NCBI GenBank assembly: GCA_015068495.1 | Contig: SVKL01000007.1 | Span: 1-64,000 of the forward strand | DNA: 64,000 nt | Direction of reading: 5' to 3' | DNA from: Oscillospiraceae bacterium | GTDB taxonomy: Bacteria; Bacillota; Clostridia; Oscillospirales; Oscillospiraceae | Shown here: in pieces, positions 1 through 64,000 of the stretch | How the letters are laid out: every line of letters begins with the position of its first letter | Position numbering within the stretch: the stretch's first letter is position 1 | The notes under the pieces: generated by a model | The model's input: the letters and a program-made list of their open reading frames with translations, nothing else | Told to the model about the DNA's origin: nothing | Databases searched by the model: none | Position numbers and translations under genes: made by a program

Positions 1-332
1 GTTCTCTACGGTTCTCATTATAACATAAAAGAGAACTGTAGCCAATAGGTCTGAACCATTTATATCGTTTCGCAGTGCTTTTGTTCCCGTCCACCTTTTC
101 CTCATTATTCATTGTGTAGAAGACAAAGAAACACGACCTACCTCACGAAAGGGTTATATCTCATCCAGATATCATTAACTCTTCGTGTGGGGTCGTAATG
201 CACTAAAATAGAAGAATATGAAGCAGTCCTACAAAGGTGTTTGAATAATTAAATATTTTGTTATTTTAGGTTCTCTTATAGTTAGACTTATTCTTGTTTT
301 ACAGTCGTTTAGCGGGTGCTTTTCGGATGAAT

Positions 333-409
333 AACGGTTGCACAACGAATGCTAAACGAATACCAAACGGTTGTTAAACGGTTTCTAAACGAGTGCAAAA
401 CGACCGCTT
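333..409. repeat. Seven 11-bp phased direct repeats (iteron-like)
   Basis: The tetranucleotide AACG recurs at exactly 11-bp spacing at 333, 344, 355, 366, 377, 388 and 399. The looser unit is AACGRNTGCNA. Inverted CGTT copies flank the block at 306-309 and 416-419. About one helical turn per unit puts every AACG on the same DNA face, as in iterons or arrays of protein-binding sites. The unit length is not a multiple of three, so a coding origin is unlikely. Confidence 0.7.
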
Positions 410-473
410 TGCATCCGTTTTATATGTTTGCTCTTTTTTGAATTATGGATGCTGGGTGGGAGGAACAAAAAAA

Positions 474-501
474 CCAAGGAACACTAAAAAGTGTCCCTTG
501 G
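474..501 (-). terminator. Intrinsic terminator of the zinc-ribbon gene
   Basis: Stem CCAAGG/CCTTGG plus ACACT/AGTGT around an AAAA loop, with one internal mismatch. Read on the minus strand it is followed by a run of seven T, 15 bases past the stop codon at 517. Confidence 0.85.
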
Positions 502-516
502 GAAAATCAATAATTC

Positions 517-1593
517 TTATTCGCCATCTGTTTTGTCATCATTCGTATTAACGACTTCAATCTTTTCGAAATCAAACATATAAGAAAAAGTATTAATTGT
601 ATGCAGACATCGTGGGCATCGCACTTTGTTATATGAAAACTGTTGAAAATACTTTTCCTTTGTCATTTTCTTGCCGCACCTTGGACATATTATCGGTACA
701 TCCACATCAATAAAATCTAATGCATCCTTTAACGACATAGACCCTAGTGCTTTGAAGTTTTTTAGAAGCGTGTTATAGGAATTCATTATTATTGTATAGG
801 TATTTAATTCTGCAATTTCTGCAAATACTTTTGTAATAATATTTATAGCATAAAACATTACATAGGGCAGTGATGTGTAATACAGCCCTAAACCATTTTC
901 AAACTCTTGTCCGTCTAAAAAAACAAAATTTAAACCAGAGGGTGAAGTTTTAAAAGAATTGCTACGATTAACCACCAAATGATTGGCACCATTAAGTATG
1001 CCGTTTAAAGAAGTCTCGCTTGTCATGCTATATCGGAAGTCATAAATATTTATTGCAGAGGATGCTACAAACGATTCGCCCAACAATTCTGTTATGTTAT
1101 CTTCAATCTTTTGACCGAACTTTTTTCGGTTAGATATATCGTACTCTTTTGCCTCTTTACTTTGCAACATTAGATTTACTAGTTCATCCCCATTAACAGT
1201 GAGCCATTCTATATATGCCAAAGTCTCTTGCAAAGGCCTTCTTAAAAGGCTCCAAGCAACAGAGATGTTGAGTTTTGTGATGTTCTCCAATGAGGCAGAA
1301 TAATAGTTATAGAAATCTCGTAGCAAGGAGAAAAACAGATGTTTTTTATGATATTCCAAAAAAACATCTTTATATTCACTTTGCAGCAACCAGTCACATG
1401 TATATTCTTTGTCTTCTTGTTCGGAGATTTTCTTAAACACTTCAAAATCAGTTTCGTTGAAATCAATTTTCACATTCGATAATTTATGGTTGTCTGCATA
1501 TTTCAAAATATCTATAATTACATTTTGACAATATGTAAGAAAGTCATAGCGAGGAAGATGTTCATCAGGAACGAAAAAGTTATGCTTGTTCAT
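517..1593 (-). CDS. Hypothetical protein with C-terminal zinc ribbon
   Basis: A 358-residue soluble protein of unknown function. I recognise no catalytic domain in the largely helical N-terminal 300 residues. Near the C-terminus two CPRC knuckles (Cys303/306 and Cys326/329) form a probable zinc ribbon, followed by a short acidic tail. The ATG at 1593 has a good ribosome binding site (AAAGGTGG) and an extended -10 promoter upstream, and the gene ends at a strong terminator, so it is a single-gene unit. It is AT-rich compared with the genes to its right and lies beside iteron-like repeats, which hints at horizontal origin. It might be an abortive-infection or regulatory protein, but nothing in the sequence proves that. 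Confidence 0.75.
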   Translation of the reverse strand: MNKHNFFVPDEHLPRYDFLTYCQNVIIDILKYADNHKLSNVKIDFNETDFEVFKKISEQEDKEYTCDWLLQSEYKDVFLEYHKKHLFFSLLRDFYNYYSASLENITKLNISVAWSLLRRPLQETLAYIEWLTVNGDELVNLMLQSKEAKEYDISNRKKFGQKIEDNITELLGESFVASSAINIYDFRYSMTSETSLNGILNGANHLVVNRSNSFKTSPSGLNFVFLDGQEFENGLGLYYTSLPYVMFYAINIITKVFAEIAELNTYTIIMNSYNTLLKNFKALGSMSLKDALDFIDVDVPIICPRCGKKMTKEKYFQQFSYNKVRCPRCLHTINTFSYMFDFEKIEVVNTNDDKTDGE

Positions 1594-1640
1594 ATAGCAC
1601 CACCTTTGTGTGTTGTTGAAAATATTTCTTATTGTCTTTT

Positions 1641-1669
1641 ATTATACCATATCGCCATATAGAATTAAA
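1641..1669 (-). promoter_or_regulatory. Extended -10 promoter for the zinc-ribbon gene
   Basis: On the minus strand TGGTATAAT gives a perfect -10 (1646-1641) with an upstream TG. A weak -35, TTTAAT (1669-1664), lies 17 bp away. It is about 50 bases ahead of the start codon at 1593. Confidence 0.6.
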
Positions 1670-1710
1670 TAAAATCGAAGCAACTTTTTGTAACACTTTT
1701 TCGAAACCCG

Positions 1711-1739
1711 TTGTATTTTCTATGTATTTGTGCTATAAT
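1711..1739 (+). promoter_or_regulatory. Sigma-A type promoter without an obvious gene
   Basis: TTGTAT (1711-1716), 17-bp spacer, TGCTATAAT ending at 1739. The transcript would start near 1746 and run through two perfect hairpins before the next promoter at 1981. No credible ORF with a ribosome binding site follows, so this may drive a small RNA or a long leader of the antiporter gene. Confidence 0.55.
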
Positions 1740-1800
1740 AACCTAAACAAATCGCAATTCCCACATCACGATGATTTTGCTGTCAGTGAATTAGTGACAG

Positions 1801-1966
1801 CAGGTTTTGACAGCAAAAACCTGTGATAATACAGATAATAGAGATAATTCGTATACAAAGAGTTCCTATTATCGTCGAAAACGAGAACTTTTTGGTAGGT
1901 TTCGGTACATACGACATTGAGTGGGAATAACAGCTTTTAAGCGCCGCATAGCTGCGGCGCTTAAAA
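1801..1966 (+). other. Two perfect hairpins upstream of the antiporter gene
   Basis: Hairpin 1 is CAGGTTTT (1801-1808) pairing with AAAACCTG (1816-1823). Hairpin 2 is a perfect 13-bp stem, 1935-1947 with 1954-1966, GC-rich in the middle, around a 6-base loop. Neither is followed by a U-run on either strand, so I do not call them intrinsic terminators. They lie between promoters at 1711 and 1981 and could be part of an untranslated RNA or a recombination site. The rest of the 1594-2128 gap holds promoters only. Confidence 0.5.
1915..1930 (+). repeat. Left copy of direct repeat flanking the antiporter
   Basis: A 16-bp sequence containing GAGTGGGAATAA that recurs at 3601-3616 with one mismatch. 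The two copies lie on either side of the antiporter gene, and TTTGACAG motifs occur near both (1806-1813; 3675-3682 and 3686-3693). The arrangement resembles att core and arm sites, but no integrase is present. Confidence 0.45.
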
Positions 1967-1980
1967 AATGGCGCAAGCAG

Positions 1981-2008
1981 TTGCATTTTTTTACAAAAGT
2001 GATATAAT
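1981..2008 (+). promoter_or_regulatory. Promoter of the antiporter gene
   Basis: TTGCAT (1981-1986), 16-bp spacer, TATAAT (2003-2008). Transcription would begin near 2015, leaving a 5' leader of about 115 bases before the start codon at 2129. Confidence 0.7.
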
Positions 2009-2128
2009 GCAGCATTGGTAAAACGGAGCGCAACCATTATAGATATCTTCTGAGAGCATTTTAATACCCTCACATCACATCTAGATGATTAAACTCTGAA
2101 AAACGATTTTGAAAGTAGGCGTATTCTT

Positions 2129-3424
2129 ATGACTCAAACAGCAAGTATTTTTATGAGTCTCTCCATCGCACTGCTGGCAGGTCTTCTGCTGTCAAGAATT
2201 GCCAAGATAGTAAAACTCCCCGCAGTTACTGCATATCTGGTCTCCGGCGTTCTCATCGGCCCGTTTGTTCTCGGCGCGATCGGTATTCCCGGAATCGGTA
2301 TTACAGCAGATCAAATTGAAGGCTTTGGTCTGATCTCTGACTTGGCGCTGGGCTTCATCGCATTTGCCATGGGTAATGAGTTCCGCCTTGTACAGCTTAA
2401 GAAGATCGGCAAACAGGCAACAGTCATTGGTGTTGTTCAGGCACTGTTCACCACTCTTGTTGTCGATGTGGTGTTGATTGGACTGCATTCCCTTATGCCG
2501 GATAAGCTGTCGCTTCCTGCTGCTATTGTTCTTGCATCCGTTGCGACCGCTACAGCCCCCGCTGCAACTCTGATGGTTGTGAAACAGTACAAGGCAAAGG
2601 GACCGGTTACTGATGTTCTGCTCCCCGTTGTTGCACTTGATGATGCCGTTGGCCTTATAGTGTTTGCAATTTCCTTCGGCGTAGCAAAATCCATCAGCAC
2701 CGGAACGGTTGATGTACTCTCGGTTATTCTGGAACCGCTGCTTGAGGTTGTTCTTTCGCTCGGTCTCGGCTTTATTATGGGACTGCTTTTTACACTATGC
2801 GAAAAGTATTTCCATTCCCGTTCCAAGAGAATGGCTGTTTCTGTTACCTTCGTTATGATGACCGTTGCTATCTCTAGCCTGAAGTTCGATGTCGGCGGCA
2901 TTCATATTGGGTTTTCTTCTTTACTTGCCTGCATGATGCTCGGCACCGTATTCTGCAATATGTGCGAGGTATCCGATGAGCTGATGGACAGAGCAGACCG
3001 ATGGACAACCCCTGTTCTCATTCTGTTCTTCGTAATCAGCGGTGCAGAGCTGGAACTTTCGGTATTCGCAGATTGGGCAGTCGTGGTGGTCGGTATTGTC
3101 TACATCATTTCTCGCTCCGTAGGCAAATATTACGGCGCGAACATCAGCGCAAAGATGACAAAGTCCGATCCCAGCATTGTGAAATATCTCGGTATCACCT
3201 TACTGCCCCAAGCAGGTGTTGCGCTCGGTATGGCGAGCAAGGCGATCGCGCTTGGCCCTGACGGTGCTATCGTCCGCAATATCACTCTGTTCGCCGTTCT
3301 GATCTACGAAATCGTCGGTCCGTTCCTGACAAAGATCGCTCTTACCAAAGCCGGCGATATTAGAGAGGAAGGACGCACAAGTGCAAGAGAAGAACATCTT
3401 GCCAAGAAAGCTCAGAATCAATAA
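2129..3424 (+). CDS. Cation:proton antiporter (Na+/H+ exchanger family)
   Basis: A 431-residue polytopic membrane protein with roughly 11-13 hydrophobic segments over nearly its full length, typical of monovalent cation:proton antiporters (PF00999 fold, KefB/NhaA-like CPA group). A conserved membrane core around residues 140-185 includes a run of small residues with ATAPAA and the motif LPVVALDDAVGL, whose paired aspartates match the ion-binding position of this family. It lacks a C-terminal TrkA-N or USP domain and ends in a short charged tail, so it is a transport core without cytosolic gating domains. The ATG at 2129 is preceded by only a weak ribosome binding site. It is transcribed alone from its own promoter and is bracketed by 16-bp direct repeats. 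Substrate ion not determinable. Confidence 0.9.
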   Translation: MTQTASIFMSLSIALLAGLLLSRIAKIVKLPAVTAYLVSGVLIGPFVLGAIGIPGIGITADQIEGFGLISDLALGFIAFAMGNEFRLVQLKKIGKQATVIGVVQALFTTLVVDVVLIGLHSLMPDKLSLPAAIVLASVATATAPAATLMVVKQYKAKGPVTDVLLPVVALDDAVGLIVFAISFGVAKSISTGTVDVLSVILEPLLEVVLSLGLGFIMGLLFTLCEKYFHSRSKRMAVSVTFVMMTVAISSLKFDVGGIHIGFSSLLACMMLGTVFCNMCEVSDELMDRADRWTTPVLILFFVISGAELELSVFADWAVVVVGIVYIISRSVGKYYGANISAKMTKSDPSIVKYLGITLLPQAGVALGMASKAIALGPDGAIVRNITLFAVLIYEIVGPFLTKIALTKAGDIREEGRTSAREEHLAKKAQNQ

Positions 3425-3600
3425 TACATTGTTAACACGACCGTATCGGAATTGAAAATATTGCTACGCATCTTCCAAAAGCTGTGACCAACTTTTGACC
3501 AACAAAGCTTAAGTAATACAAAATAACTGGTATAATAGCACTACCTTTCGGCTGCTAATATACCAGCAACCACTACATATCCGCAAAGCCAAAAAACGCC

Positions 3601-3616
3601 CATCGAGTGGGAATAA
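3601..3616 (+). repeat. Right copy of direct repeat flanking the antiporter
   Basis: Matches 1915-1930 at 15 of 16 positions. See the left copy for the att-like context. Confidence 0.45.
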
Positions 3617-3704
3617 ATTCTCATTTGCTTAAACCCCTTGATTTTATAGGGTCTTTCGGCTTCTGTCATCCCCCTTTGACAGAACTTTGACAGTCATCAC
3701 TTTC

Positions 3705-3738
3705 AAAAGGACTCCGCAGCAATGCGGAGTCCTTTTTT
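3705..3738 (+). terminator. Strong intrinsic terminator
   Basis: A 13-bp perfect stem (3705-3717 with 3724-3736) including GGACTCCGC/GCGGAGTCC, 6-base loop, then T residues to 3738. It stops plus-strand transcription arriving from the antiporter side. Confidence 0.9.
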
Positions 3739-3770
3739 GTCTGCAACAGAGAATCGGCGCGGATTTCTTA

Positions 3771-3818
3771 AAAACATACCCCCATATGTAGGATAAAACT
3801 ACATATGGGGGATGTTTT
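3771..3818 (-). terminator. Terminator at the end of the cohesin/dockerin operon
   Basis: A 20-bp stem with one bulged base: AAAACAT and CCCCCATATGTAG (3779-3791) pair with CTACATATGGGGG (3799-3811) and ATGTTTT. On the minus strand it is followed by ATGTTTTTAAG, 60 bases past the stop codon at 3879. Its symmetry would also let it act on the plus strand. Confidence 0.8.
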
Positions 3819-3878
3819 GTCTATTGTCCGTTTTTACCGGTTCAGTTCAATTTTCGTAAGGGTGCTGTTTTTATCTAA

Positions 3879-4661
3879 TTATGCTTTGTTTTTCTTTCGG
3901 ATTGCAATTACTGCTGCGCCGCAGCCAAGAATCACGGGAATCAACATCCACCAGCGTCCGTCTGCGTCTTCAGCAGGAGTTGCCCCATCTGTGGGCGCAG
4001 CAGGTGTGGTAGCTTCCGATTGCTGCTGGTTTTGCGTCGGCAAACTCGGTTGGGTCTGCTCTGTTGGCGGTGTCGTCTCCTCCGGGTGCCTAGTCTGCTC
4101 TGTTGTCGGAGTCGTCTCCCCCGGATTGACAGTCTCCCCGGTGGTAGGGATTACCGGCTGCACAGGCGGTTTTGGTTCTGTGACTTCTTCCTTTGGGCTG
4201 TCTGTGGGGATATTGCCTACCCGAATCTCAGCGCCCATTACAGCCACATTGCTGCCCTTTGAATCGCCAACAGCGGCCTCTGCCCCAATCTCATAGTTCC
4301 CCGGGGCTGCATTGCTTTTTACCCGGAAATCAAAAGAGAATACCGGTCCGGAAATCTTTCTGGGCAGCATCAGCAGGAACGTCCCTGCCTTCTCCTGCAA
4401 GAGCACCTCACCAAACATAGTGTTTTCCAAAAGGCATCTCCCACCCGCAAGCTCAAAGACCTTTTCGTCATACTCCAATGCCACTGTTCCAAGCCCAACG
4501 GCTTTATCATTTTCCAAAATAGCCTGCACTGTAAAGGTGTCCCCGGGCTGTACTGTTTCCGGGGAGGCTTGCAAAGTCATTCCTGCTCCGGCAGCAAGCA
4601 CCGGCGTTGCCAGCGCCGCAGCCAGCATCAGCCAAAGACATAGATTTCGAATTGTTCTCAT
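3879..4661 (-). CDS. Membrane-anchored cohesin-domain protein
   Basis: A 260-residue surface protein: signal peptide (1-23), one cohesin-type domain (about 28-150), a Pro/Thr/Glu-rich linker (about 152-230), one C-terminal membrane helix (about 236-254) and a lysine-rich tail. The cohesin call rests on the family pattern of an early GDTFTV strand, GLGTVALEYDEKVFEL, and a late GNYEIG strand, closely matched by the N-terminal domain of the protein encoded at 5964-9110. The gene starts 17 bases after the stop codon of a dockerin-bearing transglutaminase-like gene and has its own ribosome binding site (GAGGT). It is probably the membrane receptor for that dockerin. No sorting motif is seen, so anchoring is by the membrane helix. 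Confidence 0.8.
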   Translation of the reverse strand: MRTIRNLCLWLMLAAALATPVLAAGAGMTLQASPETVQPGDTFTVQAILENDKAVGLGTVALEYDEKVFELAGGRCLLENTMFGEVLLQEKAGTFLLMLPRKISGPVFSFDFRVKSNAAPGNYEIGAEAAVGDSKGSNVAVMGAEIRVGNIPTDSPKEEVTEPKPPVQPVIPTTGETVNPGETTPTTEQTRHPEETTPPTEQTQPSLPTQNQQQSEATTPAAPTDGATPAEDADGRWWMLIPVILGCGAAVIAIRKKNKA

Positions 4662-4678
4662 CAGCTTACCTCATCTGC

Positions 4679-5827
4679 TTACAAAGGGAATCGATTGGGC
4701 ATAGTTACATAGAGCAGCAGGCGGATGATATCGTCACGGGTAACCAAACCGTTGCCGTCGAAGTCCGCCTCGGCATTCAGGGGGAATCGGTTTGGCATAG
4801 TCACGTGGAGCAGCAGGGAAATTACATCGTTCCGGTTTACCTGAGAGTCACCGTCTATATCCCCGCGTACGAATTCCGGCAATGCAGAAAAGTCCTTATC
4901 CGCCATTGGATATGCGTTTTGGAACGCTTCCGTCAGATACTCCGCATCGGGCACGTGATCTTCAAAACTTTCCTCACACAACAGGAAATATGTATATTCC
5001 AACCCTTCCTGAGCACAGGTCGCATCCCACGTGGCATCCAGATTATAATACTTGCCGTTTAATTTTACAATATTCCAACCGTGGTCTCCTCCATTACCCT
5101 TTCCGGAAACCAAACGAGCATCAACCCCAAGCTCCAAGGCCAACCGATAAAACAGGTTGGCATAGCCTTGGCAGACAGAAGTTCCGTTGATCAACGCTGC
5201 ATAGGCTGTGTAGATCTGTGTGTTATTCTCTTCCGCAAGACCTGCATAATCGTAGACCACATTTTCACAGATAAAGTCGTAAATTGCACACACCTTTTCA
5301 TAATCCGTAGCAGTATATACATTCAGCAGGTCAAGGCGCTCCTCCACTGCCACATCCATCTGTGCTTCCTGCTGAGCGGTGGTGTAGTATTCCGGTGTAT
5401 AGGTCAATGTCAGATAGTAGTCCTCACCGTAGGCATATCCTCCCATAGACATTTCATTTTGACCTATCTGCCAACGCAGGTAGTCTCCTTGCGTCGGTAC
5501 ACCCGTGTGCGCAATCGCTGCATTCAACACATCTCGCATCAGATTTTCGCTGTAAGTCTGTGTTACGAAGCTGACCGAAATTGTTTCCTGTCGACTCTCA
5601 AGGCCCTGCCGCACAACGGCAATTACATCCTCCAAAGATTCCAGATAATCTGCCGTATCTCCGGTCATTGGTCCGGCCGCTTCCAGCAGGTGGCTGACGG
5701 TAACACTATCTGAAAGAGGCGCAAGAATACGAATTTCCGACTCCTGAGCTCTGACAGGCAATGTCATACTTGCTGCCAGCATAATACTCAACATCGCCGC
5801 TATCAATCGCAAAAAAGACCGTTTCAT
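4679..5827 (-). CDS. Dockerin-bearing transglutaminase-like protein
   Basis: About 382 residues from the ATG at 5827, preferred over a GTG at 5836 because AGAGGG then sits 8 bases upstream. A signal peptide (1-27) is followed by a transglutaminase-like cysteine-protease fold with a visible triad: Cys219 in GTSVCQGYANLF, His249 in DHGWN, Asp264 in NLDATWD. The last 60 residues are a type I dockerin: two Ca-binding loops (GDIDGDSQVNRND and ADFDGNGLVTRDD), each followed by the same helix ending in VTMPNRFPL. Exported, it could act as a protease, amidase or cross-linker on surface proteins. The dockerin should bind a cohesin such as the one encoded just downstream. The duplicated VTMPNRFPL is shared with the giant protein at 9150-17555, which implies a common binding partner. 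Confidence 0.87.
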   Translation of the reverse strand: MKRSFLRLIAAMLSIMLAASMTLPVRAQESEIRILAPLSDSVTVSHLLEAAGPMTGDTADYLESLEDVIAVVRQGLESRQETISVSFVTQTYSENLMRDVLNAAIAHTGVPTQGDYLRWQIGQNEMSMGGYAYGEDYYLTLTYTPEYYTTAQQEAQMDVAVEERLDLLNVYTATDYEKVCAIYDFICENVVYDYAGLAEENNTQIYTAYAALINGTSVCQGYANLFYRLALELGVDARLVSGKGNGGDHGWNIVKLNGKYYNLDATWDATCAQEGLEYTYFLLCEESFEDHVPDAEYLTEAFQNAYPMADKDFSALPEFVRGDIDGDSQVNRNDVISLLLHVTMPNRFPLNAEADFDGNGLVTRDDIIRLLLYVTMPNRFPL

Positions 5828-5843
5828 TATAATCACCCTCTCT

Positions 5844-5894
5844 GATTATTCTTGCATCAACGCTGAACATTTCAGCATTGATGCAAGAATAATC
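5844..5894. promoter_or_regulatory. 24-bp near-perfect palindrome ahead of the dockerin gene
   Basis: Left arm 5844-5867, loop 5868-5870, right arm 5871-5894, with a single mismatch. It lies directly upstream of the ribosome binding site of the gene starting at 5827. It may be an operator or an mRNA-processing hairpin. It is not followed by a T-run on either strand. Confidence 0.55.
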
Positions 5895-5910
5895 CCATCC
5901 TAAAATTATC

Positions 5911-5946
5911 GCAGACTGTCATCTCCCTAAGGAGATGACAGTCTGC
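5911..5946 (-). terminator. Hairpin after the cohesin repeat-protein gene
   Basis: A perfect 16-bp stem (5911-5926 with 5931-5946; core TGTCATCTCC/GGAGATGACA) with a CTAA loop, 17 bases past the stop codon at 5964. Only a weak T-rich stretch follows on the minus strand, so it may terminate partially or protect the mRNA end. Confidence 0.55.
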
Positions 5947-5963
5947 AGTTGTACATAAAGGAA

Positions 5964-8900
5964 TTAGAAAGCTTTTCTCTTCTTCAGCAGCAAGCTGACA
6001 ACCACACCAAAGGCGGACAGTAATGCCAGCAAAAGAACGGTTAAGAACTGGAATTCGTCACCGGTCTTAGGAGGAACTTCTTCCTTGGGTGTCGTTTCCT
6101 CCTGCTTGGGAGGCTCCTGCTCGGGTGCCTCTACCTTAGGCAGTTCCTCAGTTTTTGTCTTGCCGCAATCCTTACAGGTAAAGGTCTTCTCGCCAGCCTT
6201 TTCAGTGGTAGCTTCTACAGTTACCTTACCTTCATCCCAGTTGTGCTTCACAGCCTCGCTCTTGGCGCCGCAAGCACAGACGTGCCAGTGGTTATCTGCA
6301 TCAGTTTCCCACTTTGTTTCGTCATAGGTATGCTTAACTTCGTCTTTCTTCTCGCCGCATACACAGGCGTTCCAGTGGGTTTCCTCACCGGCAGTTAACT
6401 GTTCGGAATAGGTGTGCTTGGCTGTATTCTCTTCACCGCAACCTACCACAGAGCAAATGCTCTTATGGGTATCGCCGTCTACCTTTTCCCAAATTTCAAA
6501 GGTATGGTCTGCCAGTGCGCCGGCTGCAAAGGTCTCTGTGCCCTTTGCACCGCAGTAGCAGCTCTTATAATAGGTTGCCTGCGTGATACAGGTTGCAGGT
6601 GTTGCCTTATACTGTTCCGTTGCCACCTGCTTGTCGTATACGTGAGCCAGCAGGCTGCCGGCCTCAAAGGTGGTTGTGCCCTTTACACCACAGACGCAGC
6701 TATGGTTGTAAACTGCCTTCTTGGTGCAGGTTGCGCCGCTTACCTTGTAGGCTTCTGCGACCTTTTCCTGGTCATAGATGTGGTCTGCCAGTGCGCCGGC
6801 TGCGAAGGTCTCTGTGCCCTTTGCGCCACAGTAGCAGCTCTTGTAATAGGTTGCCTGGGTGGTACAGGTTGCAGGTGTTGCCTTATACTGTTCCGTTGCC
6901 ACCTGCTTGTCATATACGTGAGCCAGCAGGCTGCCGGTTTCAAAGGTGGTTGTGCCCTTTGCACCGCAGACGCAGCTATGGTTGTAAACCGCCTTCTTGG
7001 TGCAGGTTGCGCCGCTTACCTTATAGGCTTCTGCTACCTTTTCCTGGTCATAGATGTGGTCTGCCAGTGCGCCGGCTGCGAAGGTCTCCGTGCCCTCTGC
7101 GCCGCAGTAACAGCTATAATGATAGGTTGCCTGTGTGGTACAGGTTGCAGGTGTTGCCTTATACTGTTCCGTTGCCACCTGCTTGTCGTATACGTGAGCC
7201 AGCAGGCTGCCGGTCTCAAAGGTGGTTGTGCCCTTTGCACCGCAGATACAGCTATGGTTATAAACCGCCTTCTTGGTACAGGTTGCACCGCTTACCTTGT
7301 AAGCATCTGCCACCTTTTCCTGATTGTAAGTATGAGGTTCCAGTGCGCCGGCTGCGAAGGTCTCCGTGCCCTCTGCGCCGCAGTAACAGCTATAATGATA
7401 GGTTGCCTGGGTGGTGCAGGTTGCAGGTGTTACCTTATACTGTTCCGTTGCCACCTGCTTGTCGTATACGTGAGCCAGCAGGCTACCGGTTTCAAAGGTG
7501 GTTGTGCCCTTTGCACCGCAGATACAGCTATGGTTGTAAACTGCCTTCTTGGTACAGGTTGCACCGCTTACCTTGTAAGCATCTGCCACCTTTTCCTGAT
7601 TGTAATTGTGAGGCTCCAGCGCGCCGGCTGCGAAAGTCTCAGTTCCCACTGCTCCACAGGTACAGGTATAGTAGTACGTTGCCTGGGTGGTACAGGTTGC
7701 ATTGGTTGCCTTCAGATCGTCGCGCACAACAGCTTGGTTGTAGTTATGGTCTGCCACATTGCCATATTGGAAGGTCGCAGTGCCCTTTGCGCCGCAGTAA
7801 CAGCTATAATAATAAACAGCGGGGACGCCACAGGTAGCTTCAGATACCTTATACTGTTCCGTTGCCACCTGCTTGTCATATACGTGAGCCAGCAGGCTGC
7901 CGGTTTCAAAGGTGGTTGTGCCCTTTGCACCACAGACGCAGCTATGGTTGTAAACTGCCTTCTTGGTGCAGGTTGCTCCGCTTACCTTATAGGCTTCTGC
8001 CACCTTTTCCTGGTCATAGATGTGGTCTGCCAGTGCACCGGCTGCGAAGGTCTCCGTGCCCTCTGCACCGCAGTAACAGCTATAATGATAGGTTGCCTGG
8101 GTGGTACAGGTTGCAGGTGTTACCTTATACTGTTCTGTAGCCACCTGCTTGTCGTATACGTGCGCCAGCAGGCTGCCGGTCTCAAAGGTGGTTGTGCCCT
8201 TTGCACCGCAGATACAGCTATGGTTGTAAACTGCCTTCTTGGTGCAGGTTGCGCCGCTTACCTTGTAAGCTTCTGCCACCTTTTCCTGATCATACACGTG
8301 AGGCAGCGTGCTGCCGGTCTCAAAGGTGGTTGTGCCCTTTGCGCCGCAGGAACAACTATAATAATAGGTTGCCTTGTTGGTACAGGATGCATCGTCCGCC
8401 TTGTACGCATCGGAAATTACCTGCTGATTGAAGTTATGTGCCTGCGTGTCCACGTAGCCACAAGTAGCAACAGAACAGGTACGCTTATGGCTGTTGTTGT
8501 CCACCTTCACCCAATCGCCAAAATTGTGGGCTTCTGTGATCTTGTGTCCACAGCCGGAAACGGTACATTCCTTTTTGTGATTTTGGGCATCGTCCTGCAC
8601 CCAGTTCTCACCCATAATATGATCACATTTCACAGTAATTGACACACCGGTAGAATTGTCCAGAATGTTACTGGTATCCACACCGATAGATGTTTCGTTA
8701 CCAATTTCGAAGGTACCGAAGGGTGCGTTGTCCTTAACCTTCATTTCGAAGGAGAAGAGGTCGCCGGTCACAACAGCAGTGCTGTCGCCTGCCATAGAAA
8801 AGAATGTAAAGGAACCAACGCCTTCCTCAGGCAACACCACAGGGAACAACATCAGTCCCGCAGGTGCCTGCACCAAACATGCGCCGCTAACCATTTCAAA

Positions 8901-9110
8901 CACAGCGCTATCATAAATCAGCGCTACAGCGCCCATACCGATCACATCGGAGTTGGTCAGGGTCGCAGTGACGGTGAAGGTTTCGCCCCGCTTCAGCTGG
9001 TTAGCTGAAGCGTTAAGGGCGCTGCTGCTGGTTTCAAACATCGCAAATACCGGCGATGTCAAGGAAAACAGAAGCACCAAACACATTAAAATTGCGATTG
9101 ATTTTTTCAT
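5964..9110 (-). CDS. Cell-wall-anchored cohesin protein with Cys-rich repeats
   Basis: About 1048 residues from the ATG at 9110 (GAGGT 9 bases upstream). Order: signal peptide (1-22), cohesin-like domain (about 28-160) similar to the one at 3879-4661, then about 18 modules of 44-46 residues with one Cys and a later C-x-C (for example ATCTKKAVYNHSCICGAKG). They alternate as a two-module, 276-bp unit in which YDKQVATEQYK recurs six times. A Glu/Pro-rich stretch and a PPKTGD motif, hydrophobic helix and KKRKAF tail complete an LPXTG-like wall anchor. It lies immediately downstream of the giant dockerin gene and is probably its scaffold or anchor. The Cys pairs may form disulfides or bind metal. 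The exact sorting motif is atypical (Pro for Leu) and no sortase is in the window. Confidence 0.8.
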   Translation of the reverse strand: MKKSIAILMCLVLLFSLTSPVFAMFETSSSALNASANQLKRGETFTVTATLTNSDVIGMGAVALIYDSAVFEMVSGACLVQAPAGLMLFPVVLPEEGVGSFTFFSMAGDSTAVVTGDLFSFEMKVKDNAPFGTFEIGNETSIGVDTSNILDNSTGVSITVKCDHIMGENWVQDDAQNHKKECTVSGCGHKITEAHNFGDWVKVDNNSHKRTCSVATCGYVDTQAHNFNQQVISDAYKADDASCTNKATYYYSCSCGAKGTTTFETGSTLPHVYDQEKVAEAYKVSGATCTKKAVYNHSCICGAKGTTTFETGSLLAHVYDKQVATEQYKVTPATCTTQATYHYSCYCGAEGTETFAAGALADHIYDQEKVAEAYKVSGATCTKKAVYNHSCVCGAKGTTTFETGSLLAHVYDKQVATEQYKVSEATCGVPAVYYYSCYCGAKGTATFQYGNVADHNYNQAVVRDDLKATNATCTTQATYYYTCTCGAVGTETFAAGALEPHNYNQEKVADAYKVSGATCTKKAVYNHSCICGAKGTTTFETGSLLAHVYDKQVATEQYKVTPATCTTQATYHYSCYCGAEGTETFAAGALEPHTYNQEKVADAYKVSGATCTKKAVYNHSCICGAKGTTTFETGSLLAHVYDKQVATEQYKATPATCTTQATYHYSCYCGAEGTETFAAGALADHIYDQEKVAEAYKVSGATCTKKAVYNHSCVCGAKGTTTFETGSLLAHVYDKQVATEQYKATPATCTTQATYYKSCYCGAKGTETFAAGALADHIYDQEKVAEAYKVSGATCTKKAVYNHSCVCGVKGTTTFEAGSLLAHVYDKQVATEQYKATPATCITQATYYKSCYCGAKGTETFAAGALADHTFEIWEKVDGDTHKSICSVVGCGEENTAKHTYSEQLTAGEETHWNACVCGEKKDEVKHTYDETKWETDADNHWHVCACGAKSEAVKHNWDEGKVTVEATTEKAGEKTFTCKDCGKTKTEELPKVEAPEQEPPKQEETTPKEEVPPKTGDEFQFLTVLLLALLSAFGVVVSLLLKKRKAF
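6500..8430 (-). repeat. 276-bp tandem coding repeats
   Basis: The coding region carries near-identical 276-bp units (two 46-residue modules). Recognisable landmarks, the VYDKQVATEQYK codons, lie near 6631, 6907, 7184, 7460, 7872 and 8149. The irregular 7460 to 7872 step contains a diverged pair of modules. High nucleotide identity implies recent expansion or gene conversion. Confidence 0.8.
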
Positions 9111-9149
9111 ATTTATACCTCGTTTCGTAGGTTTACAACATACACCCAA

Positions 9150-12100
9150 TTACTCAAGGGGGAATCTGTTGGGCATAGTTACGTGAAGCAGCAGACGAAT
9201 GACATCATCGCGGGTTACCTGCGTGTCTCCGTTAAAGTCTGCTTCCGCATCCAGCGGGAATCTATTCGGCATTGTTACGTGGAGCAGCAGACGAATGACA
9301 TCATCGCGGGTTACCTGCTCGTTGCCGTCAATATCGCCCAGAATTGCCATAAGAATGTCCACAATCACATCCTGATCCGAAACGGTCATAGACATCTTCT
9401 TGGTGGGCAGACCACTCTGAGTAGCCTCAATCTCATAGTCATTGGCAACCACGTTATCAAACCGATATGTGCCGTTCTTGGAAACAGATACTGTCTCCAG
9501 CACCTCGCCGCCGCTGAGCAGTTTCACTTCTGTGCCGGCAAGGTCACTTGCGCCTCTAACAGTACCGGTGATGGTAACACCGGTAACCTCTACCACTGCA
9601 TAGTAACTGAAGTGGTCGGTATCGAAGACCATACGACCGTCCTTATATTGGGCGTTCATATCCGTTACCGTTCCATCGTCTGCAATGTGGAAGACCTTAC
9701 AACGCTTGCTTTCCATATGCACAGGCACGGGGATAGATACCTGAACGGTTTGCTCCGGCTGCACAGGCTCGCCATCCTGCTCCAACGTAATGTCGAAGAT
9801 CACGGCATTGTTTTCCTGAATAATCTCAGGCATCTCAGGCATCTCGGGAAGCTGTGTTTCCTCATAAACTTTCTCAACTACCAGTTCCACATTGCTCTCC
9901 ACTGCGCCTTCCGGAGCACTGATTTCAATCTTTTCCTGATCGTTGCTAAAGTTCAACTTCTCCTCATTGACCGTTACATTAAAGGTTGCACTGTAGTCGC
10001 CGTAAGTGACGGTAATGGTCTGTACACCACCCAAGTTTGCATCATAACCGGTAACGATGTAGTCAGTAATGCTTTCCTCGCTGCCGTCATTGAAGGTCAA
10101 CATCACTTCAAGGCCACGGGTACGCAGCTCTTGCCGCATATCGTACTCCCGTGTGTAAGGCAACTGCGCCAAACGGATGCCGGTAGCTTCTGCCGGGTTA
10201 CGCAGGGTAACAGTATTCGTCTTTGCTGTCTGACCCAGAAGATCAGTTACCAAACAATAAACTCTACCTTGAGCAGTATTCCGATCCACCGTCATAGTCA
10301 ACTCGATACTATCTCCGCCCACGGGCACGAATTTCTTGGTGCCGGGTGCAGCGTAGTACCACTGATAGCTAAGCCGCTGACCGTAAGCTTCCGCAGATAG
10401 GGTAATCGTCTCGCCGGGAGCGACCGTTTCGCTGACAGGCTGCCGGGTAATGGTGGGCACATTACAAGCATACCAACTATTATTATCTTCAGGCAAGCTG
10501 TTCCAGGTCTTGTTTGCGCCTGTATAGAACGCGGAGATGCCGATTTCATCGAAGGCACCCTGCATATTCGGCTGATCGCCCAGGAATACCAAATTCCTTA
10601 TGCGATTGTCAGTAAACGCATGTGCGCTAATGTCCTTTACGCTGGCAGGAATGGTCAGATTCGTAATGCCGGTTCCTGCAAAGGCATAATAACCAATGGC
10701 AGTTACCGTATCCGGGATGATGATTCCTTCAATGCCCCGGCAATCAGCAAATGCGCCGTAAACAATCTCGGTAACACCAGCAGGAATTTCAAGGCATTCC
10801 ACCCACATATAGCAGTCTCTGAACGCCATTTCACCAATGGTGGTCAGACTCTTAGGCAGTCTGAAGTTATTAAGCGATGCCCCAACAAACGCCTCGGCAC
10901 CAATGGTTGTAACGGAATCAGGCAGCTCCACTTCCCGCAACCAATTGCACGAATAGAATGCCTTATCTCCAATTGCAGTAACCGCATCGCCCATAGTAAC
11001 CATCCGTAGAGAAGCGCAATAGGCGAATGCCTCAGCGGGAATTTCCGTAATACCTGCAGGCAGTTCTACCAGAATCAGATTCCGGTTGTAAGCAAATACA
11101 TCCTTGGTAAATGCAGTAACCTGCAAGCCCTCAATTCTTTCCGGAACTACCAATTCAGTATCCTGTCCGGTGTAACCGATTATGGTTACCGTTCCGTCCC
11201 CGTTCTCCTCATACTCCCAGTAGTTCTCGCCTTCGCCGCAAATAGTACAAATACCATTTTCATCGAAGGAGTGGGACATTTTTCCCTTTCGTACTGTCTC
11301 GGTCTTGTCACAGATAGAGCAGTAGAAGGTAACGGTTGTACAGGTCTGGCTGGTGGTTACCTCATTTCCGATTGCCTCGCAGTGGAGGGTGGCATTCCAC
11401 AACTCTTCACTGTAGTTCTCCATATTGTACCACTCATCCTGAGTGCCGGTATACAACACGTGAGACAGTTTTTCACAACCATCAAAGGCTGAACCATCAA
11501 TGTAAGTAATGGTATCAGGAACAGTAACGCTCACCAGGTTTTTATTGAATGCATAAACTCTGTAAGAAATCTCAGTAACCGAGGAGGGCAGCTTAATCTG
11601 GGTGGCGTTTGTGCCGGAGAAAGCTTCGGCGTACACCATTGTTATATTGTCTCCCAAATCCAGATCGCCCAAGGGACAATTTGCAAAAGCGGAATTGGAA
11701 ATCTCCACTGCCTCACAGTCAAAGATTACTTCTGTCAACGCAGAGTTTTCAAAGGCTCCGGACCCAACATATGTTATCTGCTTGGGCAAGGTTACTGATG
11801 TCAAGCCGCTATTGACGAAGCCGCGATAGGGAATTTCCATAACACCGCTTCCAAAGTCAATTTGGGTCAGATTCCGGCAGTCAGCAAACACCTCTGAGCC
11901 CAGATAACCCAGACTGTCCGGCAATTCAATGGACTTCACACCGCTATCCGCAAAGGCAGCATCATAGATAACTTCCAATCCACTGCCAAAGCTGACGGTC
12001 TCCAGATCTCTACAGCCCAAGAATGCAAGGAAATCAATGCTCATCAGGCTATCCGGCAGCTCCAAAGCCTTCAAATTGCTGCACTCGAAAGCACTAGGTC

Positions 12101-15100
12101 CTATATCTGTAATGCCCTCTTCAAAGGTGATTCTCTCCACAGACGAGCCGTAGAACGCCCCATTGCCGATGGTATACACATAGGAAGGCACCGTTAGGCT
12201 TTCAATATCGATGTTGTAGAAAGTATAGTTGCCTATACCGTAAACCATATCTGTAACATTTTCGCTGTCTGTTGCCAAATTCGGCAGCACCAGATCCGTA
12301 ATCTTCTCGCCGTTCAGATACAGGTCACGCGCATAGAACAGAGGGTTAGACGTGGGGCTCGCAAATTCAATGCGGCACCAGGCGGTAAGATCGGAGATAT
12401 TGACCTTATTCAGGTTTTCGCAACCCTCAAAGGCATAATAACCAATTACCTGAAGCTTTTCCGGAACGGTAACTGTCTCGATGTTGGCATTAATGAACGC
12501 ATAGTTGTTAACGCCGATGACCTCTCCAAAGTATCCGCTGTAAATCCGGTCTACCACCGTCTCGGGCAGTACCAAATCGGTAATTTTCTCGCCATTCAGG
12601 TACAAATCACGGGCATAATACAAAGGATTGGCTCTTTCATTGCCAAACATTGTGCCGCTCCAGGCGCCCAGATCGGTGATATATACCTTTTTCAGATTCT
12701 CGCAGTCTGCAAAGGCGTTATGGCCGATATCCGCTATCCGTGAAGGAATGGTTACCGATTCAAAGCTAGCGCCTGCGAAGGCAAGACTGTTAATTCTATT
12801 TCTGGAATAAACACCCTCTGCCACAGTTTCGGGCAACACCAGATCCACAATCTTTTCGCCGTTCAGGTACAGGTCGTGGGCAATTTCCAGAGGATTGCTA
12901 TCGAACCAAATGGAATTGCACCAATACTCAAGATCGGTAATGTGGACCTTCTGCAGGCTGTCCAACGGACCCCGCATATCAATCTCTCGGACACCTACAG
13001 GAATGGTGATTTCCTCCAGCTTGGTGTGGCCATAGAACATTGTATATACAATGCTTACCACATTGGGGCTCACGGAAACAGCAGTCAGATTACTGCCTGC
13101 AAAAGCGAAGGGCTCGATGTCGGTAACAGACTCCGGCATCACATAGCTGCCGGTAGCAGCGGCTGTTGCCTTTATCACCGTGGTCATCTCGGGATCGTAG
13201 ATGATGCCATCCACCATCTTATATTCCTTGATTCCAGCGCCAAGCTGAATATTGACGCTGGCATATATCTCTGTATAGGGGAACTCTAAATCAAACAAGA
13301 TGTTTGCATCGGTAACAGAATCCGGCATCACATGCAGATCTGTCTTTGCAGGAGGATATGCCACCAAAGCGGTAACTGCCTTGTTGTATACCACACCGTC
13401 AATGCTGCACAGGTAGGGATTGTCTTCTGCAATCTCGATGCATTCCAGATTTCTGGCACGCTCCAGCATCGCCGGGCTCAAGGAGGCAATGCCGCTACCG
13501 ACCATCAGCTTTTTCAGCGGCAGTATCCAACCATTGGGCGTCCTCAAGAAATTGCCGGACAACGCGGTTACGCAGTCGGGAATCCGAACTTCCAGCGCAT
13601 ACTCCAGACCTTCACCCAGAGAGGTAATGCCCACTACAGGGTAGCCATCAATGGTCTCAGGAATCTGCAGGATCTCTGTCTGCATAGTGCAGCCGTTGAT
13701 AATTGCCTTGCCGTCCTGAACAAAGTAGGTAAAGCCGTTATCCTCAGTCTTCCGACATACCGACACGTACACATCGTACCACTTGCCGTCAAATCTCACT
13801 TGCGCAAGATAAGTATTGTCTTCCAGCCAAGGCATATCAACGCTCTGATTATCCGACCACGTGTAAATATCGAAAGACATACCATCGTGCTCTACACCGC
13901 TGTAGCCGGTTCCCTGCTTTGCAGTACCGTCCTTAAAGTTGACGGTATAGGACAACTTGTCCGCCCAGTTGTACTCAAAAAACTTGTTTCCGGTTTCCCA
14001 GTCATTAGACCAATAACCGTCCACATTCGCTTCTACAATGATGGGATTGAACACCACGCGCTGCACCGGGTATTCCTTCACCACGACCTTGATGGTACCT
14101 ACTCTGCTGCTGCTGTAATACCTTACCCGAAGGGTGTAGGTTTTTCCGGCAGTCAAATCCCAGGAAATCTTGAAGCTGCCGTTTCCGCCGCTGTCATCGT
14201 CGGAAGTCAGCTCGTTTCCGTTTTCATCATACAGTTCAGCATAAGTATCCTCATGATACTGGGATTTCGCGCAGAAGATATACTGTCCGCTTTCTGTGGG
14301 GGTAAACAGCGTATCCTGCTCATCTCCGGGTTCCTCTATGTTGACATCATTTTCTCCTAAGGAAATCACCTGTTTAACTGTAGGAACGATGGTTACAGAT
14401 GTCTGCGCCGTTGCTCCCAAAATGGATACTGTTGTCGTATAGGTATTCCCAACCGTCCACTGGTTGTTCCAGCTTTGGTTGTCAGAACTGGAAATGCCAT
14501 ACCACTCATCCTGATAATAGAAGCCGCTGTTGCAGTTACCGGTGAAGACAGAGCCGTCATTCATTGTAACGGTATATTGCGCTTTGTTGTACCAGTTGTA
14601 GCGGAAATAAGAGTACTCGATACCATCGATCCAGAAACTACTCATATGACCGTTTCTGTTTTCCTTTATGGTAACAGACGTTACCGTAATGCTGACCACG
14701 GGAGAGGGAACAATGGTCACAGGGACTTGCGCAGTCTGTCCCATAATAGATACCTCAATATAATAGGTATTGCCCACTGTCCATTGGTTCTCCAAGCTCT
14801 GATTTGTGAAGAAGCTAAAGGAGTATCCGTTATCATCCCAAACCAATCCTTCGCTGACTCTGCCGCTTTGGGTCGTTCCGTCAGTAAAGTTGGCGGTATA
14901 TTGTATTTTACTTGCCATATCCCATGGCTGATAATAGAAGTAGGATACGTTTGTCTGGGTTTCAGCATCCCAATCCGAGCTCATATTACCACAGGTTCCC
15001 TCGATAACCGTAATGGGAGTAAAGGTAATGCTCTCCAGAGGGGAAGCGGTAATGGTTACAGGAATCTTCGCCTCATGACCGCCTACAGTAGCATCTACAT

Positions 15101-17555
15101 AATAGGTGTTGCCCGGGAGCCACGGCTGCTCAGGACACTGTTCGGTAGTAAACTCGAATCTATAATGCTGACCATTATATTCAAAGCCCTCGTTCCATCC
15201 GGTCCGCACAGTGCCGTCCATAAAGGTAGCGGTATATTTGCTGATGTTCGCTATTGAATACGGATTGTAGTAATAATACGTATCCGTCATCTGCTGACCG
15301 TTGGTCTTCTCCATAATCGTTACGGGCTCAAAGGTCAGGCTCGCCAGAGGCAGGGCTGTGATCGTCACGGGGACTTGTGCAGTCTGCCCCAGAATAGATA
15401 TGTCCACATAATACGTATTGCCCAAAGTCCACTGATTTTCGAAGCTTTGTTCAAAATAACCTTCAAAAGACAGCTGCTCACCCTTATAGGTTAGACCATC
15501 CGCTGCCGTACCGGTAAGCACTGTACCGTCCCGGAAGGTAGCAGTATAGGTAGTTTTCTGTAAAATCGACCAAAATTCATAATGATAATAGTTTTCATGC
15601 GTCTGCGTCTCGGGATTCCAGTATGAATACCAGTTACCGCCTGTCTGCTCAACAAGCTCTACCGGGGTAAAGGTAAGGCTCTCCAAAGGAGAGGAAATAA
15701 TAGACACCGGCAGGACAGCCTCCCGACCCAGAAGATATACCCTAACTTCATAGGTATTGCCTACAGTCCACTGATTGTTGTAGGTTTGATTTTCCCAATA
15801 GTGGATTTCCCACGCGTTACCGTTATAGCTAAGTTGGCTGCCTGTGCCGGTAACCACCGTTCCATCGGTGAAGGTAGCCGTATACGTGGTATTATCTATG
15901 ATATGCCACAAATCGTAACAATTGAATTCCTCATTCTCTCCAGTCTCAGGATTCCAATTGTTTCTTAAATAACAATGCTCTCCCTCAATGATTTCCACAG
16001 GAGCAACAGTAATACTCTCCAGGGCGGAGGCCGTGATGGTTACCGGAATTTGCGTTTCTAACTGCTCAACGCGAACCGTTAAATTGTAACTGTCGCCTGC
16101 AAGCCAAGGGGTATCATGATTCTGCGTACAGTATGTCTCGAAGTAATAGGTTTCACCTTGGTAGACAAAGCTGTCGCCGGTACCGGTAAGTACGGTGCCG
16201 TCGTCAAATTGAATTGTATACTCGCTCAGGTTTAGAATCTGGTAATGCTCATAATAATAGTAGGAATTGGAATAGCTTTGCGTCTCAGGATTCCATCCGT
16301 GATTCCAAGAACCGTGGGTGCCCTCCATAATTCTAACCGGGGCAAATGTAAAGCTCTCAACACCGCTCAAAGGAGAGGGAATAATGGTTACAGGCACCTT
16401 CGCATTCATGCCCATAATTTGCACATCGGCATAGTAGGTATTGCCCACTACCCATAGGTTATCCACGCTCTGATCTGTTTCGCCAGCAAAGGAGTAATAA
16501 CGGTCTTCCCATTGCAAGTTGCTCCCACCCATACCGGTTTGGGTTGTCCCATCGGTAAAGGTTGCGGTGAACTGGGTTTTACTCATTATATCCCAAATTG
16601 AATACCGGAAAAAGGGTACACTCTCCTGCGTCTCAGGATCCCAGTAAGAGTCTATATAACCACAAGTATTCTCCACAATCGTTACGGGAGTAAAGGTAAT
16701 GCTCTCCAACGGAGAAGGCAAAACTGTTATCTCAAGCTCTGCAGACAGACCCATAAAGGACGCAGAAGCGGTATAGGTATTTCCCCGCGTCCATTGGTTT
16801 TCATAATTCTGCGCATTCTCCCCATCGGTTGTCACTTCGCTAACGCTATACTGCCGGCCGTTATACTCGATATAACCTTCTGCACCTGTAACGACTGTGC
16901 CATCGGCAAAAGTCGCCGTAATGACGCTGCGACGCGCAATGTCGTTTAAAGAGTACACGAAATACCGCTTGCCAAAGTTGTCGCCGTCATTCCAATTGGT
17001 TTCAAGGCTACCATTCGTACCTTCTATAACGCTCACAGGTGAAAGAGAAACACTTACAAGCGGAAAATACTCTGCTCTTACTGTTATGCTGCCTGTAGTG
17101 GAATCACCATAAAACTTTACCCGCAGGGTATAGGTGGTCCCGGCAGTCATATTCCAGCAAATCATAAAATTGTTTCTATTTCCGCCGTCATCGTTATAAG
17201 CCAGCTCATTGCCCTCTGCGTCATACAAATAGGCAACGGTATCCTGCTCGGAAACAGAACAGAAGATATACATACCTGTCTGGCTGGGAACAAACGTGCA
17301 ATCCACGTAGGCATCTGCCTCCGTAATTGTTACCACACTCTCCCCCTGCGTTAAGGTCATAACACCCTCTTGGGAATTATCTGTGGTTCCCGAAACAACG
17401 CCTGTTACCGGCGCCAGTTCCTCCGGCTCCACCGTTTCCACTGCGGGAGCATTCTCCACGCCCTGCGCCTGGGCAGTAACACCCATAGGCAACATAGAAA
17501 ACAGCATCGCCATCGCCATCAGAAGGCTTAACATTTTCCTTGTGTTTTCGTTCAT
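9150..17555 (-). CDS. Giant surface protein: Ig-like repeats, BspA LRR, dockerin
   Basis: A 2801-residue exported protein. Signal peptide (1-30). A PPC-like beta domain (about 70-165) recurs near residues 1060-1160. Between them are eight to nine repeats of 110-125 residues, each with a SPLESITFTPV strand, a DGT turn and QWTVGNTYY. Then come a long BspA/LRR_5 region (about 1290-2370) with pairs such as AFAGASFESVTIPSRI, an Ig domain (about 2440-2540), a Big_3-like domain, a Cna-B-like domain (about 2655-2735) and a C-terminal type I dockerin whose two Ca loops end in VTMPNRFPL. The start overlaps the stop of the transpeptidase gene by 4 bases (ATGA) after AAAGGAGAGG. Likely an adhesin or matrix protein displayed through cohesin binding. 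No catalytic domain seen. Confidence 0.88.
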   Translation of the reverse strand: MNENTRKMLSLLMAMAMLFSMLPMGVTAQAQGVENAPAVETVEPEELAPVTGVVSGTTDNSQEGVMTLTQGESVVTITEADAYVDCTFVPSQTGMYIFCSVSEQDTVAYLYDAEGNELAYNDDGGNRNNFMICWNMTAGTTYTLRVKFYGDSTTGSITVRAEYFPLVSVSLSPVSVIEGTNGSLETNWNDGDNFGKRYFVYSLNDIARRSVITATFADGTVVTGAEGYIEYNGRQYSVSEVTTDGENAQNYENQWTRGNTYTASASFMGLSAELEITVLPSPLESITFTPVTIVENTCGYIDSYWDPETQESVPFFRYSIWDIMSKTQFTATFTDGTTQTGMGGSNLQWEDRYYSFAGETDQSVDNLWVVGNTYYADVQIMGMNAKVPVTIIPSPLSGVESFTFAPVRIMEGTHGSWNHGWNPETQSYSNSYYYYEHYQILNLSEYTIQFDDGTVLTGTGDSFVYQGETYYFETYCTQNHDTPWLAGDSYNLTVRVEQLETQIPVTITASALESITVAPVEIIEGEHCYLRNNWNPETGENEEFNCYDLWHIIDNTTYTATFTDGTVVTGTGSQLSYNGNAWEIHYWENQTYNNQWTVGNTYEVRVYLLGREAVLPVSIISSPLESLTFTPVELVEQTGGNWYSYWNPETQTHENYYHYEFWSILQKTTYTATFRDGTVLTGTAADGLTYKGEQLSFEGYFEQSFENQWTLGNTYYVDISILGQTAQVPVTITALPLASLTFEPVTIMEKTNGQQMTDTYYYYNPYSIANISKYTATFMDGTVRTGWNEGFEYNGQHYRFEFTTEQCPEQPWLPGNTYYVDATVGGHEAKIPVTITASPLESITFTPITVIEGTCGNMSSDWDAETQTNVSYFYYQPWDMASKIQYTANFTDGTTQSGRVSEGLVWDDNGYSFSFFTNQSLENQWTVGNTYYIEVSIMGQTAQVPVTIVPSPVVSITVTSVTIKENRNGHMSSFWIDGIEYSYFRYNWYNKAQYTVTMNDGSVFTGNCNSGFYYQDEWYGISSSDNQSWNNQWTVGNTYTTTVSILGATAQTSVTIVPTVKQVISLGENDVNIEEPGDEQDTLFTPTESGQYIFCAKSQYHEDTYAELYDENGNELTSDDDSGGNGSFKISWDLTAGKTYTLRVRYYSSSRVGTIKVVVKEYPVQRVVFNPIIVEANVDGYWSNDWETGNKFFEYNWADKLSYTVNFKDGTAKQGTGYSGVEHDGMSFDIYTWSDNQSVDMPWLEDNTYLAQVRFDGKWYDVYVSVCRKTEDNGFTYFVQDGKAIINGCTMQTEILQIPETIDGYPVVGITSLGEGLEYALEVRIPDCVTALSGNFLRTPNGWILPLKKLMVGSGIASLSPAMLERARNLECIEIAEDNPYLCSIDGVVYNKAVTALVAYPPAKTDLHVMPDSVTDANILFDLEFPYTEIYASVNIQLGAGIKEYKMVDGIIYDPEMTTVIKATAAATGSYVMPESVTDIEPFAFAGSNLTAVSVSPNVVSIVYTMFYGHTKLEEITIPVGVREIDMRGPLDSLQKVHITDLEYWCNSIWFDSNPLEIAHDLYLNGEKIVDLVLPETVAEGVYSRNRINSLAFAGASFESVTIPSRIADIGHNAFADCENLKKVYITDLGAWSGTMFGNERANPLYYARDLYLNGEKITDLVLPETVVDRIYSGYFGEVIGVNNYAFINANIETVTVPEKLQVIGYYAFEGCENLNKVNISDLTAWCRIEFASPTSNPLFYARDLYLNGEKITDLVLPNLATDSENVTDMVYGIGNYTFYNIDIESLTVPSYVYTIGNGAFYGSSVERITFEEGITDIGPSAFECSNLKALELPDSLMSIDFLAFLGCRDLETVSFGSGLEVIYDAAFADSGVKSIELPDSLGYLGSEVFADCRNLTQIDFGSGVMEIPYRGFVNSGLTSVTLPKQITYVGSGAFENSALTEVIFDCEAVEISNSAFANCPLGDLDLGDNITMVYAEAFSGTNATQIKLPSSVTEISYRVYAFNKNLVSVTVPDTITYIDGSAFDGCEKLSHVLYTGTQDEWYNMENYSEELWNATLHCEAIGNEVTTSQTCTTVTFYCSICDKTETVRKGKMSHSFDENGICTICGEGENYWEYEENGDGTVTIIGYTGQDTELVVPERIEGLQVTAFTKDVFAYNRNLILVELPAGITEIPAEAFAYCASLRMVTMGDAVTAIGDKAFYSCNWLREVELPDSVTTIGAEAFVGASLNNFRLPKSLTTIGEMAFRDCYMWVECLEIPAGVTEIVYGAFADCRGIEGIIIPDTVTAIGYYAFAGTGITNLTIPASVKDISAHAFTDNRIRNLVFLGDQPNMQGAFDEIGISAFYTGANKTWNSLPEDNNSWYACNVPTITRQPVSETVAPGETITLSAEAYGQRLSYQWYYAAPGTKKFVPVGGDSIELTMTVDRNTAQGRVYCLVTDLLGQTAKTNTVTLRNPAEATGIRLAQLPYTREYDMRQELRTRGLEVMLTFNDGSEESITDYIVTGYDANLGGVQTITVTYGDYSATFNVTVNEEKLNFSNDQEKIEISAPEGAVESNVELVVEKVYEETQLPEMPEMPEIIQENNAVIFDITLEQDGEPVQPEQTVQVSIPVPVHMESKRCKVFHIADDGTVTDMNAQYKDGRMVFDTDHFSYYAVVEVTGVTITGTVRGASDLAGTEVKLLSGGEVLETVSVSKNGTYRFDNVVANDYEIEATQSGLPTKKMSMTVSDQDVIVDILMAILGDIDGNEQVTRDDVIRLLLHVTMPNRFPLDAEADFNGDTQVTRDDVIRLLLHVTMPNRFPLE

Positions 17556-18973
17556 TTTACTACCTCTCCTTTTTTGCAGGTTTCACACACCGGCAAAGTG
17601 TCTTTGCTTGCAAAATATCCAACGTCTATCAGCGTGCATTCCGACGAAAACGCCTTTCCGCTATGCACACAATAGGCAATTTGATACAAATTATGATGGG
17701 TTACAAATTTCCGGTTGGCATTGGGCAGCTTGCTATACAGATTTTCAATCACTGCAGCAAACATCTCCTCTGCCTGATTGGTATCGTGCTGTCCGTGCCA
17801 AAGGGCAAGGCTGTAACCGGGAGTGACCCCCACAAACCAGTTATCTGCATAATTATCGCCAGTGCCGGTTTTGCCCGCCACATCCACGCCACTGCACTGC
17901 GCCATTGCGCCGGTGCCACCGGCAGCCACAACGCCTTGCAGCAATTTATTCATCGTATCCGCCGTGGCGGAACTGATGACCTGTTTCGGTTCCTCTTTGC
18001 GGGTATACCAGACAGAACTGTCTTTCAGGTTGACTGTTTGCACGGTTTTCGGAGGAATATAGCTGCCTCCGTTGGCAAACATCTGATAATAGCCTGCCAT
18101 TTCCACCGGGGTAATGCCCACTTCCAAATAGCCAAGCGCAATATTACCGATGACTTCCTCTTCACCGTACTTCTCAATTACATATTCTTCCTGAGTCAGA
18201 GGAATCCCCAGTCTTTCCTGCAGAAACTCTACGGACCGGGTGACACCCACATCCTTCAGACATTTCACTGCAATGGTATTCGTGGAGAATCGCAAGGCAT
18301 CATACACCGTCATCTTTTTCTGAGAAAAAATCCCGGTGGCATTTGCCGGCCAGTCCTCAAGTTTTCCGGCATCGTCCTTTATCTGCTTATAGGGAGAATC
18401 CACATACATTGTGGACCAGTTGGCAACTCCCTGTTCTACTGCAGGTGTATAGACGCTGAGCGCCTTAAAAGAGGAATAGGGAGACCTGCGTTCCAAAGCG
18501 TAATTGACTTGCTTGTCCTTTGTATCCGTGCAGCGCACTGCCAGCAGATTTCCGTTCAAATCCGTGATCGCGCCGGCCGTGTTCAAGTTTTTCCCCCATC
18601 GGCTTTCTACCTTTTGGAGCGCTTCAAAGGCTGTTTTGTCAAAAGCTGTGTGAATTTGATACGCCTGCGTAAACAACTTGTTTCTTGCCTGAGCAGTATC
18701 GCATTGCTCTTGCTGCTGGATAATCTGCGTCATTTCCGCAAGGACAATCTCCAGATACGCCCAGTATTCCGTGTCGTATATATCTACACCGGTATTGGTT
18801 GTTATCAGCACATTTCCCTGCGCATCGTAAATTGTTATCGCTTCGTTCTTTGTGTTTCCTTTTTCAGGCTCTGGTATCGGCAGTCGGCCGAAAAAGAGCC
18901 ATAACGCACCCACGCTTACTACCAGTACCGCAGCAAGGAAGACCGCCGTAGCAACAATATATCCCTTCTTCAT
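17552..18973 (-). CDS. Penicillin-binding transpeptidase domain protein
   Basis: A 473-residue membrane-anchored D,D-transpeptidase. One N-terminal helix (about 7-28) leads into a transpeptidase fold with the three expected motifs: SSFK (Ser167 nucleophile, Lys170), STN (230-232) and KTGTG (368-372). The surrounding pattern (VYTPAVEQG, STMYVDSP) resembles class A PBP transpeptidase domains, but no glycosyltransferase domain precedes it and it is shorter than class A or B enzymes. Four cysteines lie near the C-terminus, including CETCKK. It starts 3 bases after the upstream polymerase/ligase-like gene and overlaps the next gene by 4 bases, so the three are co-translated. A role in cross-linking wall stems at the site of surface-protein display is inference. 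Confidence 0.87.
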   Translation of the reverse strand: MKKGYIVATAVFLAAVLVVSVGALWLFFGRLPIPEPEKGNTKNEAITIYDAQGNVLITTNTGVDIYDTEYWAYLEIVLAEMTQIIQQQEQCDTAQARNKLFTQAYQIHTAFDKTAFEALQKVESRWGKNLNTAGAITDLNGNLLAVRCTDTKDKQVNYALERRSPYSSFKALSVYTPAVEQGVANWSTMYVDSPYKQIKDDAGKLEDWPANATGIFSQKKMTVYDALRFSTNTIAVKCLKDVGVTRSVEFLQERLGIPLTQEEYVIEKYGEEEVIGNIALGYLEVGITPVEMAGYYQMFANGGSYIPPKTVQTVNLKDSSVWYTRKEEPKQVISSATADTMNKLLQGVVAAGGTGAMAQCSGVDVAGKTGTGDNYADNWFVGVTPGYSLALWHGQHDTNQAEEMFAAVIENLYSKLPNANRKFVTHHNLYQIAYCVHSGKAFSSECTLIDVGYFASKDTLPVCETCKKGEVVK

Positions 18974-18976
18974 CTG

Positions 18977-20638
18977 TTACGCGCCTGCCTTCCTGACATA
19001 TTCCTGCACTTCCGGAGAAAGCACCACGACCGGCTGATCGTCAATTAATTTTCCTAAGGCGCTTAGACGATTGCCGTTGGATGACAGCTGCTTACAGGCT
19101 GAAAGCAATTCCTTTCGGCAGATTTCCGCACTTTGCGCGTTCCCCGCCTTTTGGTACAGGTCAATGCCTATCATCAACATTTTGCAGTACGCCTCATATT
19201 CTGTATGGTCAAAGGGATTCCGTTCCAGCGCAGCACGTCCGTTCTGGATTACCGCTCCAAAATCTCCCTGGGAATAGGCATATTTGGCCTTGATGCTATA
19301 GGGCGCATAGAAACTGGTGTTCTGGGAGAGTATCTCCTCCGCCAGTGCATTGGCAGTTTCCAAATCCTCCGTCTGCGCCAACATTGCAAGTTTGTTCTGC
19401 GTATTGTAGGGGTACAGAGTATCTGAGATTGTTTTGTCTCCCAAATGTCCCATCATCAGCGCCGTGCCTATATAAAAGCTTACCACTGCTGTCGCGCAAA
19501 AGCTAAGCTTCAGCAACAGCCGGGGCTTCACCACCAATATCCTATCTGTCTTTTCCAAAGACAGAATTAACAGCAACAGGAAAAACATGCTGATAAACTG
19601 CAAATCAAAATCAAATAAGCAATGGAAACAGATAGCGCCTACGATAATCTTATCGCTTGCCGGTACACTTTTCTTAAAAAACCAGCCTGCCAGCGCCGCT
19701 ACGAACAATCCCGCCGGAATCAAACCGATATCCAGCATCAGCTGGAGAAGATCATTGTGGATATATGCTACAGAATAGACGCCGGTTTGAATACTCTGCT
19801 GGACATAGTAGTAACCCATATAGCCCATACCGAAGGGATACTTCAGCAGCAATGGCAGCGCATCTACCCAATACAGCAGACGACCCACAAAGGTACTCTC
19901 GGTCAAGGAAATCGTCAAGTACCGGTGCAGCACCGACTCCGGATTCAACGCCAGCAGCAAGCAAATCAGGCACACGCCGCCCAGTGCCGCCAAAGAAATC
20001 ATACGCAGTTTCTTCTGCGCCATTGACAACAGCATCGCGCCGTTGGCTAAGATCGCCACAACAAATGCGGTACGACTGCCGGTATACAGAAATCCGACTA
20101 TCAGCATCAGCAAAACGCCGTAATCCCACAGCTTTTTATCTTGCTTTTTCAGAACCAGCAATTGGCACACCAGCAAAAACGCCGCAAAGGTATTGGGATA
20201 CTGAAACGTACCTGCCAACCGGCCTGCCACAGCGAACAGATCTTTCATTACCGGAAATTGCATCCCGATGGCAGAAATCACCGCCAGAATCACACCGAAT
20301 ACAGGCAATATTTCCAGCACCCGGGCATTCCCCTCTTCCTGTTGGATGCAAAACAGGTACAGCAGCAAGGGCAGAAATTTCAGAAAACCAATCAGCGCCA
20401 TACCTCTGTCTATTGCCCAAAAGCAGGTCAAGCCATATCCAAGGCAAATCGCAACTACAGCAGATGTAAGAAAATCCCTCCGCACGCGCAGCTGTTTATT
20501 ATGTACAATCTTGACCAGCAGCCAAATACTCATGGCCACCGAAAGGATGCAGGAGATATACTCGTGAAAGCCGCCAACCAGCACAAGCGAAGCCAGCAGA
20601 ATGCCGTCGGTGAAGCTATATGACTTGACGCTTTTCAA
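18977..20638 (-). CDS. O-antigen ligase/polymerase-like membrane protein
   Basis: About 553 residues if translation starts at the TTG at 20638, which has AGAGGGTG 7 bases upstream. A longer TTG start at 20728 lacks such a site. The first 400 residues contain about 11-12 membrane helices and the large extracytoplasmic loop typical of the Wzy/WaaL (PF04932) family, with TGSRTAF in the central conserved region. The last 130 residues form a soluble, TPR-like helical domain (LEEILSQNTSFYAPY-type repeats). Family members join or polymerise glycan chains on the outer face of the membrane. First gene of the minus-strand operon with the transpeptidase and giant dockerin genes. It may glycosylate or attach polysaccharide to surface material. 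Substrate unknown. Confidence 0.75.
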   Translation of the reverse strand: MKSVKSYSFTDGILLASLVLVGGFHEYISCILSVAMSIWLLVKIVHNKQLRVRRDFLTSAVVAICLGYGLTCFWAIDRGMALIGFLKFLPLLLYLFCIQQEEGNARVLEILPVFGVILAVISAIGMQFPVMKDLFAVAGRLAGTFQYPNTFAAFLLVCQLLVLKKQDKKLWDYGVLLMLIVGFLYTGSRTAFVVAILANGAMLLSMAQKKLRMISLAALGGVCLICLLLALNPESVLHRYLTISLTESTFVGRLLYWVDALPLLLKYPFGMGYMGYYYVQQSIQTGVYSVAYIHNDLLQLMLDIGLIPAGLFVAALAGWFFKKSVPASDKIIVGAICFHCLFDFDLQFISMFFLLLLILSLEKTDRILVVKPRLLLKLSFCATAVVSFYIGTALMMGHLGDKTISDTLYPYNTQNKLAMLAQTEDLETANALAEEILSQNTSFYAPYSIKAKYAYSQGDFGAVIQNGRAALERNPFDHTEYEAYCKMLMIGIDLYQKAGNAQSAEICRKELLSACKQLSSNGNRLSALGKLIDDQPVVVLSPEVQEYVRKAGA

Positions 20639-21050
20639 AAACGAACACCCTCTTTTTTTCTTGGCCTCTACGTGCTTTCGACTGCAAGCCGGTGGGTTCG
20701 GAATAAAAATCCGCGCCTTTTTGGGCAAAGAAACACTTATACTTATACAGAATCTATTTTATACCAAACATTGGAAAAAAGCAAGTGAAAAACCCAATTT
20801 GTGCAAACATTTACAAAAAAGGAAATCCCTTTCGCCATTCCTCACCGGCACTGCAGTAAATAAATAGATATTGAAGCACAAAAACGGTTAAATTGCGATA
20901 TATTACAACGTCCAAATTGCTCTGTTTCTTCCAAAAGCTGCAGCGAATTTTTGACCGTCAAAAGTCCAGCTAAAGAAAAGAAAAAATTCCTTGACTTTGC
21001 TACGCTAAAGTGGTAGTATGGTAAAGTAATTTTTTAACGAGGTGGAAGCT
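20639..21050. other. Divergent promoter region between surface operon and his operon
   Basis: No gene seen. On the minus strand an extended -10, TGGTATAAA (20766-20758), may serve the ligase-like gene, with TTGCTT at a short 15-bp spacing. The plus strand holds the his promoter (20991-21019). The stretch 20916-20966 resembles 3460-3510 and includes an identical 14-mer. Confidence 0.5.
20991..21019 (+). promoter_or_regulatory. Promoter and candidate operator of the his operon
   Basis: TTGACT (20991-20996), 17-bp spacer, TAGTAT (21014-21019). An imperfect palindrome, ACTTTGCTACGCTAAAGT, fills the spacer. Its position between -35 and -10 is where a TrpR-family repressor would block polymerase, so it is the candidate binding site for the regulator encoded 32 bases downstream. 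No T-box leader fits in the short leader. Confidence 0.65.
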
Positions 21051-21347
21051 ATGCAAAAACTCCATTGCGAATCGGTAGACAGATTGTTTCAGACCATACT
21101 GAGTCTGCAATCCTTAGAAGAATGCTATGCGTATTTTGAAGATCTTTGCACCATAAAGGAAATACTGGATATGTCCCAACGGCTGGATACAGCGATCTTG
21201 CTGTCTAAGGGAATGAGCTATCAAAAAATTGCCGAACAGGTGGCTGTGAGCAGCGCCACTATCGGCAGAGTCAGCAAGTGCCTGAACTACGGCAGCGGCG
21301 GCTATCAAAAGGCCATAGCCAGACTTGCAGAATCGGAGGAAGTATAA
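21051..21347 (+). CDS. TrpR-family regulator of histidine genes (YerC/HisR type)
   Basis: A 98-residue all-helical DNA-binding protein of the TrpR/YerC-YecD family. The helix-turn-helix is clear at about residues 50-75 (GMSYQKIAEQVAVSSATIGRV). The start at ATG 21051 is chosen over an in-frame GTG at 21042 because AGGTGG lies 5 bases upstream and overlaps the GTG. In Firmicutes, family members next to his genes act as histidine-responsive repressors; here it is the first gene of the his operon and its stop overlaps the next start by one base (TAATG). Autoregulation through the spacer palindrome at the promoter is inferred. Ligand not shown by sequence. Confidence 0.88.
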   Translation: MQKLHCESVDRLFQTILSLQSLEECYAYFEDLCTIKEILDMSQRLDTAILLSKGMSYQKIAEQVAVSSATIGRVSKCLNYGSGGYQKAIARLAESEEV

Positions 21348-22903
21348 TGGATCTATCCCTCAGCTTTCAGGAAAAAACCATATTCGGTCTGCGGAGTCTT
21401 TACCGCAGCTATGGCTATACCCAATATAAAATGAGCAAATTTGAAGAATATGACCTGTATGCAAGCAACAAGGATTTTTTGATTTCCGACAGTGTTATCA
21501 CCTTCACGGACACCAACGGCAAGCTTATGGCGCTGAAGCCGGACGTGACCCTGTCCATCATTAAGAACATAAAAGATCACAGCGATGGCGTGCAAAGGCT
21601 GTTTTACAACGAAAATGTGTACCGCATTTCCAAGGGCAACCAAAGCTACAAGGAGATTATGCAGGTAGGTCTGGAGTGTATCGGCGATATCGGTATGGAG
21701 GACATCCAACAGGTGATTATCCTTGCCGCCAAAAGCCTGCAAAGCATCTCCGAAAACTGCGTGCTGAATGTTACCAATTTGGATTTGTTGTCCCAAGTAA
21801 TCCGTCAGGCGGAGCAAGATGGCGTCAAGGCCGCGGATATTCTGGAATGTGTGGAGGAGAAGAACGAAGCGGGTCTGAAAAAACTGGAGCTTCCCGAAAG
21901 CATTCTGACGGTTCTCTTAGCGCTCATTCGGGCATCCGGCCCTGCCGGGCAGGTTTTGCCGGAGCTGATAAACGCGCTGGAGGGTCTGTGGGACACCACT
22001 TCCCTGCAAACACTGTCACAGCTGGTAGACTCTATTCAAGACCAGCAGGTTTTGGGTATGCTGCAGGTGGATTTCTCTGTTGTCAGTGACATCAACTACT
22101 ACAACGGCATTATCTTCAAGGGCTTTGTAGCAGGTGTTCCCTCTGCGGTGCTGTCCGGCGGACAGTATGATAAGCTGATGAAAAAGATGAAGCACAGCAG
22201 CCGCGCCGTGGGCTTTGCGGTGTACTTAGATATGCTGGATATGACCTTGGATGCGCCTAAGGAAGACGAAAACGTGCTGAACATTGCCCTGCCCAAGGGT
22301 AGATTAGGCGAAAAGGTCTATGCAATGTTTGAGCAGGCAGGCTTCCCCTGCCCCGCTATCAAGGAAAACAGCCGGAAGCTGATTTTTGAAAATGAGCAAA
22401 TCGGTGTGCGGTACTTTTGGGTAAAGCCTTCGGACGTCGCCATCTATGTAGAACGGGGCGCTGCGGATATCGGTGTCGCCGGCAAAGACATTTTGTTGGA
22501 GTACAATCCCGAAGTCTATGAGCTTTTGGATTTGGACATCGGCAAGTGCCGTATGGCCGTGGCAGCGAAAAAGGGCTTTTCCGACAACACCGACCGAACC
22601 CTGCGGGTTGCCACCAAATTCTCAAATATCGCCCAGCAGCATTACCTGTCCAAGGGACGGGACATTGACATCATTCACCTAAACGGCTCTATCGAGATTG
22701 CGCCTATTTTGGGGCTTTCCGATGTAATCGTGGACATTGTGGAAACCGGCACAACGCTGAAGGAAAATGACCTTGAAGTCATTGAAACCATCGTTCCCAT
22801 CAGCGCAAGACTGATTGCCAATAAAACAAGCTATCAGTTCAAGCGGAATAAAGTCACCCGGCTGATGGAGCAGCTTGCCGCCCAAACGGAGGAATCCAAA
22901 TGA
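21347..22903 (+). CDS. hisZG: HisZ-HisG fusion: ATP phosphoribosyltransferase
   Basis: A 518-residue fusion. Residues 1-300 are HisZ, the catalytically inactive class II HisRS-like regulatory subunit (ALKPDVTLSI, RLFYNENVYR, YYNGIIFKGF, SGGQYDKL). Residues from about 307 are short-form HisG (LNIALPKGRLGEKV; ADIGVAGKDIL; LNGSIEIAP; DVIVDIVETGTTLKEN in the PRPP site). The enzyme joins ATP and PRPP in the first step of histidine synthesis. Short HisG normally needs a separate HisZ for activity and feedback inhibition; here both lie in one chain with no stop or frameshift between. I use the ATG at 21347, overlapping the regulator stop, with GGAGGAAG upstream. An upstream in-frame start would run antiparallel to family length and lacks support. 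Confidence 0.92.
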   Translation: MDLSLSFQEKTIFGLRSLYRSYGYTQYKMSKFEEYDLYASNKDFLISDSVITFTDTNGKLMALKPDVTLSIIKNIKDHSDGVQRLFYNENVYRISKGNQSYKEIMQVGLECIGDIGMEDIQQVIILAAKSLQSISENCVLNVTNLDLLSQVIRQAEQDGVKAADILECVEEKNEAGLKKLELPESILTVLLALIRASGPAGQVLPELINALEGLWDTTSLQTLSQLVDSIQDQQVLGMLQVDFSVVSDINYYNGIIFKGFVAGVPSAVLSGGQYDKLMKKMKHSSRAVGFAVYLDMLDMTLDAPKEDENVLNIALPKGRLGEKVYAMFEQAGFPCPAIKENSRKLIFENEQIGVRYFWVKPSDVAIYVERGAADIGVAGKDILLEYNPEVYELLDLDIGKCRMAVAAKKGFSDNTDRTLRVATKFSNIAQQHYLSKGRDIDIIHLNGSIEIAPILGLSDVIVDIVETGTTLKENDLEVIETIVPISARLIANKTSYQFKRNKVTRLMEQLAAQTEESK

Positions 22904-24177
22904 TTAAGATACTGAAATTCAACGAGGTTAAGCCCGAGGAAGTATTCGCAAGGGCAGAAAACACTGTAAATGTAGAAGCAATTGTTGCGGAAATCATCGC
23001 CAATGTACGCAAAAACGGCGACAAGGCGCTGTTTGAATACTGCGAAAAGTTTGACAAAGCAAAGCTGGATAATTTGCAGGTCACTGCAGAGGAAATCCAA
23101 GAGGCTGTGTCCGCAGTAGACCCCAAATTTTTGGAAATTTTACGTCGCGCCGCAGCAAATATCCGCAAGTTCCACAGCCAGCAGGTTCGGCGCAGCTTCA
23201 TCATCAATGATGCGCCGGGCATCGTAATGGGGCAGAAAATCATTCCCATTGACAGAGCCGGTCTGTATGTGCCCGGCGGTACGGCTGCCTACCCATCCAC
23301 CGTGCTGATGGACTCCATCCCCGCCAAAATTGCCGGCTGCAAGGAAGTGGTTATGGTAACACCTCCCTCTGCCGACGGCAAAATCAACCCTGTGATTTTG
23401 GCAGCCGCCAGCATTGCAGGCATTGATAAAATCTATAAGCTGGGCGGCGCGCAGGCCATTGCCGCATTGGCATACGGTACGGAAAGCGTGCCGAAGGTGG
23501 ACAAAATTGTGGGCCCCGGCAATGCCTTTGTGGCAGAGGCAAAAAAGCAGGTATTCGGCGCTGTTTCCATCGATATGATTGCAGGTCCCAGTGAGATTCT
23601 GATCGTTGCAGACGGAAAGACCAACCCCCGCCACGCCGCCGCAGACCTGCTGAGTCAGGCAGAACACGATAAGCTGGCAAGCGCAGTGCTGGTCACCGAT
23701 TCTATAGAACTGGCTGACGCCGTGCAGTCAGAAATTGAGCAGCAAATTCCCGCGCTGCTCCGGGCAGACATCGCCCGTGTGTCCATTGACAACAACGGCA
23801 AAATCATTGTTGCCGACACCCTCTCTCAGGCCATTGACATCGCCAACGAAATTGCGCCGGAGCATTTGGAGCTTTTGGTGGACAACCCCTTCGATTACTT
23901 AGACAGCATTCGCCACGCAGGCTCCGTGTTTATGGGCCGCAACTGTCCGGAAGCACTGGGCGATTATTTAGCAGGACCCAATCATACCCTGCCCACCAGC
24001 GGTACTGCCAAATTCTCCAGCCCCCTGTCCGTGGACGATTTTGTAAAGAAAACCCAGTATACCTACTACACCGCAGATGCGCTGGCAGATGTGGCAAAGG
24101 ACGTGGCGTTTTTTGCCCGGCAAGAGGGTCTTACCGCCCACGCCAAAAGCGCAGTGATTCGGATGGAGGAAGCCTAA
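22900..24177 (+). CDS. hisD: Histidinol dehydrogenase
   Basis: A 425-residue zinc- and NAD-dependent enzyme oxidising L-histidinol to L-histidine in two steps, the last steps of the pathway. Full family length. Recognisable blocks are GLYVPGGTAAYPST, the GPGNAFVAEAKK nucleotide region, DMIAGPSEILIVAD, the zinc-site SQAEHD and the C-terminal GPNHTLPTSGTAKFSSPLSV. The start overlaps the hisZG stop by 4 bases (ATGA), indicating translational coupling. Confidence 0.96.
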   Translation: MIKILKFNEVKPEEVFARAENTVNVEAIVAEIIANVRKNGDKALFEYCEKFDKAKLDNLQVTAEEIQEAVSAVDPKFLEILRRAAANIRKFHSQQVRRSFIINDAPGIVMGQKIIPIDRAGLYVPGGTAAYPSTVLMDSIPAKIAGCKEVVMVTPPSADGKINPVILAAASIAGIDKIYKLGGAQAIAALAYGTESVPKVDKIVGPGNAFVAEAKKQVFGAVSIDMIAGPSEILIVADGKTNPRHAAADLLSQAEHDKLASAVLVTDSIELADAVQSEIEQQIPALLRADIARVSIDNNGKIIVADTLSQAIDIANEIAPEHLELLVDNPFDYLDSIRHAGSVFMGRNCPEALGDYLAGPNHTLPTSGTAKFSSPLSVDDFVKKTQYTYYTADALADVAKDVAFFARQEGLTAHAKSAVIRMEEA

Positions 24178-24178
24178 C

Positions 24179-25243
24179 GTGAGTCGTTTTTTCAGCGCAA
24201 AATATGCGAATTTAACCCCCTATACCCCCGGCGAACAGCCGAAGGATACCCAATATGTAAAACTGAACACCAATGAATCCCCGTTCCCGCCCTCTCCCAA
24301 CGCCATCCGTATGGCAGCAGAGGCGGCAGCCAATCTGCAGCTTTACTCCGACCCGGAGTGCCGGGATTTGGTGAAAAAGGCCGCAGAGGTCTTTCAGGTG
24401 GCCGAGGACGAGATTCTGTTTACCAACGGGTCTGACGAGATTCTGAACTTCGCCTTTATGGCATTCTGCGACGAAAGCCATCCGGTGGTCTTCCCGGACA
24501 TTTCCTACGGCTTTTACAAGGTGTTTGCCGCCTTGAACGGTATCCCCTATGAGGAAATTCCGCTGCGTGAGGACTTCACCATAGACCCGAAGGACTACTG
24601 CGGAATCGGCAAAACCGTTGTGATTGCCAACCCCAACGCACCCACAGGCATTGTGCTGTCCACAGAGGAGATTGAGGAAATTGTCAAAAGCAATCCGGAC
24701 AATGTGGTTATCATCGACGAAGCCTATGTAGATTTCGGCGGTGAGAGTGTCATTCCCCTCATCCACAAATACGACAATCTGCTGGTAACCGGCACATTTT
24801 CCAAATGTCGCTCTCTAGCCGGCGGCAGACTGGGCTTCGGCATCGGCTGCAAAGAGCTGATTGGGGATTTGAACACCATCAAATATTCCACCAACCCCTA
24901 TAACATAAACCGGATGACGATGGCCGCCGGCGTAGGCACACTGATGGACGAGGACTACATCCGAAAGAACTGTCAGACAATTATGCAAGTGCGTCAGTGG
25001 ACTGTGCAGCAGCTGAAAGCTCTGGGATTTGTCCTGACCGATTCCAAAGCGAATTTTATTTTTGCTATGCACCCGCAGGCAGACGGCAAGGAAATCTACC
25101 TGCGTATGAAGAAAAAAGGCGTGCTGATTCGTCATTTCGACACCCCCCGTCTGCGCCGGCATAACCGCATCACCGTGGGAAGCAAGCAGCAGATGGAAGT
25201 TTTCCTTGAAAAGCTCAACGAAGTACTGGAGGAACTGCTATGA
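24179..25243 (+). CDS. hisC: Histidinol-phosphate aminotransferase
   Basis: A 354-residue fold-type I PLP enzyme that transaminates imidazole acetol phosphate to histidinol phosphate. KLNTNESPFPPSP is the substrate-site start of the family, NPNAPTG and IIDEAYVDF are PLP-binding strands, and TFSKCRSLAGGRLG carries the Schiff-base lysine. It starts with GTG at 24179, one base after the hisD stop, with GGAGG about 8 bases upstream. It is sited mid-operon and overlaps hisB by 4 bases. Confidence 0.95.
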   Translation: MSRFFSAKYANLTPYTPGEQPKDTQYVKLNTNESPFPPSPNAIRMAAEAAANLQLYSDPECRDLVKKAAEVFQVAEDEILFTNGSDEILNFAFMAFCDESHPVVFPDISYGFYKVFAALNGIPYEEIPLREDFTIDPKDYCGIGKTVVIANPNAPTGIVLSTEEIEEIVKSNPDNVVIIDEAYVDFGGESVIPLIHKYDNLLVTGTFSKCRSLAGGRLGFGIGCKELIGDLNTIKYSTNPYNINRMTMAAGVGTLMDEDYIRKNCQTIMQVRQWTVQQLKALGFVLTDSKANFIFAMHPQADGKEIYLRMKKKGVLIRHFDTPRLRRHNRITVGSKQQMEVFLEKLNEVLEELL

Positions 25244-25827
25244 GAACCGCAAACATTGCCCGCAAAACTGCGGAAACGGACATCGCGCTTACCCTGTGTC
25301 TGGAGGGCAAGGGTGACAGCGATATTCAAACCGGCTGCGGTTTTCTGGACCATATGCTGACCCTTTTTGCCAAGCACGGCCGTTTTGATTTGACGGTCCG
25401 CTGCGTAGGCGACACCCACGTGGATTACCACCACACGGTGGAGGACGTAGGCATTTGCTTGGGCAAGGCCTTTGCCCAAGCCTTGGGAGACAAAAAAGGC
25501 ATTATCCGCTACGGCAGCATGATTCTGCCTATGGACGAAAGCGTAATGCTGTCTGCGGTGGACATCTCCGGACGGGGCGGATTTTACCCCATACTGGACA
25601 TTCCCTCTCCGAAGGTGGGAGATTTTGACACAGAGCTGTGCGCAGAATTTTGGATTGCTTTTGCAAGAGATGCAGGCCTCACCCTGCATCTGCAGCAATT
25701 GGCAGGAAGCAACTCCCACCATATTATTGAGGGCGCTTTTAAGTCCATTGCCCGCAGTATGCGTACAGCCGTCAGTATTGATACAGCTTTTGCTGACGAT
25801 ATTATGTCAACCAAAGGAGTCTTATAA
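25240..25827 (+). CDS. hisB: Imidazoleglycerol-phosphate dehydratase
   Basis: A 195-residue monofunctional HisB (dehydratase only). The duplicated fold's metal motifs are present: GCGFLDHMLTLFAKHG, DYHHTVEDVGICLG, and NSHHIIEGAFKS near the C-terminus. It makes imidazole acetol phosphate for HisC. There is no fused histidinol-phosphatase domain. ATGA overlap with hisC; its stop overlaps the hisH start by one base. Confidence 0.96.
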   Translation: MRTANIARKTAETDIALTLCLEGKGDSDIQTGCGFLDHMLTLFAKHGRFDLTVRCVGDTHVDYHHTVEDVGICLGKAFAQALGDKKGIIRYGSMILPMDESVMLSAVDISGRGGFYPILDIPSPKVGDFDTELCAEFWIAFARDAGLTLHLQQLAGSNSHHIIEGAFKSIARSMRTAVSIDTAFADDIMSTKGVL

Positions 25828-26447
25828 TGGTTGCAATCATTGATTACGGTGTAGGTAATCTCTTTTCTCTGCAAAGCTCTTTTGCTGCCATTGGCGCAGA
25901 GGTTACCGTCACCGCAGATAGAGAAGTTTTGGAAAAAGCGGACTGCATTCTTCTGCCCGGCGTAGGGGCGTTTGAAGATGCTGCCAAGAAGCTGCGCAGC
26001 ACCGGACTGGACAAAACGCTGAAAGAGCTTGCCGCCAAGGGGAAGCCCTTGATGGGCATTTGCCTTGGTATGCAGCTGCTGTTTGAAAAAAGCTACGAAT
26101 ACGGCTGCCACGAGGGATTAGGGCTGCTAAAAGGGTCTGTCCGCCCTATCGGGGACGTGATTCCTGCAGACTATAAAATCCCCCACATCGGCTGGAACGG
26201 GCTGATTCTGAAAAAGGAATCCCCGCTGATGAAATACATTCGCCCCGGGGATTGCGTGTATTTTGTACATTCCTATTATGCCGCTAACTGCGATGCATCT
26301 GTCATCGCCACGGCAGAATATGGCGCAGAGCTTACTGCTGCTGTGGCAGAGGGCAATGTGCTGGGCTGCCAGTTCCATCCGGAAAAAAGCGGTGAGGTGG
26401 GACTGAAAATTTTGAAAGCATTTGTGGAAATGGGAGAGAAAAAATGA
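25827..26447 (+). CDS. hisH: Imidazole glycerol phosphate synthase, glutaminase subunit
   Basis: A 206-residue class I glutamine amidotransferase delivering ammonia to HisF. LPGVGAFEDA forms the oxyanion strand region, GICLGMQLLFE carries the nucleophilic Cys, and CQFHPEKS the His-Glu pair. HIGWN and YFVHSYYA are HisH-specific blocks. Start ATG at 25827 (TAATG with hisB). The stop overlaps hisA by 4 bases. Confidence 0.96.
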   Translation: MVAIIDYGVGNLFSLQSSFAAIGAEVTVTADREVLEKADCILLPGVGAFEDAAKKLRSTGLDKTLKELAAKGKPLMGICLGMQLLFEKSYEYGCHEGLGLLKGSVRPIGDVIPADYKIPHIGWNGLILKKESPLMKYIRPGDCVYFVHSYYAANCDASVIATAEYGAELTAAVAEGNVLGCQFHPEKSGEVGLKILKAFVEMGEKK

Positions 26448-27157
26448 TACTTTACCCCGCAATTGACCTATACGAAGGAAAAGCAGTGCGGCTTTTCAAG
26501 GGCGACTACAACCAAATGACCGTGTATAACGAAAATCCCCTTGCAGTTGCCCAAGACTTTCTGCGCTGCGGCGCCACCCACATCCATATGGTGGATCTGC
26601 AAGGCGCCCGGGATGGCACCACCCCCAACTTAGAAACCGTGCAAAAAATCAAACAGCAAACCGGACTTTTCTGCGAGGTAGGCGGCGGCATCCGCACAAT
26701 GGAAGTTGTTGACCGGTATCTGCGTGCCGGAATTGATCGGGTGATTTTGGGAACTGCCGCAGTGACAGACCCGGACTTTTTAGCAGCAGCCTTAGCCAAA
26801 TACGGCGAAAAGATTGCTGTTGGCATTGATATCAAGGACGGGCGTGTGGCAATTAAGGGTTGGACAGAAACCTCCGATCAGAATGCCCTAAGCTTCTGCG
26901 AAAAAATGCAAAAAATCGGTGTTTCTACCGTAATTTGCACCGATATTTCCAGGGACGGCGCTATGCAGGGCACCAATCGTGAACTGTATAAAACCCTCTC
27001 GGAGAAATTCAGCCTGCAAATCATCGCCTCCGGCGGTGTTTCCTCCTTGGATGACATCCGGCATCTGGCAGTGCAAAACCTCCACGGCGCCATTATCGGC
27101 AAGGCCTACTACTCCGGCAGCTTAGATTTAGCCCAAGCAATTGAGGTGGCAAAATGA
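26444..27157 (+). CDS. hisA: ProFAR isomerase
   Basis: A 237-residue TIM barrel that isomerises N'-(5'-phosphoribosyl)-formimino-AICAR-phosphate. The start ILYPAIDLYEGKAVRL holds the catalytic Asp of strand 1. VGGGIRTME and the late ASGGVSSLDDI and GAIIGKAYY loops bind the two phosphates, and ICTDISRDGAMQGTN supplies the second catalytic Asp. ATGA overlaps on both sides. Confidence 0.96.
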   Translation: MILYPAIDLYEGKAVRLFKGDYNQMTVYNENPLAVAQDFLRCGATHIHMVDLQGARDGTTPNLETVQKIKQQTGLFCEVGGGIRTMEVVDRYLRAGIDRVILGTAAVTDPDFLAAALAKYGEKIAVGIDIKDGRVAIKGWTETSDQNALSFCEKMQKIGVSTVICTDISRDGAMQGTNRELYKTLSEKFSLQIIASGGVSSLDDIRHLAVQNLHGAIIGKAYYSGSLDLAQAIEVAK

Positions 27158-27915
27158 TAACCAAACGAATTATTCCCTGTCTGGATGTCCGGGACGGACG
27201 TGTGGTAAAGGGTGTGAATTTTGAGGGTCTGCGGGATGTGTCCTCTCCTGTGGAGCTGGGTATGTACTACAGCAGCTGCGGCGCAGACGAGCTGGTATTC
27301 TATGACATCACCGCATCTTCCGACGGACGGAAGCTGTTCACAGACATCCTGCAGGAGACCGCAAGAAAGGTGTTCATCCCTCTGACCGTTGGCGGCGGTA
27401 TCAACTCGGTAGAGGATTTTGACCGGGTGCTGAAATGCGGCGCTGACAAGGTCAGTGTCAACTCCGGCGCAATCCGCAATCCGTCTCTGATTTTTGAAGC
27501 CGCCAAGCGGTATGGCGACCAATGCGTTGTGCTATCCGTGGACGTAAAACGGGTAGACGATGTATTTCGGGTGTTTGCCAAGGGCGGACGGGAAAACACC
27601 GGCTTAGAGGCGATTTCTTGGATCAAGCAATGCGTCGAGAGCGGCGCCGGCGAGGTTGTGGTCAACTCCATCGACACCGACGGTGTCAAGGGCGGCTTCG
27701 ACCTGCCTATGCTGGCAGAGGTCTGCGATGCCGTATCCGTTCCGGTGATTGCCTCCGGCGGCGCAGGAAAAATTCAGGACTTTATCACCCTGTTCAAAAC
27801 CCTCCCCAAGGTAGATGCAGGACTTGCCGCCTCTATCTTCCATTTTGGTGAGGTACACATCGCCGACCTGAAAGAGAAAATGGAACAAGAAAATATCCCC
27901 ACAAGGAGACTGTAA
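27154..27915 (+). CDS. hisF: Imidazole glycerol phosphate synthase, cyclase subunit
   Basis: A 253-residue TIM barrel paired with HisH. It has the invariant start [39 protein letters not shown], the catalytic-Asp block [13 protein letters not shown], and ASGGAGK at the phosphate site. It releases imidazole glycerol phosphate and AICAR. Two bases separate its stop from hisIE. Confidence 0.96.
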
Positions 27916-27917
27916 CT

Positions 27918-28568
27918 ATGCTGAATATTTCTGAATTGAAATTTGACGAAAAGGGTCTGATTCCCGCAATTGTGGTAGATTCCGTCACCAAAAAGGTGCT
28001 GACCCTTGCCTATATGAACAAGGAAAGTCTGGAAATTTCTATGGAAAAGGGGCTCACCTGCTTCTGGAGCCGTTCCAGAAACGCGCTGTGGCTGAAGGGT
28101 GAGACCAGCGGCAACTACCAGCACATTGTATCCATCACCGCCGACTGTGACAAGGATGCTTTGGTGGTCGTGGTGGAAAAGGACGGCCCTGCCTGCCACA
28201 CCGGTTCTGATTCCTGCTTTACAAACGGGCTTTGGGAAAGTGAAAGCCTGCAGGAATTCAGCCTGCAAGGGCTGTACGATATGCTGGTAGGCAGAAACGA
28301 AACCCGCCCCGAGGGCTCTTACACCACCTATCTTTTTGAAAAGGGCATTGACAAGATTCTGAAAAAGGTAGGCGAAGAGTGCACAGAGGTCATCATTGCC
28401 GGCAAGGCCGATGACAAAAAGGAGACTGTCTATGAGCTTGCCGACCTTGCCTATCACGCTATGGTGCTGATGGTGCAAATGGGCATCACCGTAGAGGATG
28501 TCCACAAAGAGCTCTCTTCCCGGCACATTATTGACCATAAGGTCAAGCAGGAGAAGATGACAAAATAA
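27918..28568 (+). CDS. hisI: Bifunctional PR-AMP cyclohydrolase/PR-ATP pyrophosphatase
   Basis: A 216-residue HisIE fusion. HisI (1-110) has [18 protein letters not shown] and the metal ligands in DCDKDA, and [12 protein letters not shown]. HisE (about 118-216) has [14 protein letters not shown] and the helical [13 protein letters not shown] motif of the MazG-like fold. Together they carry out steps 2 and 3 of the pathway. It is the last gene of the operon, followed by a hairpin. No histidinol-phosphate phosphatase gene is present in the operon. Confidence 0.95.
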
Positions 28569-28588
28569 TCCCGGTGAAGAAATATGCA

Positions 28589-28620
28589 GGCGGCAGGGCG
28601 TGAAATAACGCACTGCCGCC
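28589..28620 (+). terminator. Terminator-like hairpin after the his operon
   Basis: GGCGGCAG(28589-28596) and GCG pair with CGC and CTGCCGCC(28613-28620) around an 8-base loop, 20 bases after the hisI stop. It is followed only by TTGTTG, so termination may be incomplete. Confidence 0.65.
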
Positions 28621-28646
28621 TTGTTGCATAAATTCACAGACTGCTC

Positions 28647-28675
28647 TTGTTTTTTTCATATATTCTATGTAGAAT
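28647..28675 (+). promoter_or_regulatory. Promoter of the kinase gene
   Basis: TTGTTT (28647-28652), 17-bp spacer, TAGAAT (28670-28675), about 50 bases ahead of the ATG at 28727, which has GGGAGGTG as ribosome binding site. Confidence 0.6.
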
Positions 28676-28726
28676 ATTATTATATCAGCAGCTAAAGCTG
28701 CAACCGCTATAATGGGAGGTGTCTGA

Positions 28727-30424
28727 ATGGAACTGAAAATTGACGGAAAAGCGATCATTGCCCAACCCGGGCAGACCTTGCTGGAGCTGATTCGGCAGCT
28801 GGGCTTGGACAGCGACGTTTTGTCCCAAAAGCCCTTGGCGGCAAAAATCGCCGGCGAAGTATTTAATCTCAACTATATTCCGGTAAGACAGAAGGATGTC
28901 ACCCCCGAAAGGGTGTCCATTCGCCGGGCTATGGCAGCCTCCCACGGCGAGATTCACCTGCTGCGCTATACCGACGGGGTTGGAAAGGACCTTTACGCCA
29001 GAACTGCGCAATTTATCCTTTTTCTTGCCCTCCACCGGCTGTATCCCGGCGCACGGGCAAAAATGAACTGTACCGTGGGCAACTCCCTGTATATTGAGGT
29101 GCGGCGTGCAGATTTCTCCGCTGCGGCTTTGGCCGATGAGGTGCGGGCAATCGTCGCCAAAAACATCCCCCTGCTCCGTAAGCGGATACCGCTAAAGGAT
29201 GCCGTTGCGCATTTCCGCCGGGCAGGTCAGCAGGACAAGGCCAGCCTTCTTTCCCTGCGGCAAGAGGATTATTTCGATGTGTATACATACGAAGATTTTG
29301 CCGATTATCACTACGGCGAGCTTGCCCCCTCCACCGGCTATTTGCAGGTATGGGGCATTGACCCGGCAGAGGGTGGCTTTCTGTTCCGCTACCCTGACGA
29401 CAATGCCCCGGACACGCTCTCCAAAGCTGAACAGCTGCCCAATTTTATGGCGGTGTGTATGGAGGGTGAGCGCTGGTGCGAACTGATGGCGTGCGAAACC
29501 GTGGCAGATCTCAATGATCTGGTGGAAAGCGGTAAGATCCGGGAGCTGATCCGGGTGAATGAGGCGCTCCACGAAAAGCGCTATGCGCAGATTGCCGACG
29601 AGGTAATCCGCCGGGGCGCAAAAGCAGTTATGCTTGCAGGTCCCAGTTCCTCCGGCAAGACCACTTCTGCCAACCGGCTTGCCACCCAGCTCCGTGTTCA
29701 CGGCAAGCAGCCAATTCTGATGAGCCTTGACGATTACTACATCGACCGTCACCTTATCCCTCCCGGGCCGGACGGAAAACTGGATTTAGAGCATATCAAC
29801 ACCATTGATACCGCGCTTTTCCGCAAGCACCTTTCGTTGCTGCTTAGCGGGCAAGCTGTGGAGCTGCCCAGCTTTAATTTCAAAACAGGAAAACGGGAAT
29901 GGAACGGGCATAAACTGCATTTGGAAAAGGATTCCGTGGTGATTATTGAAGGTCTGCACGCCTTGAATCCTGCGCTGCTGCCCGAGGATTTGGACAACAG
30001 CTTGGTGTTCCGCCTGTATGTCAGTCCGCTGCTGCCGCTGAATCTGGATGACCACAACCGCATCCCCACCAGCCTTTTGCGTCTGCTTCGCCGCACCGTC
30101 CGCGATTACGAAACAAGAGGCGCATCGGTAGCGCAGACAATGTCTATGTGGGATTCGGTACGCAGCGGAGAAAAACGGTGGATCTTCCCATATCAGGAGA
30201 ATGCAGACACAATTTTCAACAGCTCTACCCTCTACGAACTGGCTGTCCTCAAAAAGCATATCTACCCCATTCTGCTGCAGGTTCAGCCGGAGGAAAGCTG
30301 CTACGAACAGGTGCGGAGAATCGTAAAGGTTCTCAATTATGTACGGCAGGCTGATGTGGACGATGAGATTCCACCCACCAGCCTTGTGCGGGAGTTTATC
30401 GGCGGCAACAGCTTTTATCGATAA
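28727..30424 (+). CDS. TGS/ThrRS-like uridine kinase family protein
   Basis: A 565-residue protein known from many Firmicutes. Residues 1-60 form a TGS ubiquitin-like domain and about 70-260 resemble the second additional (editing-like) domain of threonyl-tRNA synthetase, although the editing metal ligands are not all evident. Residues 285-490 are a uridine kinase/phosphoribulokinase P-loop domain with GPSSSGKTT (305-313), LDDYY (334-338) and VIIEGLHALNP. It probably phosphorylates a nucleoside; the tRNA-synthetase-like half may sense a ligand or RNA. Own promoter, strong RBS and strong terminator make it monocistronic. The exact substrate is not evident. Confidence 0.88.
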   Translation: MELKIDGKAIIAQPGQTLLELIRQLGLDSDVLSQKPLAAKIAGEVFNLNYIPVRQKDVTPERVSIRRAMAASHGEIHLLRYTDGVGKDLYARTAQFILFLALHRLYPGARAKMNCTVGNSLYIEVRRADFSAAALADEVRAIVAKNIPLLRKRIPLKDAVAHFRRAGQQDKASLLSLRQEDYFDVYTYEDFADYHYGELAPSTGYLQVWGIDPAEGGFLFRYPDDNAPDTLSKAEQLPNFMAVCMEGERWCELMACETVADLNDLVESGKIRELIRVNEALHEKRYAQIADEVIRRGAKAVMLAGPSSSGKTTSANRLATQLRVHGKQPILMSLDDYYIDRHLIPPGPDGKLDLEHINTIDTALFRKHLSLLLSGQAVELPSFNFKTGKREWNGHKLHLEKDSVVIIEGLHALNPALLPEDLDNSLVFRLYVSPLLPLNLDDHNRIPTSLLRLLRRTVRDYETRGASVAQTMSMWDSVRSGEKRWIFPYQENADTIFNSSTLYELAVLKKHIYPILLQVQPEESCYEQVRRIVKVLNYVRQADVDDEIPPTSLVREFIGGNSFYR

Positions 30425-30481
30425 GCCTTGTTCTGAAAAGGTGCCCATCCCGGTGGCTGCGAAAAGCTTGAATAACAAAAC

Positions 30482-30515
30482 ACAGCGTCTGCCTATGAAA
30501 GGCAGACGCTGTTTT
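30482..30515 (+). terminator. Terminator of the kinase gene
   Basis: A perfect 12-bp stem, ACAGCGTCTGCC (30482-30493) with GGCAGACGCTGT (30501-30512), then TTTTC, 57 bases after the stop codon. Confidence 0.88.
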
Positions 30516-30682
30516 CTTAACGAAAAAAGGCGGCATTTTTGCCACCCAACAGTATTATTTTATCATAGCCCCTCTGCCCCTGTCAATTAGAAATTGCCTG
30601 CAGAAATTATTTTCTCCCTTTTGCATTATTTACAGGCTGTTTCCCCTTTTTTCGCAGTGCTTTTTTCAGGCAATATTCCATC

Positions 30683-30711
30683 TTGCAAATCTGCAAAAAA
30701 TCCCTTATGAT
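30683..30711 (+). promoter_or_regulatory. Promoter of an intergenic RNA candidate
   Basis: TTGCAA (30683-30688), 17-bp spacer, TATGAT (30706-30711). The only features before the next plus-strand terminators are hairpins; no plus-strand ORF with a ribosome binding site follows. Confidence 0.6.
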
Positions 30712-30926
30712 ATAGACACAAGGAGTGATACAAACAACATCATTCACCCCTTGAATTCCTGTAAAAAAGGAATCCAAAGACAGGCTTCCCACCATATCCC
30801 GATGATATAAACGCTAAGAAAACAGCAAAAAAGGAATTGCACCGGGAGCAATTCAAAACCTACGGAAGCTGCGTCTAATCTGTAGAAAGTAAGAGGTTAT
30901 GTAAATGATGGAACCTGCACATTCAG

Positions 30927-30980
30927 AGAAATAACCCTCGGCTGTTACGGTGATTCAGTAACAAGTCGAGGGTTATTTCT
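30927..30980 (+). terminator. Long hairpin, first terminator of the RNA candidate
   Basis: A 14-bp outer stem, 30927-30940 with 30967-30980 (core AATAACCCTCG/CGAGGGTTATT), with an inner GTTAC/GTAAC stem, followed by TTTTAT. Confidence 0.75.
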
Positions 30981-30997
30981 TTTATAGGCTATTTTTG

Positions 30998-31020
30998 ATC
31001 GGCTGAGAAGCCGATTTTTT
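30998..31020 (+). terminator. Second plus-strand terminator
   Basis: ATCGGCT-GAGA-AGCCGAT followed by TTTTTT. The U-run is on the plus strand, so it points away from the minus-strand LRR gene that ends at 31029 and backs up the terminator at 30927-30980. Confidence 0.8.
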
Positions 31021-31028
31021 CTTTGCCA

Positions 31029-32720
31029 TCAATCCGCATCGTCCAAATCCGGCACATAGCCCATTTGGAGCTTGCGCTTGTTCAGCAGGAACATTACAAC
31101 GCCCACGGCAACCAGCGCCACCACCAAAACCGCCACAATAATCCAAGTCAACTGACCGATATTGATACCCAAGGAGCTGGTTTGACCTGTGATGACGTAG
31201 TAATTGCCGTCCATACCCATAAGGGTATACTCCGGATCCACGCCGTACTCCTCTTGCAGCGTCTGCGGAATGCGTACGCTTTCCTTAGGAATATCCTTGA
31301 CATTCAGCGCCAGCACATAATCCCCCGCAGAAGTGCCTGCCAGAGTGAATGCCGCCTTGCCATCGTCGTCAACAATGACGCTTTGCAGCCGCGTCAGGGA
31401 TTTATTTTTCTCCACCCGATACAGCGTAGCTACTCCCCGGGACGCCTCCTGTCCCACCGGAATCATCACTGTCACATTTCCGTCGGTTTTTCCTATGGTC
31501 ACCACGCTGCAGGCAGCATCGCCCACTGTCTTCTTTTGGGAATCCGTGGGCGTATAGGGCGCCACCGAAATAGAAATGTCCTGCTTGTCTTGCAAGCTCT
31601 CCGGGGTTTGGTGATTCATATCCAGCTGCCAATTTCCATCCTGTTCCGTGTGGATATTGACCGTCACATCTTTGGAAATCAAGTCTTCCAGAATGCTTGT
31701 ATCCACTTTTTCCTCGGATTTCATCTCCACATTGACAACGGTCTCACCCGCGTGGGGATTGTTCTCCACAAACTCCACAACTTCCTGCCAGCCTGTTTCG
31801 TTCTCCACTACGGCGTCCACAACCTTTTGGGGCAGCTCGCCGCTGTCTAACTCCGGAATGTAAGTCTCGGAAGTAATGGTCGTGTTTTCCGTTTCCACAA
31901 AAACAACATCCCGTTCACCGGAATCACCTAAGGCTGACGGCGCTTTTAGGGCATCGGAAATCTGCTGCTGTACCTTGGGGCTGACATTGCCCTGTATATC
32001 AATCAGCTTCGGACATTCCGCAAGGGCGTTTTCCTCGATAGTCTCCAACGTGTCGGGCAGAGAAACCGTCTGCAAATTGATACAGCCATAGAAAAACCAG
32101 TAGGGCAGGCTCTTCACCGGAGCCTCAATGTTTGCCACACACAGGCGGTAGCAATAGCCGAACACCATAGGGCCAAGCTCTGTAGCGCTGGCAGGGATGG
32201 TAATGCCCCCCAGAGATTCGCAGCGGTAGAACGCCCGCTCCCCGATCTTGTTTAGATATTTCGGCAAGCGAATGGCCGCCAGCGCGGTACAGCCTTCAAA
32301 GGCGCTGTCGCCGATGGCAGTCAGCGCGCCGCTTAAACGCACCTGTGTCAGTTTCACGCAATCTAAGAATCCAAAGCGGTTGATTTTTGTCACCGAATCC
32401 GCCATAGATACCGCGGTGAGGTTTTGGCAGTCGTAAAACGCCTGACTTCCCACAGTGGTAACGCCGGAGGCAATAATCACACTGCGGATTTGCTGCCGCA
32501 GGTCATACCAAGGCGCGGGACTGTTTTTGCTGTAGTTATCCATCGGGCCGGTACCGGAAACGGTGAGTATGCCGCCGCTTAAGGTCCACTGGACATTCTC
32601 GCCGCACGCGCCTGCTGTTTCCGCCGCAGAAACGGCAGGAATGCTGGTCAGCACCAGCAAAACTGCCAGAAGGGCTGCAAAAACCCGATGGATATTCAAT
32701 TGTTTCAATGTGGGTTTCAT
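31029..32720 (-). CDS. BspA-type LRR membrane-anchored surface protein
   Basis: About 563 residues from the ATG at 32720, which has AGGAGG 8 bases upstream; a longer in-frame start at 32867 would lack this and precede the signal peptide. Signal peptide (1-35, ending AVSAAETAG), then a CGENVQWTLSGGILTVSGTG lead-in and about seven BspA/LRR_5 repeats (to about residue 250; AFYDCQNLTAVSM type). A beta-rich middle part follows, then one membrane helix (about 517-543) and an acidic tail. It is probably a surface adhesin or display protein. The Lgt-like gene lies 61 bases upstream. The LRR half resembles that of the giant protein at 9150-17555. Confidence 0.85.
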   Translation of the reverse strand: MKPTLKQLNIHRVFAALLAVLLVLTSIPAVSAAETAGACGENVQWTLSGGILTVSGTGPMDNYSKNSPAPWYDLRQQIRSVIIASGVTTVGSQAFYDCQNLTAVSMADSVTKINRFGFLDCVKLTQVRLSGALTAIGDSAFEGCTALAAIRLPKYLNKIGERAFYRCESLGGITIPASATELGPMVFGYCYRLCVANIEAPVKSLPYWFFYGCINLQTVSLPDTLETIEENALAECPKLIDIQGNVSPKVQQQISDALKAPSALGDSGERDVVFVETENTTITSETYIPELDSGELPQKVVDAVVENETGWQEVVEFVENNPHAGETVVNVEMKSEEKVDTSILEDLISKDVTVNIHTEQDGNWQLDMNHQTPESLQDKQDISISVAPYTPTDSQKKTVGDAACSVVTIGKTDGNVTVMIPVGQEASRGVATLYRVEKNKSLTRLQSVIVDDDGKAAFTLAGTSAGDYVLALNVKDIPKESVRIPQTLQEEYGVDPEYTLMGMDGNYYVITGQTSSLGINIGQLTWIIVAVLVVALVAVGVVMFLLNKRKLQMGYVPDLDDAD

Positions 32721-32781
32721 AGAAGCGCCTCCTGTCTTGCGATATAAAAGTATAATTCGTGCATTGCCCTTCTCTCCGGGG

Positions 32782-33549
32782 TTATGTGTTCTGTGAATCG
32801 ATAATTTCTGTTTTTTGTGTTTTCTTGTTTCTCTTGTACGCAACTGAAAGCCAAATTGCGCCAACAAGGCTCAAAATAATTGCGTGGATTGCAACTGCGG
32901 AACAGACCCAAAAAAGCTTCTCATTGTCCCGTAGGCACTCACAAATAAAACGCATAATTCCGTATAACACAAGCATAATTGGGAAATACGTTCCGTCTGA
33001 CCGAAAATCATTCTTTTTTAATCGATATAGCAACCAAAAAAAGATCGCAAGGGACAAAAGCGTCTCTAAAATCGGAACGGGAAAGCGAAGGTCTTCCGTG
33101 CGGTAATTATAAACGCCCCACCGCCACGGATAACCCGTACAACAGCCTGTAAACAGACACGGAAGTTGGCAAAGTCCGCTGCGAAGGACAAGGTACATTG
33201 CAACCGTATCCCAAACCGTCCGCACTTTCAGACGAAGCAGCTTGGCAACAAGAAAGGCAATCAGAGGAACAATTAAAAATCCTCGCACAATACTGTTGAC
33301 AGGTCTTTTAATTCCAAATATTTGGTTGTCGCGAATATATTCCAAAATCTTCCAAATGTTGCCTACAACAAAGCCGAGGCTATAATGCACCACAACCAAA
33401 ACGATCAGCGTTTTCCATAACGGAATGCCCAATCTTCTGCCGTGCCACAAGCCGTAAAGCGCAGCTATCGCCACACCTATATTACCGGCGACATTGTAAA
33501 ACTCCTGTGTTTTGCCTTGTTGAGCGATTTCTTGAATCCATTCATTCAT
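32782..33549 (-). CDS. Lgt-like (prolipoprotein diacylglyceryl transferase family) membrane protein
   Basis: A 255-residue polytopic membrane protein with about seven helices. The centre has FTGCCTGYPWRWGVY, resembling the GCCYG substrate loop of Lgt. The later RFPVPILETLLSL corresponds to the family's P-Q-LYE block, and LYGIMRFICECLRDN resembles its RF-x-x-E-x-x-R motif. Lgt moves diacylglycerol from phosphatidylglycerol to the lipobox Cys of prelipoproteins. It is divergent from housekeeping Lgt, so the substrate could differ. None of its neighbours has a clear lipobox. A GGAG lies 13 bases before the ATG at 33549, further away than ideal. Confidence 0.65.
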   Translation of the reverse strand: MNEWIQEIAQQGKTQEFYNVAGNIGVAIAALYGLWHGRRLGIPLWKTLIVLVVVHYSLGFVVGNIWKILEYIRDNQIFGIKRPVNSIVRGFLIVPLIAFLVAKLLRLKVRTVWDTVAMYLVLRSGLCQLPCLFTGCCTGYPWRWGVYNYRTEDLRFPVPILETLLSLAIFFWLLYRLKKNDFRSDGTYFPIMLVLYGIMRFICECLRDNEKLFWVCSAVAIHAIILSLVGAIWLSVAYKRNKKTQKTEIIDSQNT

Positions 33550-33621
33550 ATTGCTGTTTTCGCTCCATTATTCTGTCATTATCTGCGCTGTGTCGTCTTT
33601 CCTGAAGAGAAACACCTTGCC

Positions 33622-33644
33622 GCCCTCCCCTTTACGGGGAGGGC
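33622..33644. terminator. GC-rich hairpin after the 1747-residue protein gene
   Basis: GCCCTCCCC with GGGGAGGGC around a 5-base loop, 12 bases past the minus-strand stop at 33656. The minus strand shows no following T-run, while the plus strand has only TTTG. It is likely an mRNA 3'-end structure. Confidence 0.45.
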
Positions 33645-33655
33645 TTTGTGTAGTT

Positions 33656-36600
33656 TTATGGCTTCGGCGTTCTCGTTTGCTCTTCGACAGTTTCGGTGCC
33701 TTCGCCACTTCCGCTGATAAGGTTATCGATTTCGATTCTGGTCGCATCATCTATTACGCCTAATGCACCGGCAGGCGGACTGGACTGATTATTCTTACCT
33801 CTGTAATACTCTGTTATCGTAGTTGTCAGAATATTCGTTGTGACCACAGGATCTCCCTCTGTAATCTCAACCACCGCCGTAACGGTTACATCTTGATCAA
33901 TGATAACCGTTTCTCCAAGGTTGTAGGTCTTATCGCCGATCCTCCAGCCTGTAACGTTGTAAGTCCTTTCTGTGGAGGTAAGCACTTCCTCCGCTTCCTT
34001 TACTGTTACAGTATAGGTGTACTCCTGATATAGGGTGTCGCAACCACTTGTCCACGTCTCATAGTATGCACTCCTCGTGGGACCGGAAACAGTTTTCTCG
34101 CCAGATACCTCCGATGCTGCGGTAGTCTCAGTCCACGTAAGCGTTGCGGGAAGCGTAAGCACAAACTGACCATCATCGTTGGGTACTGCCGTTATAGGAC
34201 CGGGCACCTTATCAGCAGGAATTGTCACACCGCTGGTGCCGGTAGCACTGCTAACGGTTGCCAGATACGGATACTGGGGCTGATTAATGGTGACCGCATG
34301 GGACAAGTCCACCGTATACACTGTTCCATCCGTTGCAGTAACTGTAATCACGCTCACAGTCTTCTTACCTGCAGACTTAGCCTTATCTGTTCTGGCACTA
34401 ACAGCCTGCATATATCCGATGGATTTAGCGCTGTTTTTATTACCGCTGGTGAAGGTGAACGTCACATTTGTCGGTGTAGAACTGGTATGCGTGCTAAAGG
34501 CAAACTGCATATCCGCGGAAGTAAAGCTATCCGAAATATTCTCCAGCTCCAATGTCACTTCCGGTAGACTTGCATTGTATATGCTACCGTAACTTTTACT
34601 CCAGCCAATATATACAGTGGCACTGTAGTCAGTCTTGGAATTTGTAACACCGGCCATTGGTGTGCATTGTCCATTCTGCTCATCACCCTTATTCACAGTA
34701 ATACTGGTAGTCGGGCTAACCGCCGTCACCTTCACAGTGGGCTTGTCAGACTTTACGTGAATCTCGGGCAGGATGCTCTCGGCACGGTTGGTATCCGCCA
34801 CGATGCCCAGATTGTTGCCCTCGGTTGCGCCTACCACGTGGGTGTAGGTCTTATCCGCTGCGCCGCTGCTGCCGGGGATGGTCAGCACGGCCTTTGTCAG
34901 CACATACTTACCTGCCACGGTAAACGCGCCGCTCTGCCCCAGCTTGTAGGACTGTGCATCATTTACCTGAAGCAGAATCTCTACATCCGGAACTGTTACA
35001 TTGCCGGTGGTTGTATAGCCGCCGTACTCGTACATATAATCTGTGTTGCCCTCGCTGCGGACATAAGAGTAGGTCAGTTTTACGGTACTTCCCGTAACCG
35101 CATAGTGATTATCTCCGTCACTGCCGGTCTGAATCAACCAAGCGTACAGATTGGAAAGCTTCTGCTCGGACATAAAGATGCCGTCTGCCAGCTCGATTAC
35201 CTGCTGTGCCTCATTACCCTCTTCATTGAAGACCAAGGTAAAGTCATCCGCGGTAACTGTGAACTGAAGCTGCTCTTCACTGCGCAAGTTCAGAACATAG
35301 GGATTATCAGCAGTTGCCACGCCGCCCTTGCCGTCGTTCACATCTGCCATCTTAACGGCAACCAGTTTCCAAGTGCCTGCCTGCGTGCCGTCTGCACCCA
35401 AAGGCAGCTTGGTTGTATAGCTGTGTGCAATGCGGTTTCCGTCGCCATCCAGCACTTCATCAATATCCGTACTGGGGTCGTTCACCTGCATCTCATAGAG
35501 CTTGCCGCTGGCATCCTCAAACACCAGCCACACCTTTTCTGTGCCGGCATTTGTAATGTGGACGGTGACGCTGGCGTCACTGTTAGGCGCGAATATCTCT
35601 TGCTCATTGCTGTCGTAGGCCTGCTCCGGTGCCCACGTGGGAGGATCCGGATACATTGCGCTGATAACAGGCGCAGGATAAGCATTGGTAATGCTGTTTC
35701 CGTTGACCGTTACCTGTGCAAACCGGTAAGTGCCGGGGGCATCCACAAAGAAGCCTTCGCTTTCCGTTGCGTATCCGCCATAGTCTGCATCCCACTTAAG
35801 GTCCGCGCTGATTGTGCCCACACTGCCGGTGGTTTTATAGAACAGCTTCAGTGCGCCGGCAACACCGGTATCCAAATTGGTCAGATAAGTGCCGGAGTCG
35901 TCCTTAATCTTTACATAAGCCTTAAAATTGGTTCTCTGCCCTTCATAGGTATACTGCAGGTCTGTGGTTGTGACATTGTTCTCCACATCCAGATACCGAC
36001 GGATAATCACTTCCGTGCTCATACCAAGACGGGCTTCCACCACCTGCACGAGGTTCTCGCTGAGCTCCGTATATTGCCCATCCAGCACCAGATACTCCAG
36101 CCGGTAGACGCCACTTTCGCTGAAGGTGACATCTCCCACCCAAGCGCCGTTGGGATTGGGCAGCAGCTTCACGTTAATTGCGCTGCCGGCTTCCGTCATA
36201 AAGCGTGCCTGTACGGTTCTGGGCAGCTTATCCGCCTCCAACGCGCCGAAGTTTACCGATACGGAGGTTGTCACGTTCTGGTCGGCTGTCATAAAGTAGT
36301 TTTGTCCAACCTGTACACTGTCAACAGCAAAGCCGCTGACATATACCCGCAGGGGCTCTTCCAGTTCATATTCCACGCCATCCAACCGGACATATCGCAA
36401 AATATACGAGCCCGGCGATGTGAACGTGGCAATACCCTTTCCGGTTGCCAAATCTATGGGGAAGGACGCCATTCGGCTGCCTTGGGTTTCAGAGATTTGC
36501 CGCTGGAAGAAGGCTTCTGCGCTCTCCGGTGTAAAGCCCTCTACCGTAAGGTTCACCGCCACCTCTTGATTGAAGGGATAGCGATATTCGTAGCTCAGTT

Positions 36601-38899
36601 CCTTCTGGCCAGTACCCAAAGTGGCAGAAACCTTGATTTCCTCTTCCATCAGATCTCTGTCAGCAATGGGCTCCATCAAAGCAGAAGATTTGAACTGAAT
36701 GCTAAAGTTGCCCTGAATATCAGAAGCTGCCAAAACGTGCTCGTTCTTCAGTTCCTCACCGTCCAGATATACGATGGCGGAAATCATCACAGCCTGATTT
36801 TGGGGCATATACATAATACCCTTTACCTGATTGCCGTCTTCGTCCAGATAGGAGCAGCTGGACTCTGTAATCACCAGCGGAACGGTGTACTTACCGTTTT
36901 GCTGCAGAACGTGCTCCGTATCCATAGAAGCAGTTGCCAAATACTTGTTGTCGCCGGAAATAAAGGCGATTTTCAGGTTTTTCAGCAGCTCCAAGCTCTT
37001 CATACCTGCTTCGGGGGAGTCGGCATAGTAGATATAGCAGCTGCCGCTGCCCTGCGTGGTGCTGCGAGCGCCTTCATTGATGAAGAGCTGGTCTTCCTCC
37101 CACACACGGTTATCGCCATTGTACTCAATGACTACATCCTTTTCTTCAACCATCGGTATGGGTGTTTGTGTTCCCACATTCACCGCCTTGTGGTCTTCAA
37201 AATTATACCAAGTATCGCCCTTTTTGTAGAGCGTCAGGGTTACCGGCTCTTCCTCTCCTTCTGCAGGCAGCTCCAAAGAGTACATCTGGTAGGTAACACC
37301 CTCGATAACTTCTTTTACTTCACGGGTTTCCTTGCGGGTAACGATGGTGCCGTTCAGACCCAAAATGCTGCCTGGGGCATTGGTACGGGCCCACAGGTCC
37401 AAAACAAGGCCGAAGGTATCGCCTGCAACCGCATCCTTAACGGACATATTCTCCTGCAGGTATGCGTACATTGCATTTTGTGTGTTGGTGAAGAGGTCAG
37501 GATCGCCGGACCCAGAAAACTTCGGGTCAGCCCATTTTGTCATAACGTTTGCAGTAACCGATGCGCTGCCAATGAGCGGCAATCCGGACACGCGCACAGA
37601 AACCTTAGGCACGAACATTTCCTCACCGGTCAAGCGCTCGTAATCCACCAGCAAGCCATCATAGATATAAGCCTTGCTGGTACCGCTGATGTAATTAAGC
37701 GCCTCGTCCATACCAATACTGCTAACCGCGTAACGGGTATCACCTTTTGCGTTCTCAACCTGACAGGTTGCGACCTTTACGATAACATTAACCACTTCGT
37801 TGTCAATCTGTGCCCAATATGCGCCGTCAATTTTCCAAGGCTGCATATTGTCCTGCCGCTCAGCAATCTCACCGTAGGTGTTGGTCAGGTATGTCAAGCA
37901 GCTGTTCAGCTTGGTATAGGTGTTCTTATACAGGTCATAGTCTGCCTTGAACGCAGCGTAGCCGGAATACCCGCTGGCATTAAAGCCTGTGGGGAATGTG
38001 CCTGCCTGCAGCTGCTCGTAGGTCATCATAGTGGTCTGACCTGCGTTGAACTGCCATGCATTGACCAGCTTCACCAGCGCCATACCGTGCTGCTCCAGAC
38101 CGGAGAGCATATCCCGAATCAGCCACACCAGCGGAACAATATAGTTACTGCAGTCCTTATCCTCCGGATTGGGATAGTCCTCTGAGTTGATGTTCCAAGT
38201 CATATAGTCGCCCATCAGCTTTACGATGGTGTCAATATAAGGACCGTCCTTTGCAGTGGTGGCTGCGTGTATCGTTCTTGCGTTACCGTTGAAGGTGGTT
38301 GCTTCTTCCTGATATTTCTTCAGCAGCAGTGCGCTTTCACCCTCATAGGTATAGGTCATAGAGGAAATTGCACGGACACCGTAACCGGTATTCGTGTCGG
38401 TAGGTGTCTTAAAGGAGCCGCCCGACAGGCCCTCCTGCCATACCGTAAAGGCATAGTCACTTTGCATACCTTCCACACGGCCGTCCTCGCCATAGATAAC
38501 GCCCTCCAAGGGTCTGCCGTGGGGCAGGCCGCCCATATTCAAACGGGCAGGCCGCAGCACCAGACTATCCAAGCCGTAGCCTTCCGCCAAGTTAATCAGG
38601 TTACCCCACGTGATATTGGCATCCTTAATGGCTGTGCCTGCCGCCACAGAGTCACCGATTTGGGAAAAGCCCGGTACATTGTTGGTATTGCGCAAGGCAA
38701 TTTCCAAGTTGCCGTTGCCGGAAATGGACATAGTAATACCTTCCACCTCCGGTTTTGTAGACAGCACAACCCACGCAAACGTGGCCGAGACCATCATCGT
38801 AACCGACATCGCCAGCAACACCAAAACAGCGATCAAGCGCTCTTTGATGTCCGGTAACGTCCGCTTTAATTCACGGATATAATTCTTCGTATCTCTCAT
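33656..38899 (-). CDS. Very large SipW-type exported protein (TasA-like N-terminus)
   Basis: About 1747 residues from the ATG at 38899 (AGGAG 8 bases upstream; the in-frame TTG at 38905 is unsupported). A cytosolic basic stretch, one hydrophobic helix (about 22-44) ending SATFAWVVLS, then KPEVEGITMSI-SGNGNLEIAL: the same layout as the protein at 50268-52244 (SSYAWFTLS, PEVTGI, GNLEMAL). Both also share a block with VYLDGE, a Gln-Phe-Ser-Ser-Ala patch (QFKSSALMEPI here; QFASSAELKPM there). The remainder is beta-rich, probably tandem Ig-like domains, with no C-terminal helix. It is inferred to be an exported filament or matrix protein processed by one of the two SipW-like peptidases. No close functional match recognised. 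Confidence 0.75.
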   Translation of the reverse strand: MRDTKNYIRELKRTLPDIKERLIAVLVLLAMSVTMMVSATFAWVVLSTKPEVEGITMSISGNGNLEIALRNTNNVPGFSQIGDSVAAGTAIKDANITWGNLINLAEGYGLDSLVLRPARLNMGGLPHGRPLEGVIYGEDGRVEGMQSDYAFTVWQEGLSGGSFKTPTDTNTGYGVRAISSMTYTYEGESALLLKKYQEEATTFNGNARTIHAATTAKDGPYIDTIVKLMGDYMTWNINSEDYPNPEDKDCSNYIVPLVWLIRDMLSGLEQHGMALVKLVNAWQFNAGQTTMMTYEQLQAGTFPTGFNASGYSGYAAFKADYDLYKNTYTKLNSCLTYLTNTYGEIAERQDNMQPWKIDGAYWAQIDNEVVNVIVKVATCQVENAKGDTRYAVSSIGMDEALNYISGTSKAYIYDGLLVDYERLTGEEMFVPKVSVRVSGLPLIGSASVTANVMTKWADPKFSGSGDPDLFTNTQNAMYAYLQENMSVKDAVAGDTFGLVLDLWARTNAPGSILGLNGTIVTRKETREVKEVIEGVTYQMYSLELPAEGEEEPVTLTLYKKGDTWYNFEDHKAVNVGTQTPIPMVEEKDVVIEYNGDNRVWEEDQLFINEGARSTTQGSGSCYIYYADSPEAGMKSLELLKNLKIAFISGDNKYLATASMDTEHVLQQNGKYTVPLVITESSCSYLDEDGNQVKGIMYMPQNQAVMISAIVYLDGEELKNEHVLAASDIQGNFSIQFKSSALMEPIADRDLMEEEIKVSATLGTGQKELSYEYRYPFNQEVAVNLTVEGFTPESAEAFFQRQISETQGSRMASFPIDLATGKGIATFTSPGSYILRYVRLDGVEYELEEPLRVYVSGFAVDSVQVGQNYFMTADQNVTTSVSVNFGALEADKLPRTVQARFMTEAGSAINVKLLPNPNGAWVGDVTFSESGVYRLEYLVLDGQYTELSENLVQVVEARLGMSTEVIIRRYLDVENNVTTTDLQYTYEGQRTNFKAYVKIKDDSGTYLTNLDTGVAGALKLFYKTTGSVGTISADLKWDADYGGYATESEGFFVDAPGTYRFAQVTVNGNSITNAYPAPVISAMYPDPPTWAPEQAYDSNEQEIFAPNSDASVTVHITNAGTEKVWLVFEDASGKLYEMQVNDPSTDIDEVLDGDGNRIAHSYTTKLPLGADGTQAGTWKLVAVKMADVNDGKGGVATADNPYVLNLRSEEQLQFTVTADDFTLVFNEEGNEAQQVIELADGIFMSEQKLSNLYAWLIQTGSDGDNHYAVTGSTVKLTYSYVRSEGNTDYMYEYGGYTTTGNVTVPDVEILLQVNDAQSYKLGQSGAFTVAGKYVLTKAVLTIPGSSGAADKTYTHVVGATEGNNLGIVADTNRAESILPEIHVKSDKPTVKVTAVSPTTSITVNKGDEQNGQCTPMAGVTNSKTDYSATVYIGWSKSYGSIYNASLPEVTLELENISDSFTSADMQFAFSTHTSSTPTNVTFTFTSGNKNSAKSIGYMQAVSARTDKAKSAGKKTVSVITVTATDGTVYTVDLSHAVTINQPQYPYLATVSSATGTSGVTIPADKVPGPITAVPNDDGQFVLTLPATLTWTETTAASEVSGEKTVSGPTRSAYYETWTSGCDTLYQEYTYTVTVKEAEEVLTSTERTYNVTGWRIGDKTYNLGETVIIDQDVTVTAVVEITEGDPVVTTNILTTTITEYYRGKNNQSSPPAGALGVIDDATRIEIDNLISGSGEGTETVEEQTRTPKP

Positions 38900-38928
38900 A
38901 CTCAATTCTCCTGTGCCATATGCAGCGA

Positions 38929-40095
38929 CTATACAAGCGGGTAGTTGATGAAGAAGGGAACGGATGCCTCACCGCAGGCAATGCCCTCAAACTGCCATTG
39001 CAAAAGCAATTGATAGGTGCCTGCCGCAGGCATATTCTCTGTGCCTTGAAGGGAAACCTCCAGCCCCTCCGCGATTACTTTATCGGTAAAGCCATTTGGC
39101 ATTTCCACTTGCTCATAGGTAAGGGAGCCATCGTTATTCGTCAGCTGATAGACCTTCCAAGTGTAGTCACAGCCATTCCATTGCGCCGATAGCCGCCACG
39201 GTTGTTCCGGCGTCAGCAATGCGCTGGTCGGAAGATTCTCCCACGGGTCACTATCCACCACAGTCAAGCTGACCGTTTGCTGTTTATGGGTATCGTCGTT
39301 TTGCCGTTCCAGCAGAATCTCCAGCTCGCTTTGCGCCGTGATATCACAAAGGGAATAGTCCAATACCAGCAGCGTGGTTTCTGTCTCCTGCAGGGGCAGA
39401 TAGATTTTATTCCAATCGTGCAGTTGGGTATAGGTTTCGCCTTTATCCAGACTGTATCGCAAGCCCTGCAATGCAAGGTCTTGATTTTTGAAGGTAAGCA
39501 TATAGGTGTTTCTGTTTGTGCTGTTAAGCAGCAGATACGCCTTTCCGTTTTTCAGATAAACACCCTGTGTCTGCCGTTTGCAGATCTGATTCACATCAAC
39601 AGGCATTTTATCCGCATCCTGAGGGACCTCTACGCCCTGAGGAAGCAACCATAAGAAAAAGGTTGCAGAAGTATTGCCACAGGCAACCTGAATTTCCGCC
39701 TTTTGCGCGGTAAGCAGGATTTTGCCTGCATCCGTCAAGGACAGATTTAAGGTAACGGTCTGACCGTCCAGCGCAGCCGATGCTTGCACATAAGCCGTGC
39801 CGGTGGCTGTTACCGTTTGCGCCGCAGGCGCTTCCAAGCGGAAGGTATACTGTGCGCTCTGACGCTCCTGTATATTCCACGGCGCAAGCCACACTGCTTG
39901 CCCACCGGCTTGCAGGTAATCCTTGTTTTGTACCGGTTGCTGGGATTGCTCCTGCTCCGGGATATACACCTTGTCAATGCTGGCAGGCTGCAAATCCCTG
40001 CACTGGGTATCCCCAACAACCGTTGTCACGGACAGAAACAGCGCCGCTGCCAAACACCAAGGCAATATTCTTTTGCTCTTAAAGTTTCCAAGCAT
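38929..40095 (-). CDS. Exported protein of the SipW cluster, unknown function
   Basis: A 388-residue protein with an N-terminal signal segment (basic residues, hydrophobic 12-27, VVGDTQ) and otherwise beta-rich sequence. I recognise no catalytic motif. QTVTLNLSLTDAGKI and GTYQLLLQWQFEG suggest Ig-like sandwiches. It lies 29 bases upstream of the 1747-residue protein gene and 21 bases downstream of a small SipW-type protein gene, with its own RBS (AAGGAAGAG). It is probably a minor subunit or adaptor of the surface structure. Confidence is low for anything beyond export. Confidence 0.65.
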   Translation of the reverse strand: MLGNFKSKRILPWCLAAALFLSVTTVVGDTQCRDLQPASIDKVYIPEQEQSQQPVQNKDYLQAGGQAVWLAPWNIQERQSAQYTFRLEAPAAQTVTATGTAYVQASAALDGQTVTLNLSLTDAGKILLTAQKAEIQVACGNTSATFFLWLLPQGVEVPQDADKMPVDVNQICKRQTQGVYLKNGKAYLLLNSTNRNTYMLTFKNQDLALQGLRYSLDKGETYTQLHDWNKIYLPLQETETTLLVLDYSLCDITAQSELEILLERQNDDTHKQQTVSLTVVDSDPWENLPTSALLTPEQPWRLSAQWNGCDYTWKVYQLTNNDGSLTYEQVEMPNGFTDKVIAEGLEVSLQGTENMPAAGTYQLLLQWQFEGIACGEASVPFFINYPLV

Positions 40096-40116
40096 CTGCG
40101 CTCTTCCTTTCGTCGA

Positions 40117-40650
40117 TTATACGGTCTGCGCCTTCGTTGCAACCACCCGTAAAAGGCTGTGATAGTTAATCTCTCCACTGTGTTCCACCGTCAGATCAAA
40201 GCTTTGCTGACCGGAAGGCTGCAGTGTCCAGGTTTTTTCCTGTCCCTGAGCATCCGGAAACCGATACGCCCATCCGTCTCCAAAGCGCATATGCAGCACA
40301 CTTCCGGGCACAATGGGTTGCGCCTGCGCTGTATATTGCCCATCCGGAGCTGTCAGGGTTATATTTAGCTTTTCCGGCGCTTCAATACCTTCGGAAACCA
40401 GAATGTAGATTTCCCCTTCGGAAACCTGCGTACCGGTATTTTCCAAGGAAAATGTCAATTTTCGGGTGTTCTGCTCCGCAATCCAGTCGCCGTCCTGATG
40501 GAGAATCAAATTCTCTTCCCCTTCCGGCTGAAAGGGCAGTGTTTCGGTCCAATTCTCCCGAAATCTCGCCTGAGAAACCCCCACAGTCAGCACCAGCGCT
40601 CCAACTATACACAGCGCAACCAGCAGCGGAAACATATTTCTTTTATTCAT
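40117..40650 (-). CDS. Small SipW-type exported protein
   Basis: A 177-residue protein. The hydrophobic helix (about 7-24) ends GVSQARFRENW, resembling the A-x-F-S/R-D/E end of SipW-dependent signal peptides. The remaining 145 residues look like a single beta-sandwich (RKLTFSLENTGTQVSEGEIYI), the size of a TasA/CalY-type subunit though shorter. It has a strong RBS (AAGGAGG). It is encoded directly downstream of the beta-helix protein gene. Candidate minor pilin-like or capping subunit; inference only. Confidence 0.65.
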   Translation of the reverse strand: MNKRNMFPLLVALCIVGALVLTVGVSQARFRENWTETLPFQPEGEENLILHQDGDWIAEQNTRKLTFSLENTGTQVSEGEIYILVSEGIEAPEKLNITLTAPDGQYTAQAQPIVPGSVLHMRFGDGWAYRFPDAQGQEKTWTLQPSGQQSFDLTVEHSGEINYHSLLRVVATKAQTV

Positions 40651-40665
40651 TCCGCCGCCTCCTTT

Positions 40666-42564
40666 TTATGAATTCTGCTTCGTAACTGTCCAAGTTTGGC
40701 CACTTTCTGTGCAGGTATATCCATCTGCCACAAAGTCTGCCACATTGGAACTATATGCGCCGCCCTTAACCTGCACGGTAGCATTGGGCGCATTGGGCAG
40801 ATTCACACGGATTGCCAAATCCTTTTCGCTGTTAACAACTGTCTTTTCGCCCTCTACGGTCACGGACATAACCCATTCGTAGTTGGCCTCCAGATAGATC
40901 GCGGAACCAATATCCATAAACCCGCTCACATTAAAGCCGGGGGTCATATTGGTTGGGTTACCGTTGCCGGTGGCTGTGATGGACGTGTCGATGATATGTA
41001 CATCGCCACCCTTAACAACCACACCCATATCGCCTTCAAGGGTGCTGTTTACAATGGTCATCTTACTGTTTCTTTGGGGTTGATAGACGGCAGCTGCCCC
41101 ACCGGTAACAGTGGAGTCCATGATTTGAATGGACGTTCCCCAATATGTGCTGGTGCCGTTGCCCCAAATTGCGCCCAAATCACCGTGCAAAGTACTCTTT
41201 TCGATGGTGATCTGTGTCAGCTGGCCAGACTTCTCGCCATTGCCTCTGACATAAACAGCGCAGTCCGTCGCTGTAATGTTGCATTCAGAAAGGCGGACCA
41301 TAGAATCCTGTCCGGTTCCTGCGCTGTCCTCTACGCGGACAGCATCCACCATATCGCTCACGCTGACTTTATTCATAGTCAGTTCGCCGTTGACCACCTT
41401 TACACCCACGCTGTCGGCTGTATTGCAGCCTTGCAGTGTGCCGTCAAAAATCGTCAGCTTGCTGCCGTTTGCAACTTCAACAGCAGCCGTTTTGTCGGAT
41501 GTAAAAATCGTATGGCCGTTCAGATTCACCACAGCATCTTCACCGCTGGATAGATGCAAACTGGTGGCTTCTGCCAATGTCAGATCTGTCTCCAGCTGTA
41601 TTACGCCGCTGGTTAAATCGTTAAGCGCCTCCTGCAGCTGGGTCACCGTAGATACCTGCGTGCTATCAAATTCGCCGCCCTGCGCGCTGATATTCAAACG
41701 CACAATGCCTTGCTTTTTCTCCTCAGCGCTTCCCAGCGCCACATCCGTTTCCATTTCCTGCTGAATTTCTGCCCAATTGCACAAATACAGCCAAATGCCC
41801 TTACCCGTATCGTCTACGTCCACAGGATAATAGCCATTGACCGCCGCTGCAGGGTCAATCACCCCTGCATACCCATCGGTTGCGGACAAACTTGCTAAAA
41901 ACTGTGCCACCGTGGTTGTTCCGTCCACGGTTTTCAGCTTTCCGTCACTGTCAAAGGTGGCGCGGTCCAGGTCATACTCCACCGGACGCAAATACTCGTT
42001 CTCAGAGACTACCGTATTATTTACGGTGCCTAAGAAGTAATAGCCAAGCACATCATAAACCCACGTCCACTTAATACGGGCATCATTGTAAAACAGCTCA
42101 TTCAAAACAAGCTTGTTTTGGCTGGGAATCAAGTAGGTATAGCTATCCTTGGAATTCAAATATACCCGCTGCAGATTTTCCCCATTCTTGGTAGATGCGG
42201 CATCCACATACAGATAAATCCGTTTTGCCAAATCCTCGTCCATAGTCTTTGCGATATGCACACCTGCAAAGATCATATCCGAGCCGGTATTGTTCACTTC
42301 CAAGGAAATCACACCGGATTTTCCCGGGCCGGCTTCAATGGCGCCGTCACCGATGTCCACCGTACCCTCAAATCCCCACGCAGCAGTCTGGAAAATCAAA
42401 TCACCGGATTTTACCACATTGGTATACCAAGCTGCGGACATTGTGAACAGCAACACCAACAGCAGTGCAACCGTACTTACAGCGATGATTGACTGGGTTA
42501 TGATTTTCTTCCGGGCCGAAGTAAGCAATTTATTCTGTTTTTTCAGGACTTTCTCTTCCATCAT
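40666..42564 (-). CDS. SipW-type exported protein with beta-helix domain
   Basis: About 632 residues from the ATG at 42564 (AGGGTG upstream); a GTG at 42576 is the other option. The hydrophobic helix ends TMSAAWYTNVV, the Trp motif of the cluster. Residues 40-300 are beta-rich (GAIEAGPGKSGVISLEVNNTGSD, a TasA-like strand pair). Residues 310-620 look like a right-handed parallel beta-helix (repeated VxLNGHTI, LTIFDGTLQG, ITIEKSTLHG). It has no pectate-lyase catalytic residues that I can place. Its start lies within the 3' end of the SipW-like peptidase gene (35-base overlap), which suggests coupled translation with the enzyme that likely processes it. Probable adhesin. Confidence 0.75.
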   Translation of the reverse strand: MMEEKVLKKQNKLLTSARKKIITQSIIAVSTVALLLVLLFTMSAAWYTNVVKSGDLIFQTAAWGFEGTVDIGDGAIEAGPGKSGVISLEVNNTGSDMIFAGVHIAKTMDEDLAKRIYLYVDAASTKNGENLQRVYLNSKDSYTYLIPSQNKLVLNELFYNDARIKWTWVYDVLGYYFLGTVNNTVVSENEYLRPVEYDLDRATFDSDGKLKTVDGTTTVAQFLASLSATDGYAGVIDPAAAVNGYYPVDVDDTGKGIWLYLCNWAEIQQEMETDVALGSAEEKKQGIVRLNISAQGGEFDSTQVSTVTQLQEALNDLTSGVIQLETDLTLAEATSLHLSSGEDAVVNLNGHTIFTSDKTAAVEVANGSKLTIFDGTLQGCNTADSVGVKVVNGELTMNKVSVSDMVDAVRVEDSAGTGQDSMVRLSECNITATDCAVYVRGNGEKSGQLTQITIEKSTLHGDLGAIWGNGTSTYWGTSIQIMDSTVTGGAAAVYQPQRNSKMTIVNSTLEGDMGVVVKGGDVHIIDTSITATGNGNPTNMTPGFNVSGFMDIGSAIYLEANYEWVMSVTVEGEKTVVNSEKDLAIRVNLPNAPNATVQVKGGAYSSNVADFVADGYTCTESGQTWTVTKQNS

Positions 42565-43267
42565 TTTTTTGAACACCCTGCTTTATTTCTTCCAAACATT
42601 CCTGACGGATTCTTTCTTCCATTTCCGCGTACTCTTCCTGTGTCAACAGGCCGCCACCGGATATTCTTTCCTCTTTTTCCACCTCTTGGAGGACCACATC
42701 CATTTCTTTACGGATGTTCTGCACACAATTTTTCAGTATAAACCCGGCCACCAATAAAATAGGCACCAGTACACAGATTAAAAAGCCCACTTTATTGGTT
42801 AAAAAGCCCATGAGTGCCGCCATAAGGTTTCCCTCCTTTGTATGCCAAGCAACTTTACCAATCAGATTTTCCGACGTGACATAGTATCGATCCGCAATCA
42901 AATTGGCATCGCCTTGGGTTTCCAGTAGAATTGTTTCGTCCGCCTGCTTTGTTACAGACACCACGCGGTGGGTAATGATTTTTCCCTTGGTAGGCGGTTC
43001 TTTCGAAACAAAACATACAATATCTTCTTTTTCAATTTCAGAAATCGGCGTTTGTTGGCTCAGCAAAAGAGAACCAACAGGGATATTGGGTTCCATACTG
43101 CCGGTCACTACACGAAAAACGCTGAAGCCTGCAATCTTCACATATCCCTGTGTATAAACCTGGGCAACAATCAGCAGGCACAGCAAAACTGCCATCACAC
43201 AGGCCAAGGTTGCCAAGGAAGACCCGATTTTTTCTGAAATGCTGGGTTTTTTCTTTTCTTCGCTCAT
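42530..43267 (-). CDS. sipW: SipW-like signal peptidase I (first copy)
   Basis: A 245-residue ER-type signal peptidase. Membrane helix (about 18-38), then VVTGSMEP with the nucleophile Ser57, ITHRVV with His100 in place of the usual bacterial Lys, and TQGDAN with Asp120: the Ser-His-Asp pattern of SipW/archaeal enzymes. A second membrane helix (about 163-183) leads into a 60-residue charged, coiled-coil-like cytosolic tail. SipW enzymes process TasA/CalY-type matrix proteins. Four or more such candidates are encoded on both sides, which supports the assignment. RBS is modest (AAGG, 9 bases). Confidence 0.88.
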   Translation of the reverse strand: MSEEKKKPSISEKIGSSLATLACVMAVLLCLLIVAQVYTQGYVKIAGFSVFRVVTGSMEPNIPVGSLLLSQQTPISEIEKEDIVCFVSKEPPTKGKIITHRVVSVTKQADETILLETQGDANLIADRYYVTSENLIGKVAWHTKEGNLMAALMGFLTNKVGFLICVLVPILLVAGFILKNCVQNIRKEMDVVLQEVEKEERISGGGLLTQEEYAEMEERIRQECLEEIKQGVQKNDGRESPEKTE

Positions 43268-43296
43268 AATAAAACCTTACTTAACTGTTTTTGCTT

Positions 43297-44646
43297 TTAG
43301 CCGTGTCCGCCTGCAAGCTCCAAGCCAATGGCAAAGGGAACACTGTCAGCAAAACCGATGCAATCCGGATCCTGACCTTCCAGCCAGACGAACATCCGAA
43401 TGCGCTGGGGAACATTTTTCTCCAGCTCCACAATCATCACATCTTCTGTTGCTCCCGCCGTCCCCAAAGATTGGAGCTGTTCGGCAGAAAGCACCGATTC
43501 CTCCTGCCCATAGAGCATACCGGTATTGGGCAAAAACTGTCCCCGGGACAGGAATGTGGATGTCTGCTGTTGCAGATAGCGGAAATAAAAGTCCCGTTCC
43601 AATTCCTTCTCTTCCCCACTGCCAAGCGTCTTACCTGCAATGGAAGCTTGAAACAGCGGTTCCAGTGCCAGACCGTATTCATTGTTCAGCCAACTGTTGC
43701 GCAACTGCACCGTCAGTCTGTCCCGTACGGAAACAGGCTGGCCGTCCTTGCCAATAGGCTTGGTAAATGCATACTGCCCGTCAAGGATCTCATCGCCCAA
43801 GAGGGTAAATACCGTTTCCGGGTGCAAATCCCCGTTGGGCTCATAAATTGTAAATCTGTCCCCCGGCATATTATTGCAGGACATTCCGGGTTCTTCGTAG
43901 TATCCCCGCAAGGAGGAATATTGATTGGAATAATAGGTGCTTCTGGCATAGTACTGCATAGAATTATCCAGCACAGCGCCGGTGTTGGTTAAAAATCCGA
44001 TACGGGCGCTGGCCGCCACACTGTCGTTGCCATAGGTCAAGTGGTAACCGTCCTCGGTCTTTTCAACCCGGGGCAAGCCTAGAAGAAAGCTTCCTGTATG
44101 GGAGAAGCTGTCACCGGCGGAAATCCGCAGCTGATAGTCCCCTCCCGGAGAAACCACCCAAAAATCAAGGTACACATAGCTGCCTTCCCTTGCCTTTTCC
44201 TGTTGGGAAATCGGAAGATTTGCATAGGAAAGAACAATGTCCTTGATATGCGCTTCGGCAGGCTTGATTTGACCCATTACCGCATCTCCGGCAACAACCT
44301 CCGGATCCTTTGCGGCATAGTAGGTTGGGACAAACCAGTTTCTGCCATCTGCAGTAGATACGGGGCTTAAGCCCGCAAGATTCTGCAGATAGTCATAACT
44401 TTGCCATTGGCTGAAATTGATTTGCTCCTGAAACACACCGGGGTAATGGTATGTAACACCGTCCGCCTGCTCCGATATGTCCGGCGCAATCAAAATCGTA
44501 CCGCTGCCACCAATGGCAACATGAATTCCCTCTGCCACAGGATTGTTGGACAGGGTTAACCACGCATATGTGGACACAACGACCACAGAAAATGCCACCA
44601 GCACCGATATTAACGCAATTATTAACTTGGTGTATTTCTTGGTCAT
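43297..44646 (-). CDS. TasA-like SipW substrate with WLEGQD motif
   Basis: A 449-residue protein. Hydrophobic helix (about 8-24) ending VSTYAWLTLS, then beta-rich ectodomain starting EGIHVAIGGSGTILIA. Near the C-terminus (about 418-430) lies FVWLEGQDPDC, a motif shared with the proteins at 49046-50023 (VWLEGQDVDC) and 52372-53463 (LWVEGDDPHC). No transmembrane anchor at the end. Inferred to be an exported fibre or matrix subunit processed by the SipW-like peptidase encoded 29 bases downstream. Good RBS (AGAGGTG). Confidence 0.78.
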   Translation of the reverse strand: MTKKYTKLIIALISVLVAFSVVVVSTYAWLTLSNNPVAEGIHVAIGGSGTILIAPDISEQADGVTYHYPGVFQEQINFSQWQSYDYLQNLAGLSPVSTADGRNWFVPTYYAAKDPEVVAGDAVMGQIKPAEAHIKDIVLSYANLPISQQEKAREGSYVYLDFWVVSPGGDYQLRISAGDSFSHTGSFLLGLPRVEKTEDGYHLTYGNDSVAASARIGFLTNTGAVLDNSMQYYARSTYYSNQYSSLRGYYEEPGMSCNNMPGDRFTIYEPNGDLHPETVFTLLGDEILDGQYAFTKPIGKDGQPVSVRDRLTVQLRNSWLNNEYGLALEPLFQASIAGKTLGSGEEKELERDFYFRYLQQQTSTFLSRGQFLPNTGMLYGQEESVLSAEQLQSLGTAGATEDVMIVELEKNVPQRIRMFVWLEGQDPDCIGFADSVPFAIGLELAGGHG

Positions 44647-44658
44647 TGGACACCTCTA

Positions 44659-46527
44659 TTACTCTCCGGAAATACCGGCGCTTTGTTTTTTCGCCTGTCT
44701 TTTGCGCTCCTGCGCAAGCTTTGCCTGCCGCAAGCTGTCGCGGTAGGCTTTTCGTGCAGTCAGCTGTTTAGGCAGCTCGGCATCGAAGTAAACCAGCTCC
44801 AATGTGTAGTTCTGCAGTGCGAACAAATCCTTTTGCCGCTGCAGTTCTCTTTCGCGAGCTTCCTTCTCCTGCTGCTCTCTGAGGATGCGTGCCTCTTCTT
44901 CCAGACGGCGCTGACGCTCCTGCTCTATGCGGGCCAATTCCTCCTGACGGGCACGTTCCTGCGCCAAGAGCTCCTCCCGTTTTGCCTGCTCCCGCGCTTC
45001 TTTGCGACGAATCCGCTCTCTGCGCGCTTCTTCCTTTCTCCGGAGTTCTTCCTGCTCCATCAACGCAACGGCATCCAAATAGTCTTGCTGTTGCTTGATG
45101 GCACGGTTTTTCTCCTCCGCGCGCATAGCCAGCTGCTCCTCCAATTGCTTCTGGAAGTATTCCACTTCCCGACGCATCAAGCCGCCTCTGCGGCGATCCT
45201 CCAGTTCCCGCTCCATTCTCTGTTGCAGCAAACGGGCTTCTTCTGCCGCCTTTTCCTGACGTATTCTTTCTTTTTCTGCTTCTTTTTCCTTGCGGATACG
45301 CTCTTTTTCCGCCTCTTTCTCTTGGCGGAGGCGCTCTTTCTCTGCCTTTTTGCGCTGCTCCTGCTCCTCAACCAAACGGCGGCGTTCCGCCATTTCCTCT
45401 TGCATCAGCTGCTCCTTGGTCAATTCCTCAATCAGGACCTTGCGCACTTCAACATCGGGCAGGCTGTAATCTTCGGTCAGTTCCTCCACAATCTGGTGGA
45501 TGAATTTCGGTTTCAGCGAGCGGCGCTTTTCCTTTGCCGGCGCAGGCAAACGCCGGTCCTTTTCATCCTCAAGATATCCCTTCAGGATGATGTACTGGAA
45601 CAGAATGTTATGATAAATATCCCGCTGGAAACGTTCATCAATATGGGGATTCTGCTCCACGATACGAATGGTATATCCAATGTCGTCATAGCTGCGGAGG
45701 AAATCCCACAGCTTTGAGATGGCGCGATAATGGGCATTGCGCTTAATGATATTGGTTTTGACCACAGTGCCCTTAATCCGGGACAGCTTTTTCATTTGCT
45801 GGGCGAAGGGAGAATTCATAAAGATCGACAGCATTCGGTACAGCCGTGAAATGCGGTCAAAAATCTCTCTGTTTTTCTCGTCGGTATCCAGCGCGCTGTC
45901 CGTTTCCTTAACATGCAGGAACATATCCACGTGCACTGTTTCGGTGGGGCAGGACATATCCGACTCCACCTTCAGCTTTGCGCCGAACTCGTCACCCATC
46001 ACCTCAAAAAGCGCATCGTAACGAATTTTGACAAAATGGAATGAATGCTCCAGCACGGTGAATACCAACCGGTTTTCGTAAACCTCGTTGCTATCCTCCC
46101 GATAGCGTTGCATCACCCGGGAGGGGCGGACATTACCGGTGTCCTCATTATAGTCCTCCACCAGCGATGCGTGCTGAGCCAGATGCTGAATCACTTCTGT
46201 TCCGGTACGCTTGGCGTTGGCCACATTAACAATCACTTCCTCCTCCCGAATCACATTTCGGGGGTTGTTAATGATAGCCTGAAAGCTGCCCAGCGCTTCA
46301 TCTATAGCATCCACCCAGCGGGAATCCACCGTTTTCACCATTTTCCGGTTGGAAAACTGAAAACGGTTGTCTGCGTGGGCAATGGAATCCATAAAGAAAT
46401 CGTAAAACTCTGTGCTGGACAAGGTACGAATAATCGAGCGGGTATATTTCTGATAAATAGGGTCAATGACAGAGGGCGCTTGCTCCTGCGTCACCTTTGT
46501 CTTTTTCCCTTCTGTTTGGCTTGCCAT
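44659..46527 (-). CDS. DUF2357/McrC-like protein with long coiled coil
   Basis: A 622-residue cytosolic protein. The N-terminal 340 residues resemble the DUF2357/McrC N-terminal region, the best marker being NEVYENRLVFTVLEHSFHFV at about 148-167 (YENR is typical). Residues 375-570 form a highly charged Glu/Arg/Lys coiled coil with repeats such as AEKERIRKEKE. The last 45 residues are a short conserved-looking tail (YTLELVYFDAEL). I see no PD-(D/E)xK nuclease block, unlike true McrC. It is 22 bases downstream of the McrB-like ATPase gene and has a strong RBS (AAGGAGGTG), so the two are a gene pair. It may be a scaffold or regulator of the ATPase, linking it to the secreted-subunit genes. Function unknown. 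Confidence 0.65.
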   Translation of the reverse strand: MASQTEGKKTKVTQEQAPSVIDPIYQKYTRSIIRTLSSTEFYDFFMDSIAHADNRFQFSNRKMVKTVDSRWVDAIDEALGSFQAIINNPRNVIREEEVIVNVANAKRTGTEVIQHLAQHASLVEDYNEDTGNVRPSRVMQRYREDSNEVYENRLVFTVLEHSFHFVKIRYDALFEVMGDEFGAKLKVESDMSCPTETVHVDMFLHVKETDSALDTDEKNREIFDRISRLYRMLSIFMNSPFAQQMKKLSRIKGTVVKTNIIKRNAHYRAISKLWDFLRSYDDIGYTIRIVEQNPHIDERFQRDIYHNILFQYIILKGYLEDEKDRRLPAPAKEKRRSLKPKFIHQIVEELTEDYSLPDVEVRKVLIEELTKEQLMQEEMAERRRLVEEQEQRKKAEKERLRQEKEAEKERIRKEKEAEKERIRQEKAAEEARLLQQRMERELEDRRRGGLMRREVEYFQKQLEEQLAMRAEEKNRAIKQQQDYLDAVALMEQEELRRKEEARRERIRRKEAREQAKREELLAQERARQEELARIEQERQRRLEEEARILREQQEKEARERELQRQKDLFALQNYTLELVYFDAELPKQLTARKAYRDSLRQAKLAQERKRQAKKQSAGISGE

Positions 46528-46549
46528 ATCGCACCTCCTTCACACGGTT

Positions 46550-48148
46550 TTAGTTATTTTTCTTCAAATAATCCACGTACTCTTTGCAAATTTTCATCGT
46601 ATTTTTGCCGAACAGCCGGTCCAAATACGTATTGAATCTGGTTAACTCATCCTTCATAAATCCAAGGCTCAAGGACTCAAACTTACGCAGGACTTTCTTC
46701 GCAATAATAAAGTCCACCGCTTGCACTTCCGTACCGCCGCAAGCAATAAAGCAGGGCACATAGTCCCGGATTTGCTTATTGATACGGTTACCGAATGCCA
46801 AACGGAAGTTCTTAATCAAGTAAGCATTCAGCTCTTCCAGCTTGTCCAGCATTTCCTGACTGATGGGATACGCCTGCTTTGCCTGATCAAACAGGGAAAT
46901 CAGCCGGTCTGTAGAGATAAACACCGGGCCGGCCTCCTCACATTCAAAGGGCTCTGCACGGCTGTCCAAGTCAATGGGAATTGCACGGTCGTACACCTTA
47001 TCCGCCACAGCGAAGGTGGAGTCGTCGTTGTTGATGGTTCCCACGAACCAGACATTGTTGGGAATCCGCACAGCGCCGTTTTCAATCAGGCATGGGTCGT
47101 TATCCCAAGTTGCGGTAGCAATGTCGATTTTCCACTCTTCCTGACGGGGCATTTCCAAAATGGACAGCATTTCTGCAAAGTAATATTCCACACGGGCAAT
47201 GTTCATTTCGTCCAAAATGACCATATGGGGATCCCGATAGTAATTTGCTTCGTAGATAGCCTCCAAGAATGTGGTTTCGGAGTATTTTTTCGTAAATTCG
47301 TTGTAGTAGCCATACAATTCCGTACGCTCACGCCAAGAGGGCTGCACAGGAACCACCGAGGTGTCGCTCTGCACAAATTTGCCGAAAGCATAAGGCAAAC
47401 TGGTTTTACCGGTACCGGAAATACCCTGCAGGATGATGATACGGGCAGTACCCATAGCGGCTACGAAATAGCGGATCATATCCAATTCATAGTACAGCCG
47501 CAAATGGGATGCCGTATATCTGCGGAATTGCTCGCAGAACTGCTCCAGCGTGATGGTTTCGTTATATGTAGGCGCCACATACAGGGATTTGTAGTAGTTA
47601 TCCACCGAGGTCAGGCGGAAGAAGCGGCTTTCTGCCGGATCAATGCACGGCCCTTGGAGAGAATTGCGGTTTGCGTTGTCCATATAATTCTCTCCGGTGT
47701 CGCCCTCGGTCTGCTGATTCTCCTCATCCTCCGACGGTTCATCCAGAAGGTCATCGGGCAAGCCCTGCCCGTTCAGCTCAGCAATGCGCATATTCAGCAA
47801 GCGGTCCTTTTCGTAATTTGCCCGCAGCAAATCCCGCTGTAAGCTCTTCACCTGCTTGGAAAGCGCATCAAATTCTTTTGCCGAGACCTTAAACCGGAAG
47901 ATGCGGCGGCACAATTTATACAAGCCCCAAATCATCAGTCCGATCAGCAAAATCAGAAACAGATATGCAATCACCAGCAAAACCCAGTCAAGGGTACCGA
48001 ATCCACTGTTGTATTGCTCAAGAATTTCCACACGCATGGGGAAATTCAGCACATAATTGAGAAAGTCAAAGAATGCCACGAAAACATCAAGAAAGGACCG
48101 GAGTAACCGCCCAAAATCCTGATAAAAATACTTCAAAAAGTTTTCCAT
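46550..48148 (-). CDS. Membrane-anchored McrB-like AAA+ ATPase
   Basis: A 532-residue protein. An N-terminal hydrophobic region has one clear membrane helix (54-78), followed by a coiled-coil segment (about 88-125), an acidic linker and an AAA+ module from about 195. Walker A is GISGTGKTS (242-250); Walker B with the McrB-type hallmark is ILDEMNIARVEYYFAEMLSILE (311-332); sensor 1 is FVGTIN (368-373), followed by VADKVYDRAIPID (381-393). This DEMNxxxVExYF pattern belongs to McrB/MoxR-type AAA+ GTPases and ATPases. The membrane helix is unusual for McrB. Its neighbours are a DUF2357-like partner and SipW peptidase and substrate genes, so it may drive surface assembly rather than restriction. 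A defence role remains possible. Confidence 0.8.
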   Translation of the reverse strand: MENFLKYFYQDFGRLLRSFLDVFVAFFDFLNYVLNFPMRVEILEQYNSGFGTLDWVLLVIAYLFLILLIGLMIWGLYKLCRRIFRFKVSAKEFDALSKQVKSLQRDLLRANYEKDRLLNMRIAELNGQGLPDDLLDEPSEDEENQQTEGDTGENYMDNANRNSLQGPCIDPAESRFFRLTSVDNYYKSLYVAPTYNETITLEQFCEQFRRYTASHLRLYYELDMIRYFVAAMGTARIIILQGISGTGKTSLPYAFGKFVQSDTSVVPVQPSWRERTELYGYYNEFTKKYSETTFLEAIYEANYYRDPHMVILDEMNIARVEYYFAEMLSILEMPRQEEWKIDIATATWDNDPCLIENGAVRIPNNVWFVGTINNDDSTFAVADKVYDRAIPIDLDSRAEPFECEEAGPVFISTDRLISLFDQAKQAYPISQEMLDKLEELNAYLIKNFRLAFGNRINKQIRDYVPCFIACGGTEVQAVDFIIAKKVLRKFESLSLGFMKDELTRFNTYLDRLFGKNTMKICKEYVDYLKKNN

Positions 48149-48183
48149 AGCCTCTTCTCTCCCCCCTTTCTAAAGGTATACGC

Positions 48184-48975
48184 TTATCCGTTTGCAGCGT
48201 CCTCTTGCTGGGCTTCCTGGGTTTCCTTGGCCATATCTGCCATCAGCTCTGCCCGCAAACGCTCCCGCAGCTCTGCCTCAATGGCTGCACGTTCTTGTTG
48301 CTTTTTCTCTTCCTCTTCGGCATTCTCCTGCTGAGCGCCGCGCTCTTCTTCATAGCGGATACGGTTCTTCACATTCTGGTACTCAAACAGCACCCGGAAG
48401 AACTGAATCAGATGATACAGGAAGAACAGGAATACCGGCACCACAATCACCAGCAGGAAGCCGGTGCTGGTCTGCAGATAATCGAACACCTTGCCCAAGC
48501 CGGGAATCCGGAACATATACTTGCCCACCACCTCAGACTCGTGGACGGTAATGGGGTCAACAGAGGTATTGTTATCACCCTTGGTGCGGAAGTAGATGTG
48601 TTCGCCGCCGTCATAAATCTCGTGGATGGTGTGGGTATTGAGCACACGCTCGCCGTTGATGACGGTCCAGTAGGTGATGATATCGCCCTTTCTCAAGGCA
48701 TCGGGGTCCTTCACTGTTCTGGCAACCGTCAGATCGCCGGGCAACAGCGTGGGATACATGGAGTCCGTCTGCACGGAGAAGAACGCCGTACCCAAAATGT
48801 TGGGCACACCGTTGCCGGATGCAGAGACAAAGGACACATAGGTGCAAAGCGCCGCCAAAACAATTGCAATCACCAGTACTACATTGATTACAATGTTGGC
48901 AATTTTGCGTCCCTTGTTTTCAGGTGCCTCTGTTTCCTGATTTTTCTCAACGGGGATTTGTTTTTCCTTCTTCAT
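48184..48975 (-). CDS. sipW: SipW-like signal peptidase I (second copy)
   Basis: About 263 residues from the ATG at 48975, chosen over 49014 because GGAGAGGAG lies 8 bases upstream. Membrane helix (about 25-48), TDSMYPT with Ser72, NTHTIHEI with His115, TKGDNN with Asp134: the ER/SipW triad again. A second helix (about 160-182) leads to an 80-residue Glu/Gln/Arg-rich coiled-coil tail. It is only distantly similar to the first copy, so the two may serve different substrates. It lies between the TasA-like gene at 49046 and the McrB-like ATPase gene. The cytosolic coiled coil could dock on the coiled-coil partner at 44659-46527 (inference). Confidence 0.88.
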   Translation of the reverse strand: MKKEKQIPVEKNQETEAPENKGRKIANIVINVVLVIAIVLAALCTYVSFVSASGNGVPNILGTAFFSVQTDSMYPTLLPGDLTVARTVKDPDALRKGDIITYWTVINGERVLNTHTIHEIYDGGEHIYFRTKGDNNTSVDPITVHESEVVGKYMFRIPGLGKVFDYLQTSTGFLLVIVVPVFLFFLYHLIQFFRVLFEYQNVKNRIRYEEERGAQQENAEEEEKKQQERAAIEAELRERLRAELMADMAKETQEAQQEDAANG

Positions 48976-49045
48976 GTGAATTCTCCTCTCCTTTTTATAA
49001 GGAATGTGATTCAAAAAGTATTTTTTAACAGCAACGCGCTGAAAA

Positions 49046-50023
49046 TTACTCGATAGGCTGCAGTCCCGGGGACTGTCCGATTTCGCCGATAAACTGAATA
49101 TTTGCTAAAATCTCCGCCGCTTTACCGATGCGGTTGTTGCAATCCACATCCTGACCTTCCAGCCACACATACACTTCTACACGCAGCATAGCGTCTTGCG
49201 CCATAGAAAACAGCTTCGGGGATGTGGAAAAATCTCCCATAGTCCATACCACGTGGTCCCGCAGTACCGGATCCGATTCCACCCAAGTGGCAGTATCCTG
49301 CAAGAAGATTCTGTCCTGTTCAATCAAGTGGTCCGTGCCGTCAATGCTGGGTGTAGGGACGTAACCGGTGGTGCCGTCTATATGGGTATTGGCGTTGGGC
49401 TCAATGATGACAAATTTTCTCTCGCCCTCTGCCTCCGAGCCATCGGCATTCACAGGGGTGAAGCGAAGGCCCAGACGAATGGCGTTTTCTGCGCCGTAGC
49501 CGCCATTGTAATGCTGAATTTTCTCCGCATCCCATATTGGCTTACCTACCGCAAAGGTGCCGGAAGCGCCGTCCTCTGCCGCAATCGCCGGCGCGAAGGA
49601 AACCTCCATATCTACATCAGAGCGCATATAGAAAACGCCTTTGACATAGTAGCCGTAAACGTCGTCGCGGTTACTGTTATTTTCGTCGCTTAAGGGCTGC
49701 CAGTGAGATGTGAGCCGGCCGTCCAAGCCGTAGTTTGCGGCATAGAAGCGCTGCTCTGCTTCCGACCAAGTGACCGGCCGCAGGGGCGGTGTCTCATCTA
49801 TCAACTGGTCGAACTTAAGCTGTACGCCCCACGTGTCCGTGGGAGATTGGGCGATTTCCAAGCCGGCCTGACTGGTCACATACAGGCTCAGGTCATTTAC
49901 CTTTGGGGTTTGGTTGATGGAAAACCAAGTATATGTGGCCACCACCAGTAACGGCAGGACGCCCAAAAGCAGCACGTAATAGGTTATGATTCGCAGGGGT
50001 GATTTTTTTCTTTTCTTTTCCAT
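49046..50023 (-). CDS. TasA-like SipW substrate with WLEGQD motif
   Basis: About 325 residues from the ATG at 50023 (GGAGG 7 bases upstream; the longer in-frame start at 50158 has no such site). Hydrophobic helix (about 9-28) ending VATYTWFSINQTP, then a beta-rich ectodomain. The C-terminal part holds VYVWLEGQDVDC. It shares layout with the proteins at 43297 and 52372. No terminal anchor. It has the length of a TasA/CalY-type subunit, and sits 70 bases upstream of the second SipW-like gene, its probable processing enzyme. Confidence 0.78.
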   Translation of the reverse strand: MEKKRKKSPLRIITYYVLLLGVLPLLVVATYTWFSINQTPKVNDLSLYVTSQAGLEIAQSPTDTWGVQLKFDQLIDETPPLRPVTWSEAEQRFYAANYGLDGRLTSHWQPLSDENNSNRDDVYGYYVKGVFYMRSDVDMEVSFAPAIAAEDGASGTFAVGKPIWDAEKIQHYNGGYGAENAIRLGLRFTPVNADGSEAEGERKFVIIEPNANTHIDGTTGYVPTPSIDGTDHLIEQDRIFLQDTATWVESDPVLRDHVVWTMGDFSTSPKLFSMAQDAMLRVEVYVWLEGQDVDCNNRIGKAAEILANIQFIGEIGQSPGLQPIE

Positions 50024-50079
50024 AGCATCCTCCAAAAACGAGGCAAACGGGACGATTGGGTCAGCGAATGCAGGGAACA

Positions 50080-50228
50080 GATTCGTAAAACCCACGCTTG
50101 GGTTGCACGAATCTATTTCCTGTTGGGGAAATAGCCGCAAGTTCGTACAGTGCTGCACCCACTCCCCGTGCAGACACTGTACTATTTACTTGCTTTCTCC
50201 GTGTCCCGGGCCTAGGCCCGGGACACGG
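50080..50228 (-). promoter_or_regulatory. Three hairpins between two SipW-substrate genes
   Basis: In the 244-base gap: GATTCG/CGAATC with inner ACCCA/TGGGT (50080-50113), CTATTTCC/GGAAATAG (50113-50134), and a 30-bp perfect palindrome (50199-50228; half-site CCGTGTCCCGGGCCT). No T-run follows the palindrome on the minus strand, so it is more likely an mRNA-stabilising or processing structure that raises expression of the upstream 658-residue subunit relative to downstream genes. Confidence 0.55.
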
Positions 50229-50267
50229 GCGCGAATAAAGAATAAATTAGCCTGCAGCTACGTTTTA

Positions 50268-52244
50268 TTACGGATTGTTTCCACCGGGCAAGTGCAGGTC
50301 GGAGTATTCCATAGGCTTCAGCTCAGCGCTGGAAGCGAACTGCAGATTCATATCACCGGTCAGAGACTGTGCGACGGTAGCCACATCTGCGTTCTCAACA
50401 TATTCGCCATCCAGATAGACCAATACAGACATCTCTGTCTTGGTGCTCTGGGGCAGTTCAATCAGCTTATCCTTTTCTTCACCGGTCTTATCTGCACCGA
50501 TGGTCAGCTTATAGCCGTTGTTGCCGTCAGCAGTGAAGGTGGTTTCTACCATCTTCATTGTAGCCTTCCAGCCGTTGGCATTTTCTTGTGCATTGTCGGT
50601 GTCCAGAACGGCAACGCCGTAGATAGCAGCACCGTCGGTATCGTTAGAGGTGGTCTCCATAAACACAATGCGGATAGCACCCATAATGTCCTTGGCCTGT
50701 TCCTTGGTGTAACCCAATGTAGCAATGTCGAACTCCATGTAGCTTCCGCCGCCTCTTGTCTCGGCATCTGTTGCATTGTCATCGTAAATACGGTCTGCCG
50801 CTTCAGTCTGCAGCTTCAGATAAGAGCCCGCTGCATTTGTGCGGAATGCCAAATCGATTTTGTAGCCGTATACGTCTGTCAAAGCAGAGGAAGCTGCTTC
50901 ATTCTCCTTTGCACTGAAAGCGTTCATCGCAGTAGTGAAAGTAGTATTATATTGCGGTGTTACCGTGGGTTCTGCGGTCATAGCAGCAGGAAGGTCCTTA
51001 AGCTTTATACCCTTTACGGACAGCTCACCCAGCTTAAAGGAAGCGGTGAAGGTGCCAGTAAAAGCAGCAATCTCGCTGTAAACGCCGCCAGTGGTGGTCA
51101 GTTCCAGACCGCCAGCAGCGAGGATATCGGAAGCCAGATTGCTAACTGCATCTTCATCGTTAGTGTCAATATCCGTAATGGGGGTGTCATTCAGAACCAT
51201 GGTATCAACATTAACCAGATTTACCATGTGGGCGCTAATGGTATTCCATGCAACAGTAGTAGCGTCAGGCGCTAATCCGGACAAAGCGTTCCCCAAACCT
51301 GTCTGGGTTGCAGTCAAGGTATCCTTCAGTGTGCTCAGCTTAGCATAAGCTGCTGTAAAAGCTGCATCTGCAGACAAGGCCGAATCCAGGGCGCTCGCCA
51401 AGGATGCCAAATCGGTATTGTTTGCAATGACATTCAAGGCAGTTGCGCCATCAGGCAAAGCCGAAGGATTGGTTGCCTCGATATTCAAAACCATAGCCTG
51501 CAAATAGTTGTAAAGTGCAGTCTCCAGTTTACCCTCTGCAGTCAAGAGTGTATTAACCGTATCCAAAACGGCCTGTACATCGTCCTTTGCAACCTCGGTT
51601 TGACCGTCCATCTTGACAGAAACAGCCATTGCGGTCAGTTTCGGACCGGTGGTGTTCAGAGAAGTGGCTGATCCAACCATCGCAGCAGAGATATTGTTTG
51701 CGAAATCAATCTTTGCTTGACGCAGCGCCAACTGTTCATCAGACAGACCGGAAGCGTTACCAATGGCCATAACGCCGTTGCCTGTGCCGCTCCAGTTATT
51801 GTTTGTAACATTCCATGCTCTGGACAGGCTCTCTGTTACCAGACTGTCTACACGGCCGTCAGGACCGTAAGAGGGCGTGGACAGATGGGATGCGCCAATC
51901 TCTGTGCCGTTCCAGTTCAGGCGGGCAGGCATAAGGGCGATCTTATTCAGGCCATATGCCTCGTTACTCAAATCCACAAGGTTGCCCCAAGTAACGTTTC
52001 TTTCCAGATCGGACTTGATAGCATCGCCAACACTGGATGTGATGGTGCCACCATTGTTCAGGGCCATTTCCAAGTTACCGTTTGCGCCGACAGAGGTCTG
52101 AATGCCGGTAACTTCAGGTGCAGTAGACAATGTAAACCATGCGTAGGATGAGGAGACTACCATAATGGCAGAGACCATCAACATAGCAATAGCTGCCATC
52201 AGCTTCTGGCGAATTGCCTGCTGCTTCTTCTTTGCTTTGTTCAT
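50268..52244 (-). CDS. Major TasA-like SipW substrate (fibre subunit candidate)
   Basis: About 658 residues from the ATG at 52244, with AAAGGA 9 bases upstream; starts at 52253 and 52352 fit less well. Hydrophobic helix (about 13-31) ending SSSYAWFTLS, then APEVTGIQTSVGANGNLEMAL. The long ectodomain is rich in Ala, Thr, Asn and Asp, with VYLDGEYVENADVATVAQSL and QFASSAELKPM near the end, both shared with the 1747-residue protein. No charged anchor. Flanked by a leader on one side and a 30-bp palindrome on the other, the arrangement expected for an abundant product. Inferred main matrix or fibre protein; the SipW cleavage site would lie just before the Trp motif or within it. Confidence 0.8.
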   Translation of the reverse strand: MNKAKKKQQAIRQKLMAAIAMLMVSAIMVVSSSYAWFTLSTAPEVTGIQTSVGANGNLEMALNNGGTITSSVGDAIKSDLERNVTWGNLVDLSNEAYGLNKIALMPARLNWNGTEIGASHLSTPSYGPDGRVDSLVTESLSRAWNVTNNNWSGTGNGVMAIGNASGLSDEQLALRQAKIDFANNISAAMVGSATSLNTTGPKLTAMAVSVKMDGQTEVAKDDVQAVLDTVNTLLTAEGKLETALYNYLQAMVLNIEATNPSALPDGATALNVIANNTDLASLASALDSALSADAAFTAAYAKLSTLKDTLTATQTGLGNALSGLAPDATTVAWNTISAHMVNLVNVDTMVLNDTPITDIDTNDEDAVSNLASDILAAGGLELTTTGGVYSEIAAFTGTFTASFKLGELSVKGIKLKDLPAAMTAEPTVTPQYNTTFTTAMNAFSAKENEAASSALTDVYGYKIDLAFRTNAAGSYLKLQTEAADRIYDDNATDAETRGGGSYMEFDIATLGYTKEQAKDIMGAIRIVFMETTSNDTDGAAIYGVAVLDTDNAQENANGWKATMKMVETTFTADGNNGYKLTIGADKTGEEKDKLIELPQSTKTEMSVLVYLDGEYVENADVATVAQSLTGDMNLQFASSAELKPMEYSDLHLPGGNNP

Positions 52245-52371
52245 TGTACTCATTCCTTTCATAATATACAATGTATGTTTTTTTACCTCCCTGTGGGAGG
52301 AATGTAAACTGCTTGACCGGTTTGGAGTGATTTTCCGGTCTTGCAGGAACATTTAATAAAATATGTAGGAA

Positions 52372-53463
52372 TCAATCATTCCAAAAATCCAAACCGTCCC
52401 ACCAGCGGGAGGTTTCGTCCTTACCCTTGCTTTCGTCCACCAAGCGGAACTGCATACTCAGACCCACGTGACCGCCAATCAGCTCGTCGGTACAGTGGGG
52501 GTCATCCCCCTCGACCCACAAAACCACTGTGTACTTGTGGATTTCTTGAGGCGCTACTGTTTCCTGCTGTCCGGACGCAACCAGTGTTTCGGACAAAAAC
52601 GGCACAGGCCGCAAGCGGTAGTAGGTAAAATCTTCCCTCTCCGCAATGACAGAATACTGTTGCTCGGGATTTTTTGCCATATCTATAAAGGGCGCTTTCC
52701 GATAGCCTACAGTATTGTTCCCCTCCGCAGGCAATGCTTGGGGAGCTCCCTGCTCGTCTGCTTTGGCATAGAAGGTCATTTCTTCATCCTCGAAGACCAT
52801 AACCCACAGAGCATCTGCCAATTTTTTATCCTCGGAATCAATGTTCAGATCCCACACATAGCCCGTTTCGGATTCGCCTTCGTTGCGGATGTAGAAGGTG
52901 TAATAAAAGCATCCGGCATCTCTGTATTTCTGCGTTGTGTCCTGCTGGTCGTTGGAAACAGGATTTTCCCAGACGGAATTGTCATAAATCTTATCCGGAA
53001 TCTGCACAACAGAAATACACGGCACATCCACTGCAGGCTGGGAAAACAGGTTGCCGGTCGCTGCGCGGAAGGTGATCTCCTCGCTGAGAGAATAACCCTC
53101 GCGGAACATACCTTGGCTGAGGTTAATGGTGAACAAGCCACGCATTTGGGTTACCATTGAAAATATGGTCAGCACCAGCGCCAGCAGACCCAAGGCGCCA
53201 AGCAGGGCCCATAATCCCCGCCCGGAGAAAAACCAGAGAAAGCCAAACCTTGGTCTGTCAAAATACAGACCCAAACTGGATGCGGTGAGCTCAAACTCTT
53301 TTCTGCTTTTGATGCCACGCTCACGCATTTCCCGGCGCAATTTTTTGCGCCCTTCTCTGATTTCCTGCACCTGCTCACGGGTGAGCCTTTGACCGCCCCG
53401 TTTTTTCAAGGTGAGCCCATCAGTGTTTCTCACTTTCGGTGGGTTTTTTTCTTTATTATCCAT
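52372..53463 (-). CDS. Membrane protein with WVEGDD motif, SipW cluster
   Basis: A 363-residue protein with an unusually long basic cytosolic N-terminus (1-80, many Lys/Arg) ahead of one membrane helix (about 84-107) and a beta-rich ectodomain. TVVLWVEGDDPHC near residue 325 is the motif found in the TasA-like proteins at 43297 and 49046. The 80-residue cytosolic part distinguishes it from the other substrates and may make it a membrane-retained base or anchor of the structure. Its start overlaps the stop of the HD-GYP/EAL-like gene by 8 bases, suggesting coupled translation and perhaps a signalling link through the cytosolic part. Confidence 0.72.
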   Translation of the reverse strand: MDNKEKNPPKVRNTDGLTLKKRGGQRLTREQVQEIREGRKKLRREMRERGIKSRKEFELTASSLGLYFDRPRFGFLWFFSGRGLWALLGALGLLALVLTIFSMVTQMRGLFTINLSQGMFREGYSLSEEITFRAATGNLFSQPAVDVPCISVVQIPDKIYDNSVWENPVSNDQQDTTQKYRDAGCFYYTFYIRNEGESETGYVWDLNIDSEDKKLADALWVMVFEDEEMTFYAKADEQGAPQALPAEGNNTVGYRKAPFIDMAKNPEQQYSVIAEREDFTYYRLRPVPFLSETLVASGQQETVAPQEIHKYTVVLWVEGDDPHCTDELIGGHVGLSMQFRLVDESKGKDETSRWWDGLDFWND

Positions 53464-54925
53464 TTTGCTGTTCTCTCATCAGGCTGTCACGAATCAACTC
53501 ATCCTCGCTGACTTGACTGCCGGTTATTGTACCGCTGGAAGCCGCTACCCCGCAGGCCTGCAGCCACGCAAGGATATCGTGGGTATCGGCGTCGCCGCCC
53601 CAAAGGGTAAAGCCTTCCGTACGAAGCTGATTCATTGCATTTGCCGTCTCCTGCTTCAGGTAAAGCTCCGGCGCAAAGCGCAAATCACGGAAGCCCAGCT
53701 CCTTGATTTTCTCCACGGGAAGCTCTTCGGGATTGTAGCCGTCCAGCAGCAGGCGGATACCGTTTCGCAGATAGCGCTCCAGCACCTCCTGCGTGCCCTT
53801 ATTGGCATCCCGAACCAAAGCGGCAGGAACGGTAAACAACAGCTTTTCCTTTTGGATTTCCTGATCGGCGAACATCTGATTCAACCGTTTCAGCTGACTT
53901 CCCTGCAGGAAAAAGTCGGGAATCATACGCAGCACAACGCCGCCCAAATTCAGCTTGCAGTTTTCCATACGCACCACCGCGTCGGCGGCCTCGTATGCAA
54001 AATACATAGCCACATCCGTCACCAAATCCGTACGGCGCAGCATTGCTGCAATATCCTGCACGCCCTCCGTTTCCCCCGGTTGGTTGGCAATTCCCCCAAA
54101 CCAAGGCGTTGCCTCATAGCAGGCGACCTTATCCTTCCGCTCCGCCACCATAGGCCGATAGTTCAGACCCAAAGGACGGTCCGGTCTTTTGATTACCAGA
54201 GGAATGGTCTGGGGCAGGGTCATAGTATAATGGATATATTTTTGGTAGACCCCATAGGTGCCTTCTTTTGCCGCTTCCAGTACATCTATGATTGCCGGGT
54301 CCCAAGCTGTTCCCGCTTGGGCTTTCATTGCGGCATAAGCATCTTCAAAGGGTGTTTCGGATTGTGTCTCGGAGCACAGTCTGTCCAGCTCTTTGGCAAG
54401 TCCCACAATGTGGGCAATGGGGCTGATTTGGTTTCCCCGTCTGCCCTCGGGATAGCCGCTGCCGTCCCAACGCTCCATATGCTGCTGACAGGTTTCCCGC
54501 TGCATCAGCCAAGGAATGTTTTTGGTGGGCTGTTCAATCAGGCTGCCCTTTCGCTTTTCTTTCGCCCGGACACTGCGCATCTGCAATGTGGCTACCAAGG
54601 CGCGGCCGTCAGTGGTGTACTTGCGGTACACCGCCTTCTCTTCCTCCGTAAAATCAGACTGGAAAATCTGATACTCCGGCGGAACCAGCGCTTTGCCCAG
54701 CTGGTGATACATACCGCACTTATAGGCCAGATCCGCATATTTTCCGGTCATTCTTTCCTCGCCCTCTGCGCTGTCCCGGCCATAGCCCAGTGCGCATGCC
54801 TGAACAAACAATTCCCGGGTATACGCCGCTATGCGGACGGATTGCTGCCGAATGACAGGTGCTAATCCCCGAAACGCATCGTCCCAAGTGTCATATTCCA
54901 TTCTTTTCCAATCTTGTTCATTCAT
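53456..54925 (-). CDS. Degenerate HD-GYP plus EAL-like protein
   Basis: A 489-residue cytosolic protein. Residues about 20-215 resemble HD-GYP: MYHQLGKALVP replaces the HDIGK block (metal Asp lost), and QHMERWDGSGYPEG keeps DGSGYP but has Met for the second His of HHE. Residues about 235-470 resemble an EAL domain: NYRPMVAERKDKVACYEATPW at the EAL position (Thr for Leu), LLLDGYNP where DDFGTG is expected, and SSGTITG near the end. Both catalytic sites look dead, so it more likely binds c-di-GMP or a partner than cleaves it. It is encoded between the FIVAR membrane protein and the long-tailed membrane subunit, overlapping the latter by 8 bases. Likely a regulator of matrix production (inference). 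Confidence 0.75.
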   Translation of the reverse strand: MNEQDWKRMEYDTWDDAFRGLAPVIRQQSVRIAAYTRELFVQACALGYGRDSAEGEERMTGKYADLAYKCGMYHQLGKALVPPEYQIFQSDFTEEEKAVYRKYTTDGRALVATLQMRSVRAKEKRKGSLIEQPTKNIPWLMQRETCQQHMERWDGSGYPEGRRGNQISPIAHIVGLAKELDRLCSETQSETPFEDAYAAMKAQAGTAWDPAIIDVLEAAKEGTYGVYQKYIHYTMTLPQTIPLVIKRPDRPLGLNYRPMVAERKDKVACYEATPWFGGIANQPGETEGVQDIAAMLRRTDLVTDVAMYFAYEAADAVVRMENCKLNLGGVVLRMIPDFFLQGSQLKRLNQMFADQEIQKEKLLFTVPAALVRDANKGTQEVLERYLRNGIRLLLDGYNPEELPVEKIKELGFRDLRFAPELYLKQETANAMNQLRTEGFTLWGGDADTHDILAWLQACGVAASSGTITGSQVSEDELIRDSLMREQQNG

Positions 54926-54975
54926 GGCGCATCATCCTTTCCCTCCGGAATTTTTCCTCTTTTGATACGGAGGTC

Positions 54976-56142
54976 TTATTCGTCATCGTCCTCGATATCA
55001 TACTCCACCAAAGGCGTCGTATCCTTTCGATTCTTTATCTTAGCAAAAATATACGTTCCAATAAGCACACCGCAGGCAATGTTCAGCGCCAAGCTGACCC
55101 AGAACAGCACCGGCCAAACCTTATGGCTGGGGTAATCGCAGCGCTGCTCAACCACATCCGGAATTGTAGGCTTGGGGAGCGTTTCTGTGGGAACATCGTC
55201 TTTCTGCGCCAAATGCCGCTGAACAGCGGAAATTGCATCCACCAATCTCTGCGCTGCCGCATCCACTTGCGCCTGATCTGCGCTGCTTAACAGGTTTGTT
55301 GCATCGGTCAGGGCGTTGTCCAGCTCTGCCCACAACGCGCCGGCTTCAACATCTGCCAGCAAAGCATTTGCTGCGTCAATCGCACCGGTTAATGTCATAT
55401 AATCCATTTTCACCAATGCGCCAATGGCATCCTTCAGCCCTGCGGCCGCCTGATCAATCTTCTTTTGGCTGCCGGACTTGCGTGCGCTGTAAGCGGTTGT
55501 CAGCGCCGACTTCAGACTCTCCCAAGAAGTTGCCGTGTATTTATCCTGCTCCAAGCCCTCTGCAACCGCAATTTGATTGTTCAGCTCATCCAACTCCAGC
55601 GGAACCGTAGGCGCCGTCGGGGTGGTTGCGGACGGGGTTGTGGGCTGGGTCGCGGGAGGGGTTGTGGGTTGGGGCGTAGTAGGCGTCGTGGGTGCAGGCG
55701 TATTCTGCTTGATGGAAATCTGGTAAACCAGAGGCGCGGGGGTTTTGGTTACAATTGCATCGCCCTCGCTGACCGATGTCTTATAGCTCACAGTTACTGT
55801 GCAGGAATCGCCGGGGCTGCCGGCAGTTTTCACCAAAATATGGAACACCGCCGAAGGCACCACGCTGCTGGCTGTATAGTAGGGGTGATTGTTTGTGCAG
55901 TCACCGCCCAGTGCACGGGGCAAATCCGTGTCATCAAAGCTTAGGGACGCAATCATACTTTCGTTGGAGAACGAGATGGAATCCACCTCAAAACCCCATA
56001 TGTTTGCCAGCGGCACATCCAGTGTTACCACCGCGCCGGAATCAACAGAGAACTCCGCTGCGGCATCGGCGCTAAGGGGCATCATACACAGGAAAAGCGC
56101 CAATGCAATGGAGCATACCAGAGCTTTTTTCATAAATTTCAT
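54976..56142 (-). CDS. FIVAR membrane protein with possible cohesin-like domain
   Basis: A 388-residue surface protein. Signal peptide (1-27, ADAAAEF), a beta-sandwich (about 28-145) with GAVVTLDVPLANIWGFEVDSISF that recalls cohesins or carbohydrate-binding folds, a Thr/Pro-rich linker (about 150-180), two FIVAR-like helical repeats (about 183-312; ATSWESLKSALTTAYSA), one membrane helix (about 338-364) and an acidic tail. It is encoded 30 bases downstream of the 2012-residue dockerin protein. By analogy with the dockerin-cohesin pairs at 3.9-9.1 kb, it is a candidate anchor for that dockerin. The cohesin similarity is faint and needs a profile search. Confidence 0.7.
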   Translation of the reverse strand: MKFMKKALVCSIALALFLCMMPLSADAAAEFSVDSGAVVTLDVPLANIWGFEVDSISFSNESMIASLSFDDTDLPRALGGDCTNNHPYYTASSVVPSAVFHILVKTAGSPGDSCTVTVSYKTSVSEGDAIVTKTPAPLVYQISIKQNTPAPTTPTTPQPTTPPATQPTTPSATTPTAPTVPLELDELNNQIAVAEGLEQDKYTATSWESLKSALTTAYSARKSGSQKKIDQAAAGLKDAIGALVKMDYMTLTGAIDAANALLADVEAGALWAELDNALTDATNLLSSADQAQVDAAAQRLVDAISAVQRHLAQKDDVPTETLPKPTIPDVVEQRCDYPSHKVWPVLFWVSLALNIACGVLIGTYIFAKIKNRKDTTPLVEYDIEDDDE

Positions 56143-56172
56143 TGATTCTTTTTCCTCGCTTTCAAATCCCTT

Positions 56173-59100
56173 TTACTTCAAAAGGCTCTTGTAGTTATCA
56201 CCTTGGCACTTACGCTTAATCATGACATCGTCGGAAATATCACATTTTCCGTCCCGATTCATATCCGTAGCCATCAATGCCCAATCCGTCAGTGTGACGG
56301 TCTTTTGTACGTGACGTTTGATGTACACAGAGTCAGAAATATCATTTCTGCCATCGGAGTTTACATCGCCCAGAAGAACAACCGTATACTCGGCTTTATC
56401 CACTACGGAGGACATATTGTTGGATGCGCAGAATGTTACCTTAGCTCCGTTCACCACATAGTACGCGCCGTCACGGAGAACAACGCCCTTGCGGTCAGCC
56501 GTAGATTCGGAGAATTCCGCCTTCACTTGCGTTGCGTTGATTGCTCCGTGCACTACCTGCATATTAAACTGCTCAACCGTAATTCCCTCTTCGGCAGTAT
56601 CCAAATAAATGATCTTGTTGATGGTATCCAGCTTGCTGCCTAGAATCACGCTGCCGTCCACATTGATTTGAATATTTCCGTCATTTAATTCGGGACTGTT
56701 GCTAAACAGTTCTATCTTCAGCTTGGTGTCCAGCTTCCAGTGTGTGCCCAAAATGGCGATATCCGCTGTATCCTTTACAACACTGCTAAGGTCATAAACC
56801 CCGGCTGCGTCCTTTACTTCGTAGGCGCTCATCTTCTCGGCAGTGCCCTCTGCCTGCATCCGCTGCAGTTGATTGGACAGATGTACCAAAAGGCCGTGGT
56901 TTGCACTCAGCTTATTCTTTACAGAAGTTGCCACAGCGCCGGAAAGGTTCAGACCCTGCACCAAAGCGTCCATATCCGTATTTTTGTCAATGCTGCGGAT
57001 GGCATCAAACAGCTGCTTAACGGTGGTGTTGTCTATCACCATTTTGAGAACAGCCGCGTTGTCCGTATTGAACCACGTTTCCAAAGCCGCCGTAATCTGC
57101 GCCTTGTCAGCGCGGTTGTGGGCCAGCAATGCGCACAGCATCACGGCATAATCTGCATTTTGACTGCCTTTGAAAACAATGTTCTTTTCACCGGAGCCGG
57201 AGATATTTACTTGATTCTGCGCAACGAGAATCTGCTCAATTTCGCCGCGAAGCTCCGTTCTTATCACGGAAGACAGCGCTTCCAATCGCTCCTGTGCCGC
57301 TTTCTTCTGCTCAGGTGTGCCGCCCAAGTAGACGGTCAGACTTTGTGTTTTTTCCGTCTGCGCAGGCGTAAATGCGCCCTTCACTACATCCTCTTGGGTA
57401 TCGTGCTCTAGCGCAAACTGCCATCCGGTGGTGCGCAGCGAATAGGACGCCAACGCTTTTCCTTCGGCGGTCGCTTGCGCCATTGCCCTGTAATCGGTGA
57501 AATCTGCAAGCATTTCTCCCAAGAATTGGTTCAATCCCTGATACCGCAAAGAGTCCGGGAAAATATAGCCATTGGTACGGCCGCCATTTTCCAATATCTG
57601 CACCAAATCCTGCTGGCTGATTCCGTAAATCACCTGGTCATCCAGCTTGAGAGCTGCAGATGTGTAGAAATGGAATACCAAATCCATTGTCAGCGCAGCT
57701 GCCATATCCGGCAAAGCCGTGGTGCTGTCGGTGAGCAAAGCGGAATTCAAGTATACCTGAATTTCTCCGTCTCTGCGCTGTACGGTGTACATTTGCCTGT
57801 TGCGGCAATCCTTTACAGCTGCATCTACCGAACCGGTCACCGCGCCGGTATCGCCAATGGAGCTATCTGCCAAAACCACACCGCTTCCGGACACATTGCC
57901 GGTGAGCGTCTTTCCGTTAAGGTCAATCAGAACCTTCTTGTCTGTAGAAATATCGCCGGTGATATGATCCAGTAGAATCACCACTGCGCCGTCATGGAGC
58001 TGTTCTATCTCACCAAAGAGATCTGTCACAAATACTGTCTTGCTGTTGACGTCTTTTTCTTTGTCAATCACCAAGGCTTGGTACTGTCTGTCCACATTGG
58101 TCAGCTGCAAGCCAACCCGCACAGTCAGTTCGCCGTTGTTTTCCGCAATCATACCCCGCAACGTTTCCGGCAAGGCGAAAGCATCCAGCAGCAGATTTGC
58201 CTGCATTTTTGCATCGGTGGTGTAGAGATTTCCCTCTGCATGGGCGTTGGTATATTCCACGTTTTCATCCAAGAAGCGGAATATATCCTGTATCTTTTTC
58301 AGTGTGTTTTGGGCTGTGGACAACTCCAGTTCCTGACCGTTGCTTTGCGCGGTATTTTCCAAAGTCTCCACAGTAACTTTTTCGTCCTTAAGCAATGGAG
58401 CGACCAATTCATACAAGTACTCCACGCACAGACCGTAATCCAAGTCGTTGATGCCATCTAACCGGGCATTGTCCAAAAGCACCATTGCAGTGAGGATCTT
58501 TTGATAAGACGGCTCTGTGAGCGTCAGCACCAAATTGGCGCTGCCATTCGTCAAATGCACATCTACATACTCGGTCAGCTGAGTAAGTCCCTGCTTCGTC
58601 TCTGCCAATTTCTCCGCGTGTGTGCCGTCATCACTTAAGGTTATGTACAGCTTAACGGTTGTGGGAGTAATTGTTTGATTTGCTGCCAAATCCAGCTGGG
58701 TTTCCACAAGTTTTGCGCCGAAAATATCGGGGTTTTCAATTGTATTGCCATTTTCAAGAAGCAGCTCCTGCTCAATAACTTTGTAGCCCGGCAGCTCCAT
58801 ATTGACGATTGTTCCGTCTTCATTTATGGCGTTTTTAACGTTTTCCAAAGAAAATCCGCTGTCCCCAAGGGCGCTCAAGATGCCCTGTATGTGAATTTTG
58901 CTGTCCTCCCGCAGGGGATATCCGCCCAAATCCACATAAGAGAATTTGCCGCTGGTAAGAAGCGCCTGCGAAACGGCAACCAGCACATTTTTTGCATTGT
59001 AGCCGGTAACATGGGGCGACATTCTCAGAAATACAACCAATTCGCCCTGCTCATTTTCCAAAGGCAGGAAGGCCGCGCCGGAAATTGCGCCGGTGCTTGC

Positions 59101-62100
59101 CAGCGCGTCATTCAAAACGCCGATAAAGTCCAGCACATCTTGGCGGGCAATATCGATGGTCTGACGCTGAATCTTACCGCCTTGACGCAAAAATTCCATT
59201 TGCTGCGCAGACAAGGTCACGGACACGGAGGTATCGAAGGTGTGATACTCTGCGCCGTTAATGGTGTAAAGGTAGCGGTAGCCCTGCGTTGTGCAAGCAG
59301 GCAGTACCAAATACGGCTTTTTCAAGGTGAAACTGCCCACAGGCTCTGCCAAACCTTCCACATATGCGTCAATTTTCTTGAGCTTCCAAGTAAAATTCAA
59401 GGTAAAGCTATTGGTAAGCTGCGTACCCACAGAGGGCAACGGGTTGCCGGAATAGGTGTAGTAGCCCTCGGGCAGATTCAGCTGCTGAATCTTCTCGTCC
59501 AGCTTCATCTGCAGCAAATCCACATCAGCCTGCGTTATGGTGTGGTTTAAGGGGTAATCCACAGCAAAGGTGACGGTCTCCCCTTCTTCTACCCGCAGAT
59601 TCAGCGTAATAAAACGCTTATCCGGAGCGCTTGCCATTTTCACATCTGTGCGATAGATGGCAGGGGCATTCTGGAAGGAGGTTACCTTATCGGTGGCATT
59701 TTCAATCGCATCTACCAGCGCGATCATTTCCAGTTCGCCGCTCTTCCGGTCAATAGCCTCGTGGGGCGGCAGCAGAGAAATGGAATCCAATGTTGCCCGA
59801 ATGCCGTCGATCTTGCTGTAATAATCCTCCGCCATACCGGGCTTTAAGCCGTCCATATAGTCCTTCATGATTTCCAGCAGCAACGGCGTATTGTCAATAA
59901 ATATGTTCAGTTGCTCCCGCAGCAGGGTGAACTGATTGTTCAGCTTTTCATAATTATCGCCGGTGTAGTACCACAGCAGCTCCTTCTCCTCATAGGCTAC
60001 TAAGTATTCATAAAGAAACAGCTTCTGCTTCTGCGCTGATTTATCAATGCAGTTTTCAATAATCGTGGTCAGAGCCGTTGCGGAAGCCTCACCCACACGC
60101 TCATCTGCCAAAATATTCTGCAGGAATCCGGCGTAGGTACCAAACTGCTCCAAAACCGATTTCTTGGAAAGCAATTGGGCCATGGCGTTCTTTTGGGTTG
60201 TCGCCTGAGATGTAAGCGTATAGGGAAGATTTACAAGATAAAGCATATTGCTTTCGCTGGTTGCGTCATTCAGCAGCAGCTGATACTGCACCTCAACCTT
60301 GTCAAAGCCTTCCGCATAAAAACTGCCGGTTCCGTTATTGAAGTCGGAGACGGGATTCTTTTGATCTCCACTGACCACCCACGCCTGCACTGCCACCCAT
60401 TCACAGGAAGCAATGCCGGAGGGAGCATCGGGGGCATAAATTACGAATTGGGAACCGCTTTCGGTTAATTCCACACAGTCAATTTCCGGTCTGCGTATGG
60501 TCAAAATACCGGTATTCAAGGCAGCGCTGCTCAAAACAGCAGCAGCCTCCGCAGACATTCCCACAGAAATTGCTACGCCCCAGGGAATATCCTCCCAAGG
60601 AGATCCCTCTTTGCGGGATAGCACTGTGTTGCCGGTTATCCGGTACACAGCCTCTTGCCGGTAGAATGCTCCTGCAATGGTATAATCGTATACCTTTTCC
60701 TTATCTGTATGGGCAGGAAGCATCAAATTGTATCCATAGGGCACTTCTGCAGGAAGGCCCTCTACGCCGGAGACGGAATAGGTTTTCGGCGTGTAAGTAA
60801 CCGTCAATGCTATATCGCTCTGCAGAGTATCTCCGGCAGAAATACCGGACACAGACCGATCGTAATAATCCTCGCCTACCTGATAGATTTCCCAATCTGC
60901 CAAGGCACGGTCCTCTGTGTCATCGGCAGCCACTGCCGCCAAAATATCCTCGTAAGATGTGTCTGCATCTAAGGTGATTCGCGCAGCGTAGCGATTTTCG
61001 ATGGTAGTCAGCGTTGCGTTGTCAATATAATTGCGGTCAATGACTTTGGCAACATACTTCACCGTCACATCAAAACGGTTCATACTGACCTGAATGGATG
61101 TTGTCTGCGCCAGCAAATTCTCAATAACCGTTACCTGAGGCTTTTCAGCCTCCACATTTTCCACCAGCCCATCCAAAACCAAATAGTCTGCATTGGAAAG
61201 ACCCTGCTTCACAGGATTCTTCTCAAGCACTTCCCACTTGGATGCGGTAGCAGCTTGAAGCGCACTGCCTGCCGCCTGCAGGTTATCAAATGCCTTCTTT
61301 AGCAAGGCAGGATCAACATCACTGAGTCCGGCGCTGTGGGCAAAGCTCACAATAACCTCCAGAACAGCTCTGTCATTGCACAAATTGAGAACATCTTGGC
61401 TGGTCTGGGCAGCAACGTCAAAATACGTCTGACCTTGTGTCATTAAGAACTTGGACTTGCCGTCTCTTGCAGCAACGTTATAGTACTGGCGAATCAGCTT
61501 CACCAAATCAAAATCGCCGCCATTTGCCCGCTTTTGACCGTAGAGGTTACGCACCGCGCCGGTGGAATCCTCGTATTTCAGCTGGCCGCCCCAAGGCAGG
61601 GACACGCCGTTTACCAATTCCATCAGCTTGTCAATATACAACGCCAGTGTCTCAAGCGCGGCTTGCTGTTCAGCGATCTGCTGCATCTGCTTAAATGCAT
61701 ACTTTAAGTTTGCACCGGAATTGAGTAGCATAAGCTGATGCTCCTGTGCAACAAAGATATGCAGCACATAGGTAACAGCAACAGAATAGGTGTTTCCGGA
61801 GGTTTGGAAAGAACCAACGTAAACGCCGTCCTGCTCAACCAAATCAACTGTTTCATTGCTCTGTCCGCTGATCACACTTGCCTGCGTAGGTATCCAGCGG
61901 AAACCGTTATAAGGATATGCCTCAGCAGATATTTTGCGTTCATCGGGGTCTACCTGCACCAATGCATCCCCTTCGTCGGGAACCCTGTATGTATAGGTGT
62001 TTTCAGCAAGCAACCCCGAATCAAGAAGCGCCTGTAATTTATCGGATAATGTGTATTGCTTTCCAAGAAGCATAGCATCACTAACGGTAACATCTTCCTT

Positions 62101-62211
62101 GCCTACAGCCACGACCATCTGCAAAAAAGGGTAATGACCGCAAGAAAACACCATTAACAACGCTAATATAAAAGAAAGGCTGCGTCTGCCTATGGAATAT
62201 CTTAAACTCAT
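56173..62211 (-). CDS. 2012-residue exported dockerin protein
   Basis: About 2012 residues from the ATG at 62211 (GGGAGG 7 bases upstream; GTG at 62226 is less likely). Signal peptide (1-35). A long region without recognised enzyme motifs contains beta-rich segments and several helical stretches; a part near residue 1420 (ILLDHITGDISTDKKVLIDLNGKTLTG) resembles beta-helix proteins. The C-terminal 65 residues are a dockerin: GDVNSDGRNDISDSVYIKRHV and TDMNRDGKCDISDDVMIKRK. It differs from the VTMPNRFPL dockerins of the other locus, so a different cohesin partner is likely. It has its own strong promoter and is followed by the FIVAR protein. No catalytic function assigned. Confidence 0.82.
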   Translation of the reverse strand: MSLRYSIGRRSLSFILALLMVFSCGHYPFLQMVVAVGKEDVTVSDAMLLGKQYTLSDKLQALLDSGLLAENTYTYRVPDEGDALVQVDPDERKISAEAYPYNGFRWIPTQASVISGQSNETVDLVEQDGVYVGSFQTSGNTYSVAVTYVLHIFVAQEHQLMLLNSGANLKYAFKQMQQIAEQQAALETLALYIDKLMELVNGVSLPWGGQLKYEDSTGAVRNLYGQKRANGGDFDLVKLIRQYYNVAARDGKSKFLMTQGQTYFDVAAQTSQDVLNLCNDRAVLEVIVSFAHSAGLSDVDPALLKKAFDNLQAAGSALQAATASKWEVLEKNPVKQGLSNADYLVLDGLVENVEAEKPQVTVIENLLAQTTSIQVSMNRFDVTVKYVAKVIDRNYIDNATLTTIENRYAARITLDADTSYEDILAAVAADDTEDRALADWEIYQVGEDYYDRSVSGISAGDTLQSDIALTVTYTPKTYSVSGVEGLPAEVPYGYNLMLPAHTDKEKVYDYTIAGAFYRQEAVYRITGNTVLSRKEGSPWEDIPWGVAISVGMSAEAAAVLSSAALNTGILTIRRPEIDCVELTESGSQFVIYAPDAPSGIASCEWVAVQAWVVSGDQKNPVSDFNNGTGSFYAEGFDKVEVQYQLLLNDATSESNMLYLVNLPYTLTSQATTQKNAMAQLLSKKSVLEQFGTYAGFLQNILADERVGEASATALTTIIENCIDKSAQKQKLFLYEYLVAYEEKELLWYYTGDNYEKLNNQFTLLREQLNIFIDNTPLLLEIMKDYMDGLKPGMAEDYYSKIDGIRATLDSISLLPPHEAIDRKSGELEMIALVDAIENATDKVTSFQNAPAIYRTDVKMASAPDKRFITLNLRVEEGETVTFAVDYPLNHTITQADVDLLQMKLDEKIQQLNLPEGYYTYSGNPLPSVGTQLTNSFTLNFTWKLKKIDAYVEGLAEPVGSFTLKKPYLVLPACTTQGYRYLYTINGAEYHTFDTSVSVTLSAQQMEFLRQGGKIQRQTIDIARQDVLDFIGVLNDALASTGAISGAAFLPLENEQGELVVFLRMSPHVTGYNAKNVLVAVSQALLTSGKFSYVDLGGYPLREDSKIHIQGILSALGDSGFSLENVKNAINEDGTIVNMELPGYKVIEQELLLENGNTIENPDIFGAKLVETQLDLAANQTITPTTVKLYITLSDDGTHAEKLAETKQGLTQLTEYVDVHLTNGSANLVLTLTEPSYQKILTAMVLLDNARLDGINDLDYGLCVEYLYELVAPLLKDEKVTVETLENTAQSNGQELELSTAQNTLKKIQDIFRFLDENVEYTNAHAEGNLYTTDAKMQANLLLDAFALPETLRGMIAENNGELTVRVGLQLTNVDRQYQALVIDKEKDVNSKTVFVTDLFGEIEQLHDGAVVILLDHITGDISTDKKVLIDLNGKTLTGNVSGSGVVLADSSIGDTGAVTGSVDAAVKDCRNRQMYTVQRRDGEIQVYLNSALLTDSTTALPDMAAALTMDLVFHFYTSAALKLDDQVIYGISQQDLVQILENGGRTNGYIFPDSLRYQGLNQFLGEMLADFTDYRAMAQATAEGKALASYSLRTTGWQFALEHDTQEDVVKGAFTPAQTEKTQSLTVYLGGTPEQKKAAQERLEALSSVIRTELRGEIEQILVAQNQVNISGSGEKNIVFKGSQNADYAVMLCALLAHNRADKAQITAALETWFNTDNAAVLKMVIDNTTVKQLFDAIRSIDKNTDMDALVQGLNLSGAVATSVKNKLSANHGLLVHLSNQLQRMQAEGTAEKMSAYEVKDAAGVYDLSSVVKDTADIAILGTHWKLDTKLKIELFSNSPELNDGNIQINVDGSVILGSKLDTINKIIYLDTAEEGITVEQFNMQVVHGAINATQVKAEFSESTADRKGVVLRDGAYYVVNGAKVTFCASNNMSSVVDKAEYTVVLLGDVNSDGRNDISDSVYIKRHVQKTVTLTDWALMATDMNRDGKCDISDDVMIKRKCQGDNYKSLLK

Positions 62212-62324
62212 TATCTTTCCTCCCAATGACGGTTTTTGGCGTCTGAAGAGGCCTTTCCGTCATCGTCAAACAACGATTTTCTTACAAAAGGGTATAAATC
62301 GACATATTAGTGTATACATTAAAC

Positions 62325-62353
62325 ATTATACCATTTTTAACTGCACAATGCAA
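62325..62353 (-). promoter_or_regulatory. Promoter of the SipW/dockerin gene block
   Basis: On the minus strand TTGCAT (62353-62348), 17-bp spacer, TATAAT (62330-62325). It lies about 105 bases ahead of the ATG at 62211. As intergenic gaps downstream are short, it may transcribe much of the block to about 52 kb or beyond. Confidence 0.75.
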
Positions 62354-62422
62354 CCTTATTTTTTCCTGCTCCAATGAGGTAAAATTTACCGTTCTTTCCT
62401 TCTTTGGGAAAACAAATAAAAC

Positions 62423-62445
62423 CGCCCACGACAGCGTCGTGGGCG
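62423..62445 (-). terminator. Terminator of the partial surface gene
   Basis: CGCCCACGAC (62423-62432) with GTCGTGGGCG (62436-62445), AGC loop. On the minus strand GTTTTATTTGTTTT follows, 17 bases past the stop codon at 62462. Confidence 0.85.
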
Positions 62446-62461
62446 ATTTTTATGAATGGTA

Positions 62462-64000
62462 TCAATCCTTCAACTGGTTATCCTTTTTTTCTGCTTCTTT
62501 TTTCTTGTATCTTCTGTAAAAATAGTACACCAAAGCAGCAATAATCAAAAGGAGGAGCAACCACCAAATCCAGCAACGGCCGTGCTTTCCGGGCTCCTGC
62601 TCACCGGGCTCTGTGGGCTCGGTGGGGTCACCGGTTGCGCCGGGAACTGTGGGCTCATCGGGATCGCTGGGACCGGTCGGTGCTGTGGGGGTTGTGGGAT
62701 CGGTCGGTGTGGTGGGAGTTGTAGGAGTCGTAGGTGTTGTGGGTTTATTGGGGGTTGTAGGTGTAGTAGGCTTGCTGGGGGTTGTAGGTGTCGTGGGATC
62801 AGTCGGTGTGGAGGGGGTGCCCTGTCCGTCGTAAGGAATATCCTGCTGGGCCTGCTTAGATCCACAGATCTCACATTCCTCATGCTTCTTTCCGGGTGCG
62901 GATGCACTGGGGTTAGAATCAATTACCCAGTTCCACTTGTGATCGCCCAGAGAAGTTTTGTCGCCGCAGGAGCATTCTTTCCAGTGCTGACTGCCATTGC
63001 TTACCCAGCCGCCGTACTGGTGCTGATGGGTGGGATCAATGGGCGTGTTCAGACTGCGCATCTTGCCGCAATCCCTACATTCCTCGTGCTTCTTGCCGGG
63101 AGTGAACTCGCCGGGATTGGTGTCTGTCACCCAGTCCCACTGGTGAGCACCTACGGAAATCTTGTCGCCGCAGGAGCACTCTTTCCAGTGCTGGTTATCG
63201 TCGCTTCTCCAGCCACCGTACTGGTGCTGATGGGTGGGATTAATGGGGGTGTTCTCATTGCGTGTACCACCACAATCACGACATTCCTCATGCTGCTTAC
63301 CGGGGGTGAATTCACCGGGGTTGGAATCTACCACCCAGCCCCACTGGTGGTCGCCCACGGAAATCTTGTCACCGCAGGAGCACTCTTTCCAGTGCTGGCT
63401 GTCATTGCGTACCCAGCCGCCGTACTGGTGCTGGTGGGTGGGGTCAATGGGGGTGTTCAGACTGCGCATCTTGCCGCAGTCTCTACATTCCTCGTGCTTC
63501 TTACCGGGAGTAAACTCGCCGGGGTTGGTGTCTGTCACCCAGTCCCACTGGTGGGCGCCTACGGAAATCTTGTCGCCGCAGGAGCACTCTTTCCAGTGCT
63601 GGTTATCGTCGCTCCGCCAGCCGCCGTACTGGTGCTGATGGGTGGGAGCAATGGGGGTGTTCTCATTGCGTGTTTTGCCGCAATCGCTACATTCCTCGTG
63701 CTTTACACCGGGAGTGAATTCGCCGGGGTTGGTGTCTGTCACCCAGCCCCACTGGTGAGCGCCTACGGAAATCTTGTCGCCGCAGGAGCACTCTTTCCAG
63801 TGCTGGTTATCGTCGCTGCTCCAGTTGCCGTACTGGTGCTGGTGGGTGGGGTCAATGGGGGTGTTCTCATTGCGTGTTCTGCCGCAATCGCTACATTCCT
63901 CGTGCTTTACACCGGGAGTGAACTCACCGGGGTTGGTGTCTGTCACCCAGCCCCACTGGTGATCGCCCACGGAAATCTTGTCGCCGCAGGAGCACTTCTG
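62462..64000 (-). CDS. Partial repeat-rich membrane-anchored surface protein
   Basis: The 3' part of a gene that continues beyond the window; the reading frame is open from 64000 to the stop at 62462 (about 512 residues visible), so no start is assigned. It contains at least five 68-residue repeats (HQHQYGGW, HWKECSCGDKISVG, HQW-WVTDTNPGEFTPG, HEEC-DCG) with four conserved Cys (C-x-C and C-x-x-C). Then come an 80-residue Thr/Pro linker (PTTPTTP), one membrane helix and a basic tail. It looks like a surface display protein related in style to the Cys-repeat cohesin protein at 5964-9110. Whether it carries a cohesin or LRR domain upstream cannot be seen. Confidence 0.8.
   Translation of the reverse strand, partial: QKCSCGDKISVGDHQWGWVTDTNPGEFTPGVKHEECSDCGRTRNENTPIDPTHQHQYGNWSSDDNQHWKECSCGDKISVGAHQWGWVTDTNPGEFTPGVKHEECSDCGKTRNENTPIAPTHQHQYGGWRSDDNQHWKECSCGDKISVGAHQWDWVTDTNPGEFTPGKKHEECRDCGKMRSLNTPIDPTHQHQYGGWVRNDSQHWKECSCGDKISVGDHQWGWVVDSNPGEFTPGKQHEECRDCGGTRNENTPINPTHQHQYGGWRSDDNQHWKECSCGDKISVGAHQWDWVTDTNPGEFTPGKKHEECRDCGKMRSLNTPIDPTHQHQYGGWVSNGSQHWKECSCGDKTSLGDHKWNWVIDSNPSASAPGKKHEECEICGSKQAQQDIPYDGQGTPSTPTDPTTPTTPSKPTTPTTPNKPTTPTTPTTPTTPTDPTTPTAPTGPSDPDEPTVPGATGDPTEPTEPGEQEPGKHGRCWIWWLLLLLIIAALVYYFYRRYKKKEAEKKDNQLKD
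62940..64000 (-). repeat. 204-bp tandem coding repeats
   Basis: Near-identical 204-bp (68-codon) units within the partial gene, with matching positions near 63013, 63217, 63421, 63625 and 63829. The array continues past the window edge. Successive copies differ by a few substitutions only, as expected for a recently expanded array. Confidence 0.85.

Follow-up and report, generated by a model that had tools for sequence, protein, structure and literature searches.

What is a restriction-type NTPase doing in the company of signal peptidases and exported proteins? The question is raised by a tract within a 64-kb window (the whole stretch of DNA analysed here), where a McrB-like NTPase gene and that of its McrC-like partner are flanked by two SipW signal peptidases and interspersed among genes for exported proteins. 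Our preferred reading, in which we place about even confidence, is that a c-di-GMP-regulated, restriction-derived NTPase controls SipW-dependent assembly of a surface filament. We infer this function from gene content, order and strand, from domain homologies, from active-site motifs kept in the NTPase and SipWs and EAL motifs lost, and from a gene fusion and a difference in SipW tails, all read from the sequences themselves. For the gut and rumen Clostridia examined, it suggests a restriction machine that has been turned into a regulated builder of surface filaments. All genes of the module lie on the minus strand; they are given here from the highest coordinates downwards.

54976..56142, minus strand: exported, C-terminally anchored protein, first gene of the range in the first-pass annotation; weak match to PF07554 (FIVAR) at 1.7e-4, under cut-off; homologues in 10/96 loci
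53456..54925, minus strand: HD/EAL-like protein, both domains catalytically degenerate; PF13487 (HD_5) at 3.5e-15, PF00563 (EAL) at 5.4e-6
52372..53463, minus strand: single-pass membrane protein, TM at 86, C-terminal WxEGxD motif; homologues in 73/96 loci
50268..52352, minus strand: exported protein, SipW-type N-terminus SSYAWFT; likely start near 52244
49046..50158, minus strand: exported protein, SipW-type N-terminus ATYTWFS and WLEGxDxxC motif; predicted beta-sandwich; likely start near 50023
48184..49014, minus strand: signal peptidase SipW1, 71-residue charged C-terminal tail; TIGR02228 over cut-off; likely start 48975
46550..48148, minus strand: membrane-anchored McrB-like NTPase with TM, coiled coil and AAA+ domain with NxD motif; PADLOC PDC-M26A at 1.2e-46
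44659..46527, minus strand: DUF2357 (McrC N-terminal-like) protein, C-terminal coiled coil; PF09823; nuclease domain not found
43297..44646, minus strand: exported protein, SipW-type N-terminus STYAWLT and C-terminal motif
42530..43267, minus strand: signal peptidase SipW2, 65-residue charged tail; TIGR02228 over cut-off
40666..42576, minus strand: exported protein, SipW-type N-terminus SAAWYT (by eye); weak pectate-lyase-like adhesive match (PF20585, 0.0055, under cut-off); homologues in 12/96 loci
40117..40650, minus strand: small exported protein, SipW-type N-terminus doubtful; homologues in 10/96 loci
38929..40095, minus strand: exported protein, no Pfam family at E 1; homologues in 4/96 loci
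33656..38905, minus strand: 1749-residue exported protein, SipW-type N-terminus SATFAWVV (by eye); same gene run, beyond the range of the first-pass annotation; homologues in 16/96 loci

These genes belong to a same-strand run that covers roughly 31-62.2 kb and also holds dockerin, LRR and weak pectate-lyase-like proteins. The first-pass annotation had described the spacing as short or overlapping, which holds for 13 of the 15 intergenic gaps (at most 106 b once starts are trimmed by eye; two are overlaps, one of 8 b and one of 35 b) and fails for two, of 127 b before 50268 and 244 b before 49046. The longer gaps could be places for promoters. Scans of promoters and terminators were uninformative, yielding 11 promoter-like sites (18.2 in shuffles) and 27 terminator-like ones (19.9 in shuffles). 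So long a run invites the view that the McrB/McrC-like pair has merely hitch-hiked within a surface-protein operon. We disfavour this and find it barely credible, because the linkage persists at 41-50% identity and across families, because seven loci have DUF2357 and SipW as a fusion, and because none of 29 McrB loci of the NxD type, all more distant, has SipW within its 1.5 kb flanks.

The extent of this linkage is considerable. Among the best 80 of at least 565 relatives of the NTPase, DUF2357 is the next gene in 77, contig ends accounting for the three misses, and 78 have SipW. The order SipW, NTPase, DUF2357, SipW on one strand recurs in all six other loci compared, drawn from four families. 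When the class was sampled evenly, 13 of the 17 non-own NTPase matches were SipW-linked, and the remaining four were the weakest matches. At the level of genomes, a TIGR02228 peptidase over the cut-off occurs in 13/15 with the NTPase versus 60/276 without it (Fisher p 4e-7). Homologues of the pair that mostly lacked SipW, the outcome named by the first-pass annotation as counting against a shared system, are thus not what these loci contain.

As the first-pass annotation proposed, the NTPase is a membrane-anchored, McrB-like protein. A single TM at residue 55 precedes a stretch that looks like coiled coil by eye and, after it, a McrB-type AAA+ domain that matches PRK11331 McrB at 3.5e-5 and, by profile, the solved McrB 6hz4 at 4.3e-6. 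All 94 NTPases scored have at least one TM within the 260 residues before Walker A. The pair might be a static membrane platform for the SipWs that performs little NTP-driven work, for which the McrB-family protein PcdA (PMC10602043) and the FtsB-like TM and coiled coil of related systems termed CoCoPALMs (PMC11090510) offer precedents. We think this improbable. Unlike PcdA, the family keeps both motifs almost throughout: of 96 loci, 95 have Walker A (L027 lacks it) and 95 have NxD (the unlinked L132 lacks it). The sets of 80 and 16 overlap since L118 and L022 are apparently one locus. The window protein reads GTINNDDST, and so has NxD and not NxxD, and a YDRA stretch is invariant across seven aligned homologues. 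A regex count of Walker B (77/96) was discarded, the regex being too strict and the motif visible in several of the misses.

Could the module instead be a membrane-tethered anti-phage system of the CoCoNuT type, with the surface genes as passengers or effectors? The NxD branch of McrB includes CoCoNuT members that are predicted RNA-targeting defence systems (PMC11090510), and PDC-M26A, which the NTPase matches, is a candidate defence system in PADLOC. Presence within the genus is patchy (4/37 genomes), and the genus member G030 falls in another NTPase subclade, which suggests horizontal transfer. In that tree, made from 111 sequences thinned to 46 (the SipW-less L041 and L052 not among them), the SipW side has support of just 83/78, and L133, whose locus reaches the contig edge downstream of the NTPase, is a long, misplaced branch. 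The DUF2357 protein has no PADLOC match at E 1. Literature on PDC-M26 was not found, an absence that is weak as the search reached few subscription papers and no bioRxiv preprints outside PMC. A defence role nonetheless seems to us distinctly unlikely, for reasons that lie in the partner proteins.

The first of these is the DUF2357 protein. Its identification as a DUF2357-like coiled-coil protein proved sound on the N-terminal core, where a scan of the first 385 residues gives PF09823 29.3 bits (cut-off 23.3); the full-length protein returns nothing from Pfam at E 1, nuclease included, perhaps because of the coiled coil, which was recognised by eye. All 41 aligned members match PF09823 with an E-value of at most 1 (best 3.1e-15), and a sequence search of solved structures with the protein did not find McrC. 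Family and fold are both McrC-like and would fit an activator of the NTPase. The PD-(D/E)xK nuclease of McrC was not found in the predicted protein, and complete DUF2357 proteins among the relatives, of about 350-380 codons, leave no space for one, which counts against defence. So do seven loci in which DUF2357 and SipW form one polypeptide, with Ser-Met and His retained in all seven. Carriers of the fusion include R. albus KH2T6 and R. flavefaciens YRD2003, and the fused SipW occupies the place matching that of SipW2.

The two SipW-like signal peptidases recognised at the outset stand up well. SipW1 and SipW2 score 90.2 and 82.2 bits against TIGR02228 (curated cut-off 51.85), and both miss the cut-off of 190 for the Bacillus SipW equivalog NF046067 (106.9 and 77.7 bits). 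Ser and His are active-site residues of SipW-type (ER-type) signal peptidases. Both proteins have Ser-Met, His and Asp at columns that do not vary across an alignment of 13 homologues, and by regex Ser is kept in 120/121 linked SipWs and His in 117/121. Linked SipWs also carry longer, charged C-terminal tails, with a median of 65 residues in 121 proteins versus 20.5 in 24 unlinked ones (p 9e-8, kinship uncorrected). By predicted topology, the SipW1 tail is cytosolic. In a SipW tree, upstream, downstream and unlinked proteins fall in nearly separate groups (four label changes versus a shuffled mean of 50.7), although none is a clean clade: the downstream SipW of L067 sits in the upstream group, and the unlinked group takes in five linked proteins, four of them upstream and one downstream. 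SipW1 is placed among the upstream SipWs. The tree points to upstream and downstream SipWs as largely distinct lineages, and such largely module-specific peptidases again argue against an anti-phage role.

A further point against that role is the presence of EAL, HD and PilZ genes. Phosphodiesterases of the EAL and HD-GYP types depend on catalytic EAL and DDFG motifs and on HD, respectively. The window HD/EAL protein was called dead in the first-pass annotation, and we agree: beside its firm HD_5 match, HD reads HQ, and the EAL and DDFG motifs are missing from a domain that scores 26.4 bits (cut-off 31.3). HQ replaces HD in nine close relatives too; HD is retained in L034, L086 and seven of eight HD-only relatives. 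None of 39 EAL-type proteins, L024 among them being incomplete, has the EAL and DDFG motifs by regex. Manual sorting of the genes that precede the conserved membrane protein gave EAL, HD or PilZ proteins in 48 of 60 cases, and Pfam, at a threshold of E 0.1 and not the curated cut-off, gave EAL in 38/60, HD_5 in 23/60 and PilZ in 1/60; the upstream gene was available in 60 of 70 forward-strand loci, with the duplicate L118 dropped and the window added. Such genes occur in 9/13 linked loci of the class sample versus 1/20 SipW loci without the NTPase, the latter hand-picked among stronger TIGR02228 matches (G058 and G249 among those omitted). The HD/EAL gene is part of a conserved pattern, and we propose that its product is a c-di-GMP-type input. 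In Gram-negative hosts, and with other partners, surface adhesion or pili are under the control of two degenerate EAL receptors, LapD and FimX.

The substrates are harder to place. Of the at least six SipW-type N-termini claimed initially, five are clear by eye (33656, 40666, 43297, 49046 and 50268), the sixth (40117) is doubtful, and a strict regex finds three in the tract. In the loci of the best 80 of at least 565 relatives, a custom-made regex, which gives some false matches (one being an NTPase), finds the N-terminal motif in 130/879 operon-strand ORFs, compared with 2/150 on the opposite strand and 1/38 elsewhere on the own contig. A C-terminal motif, also by custom regex, is present in 121/879 operon-strand ORFs, and exported families that carry it recur. 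The membrane protein at 52372-53463, found as a rule a few kb upstream of the NTPase, joins a basic N-terminal part of about 85 residues and a TM to an ectodomain with the WxEGxD motif common to the exported proteins; we propose it as a candidate anchor or base subunit. For one exported protein the model is a beta-sandwich; the TasA fibre is among its closest solved folds, with a modest Z, and its top neighbours are filament subunits. Foldseek by itself returned no match to this model at E 0.001, and a sequence search of solved structures gave nothing useful. PF12389 (TasA/CalY) matches nothing in the draft genome or the exported proteins scanned, and NCBIfam has no SipW-cognate signal model in the latter. 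The exported proteins are therefore not TasA/CalY-like by family, as had been suggested, and their likeness to TasA is a modest match of a predicted fold.

These same proteins could belong to an adhesin or cellulosome-like array, with the McrB/McrC-like machine performing membrane quality control by extracting or clearing stalled precursors, SipW substrates or leftover signal peptides. Membrane-protein remodelling is a common activity of AAA+ proteins, the dockerin, LRR and weak pectate-lyase-like proteins share the gene run, and the modest fold match leaves room for such an array. We regard this as possible if rather unlikely, since exported families with a common C-terminal motif recur, since dockerin homologues are found in just 4/96 and LRR homologues in 7/96 loci (many of which end early on that side), and since the closest folds to the modelled subunit are those of filament proteins.

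Under the preferred reading of regulated filament assembly, pre-subunits with SipW-type signal anchors would be exported and cut by the dedicated SipW1 and SipW2. The freed beta-sandwich subunits would join at the surface, probably via donor-strand complementation of the kind known from TasA fibres. In the cytosol, an AAA+ ring of the McrB-like protein, tethered to the membrane, may be stimulated by its nuclease-free DUF2357 partner and coupled to the SipWs, with a covalent link in seven relatives and, elsewhere, docking through long charged SipW tails and coiled coils. The dead EAL/HD (or PilZ) protein might bind c-di-GMP and supply a signal of that type, relayed with the single-pass membrane protein that bears the subunit-like motif, so that NTP turnover would gate when subunits are cut or set free at the base of the growing filament. 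More tentatively, and with decidedly less confidence, we speculate that gut and rumen Clostridia hold a whole class of such filament systems, c-di-GMP-controlled via dead EAL/HD/PilZ receptors, in which a McrBC-derived NTPase drives SipWs mechanically or allosterically and cleavage is the energised, gated step of donor-strand assembly. If the preferred reading is true, signal-peptide cleavage would be a regulated step, and this in abundant, little-studied gut bacteria. We know of no NTPase for TasA-type filaments.

The combination of McrB-like and SipW genes was first thought undescribed, which does not hold. The core pairing of NTPase, McrC homologue and signal peptidase has been named CoCoPALM by Bell et al. 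2024 (PMC11090510), who give it one paragraph and propose a link to pilus assembly. The window locus shares its features: a NxD McrB-like GTPase with N-terminal TM and coiled coil, a coiled-coil McrC homologue, and linked signal peptidase genes. That paragraph names the system without describing a mechanism; the main text contains 'signal peptid' once, with no fusion mentioned there, and does not contain TasA, camelysin, c-di-GMP, EAL domain, HD-GYP, PilZ or SipW (PMC11090510). Searches of partially covered literature, in which absence is weak, returned, judged by title, two versions of the CoCoNuT paper as the only relevant ones for signal peptidase with McrC or for CoCoPALM, nothing related for SipW with McrB or with Ruminococcus, and nothing joining SipW, AAA, operon and Ruminococcus. 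New here are the DUF2357-SipW fusions, the long SipW tails, the separate SipW lineages and the recurring dead EAL/HD/PilZ gene. Of the surface-filament system with cytosolic energy and signal module envisaged in the first-pass annotation, linkage, fusion and the recurring signal gene stand, and novelty of the pairing and the TasA/CalY family do not. Fusions, tails and the dead signalling gene make a loose association into a testable machine.

Among better-known systems, tapA-sipW-tasA of Bacillus subtilis and sipW-bsaA of Clostridium perfringens each set a dedicated SipW beside its own filament-forming substrate (PMC9674648, PMC7395162). In the available text of those papers no McrB/DUF2357 pair is described, and the window differs further in having long-tailed SipWs and substrates outside PF12389. 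Compared with the McrBC restriction endonuclease, the window NTPase has a TM and coiled coil where the DNA-reading domain would be, and a coiled coil replaces the nuclease of its partner. The Sulfolobus thread filament Saci_0406, which is archaeal and has 7% identity, is said to assemble spontaneously or via unknown machinery (PMC9715654). PcdA of Staphylococcus is likewise a McrB-family NTPase in a new cellular role, co-opted for division-plane selection, but has degenerate NTPase motifs, EVE domains and no McrC partner (PMC10602043). The window module, if our reading is true, would join PcdA as a second way in which a phage-restriction motor has been co-opted for a cell-surface or division task.

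The window derives from contig C20 of a draft genome (1.77 Mb, 40 contigs). Between ~62.2 kb and 31 kb its large genes lie on the minus strand, and the locus is listed here in transcription order, starting with the first gene of the range marked by the first-pass annotation.

54976-56142, minus strand, FIVAR-like anchored protein
53456-54925, minus strand, HD/EAL-like protein
52372-53463, minus strand, single-pass membrane protein
50268-52352, minus strand, exported protein with SipW-type N-terminus
49046-50158, minus strand, exported protein with SipW-type N-terminus
48184-49014, minus strand, SipW1 (signal peptidase)
46550-48148, minus strand, membrane-anchored McrB-like NTPase
44659-46527, minus strand, DUF2357 coiled-coil protein
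43297-44646, minus strand, exported protein
42530-43267, minus strand, SipW2 (signal peptidase)
at 40666, 40117 and 38929, minus strand, further exported proteins
at 33656, minus strand, 1749-residue protein

The short gaps originally claimed are there: 13 of 15 intergenic gaps in the locus measure at most 106 b, and the two exceptions (127 and 244 b) could be places for promoters. A prolipoprotein diacylglyceryl transferase-like gene (32782-33549; PF01790, 4.1e-17) closes the gene run; its homologues occur in just 2 of 96 loci.

The locus proposed by the first-pass annotation proved real and conserved. The NTPase is sparsely distributed (7 of 60 relatives, own genome counted; 4 of 37 genomes within the genus). 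The order SipW, NTPase, DUF2357, SipW is kept on a single strand in all six other loci, which span four families. Neighbourhoods were counted in the best 80 of at least 565 NTPase relatives. Within these 80, DUF2357 follows the NTPase in 77, the other three having at most 214 b of sequence remaining, and SipW is present in 78, with none found in L041 and L052. Of these loci, 64 have a SipW within 2 kb upstream of the NTPase, and 49 have one no more than 4 kb beyond DUF2357; where flanks suffice, the upstream copy is missing in 13/74 and the downstream copy in 15/55. One locus (L067, 1362-5900) has SipW between the NTPase and DUF2357 genes, the sole such order among these 80. PADLOC flags the window NTPase as the candidate defence protein PDC-M26A (1.2e-46); as the NTPase is SipW-linked, this candidate family may in part be mislabelled.

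An even class sample of 291 genomes (E 1e-40) yielded 18 NTPase matches, own included, in 15 genomes. Thirteen of the 17 non-own matches are SipW-linked, so homologues are mostly found with SipW, the opposite of the outcome that had been named as speaking against the original reading. The remaining four, of which L131 holds two and L132 and L133 one apiece, score lowest, at 375-476 bits versus at least 535 bits for linked matches; membrane-anchored McrB-type NTPases without SipW thus do exist, at larger distance. A DUF2357-like neighbour accompanies the SipW-less NTPase in L131 and L132. L131 (genome G252, 8031-12555), where one DUF2357-like gene sits between two McrB-like NTPases, each with a predicted transmembrane segment, is a related module in a different setting: it adjoins apparent ribosomal protein genes, and no SipW was found in 20 kb around it. 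Farther out, in a phylum sample of 398 genomes, the non-own matches among those listed all score at most 130 bits and none extends into the NTPase N-terminal membrane part; SipW lay within 1.5 kb in 0 of 29 such distant McrB-type loci. In a tree of 46 NTPase representatives, a branch with support 83/78 divides the SipW-linked sequences from the rest. The NTPase of L020, from the window's own genus (G030), belongs to a different subclade from the window's, which suggests that the module has moved by horizontal transfer. Another genome (G200) holds two NTPase loci (L126, L128) and eleven matches to the signal peptidase model TIGR02228.

Three observations tie the peptidases to the McrBC-like pair. 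The first is fusion: a single open frame of 973-1029 codons encodes DUF2357, a long coiled coil and SipW in seven loci, and the SipW part always keeps Ser-Met and His. These loci belong to R. albus KH2T6, R. flavefaciens YRD2003 and UBA2946, three others labelled Ruminococcus and one Oscillospiraceae. Secondly, SipWs at NTPase loci carry C-terminal tails, cytosolic by predicted topology, with a median of 65 residues (n=121 proteins; at least 35 residues in 84%), versus 20.5 residues (n=24 proteins; 8%) at 20 loci without the NTPase (Mann-Whitney p 9e-8, kinship ignored). Thirdly, a tree of 119 SipW representatives sorts the upstream, downstream and unlinked peptidases almost cleanly by position, with 4 label changes versus a shuffled mean of 50.7, and six rows out of place. 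In our reading, the three observations are good evidence for one machine made up of the SipWs and the McrBC-like pair. In two Ruminococcus species the fusion is followed by a small single-TM protein (L049, 14581-15036; L078, 15264-15740) and then by a protein of 74-76 residues.

Homologues of the single-pass membrane protein occur in 73 of 96 loci, usually upstream of the NTPase at a distance of a few kb. We scored the gene directly before it in the window and 59 loci (E 0.1), finding EAL in 38/60, HD_5 in 23/60 and PilZ in 1/60; our own sorting of the same genes gives 39 EAL-type, 8 HD-only, 1 PilZ and 12 exported proteins or SipW. The window's HD/EAL protein is matched, in its EAL half, by the small EAL genes found in Ruminococcus. 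The EAL and DDFG motifs were found in none of the 39 EAL-type proteins, and an ExTE-like motif in four. Profiles built from these genes have hits in 43 of the best 80 loci (of at least 565), many of which end early upstream, and in 9/13 SipW-linked loci of the class sample, 1/20 loci with SipW but without the NTPase, 0/3 with the NTPase but without SipW, and 0/29 short McrB-type loci. EAL, HD-GYP and PilZ domains all have a connection to c-di-GMP, and their sharing of one gene position suggests a putative c-di-GMP input to the locus.

The contig also encodes a cohesin-bearing protein (5964-9149; PF00963, 1.1e-8) and a dockerin-bearing protein of 2017 residues (56173-62226; PF00404, 1.6e-7), which has a second relative of 2023 residues (38% identity) at contig position 64508-70579. 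At 21278-22903, a histidyl-tRNA synthetase-like part and HisG share a single frame, as a HisZ-HisG-like fusion.

The window locus shows every feature tested of CoCoPALM, the NTPase, McrC and signal peptidase association named by Bell et al. 2024 (PMC11090510). Consequently, the core pairing is already published, and the original claim of an undescribed combination does not hold for it. The recurring dead EAL/HD/PilZ gene is new as far as literature searches go, as are the DUF2357-SipW fusion, the SipW tails, the SipW lineages and the predicted beta-sandwich fold lead of the exported protein at 49046-50158. SipW-system function is exemplified by TasA of B. subtilis and BsaA of C. perfringens (PMC9674648, PMC7395162), donor-strand assembly of thread filaments is reported to be either spontaneous or dependent on unknown machinery (PMC9715654), and PcdA offers a precedent for an McrB-family protein taken over for another role (PMC10602043). 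The window locus, whose mechanism we infer, is a member of an already named class.
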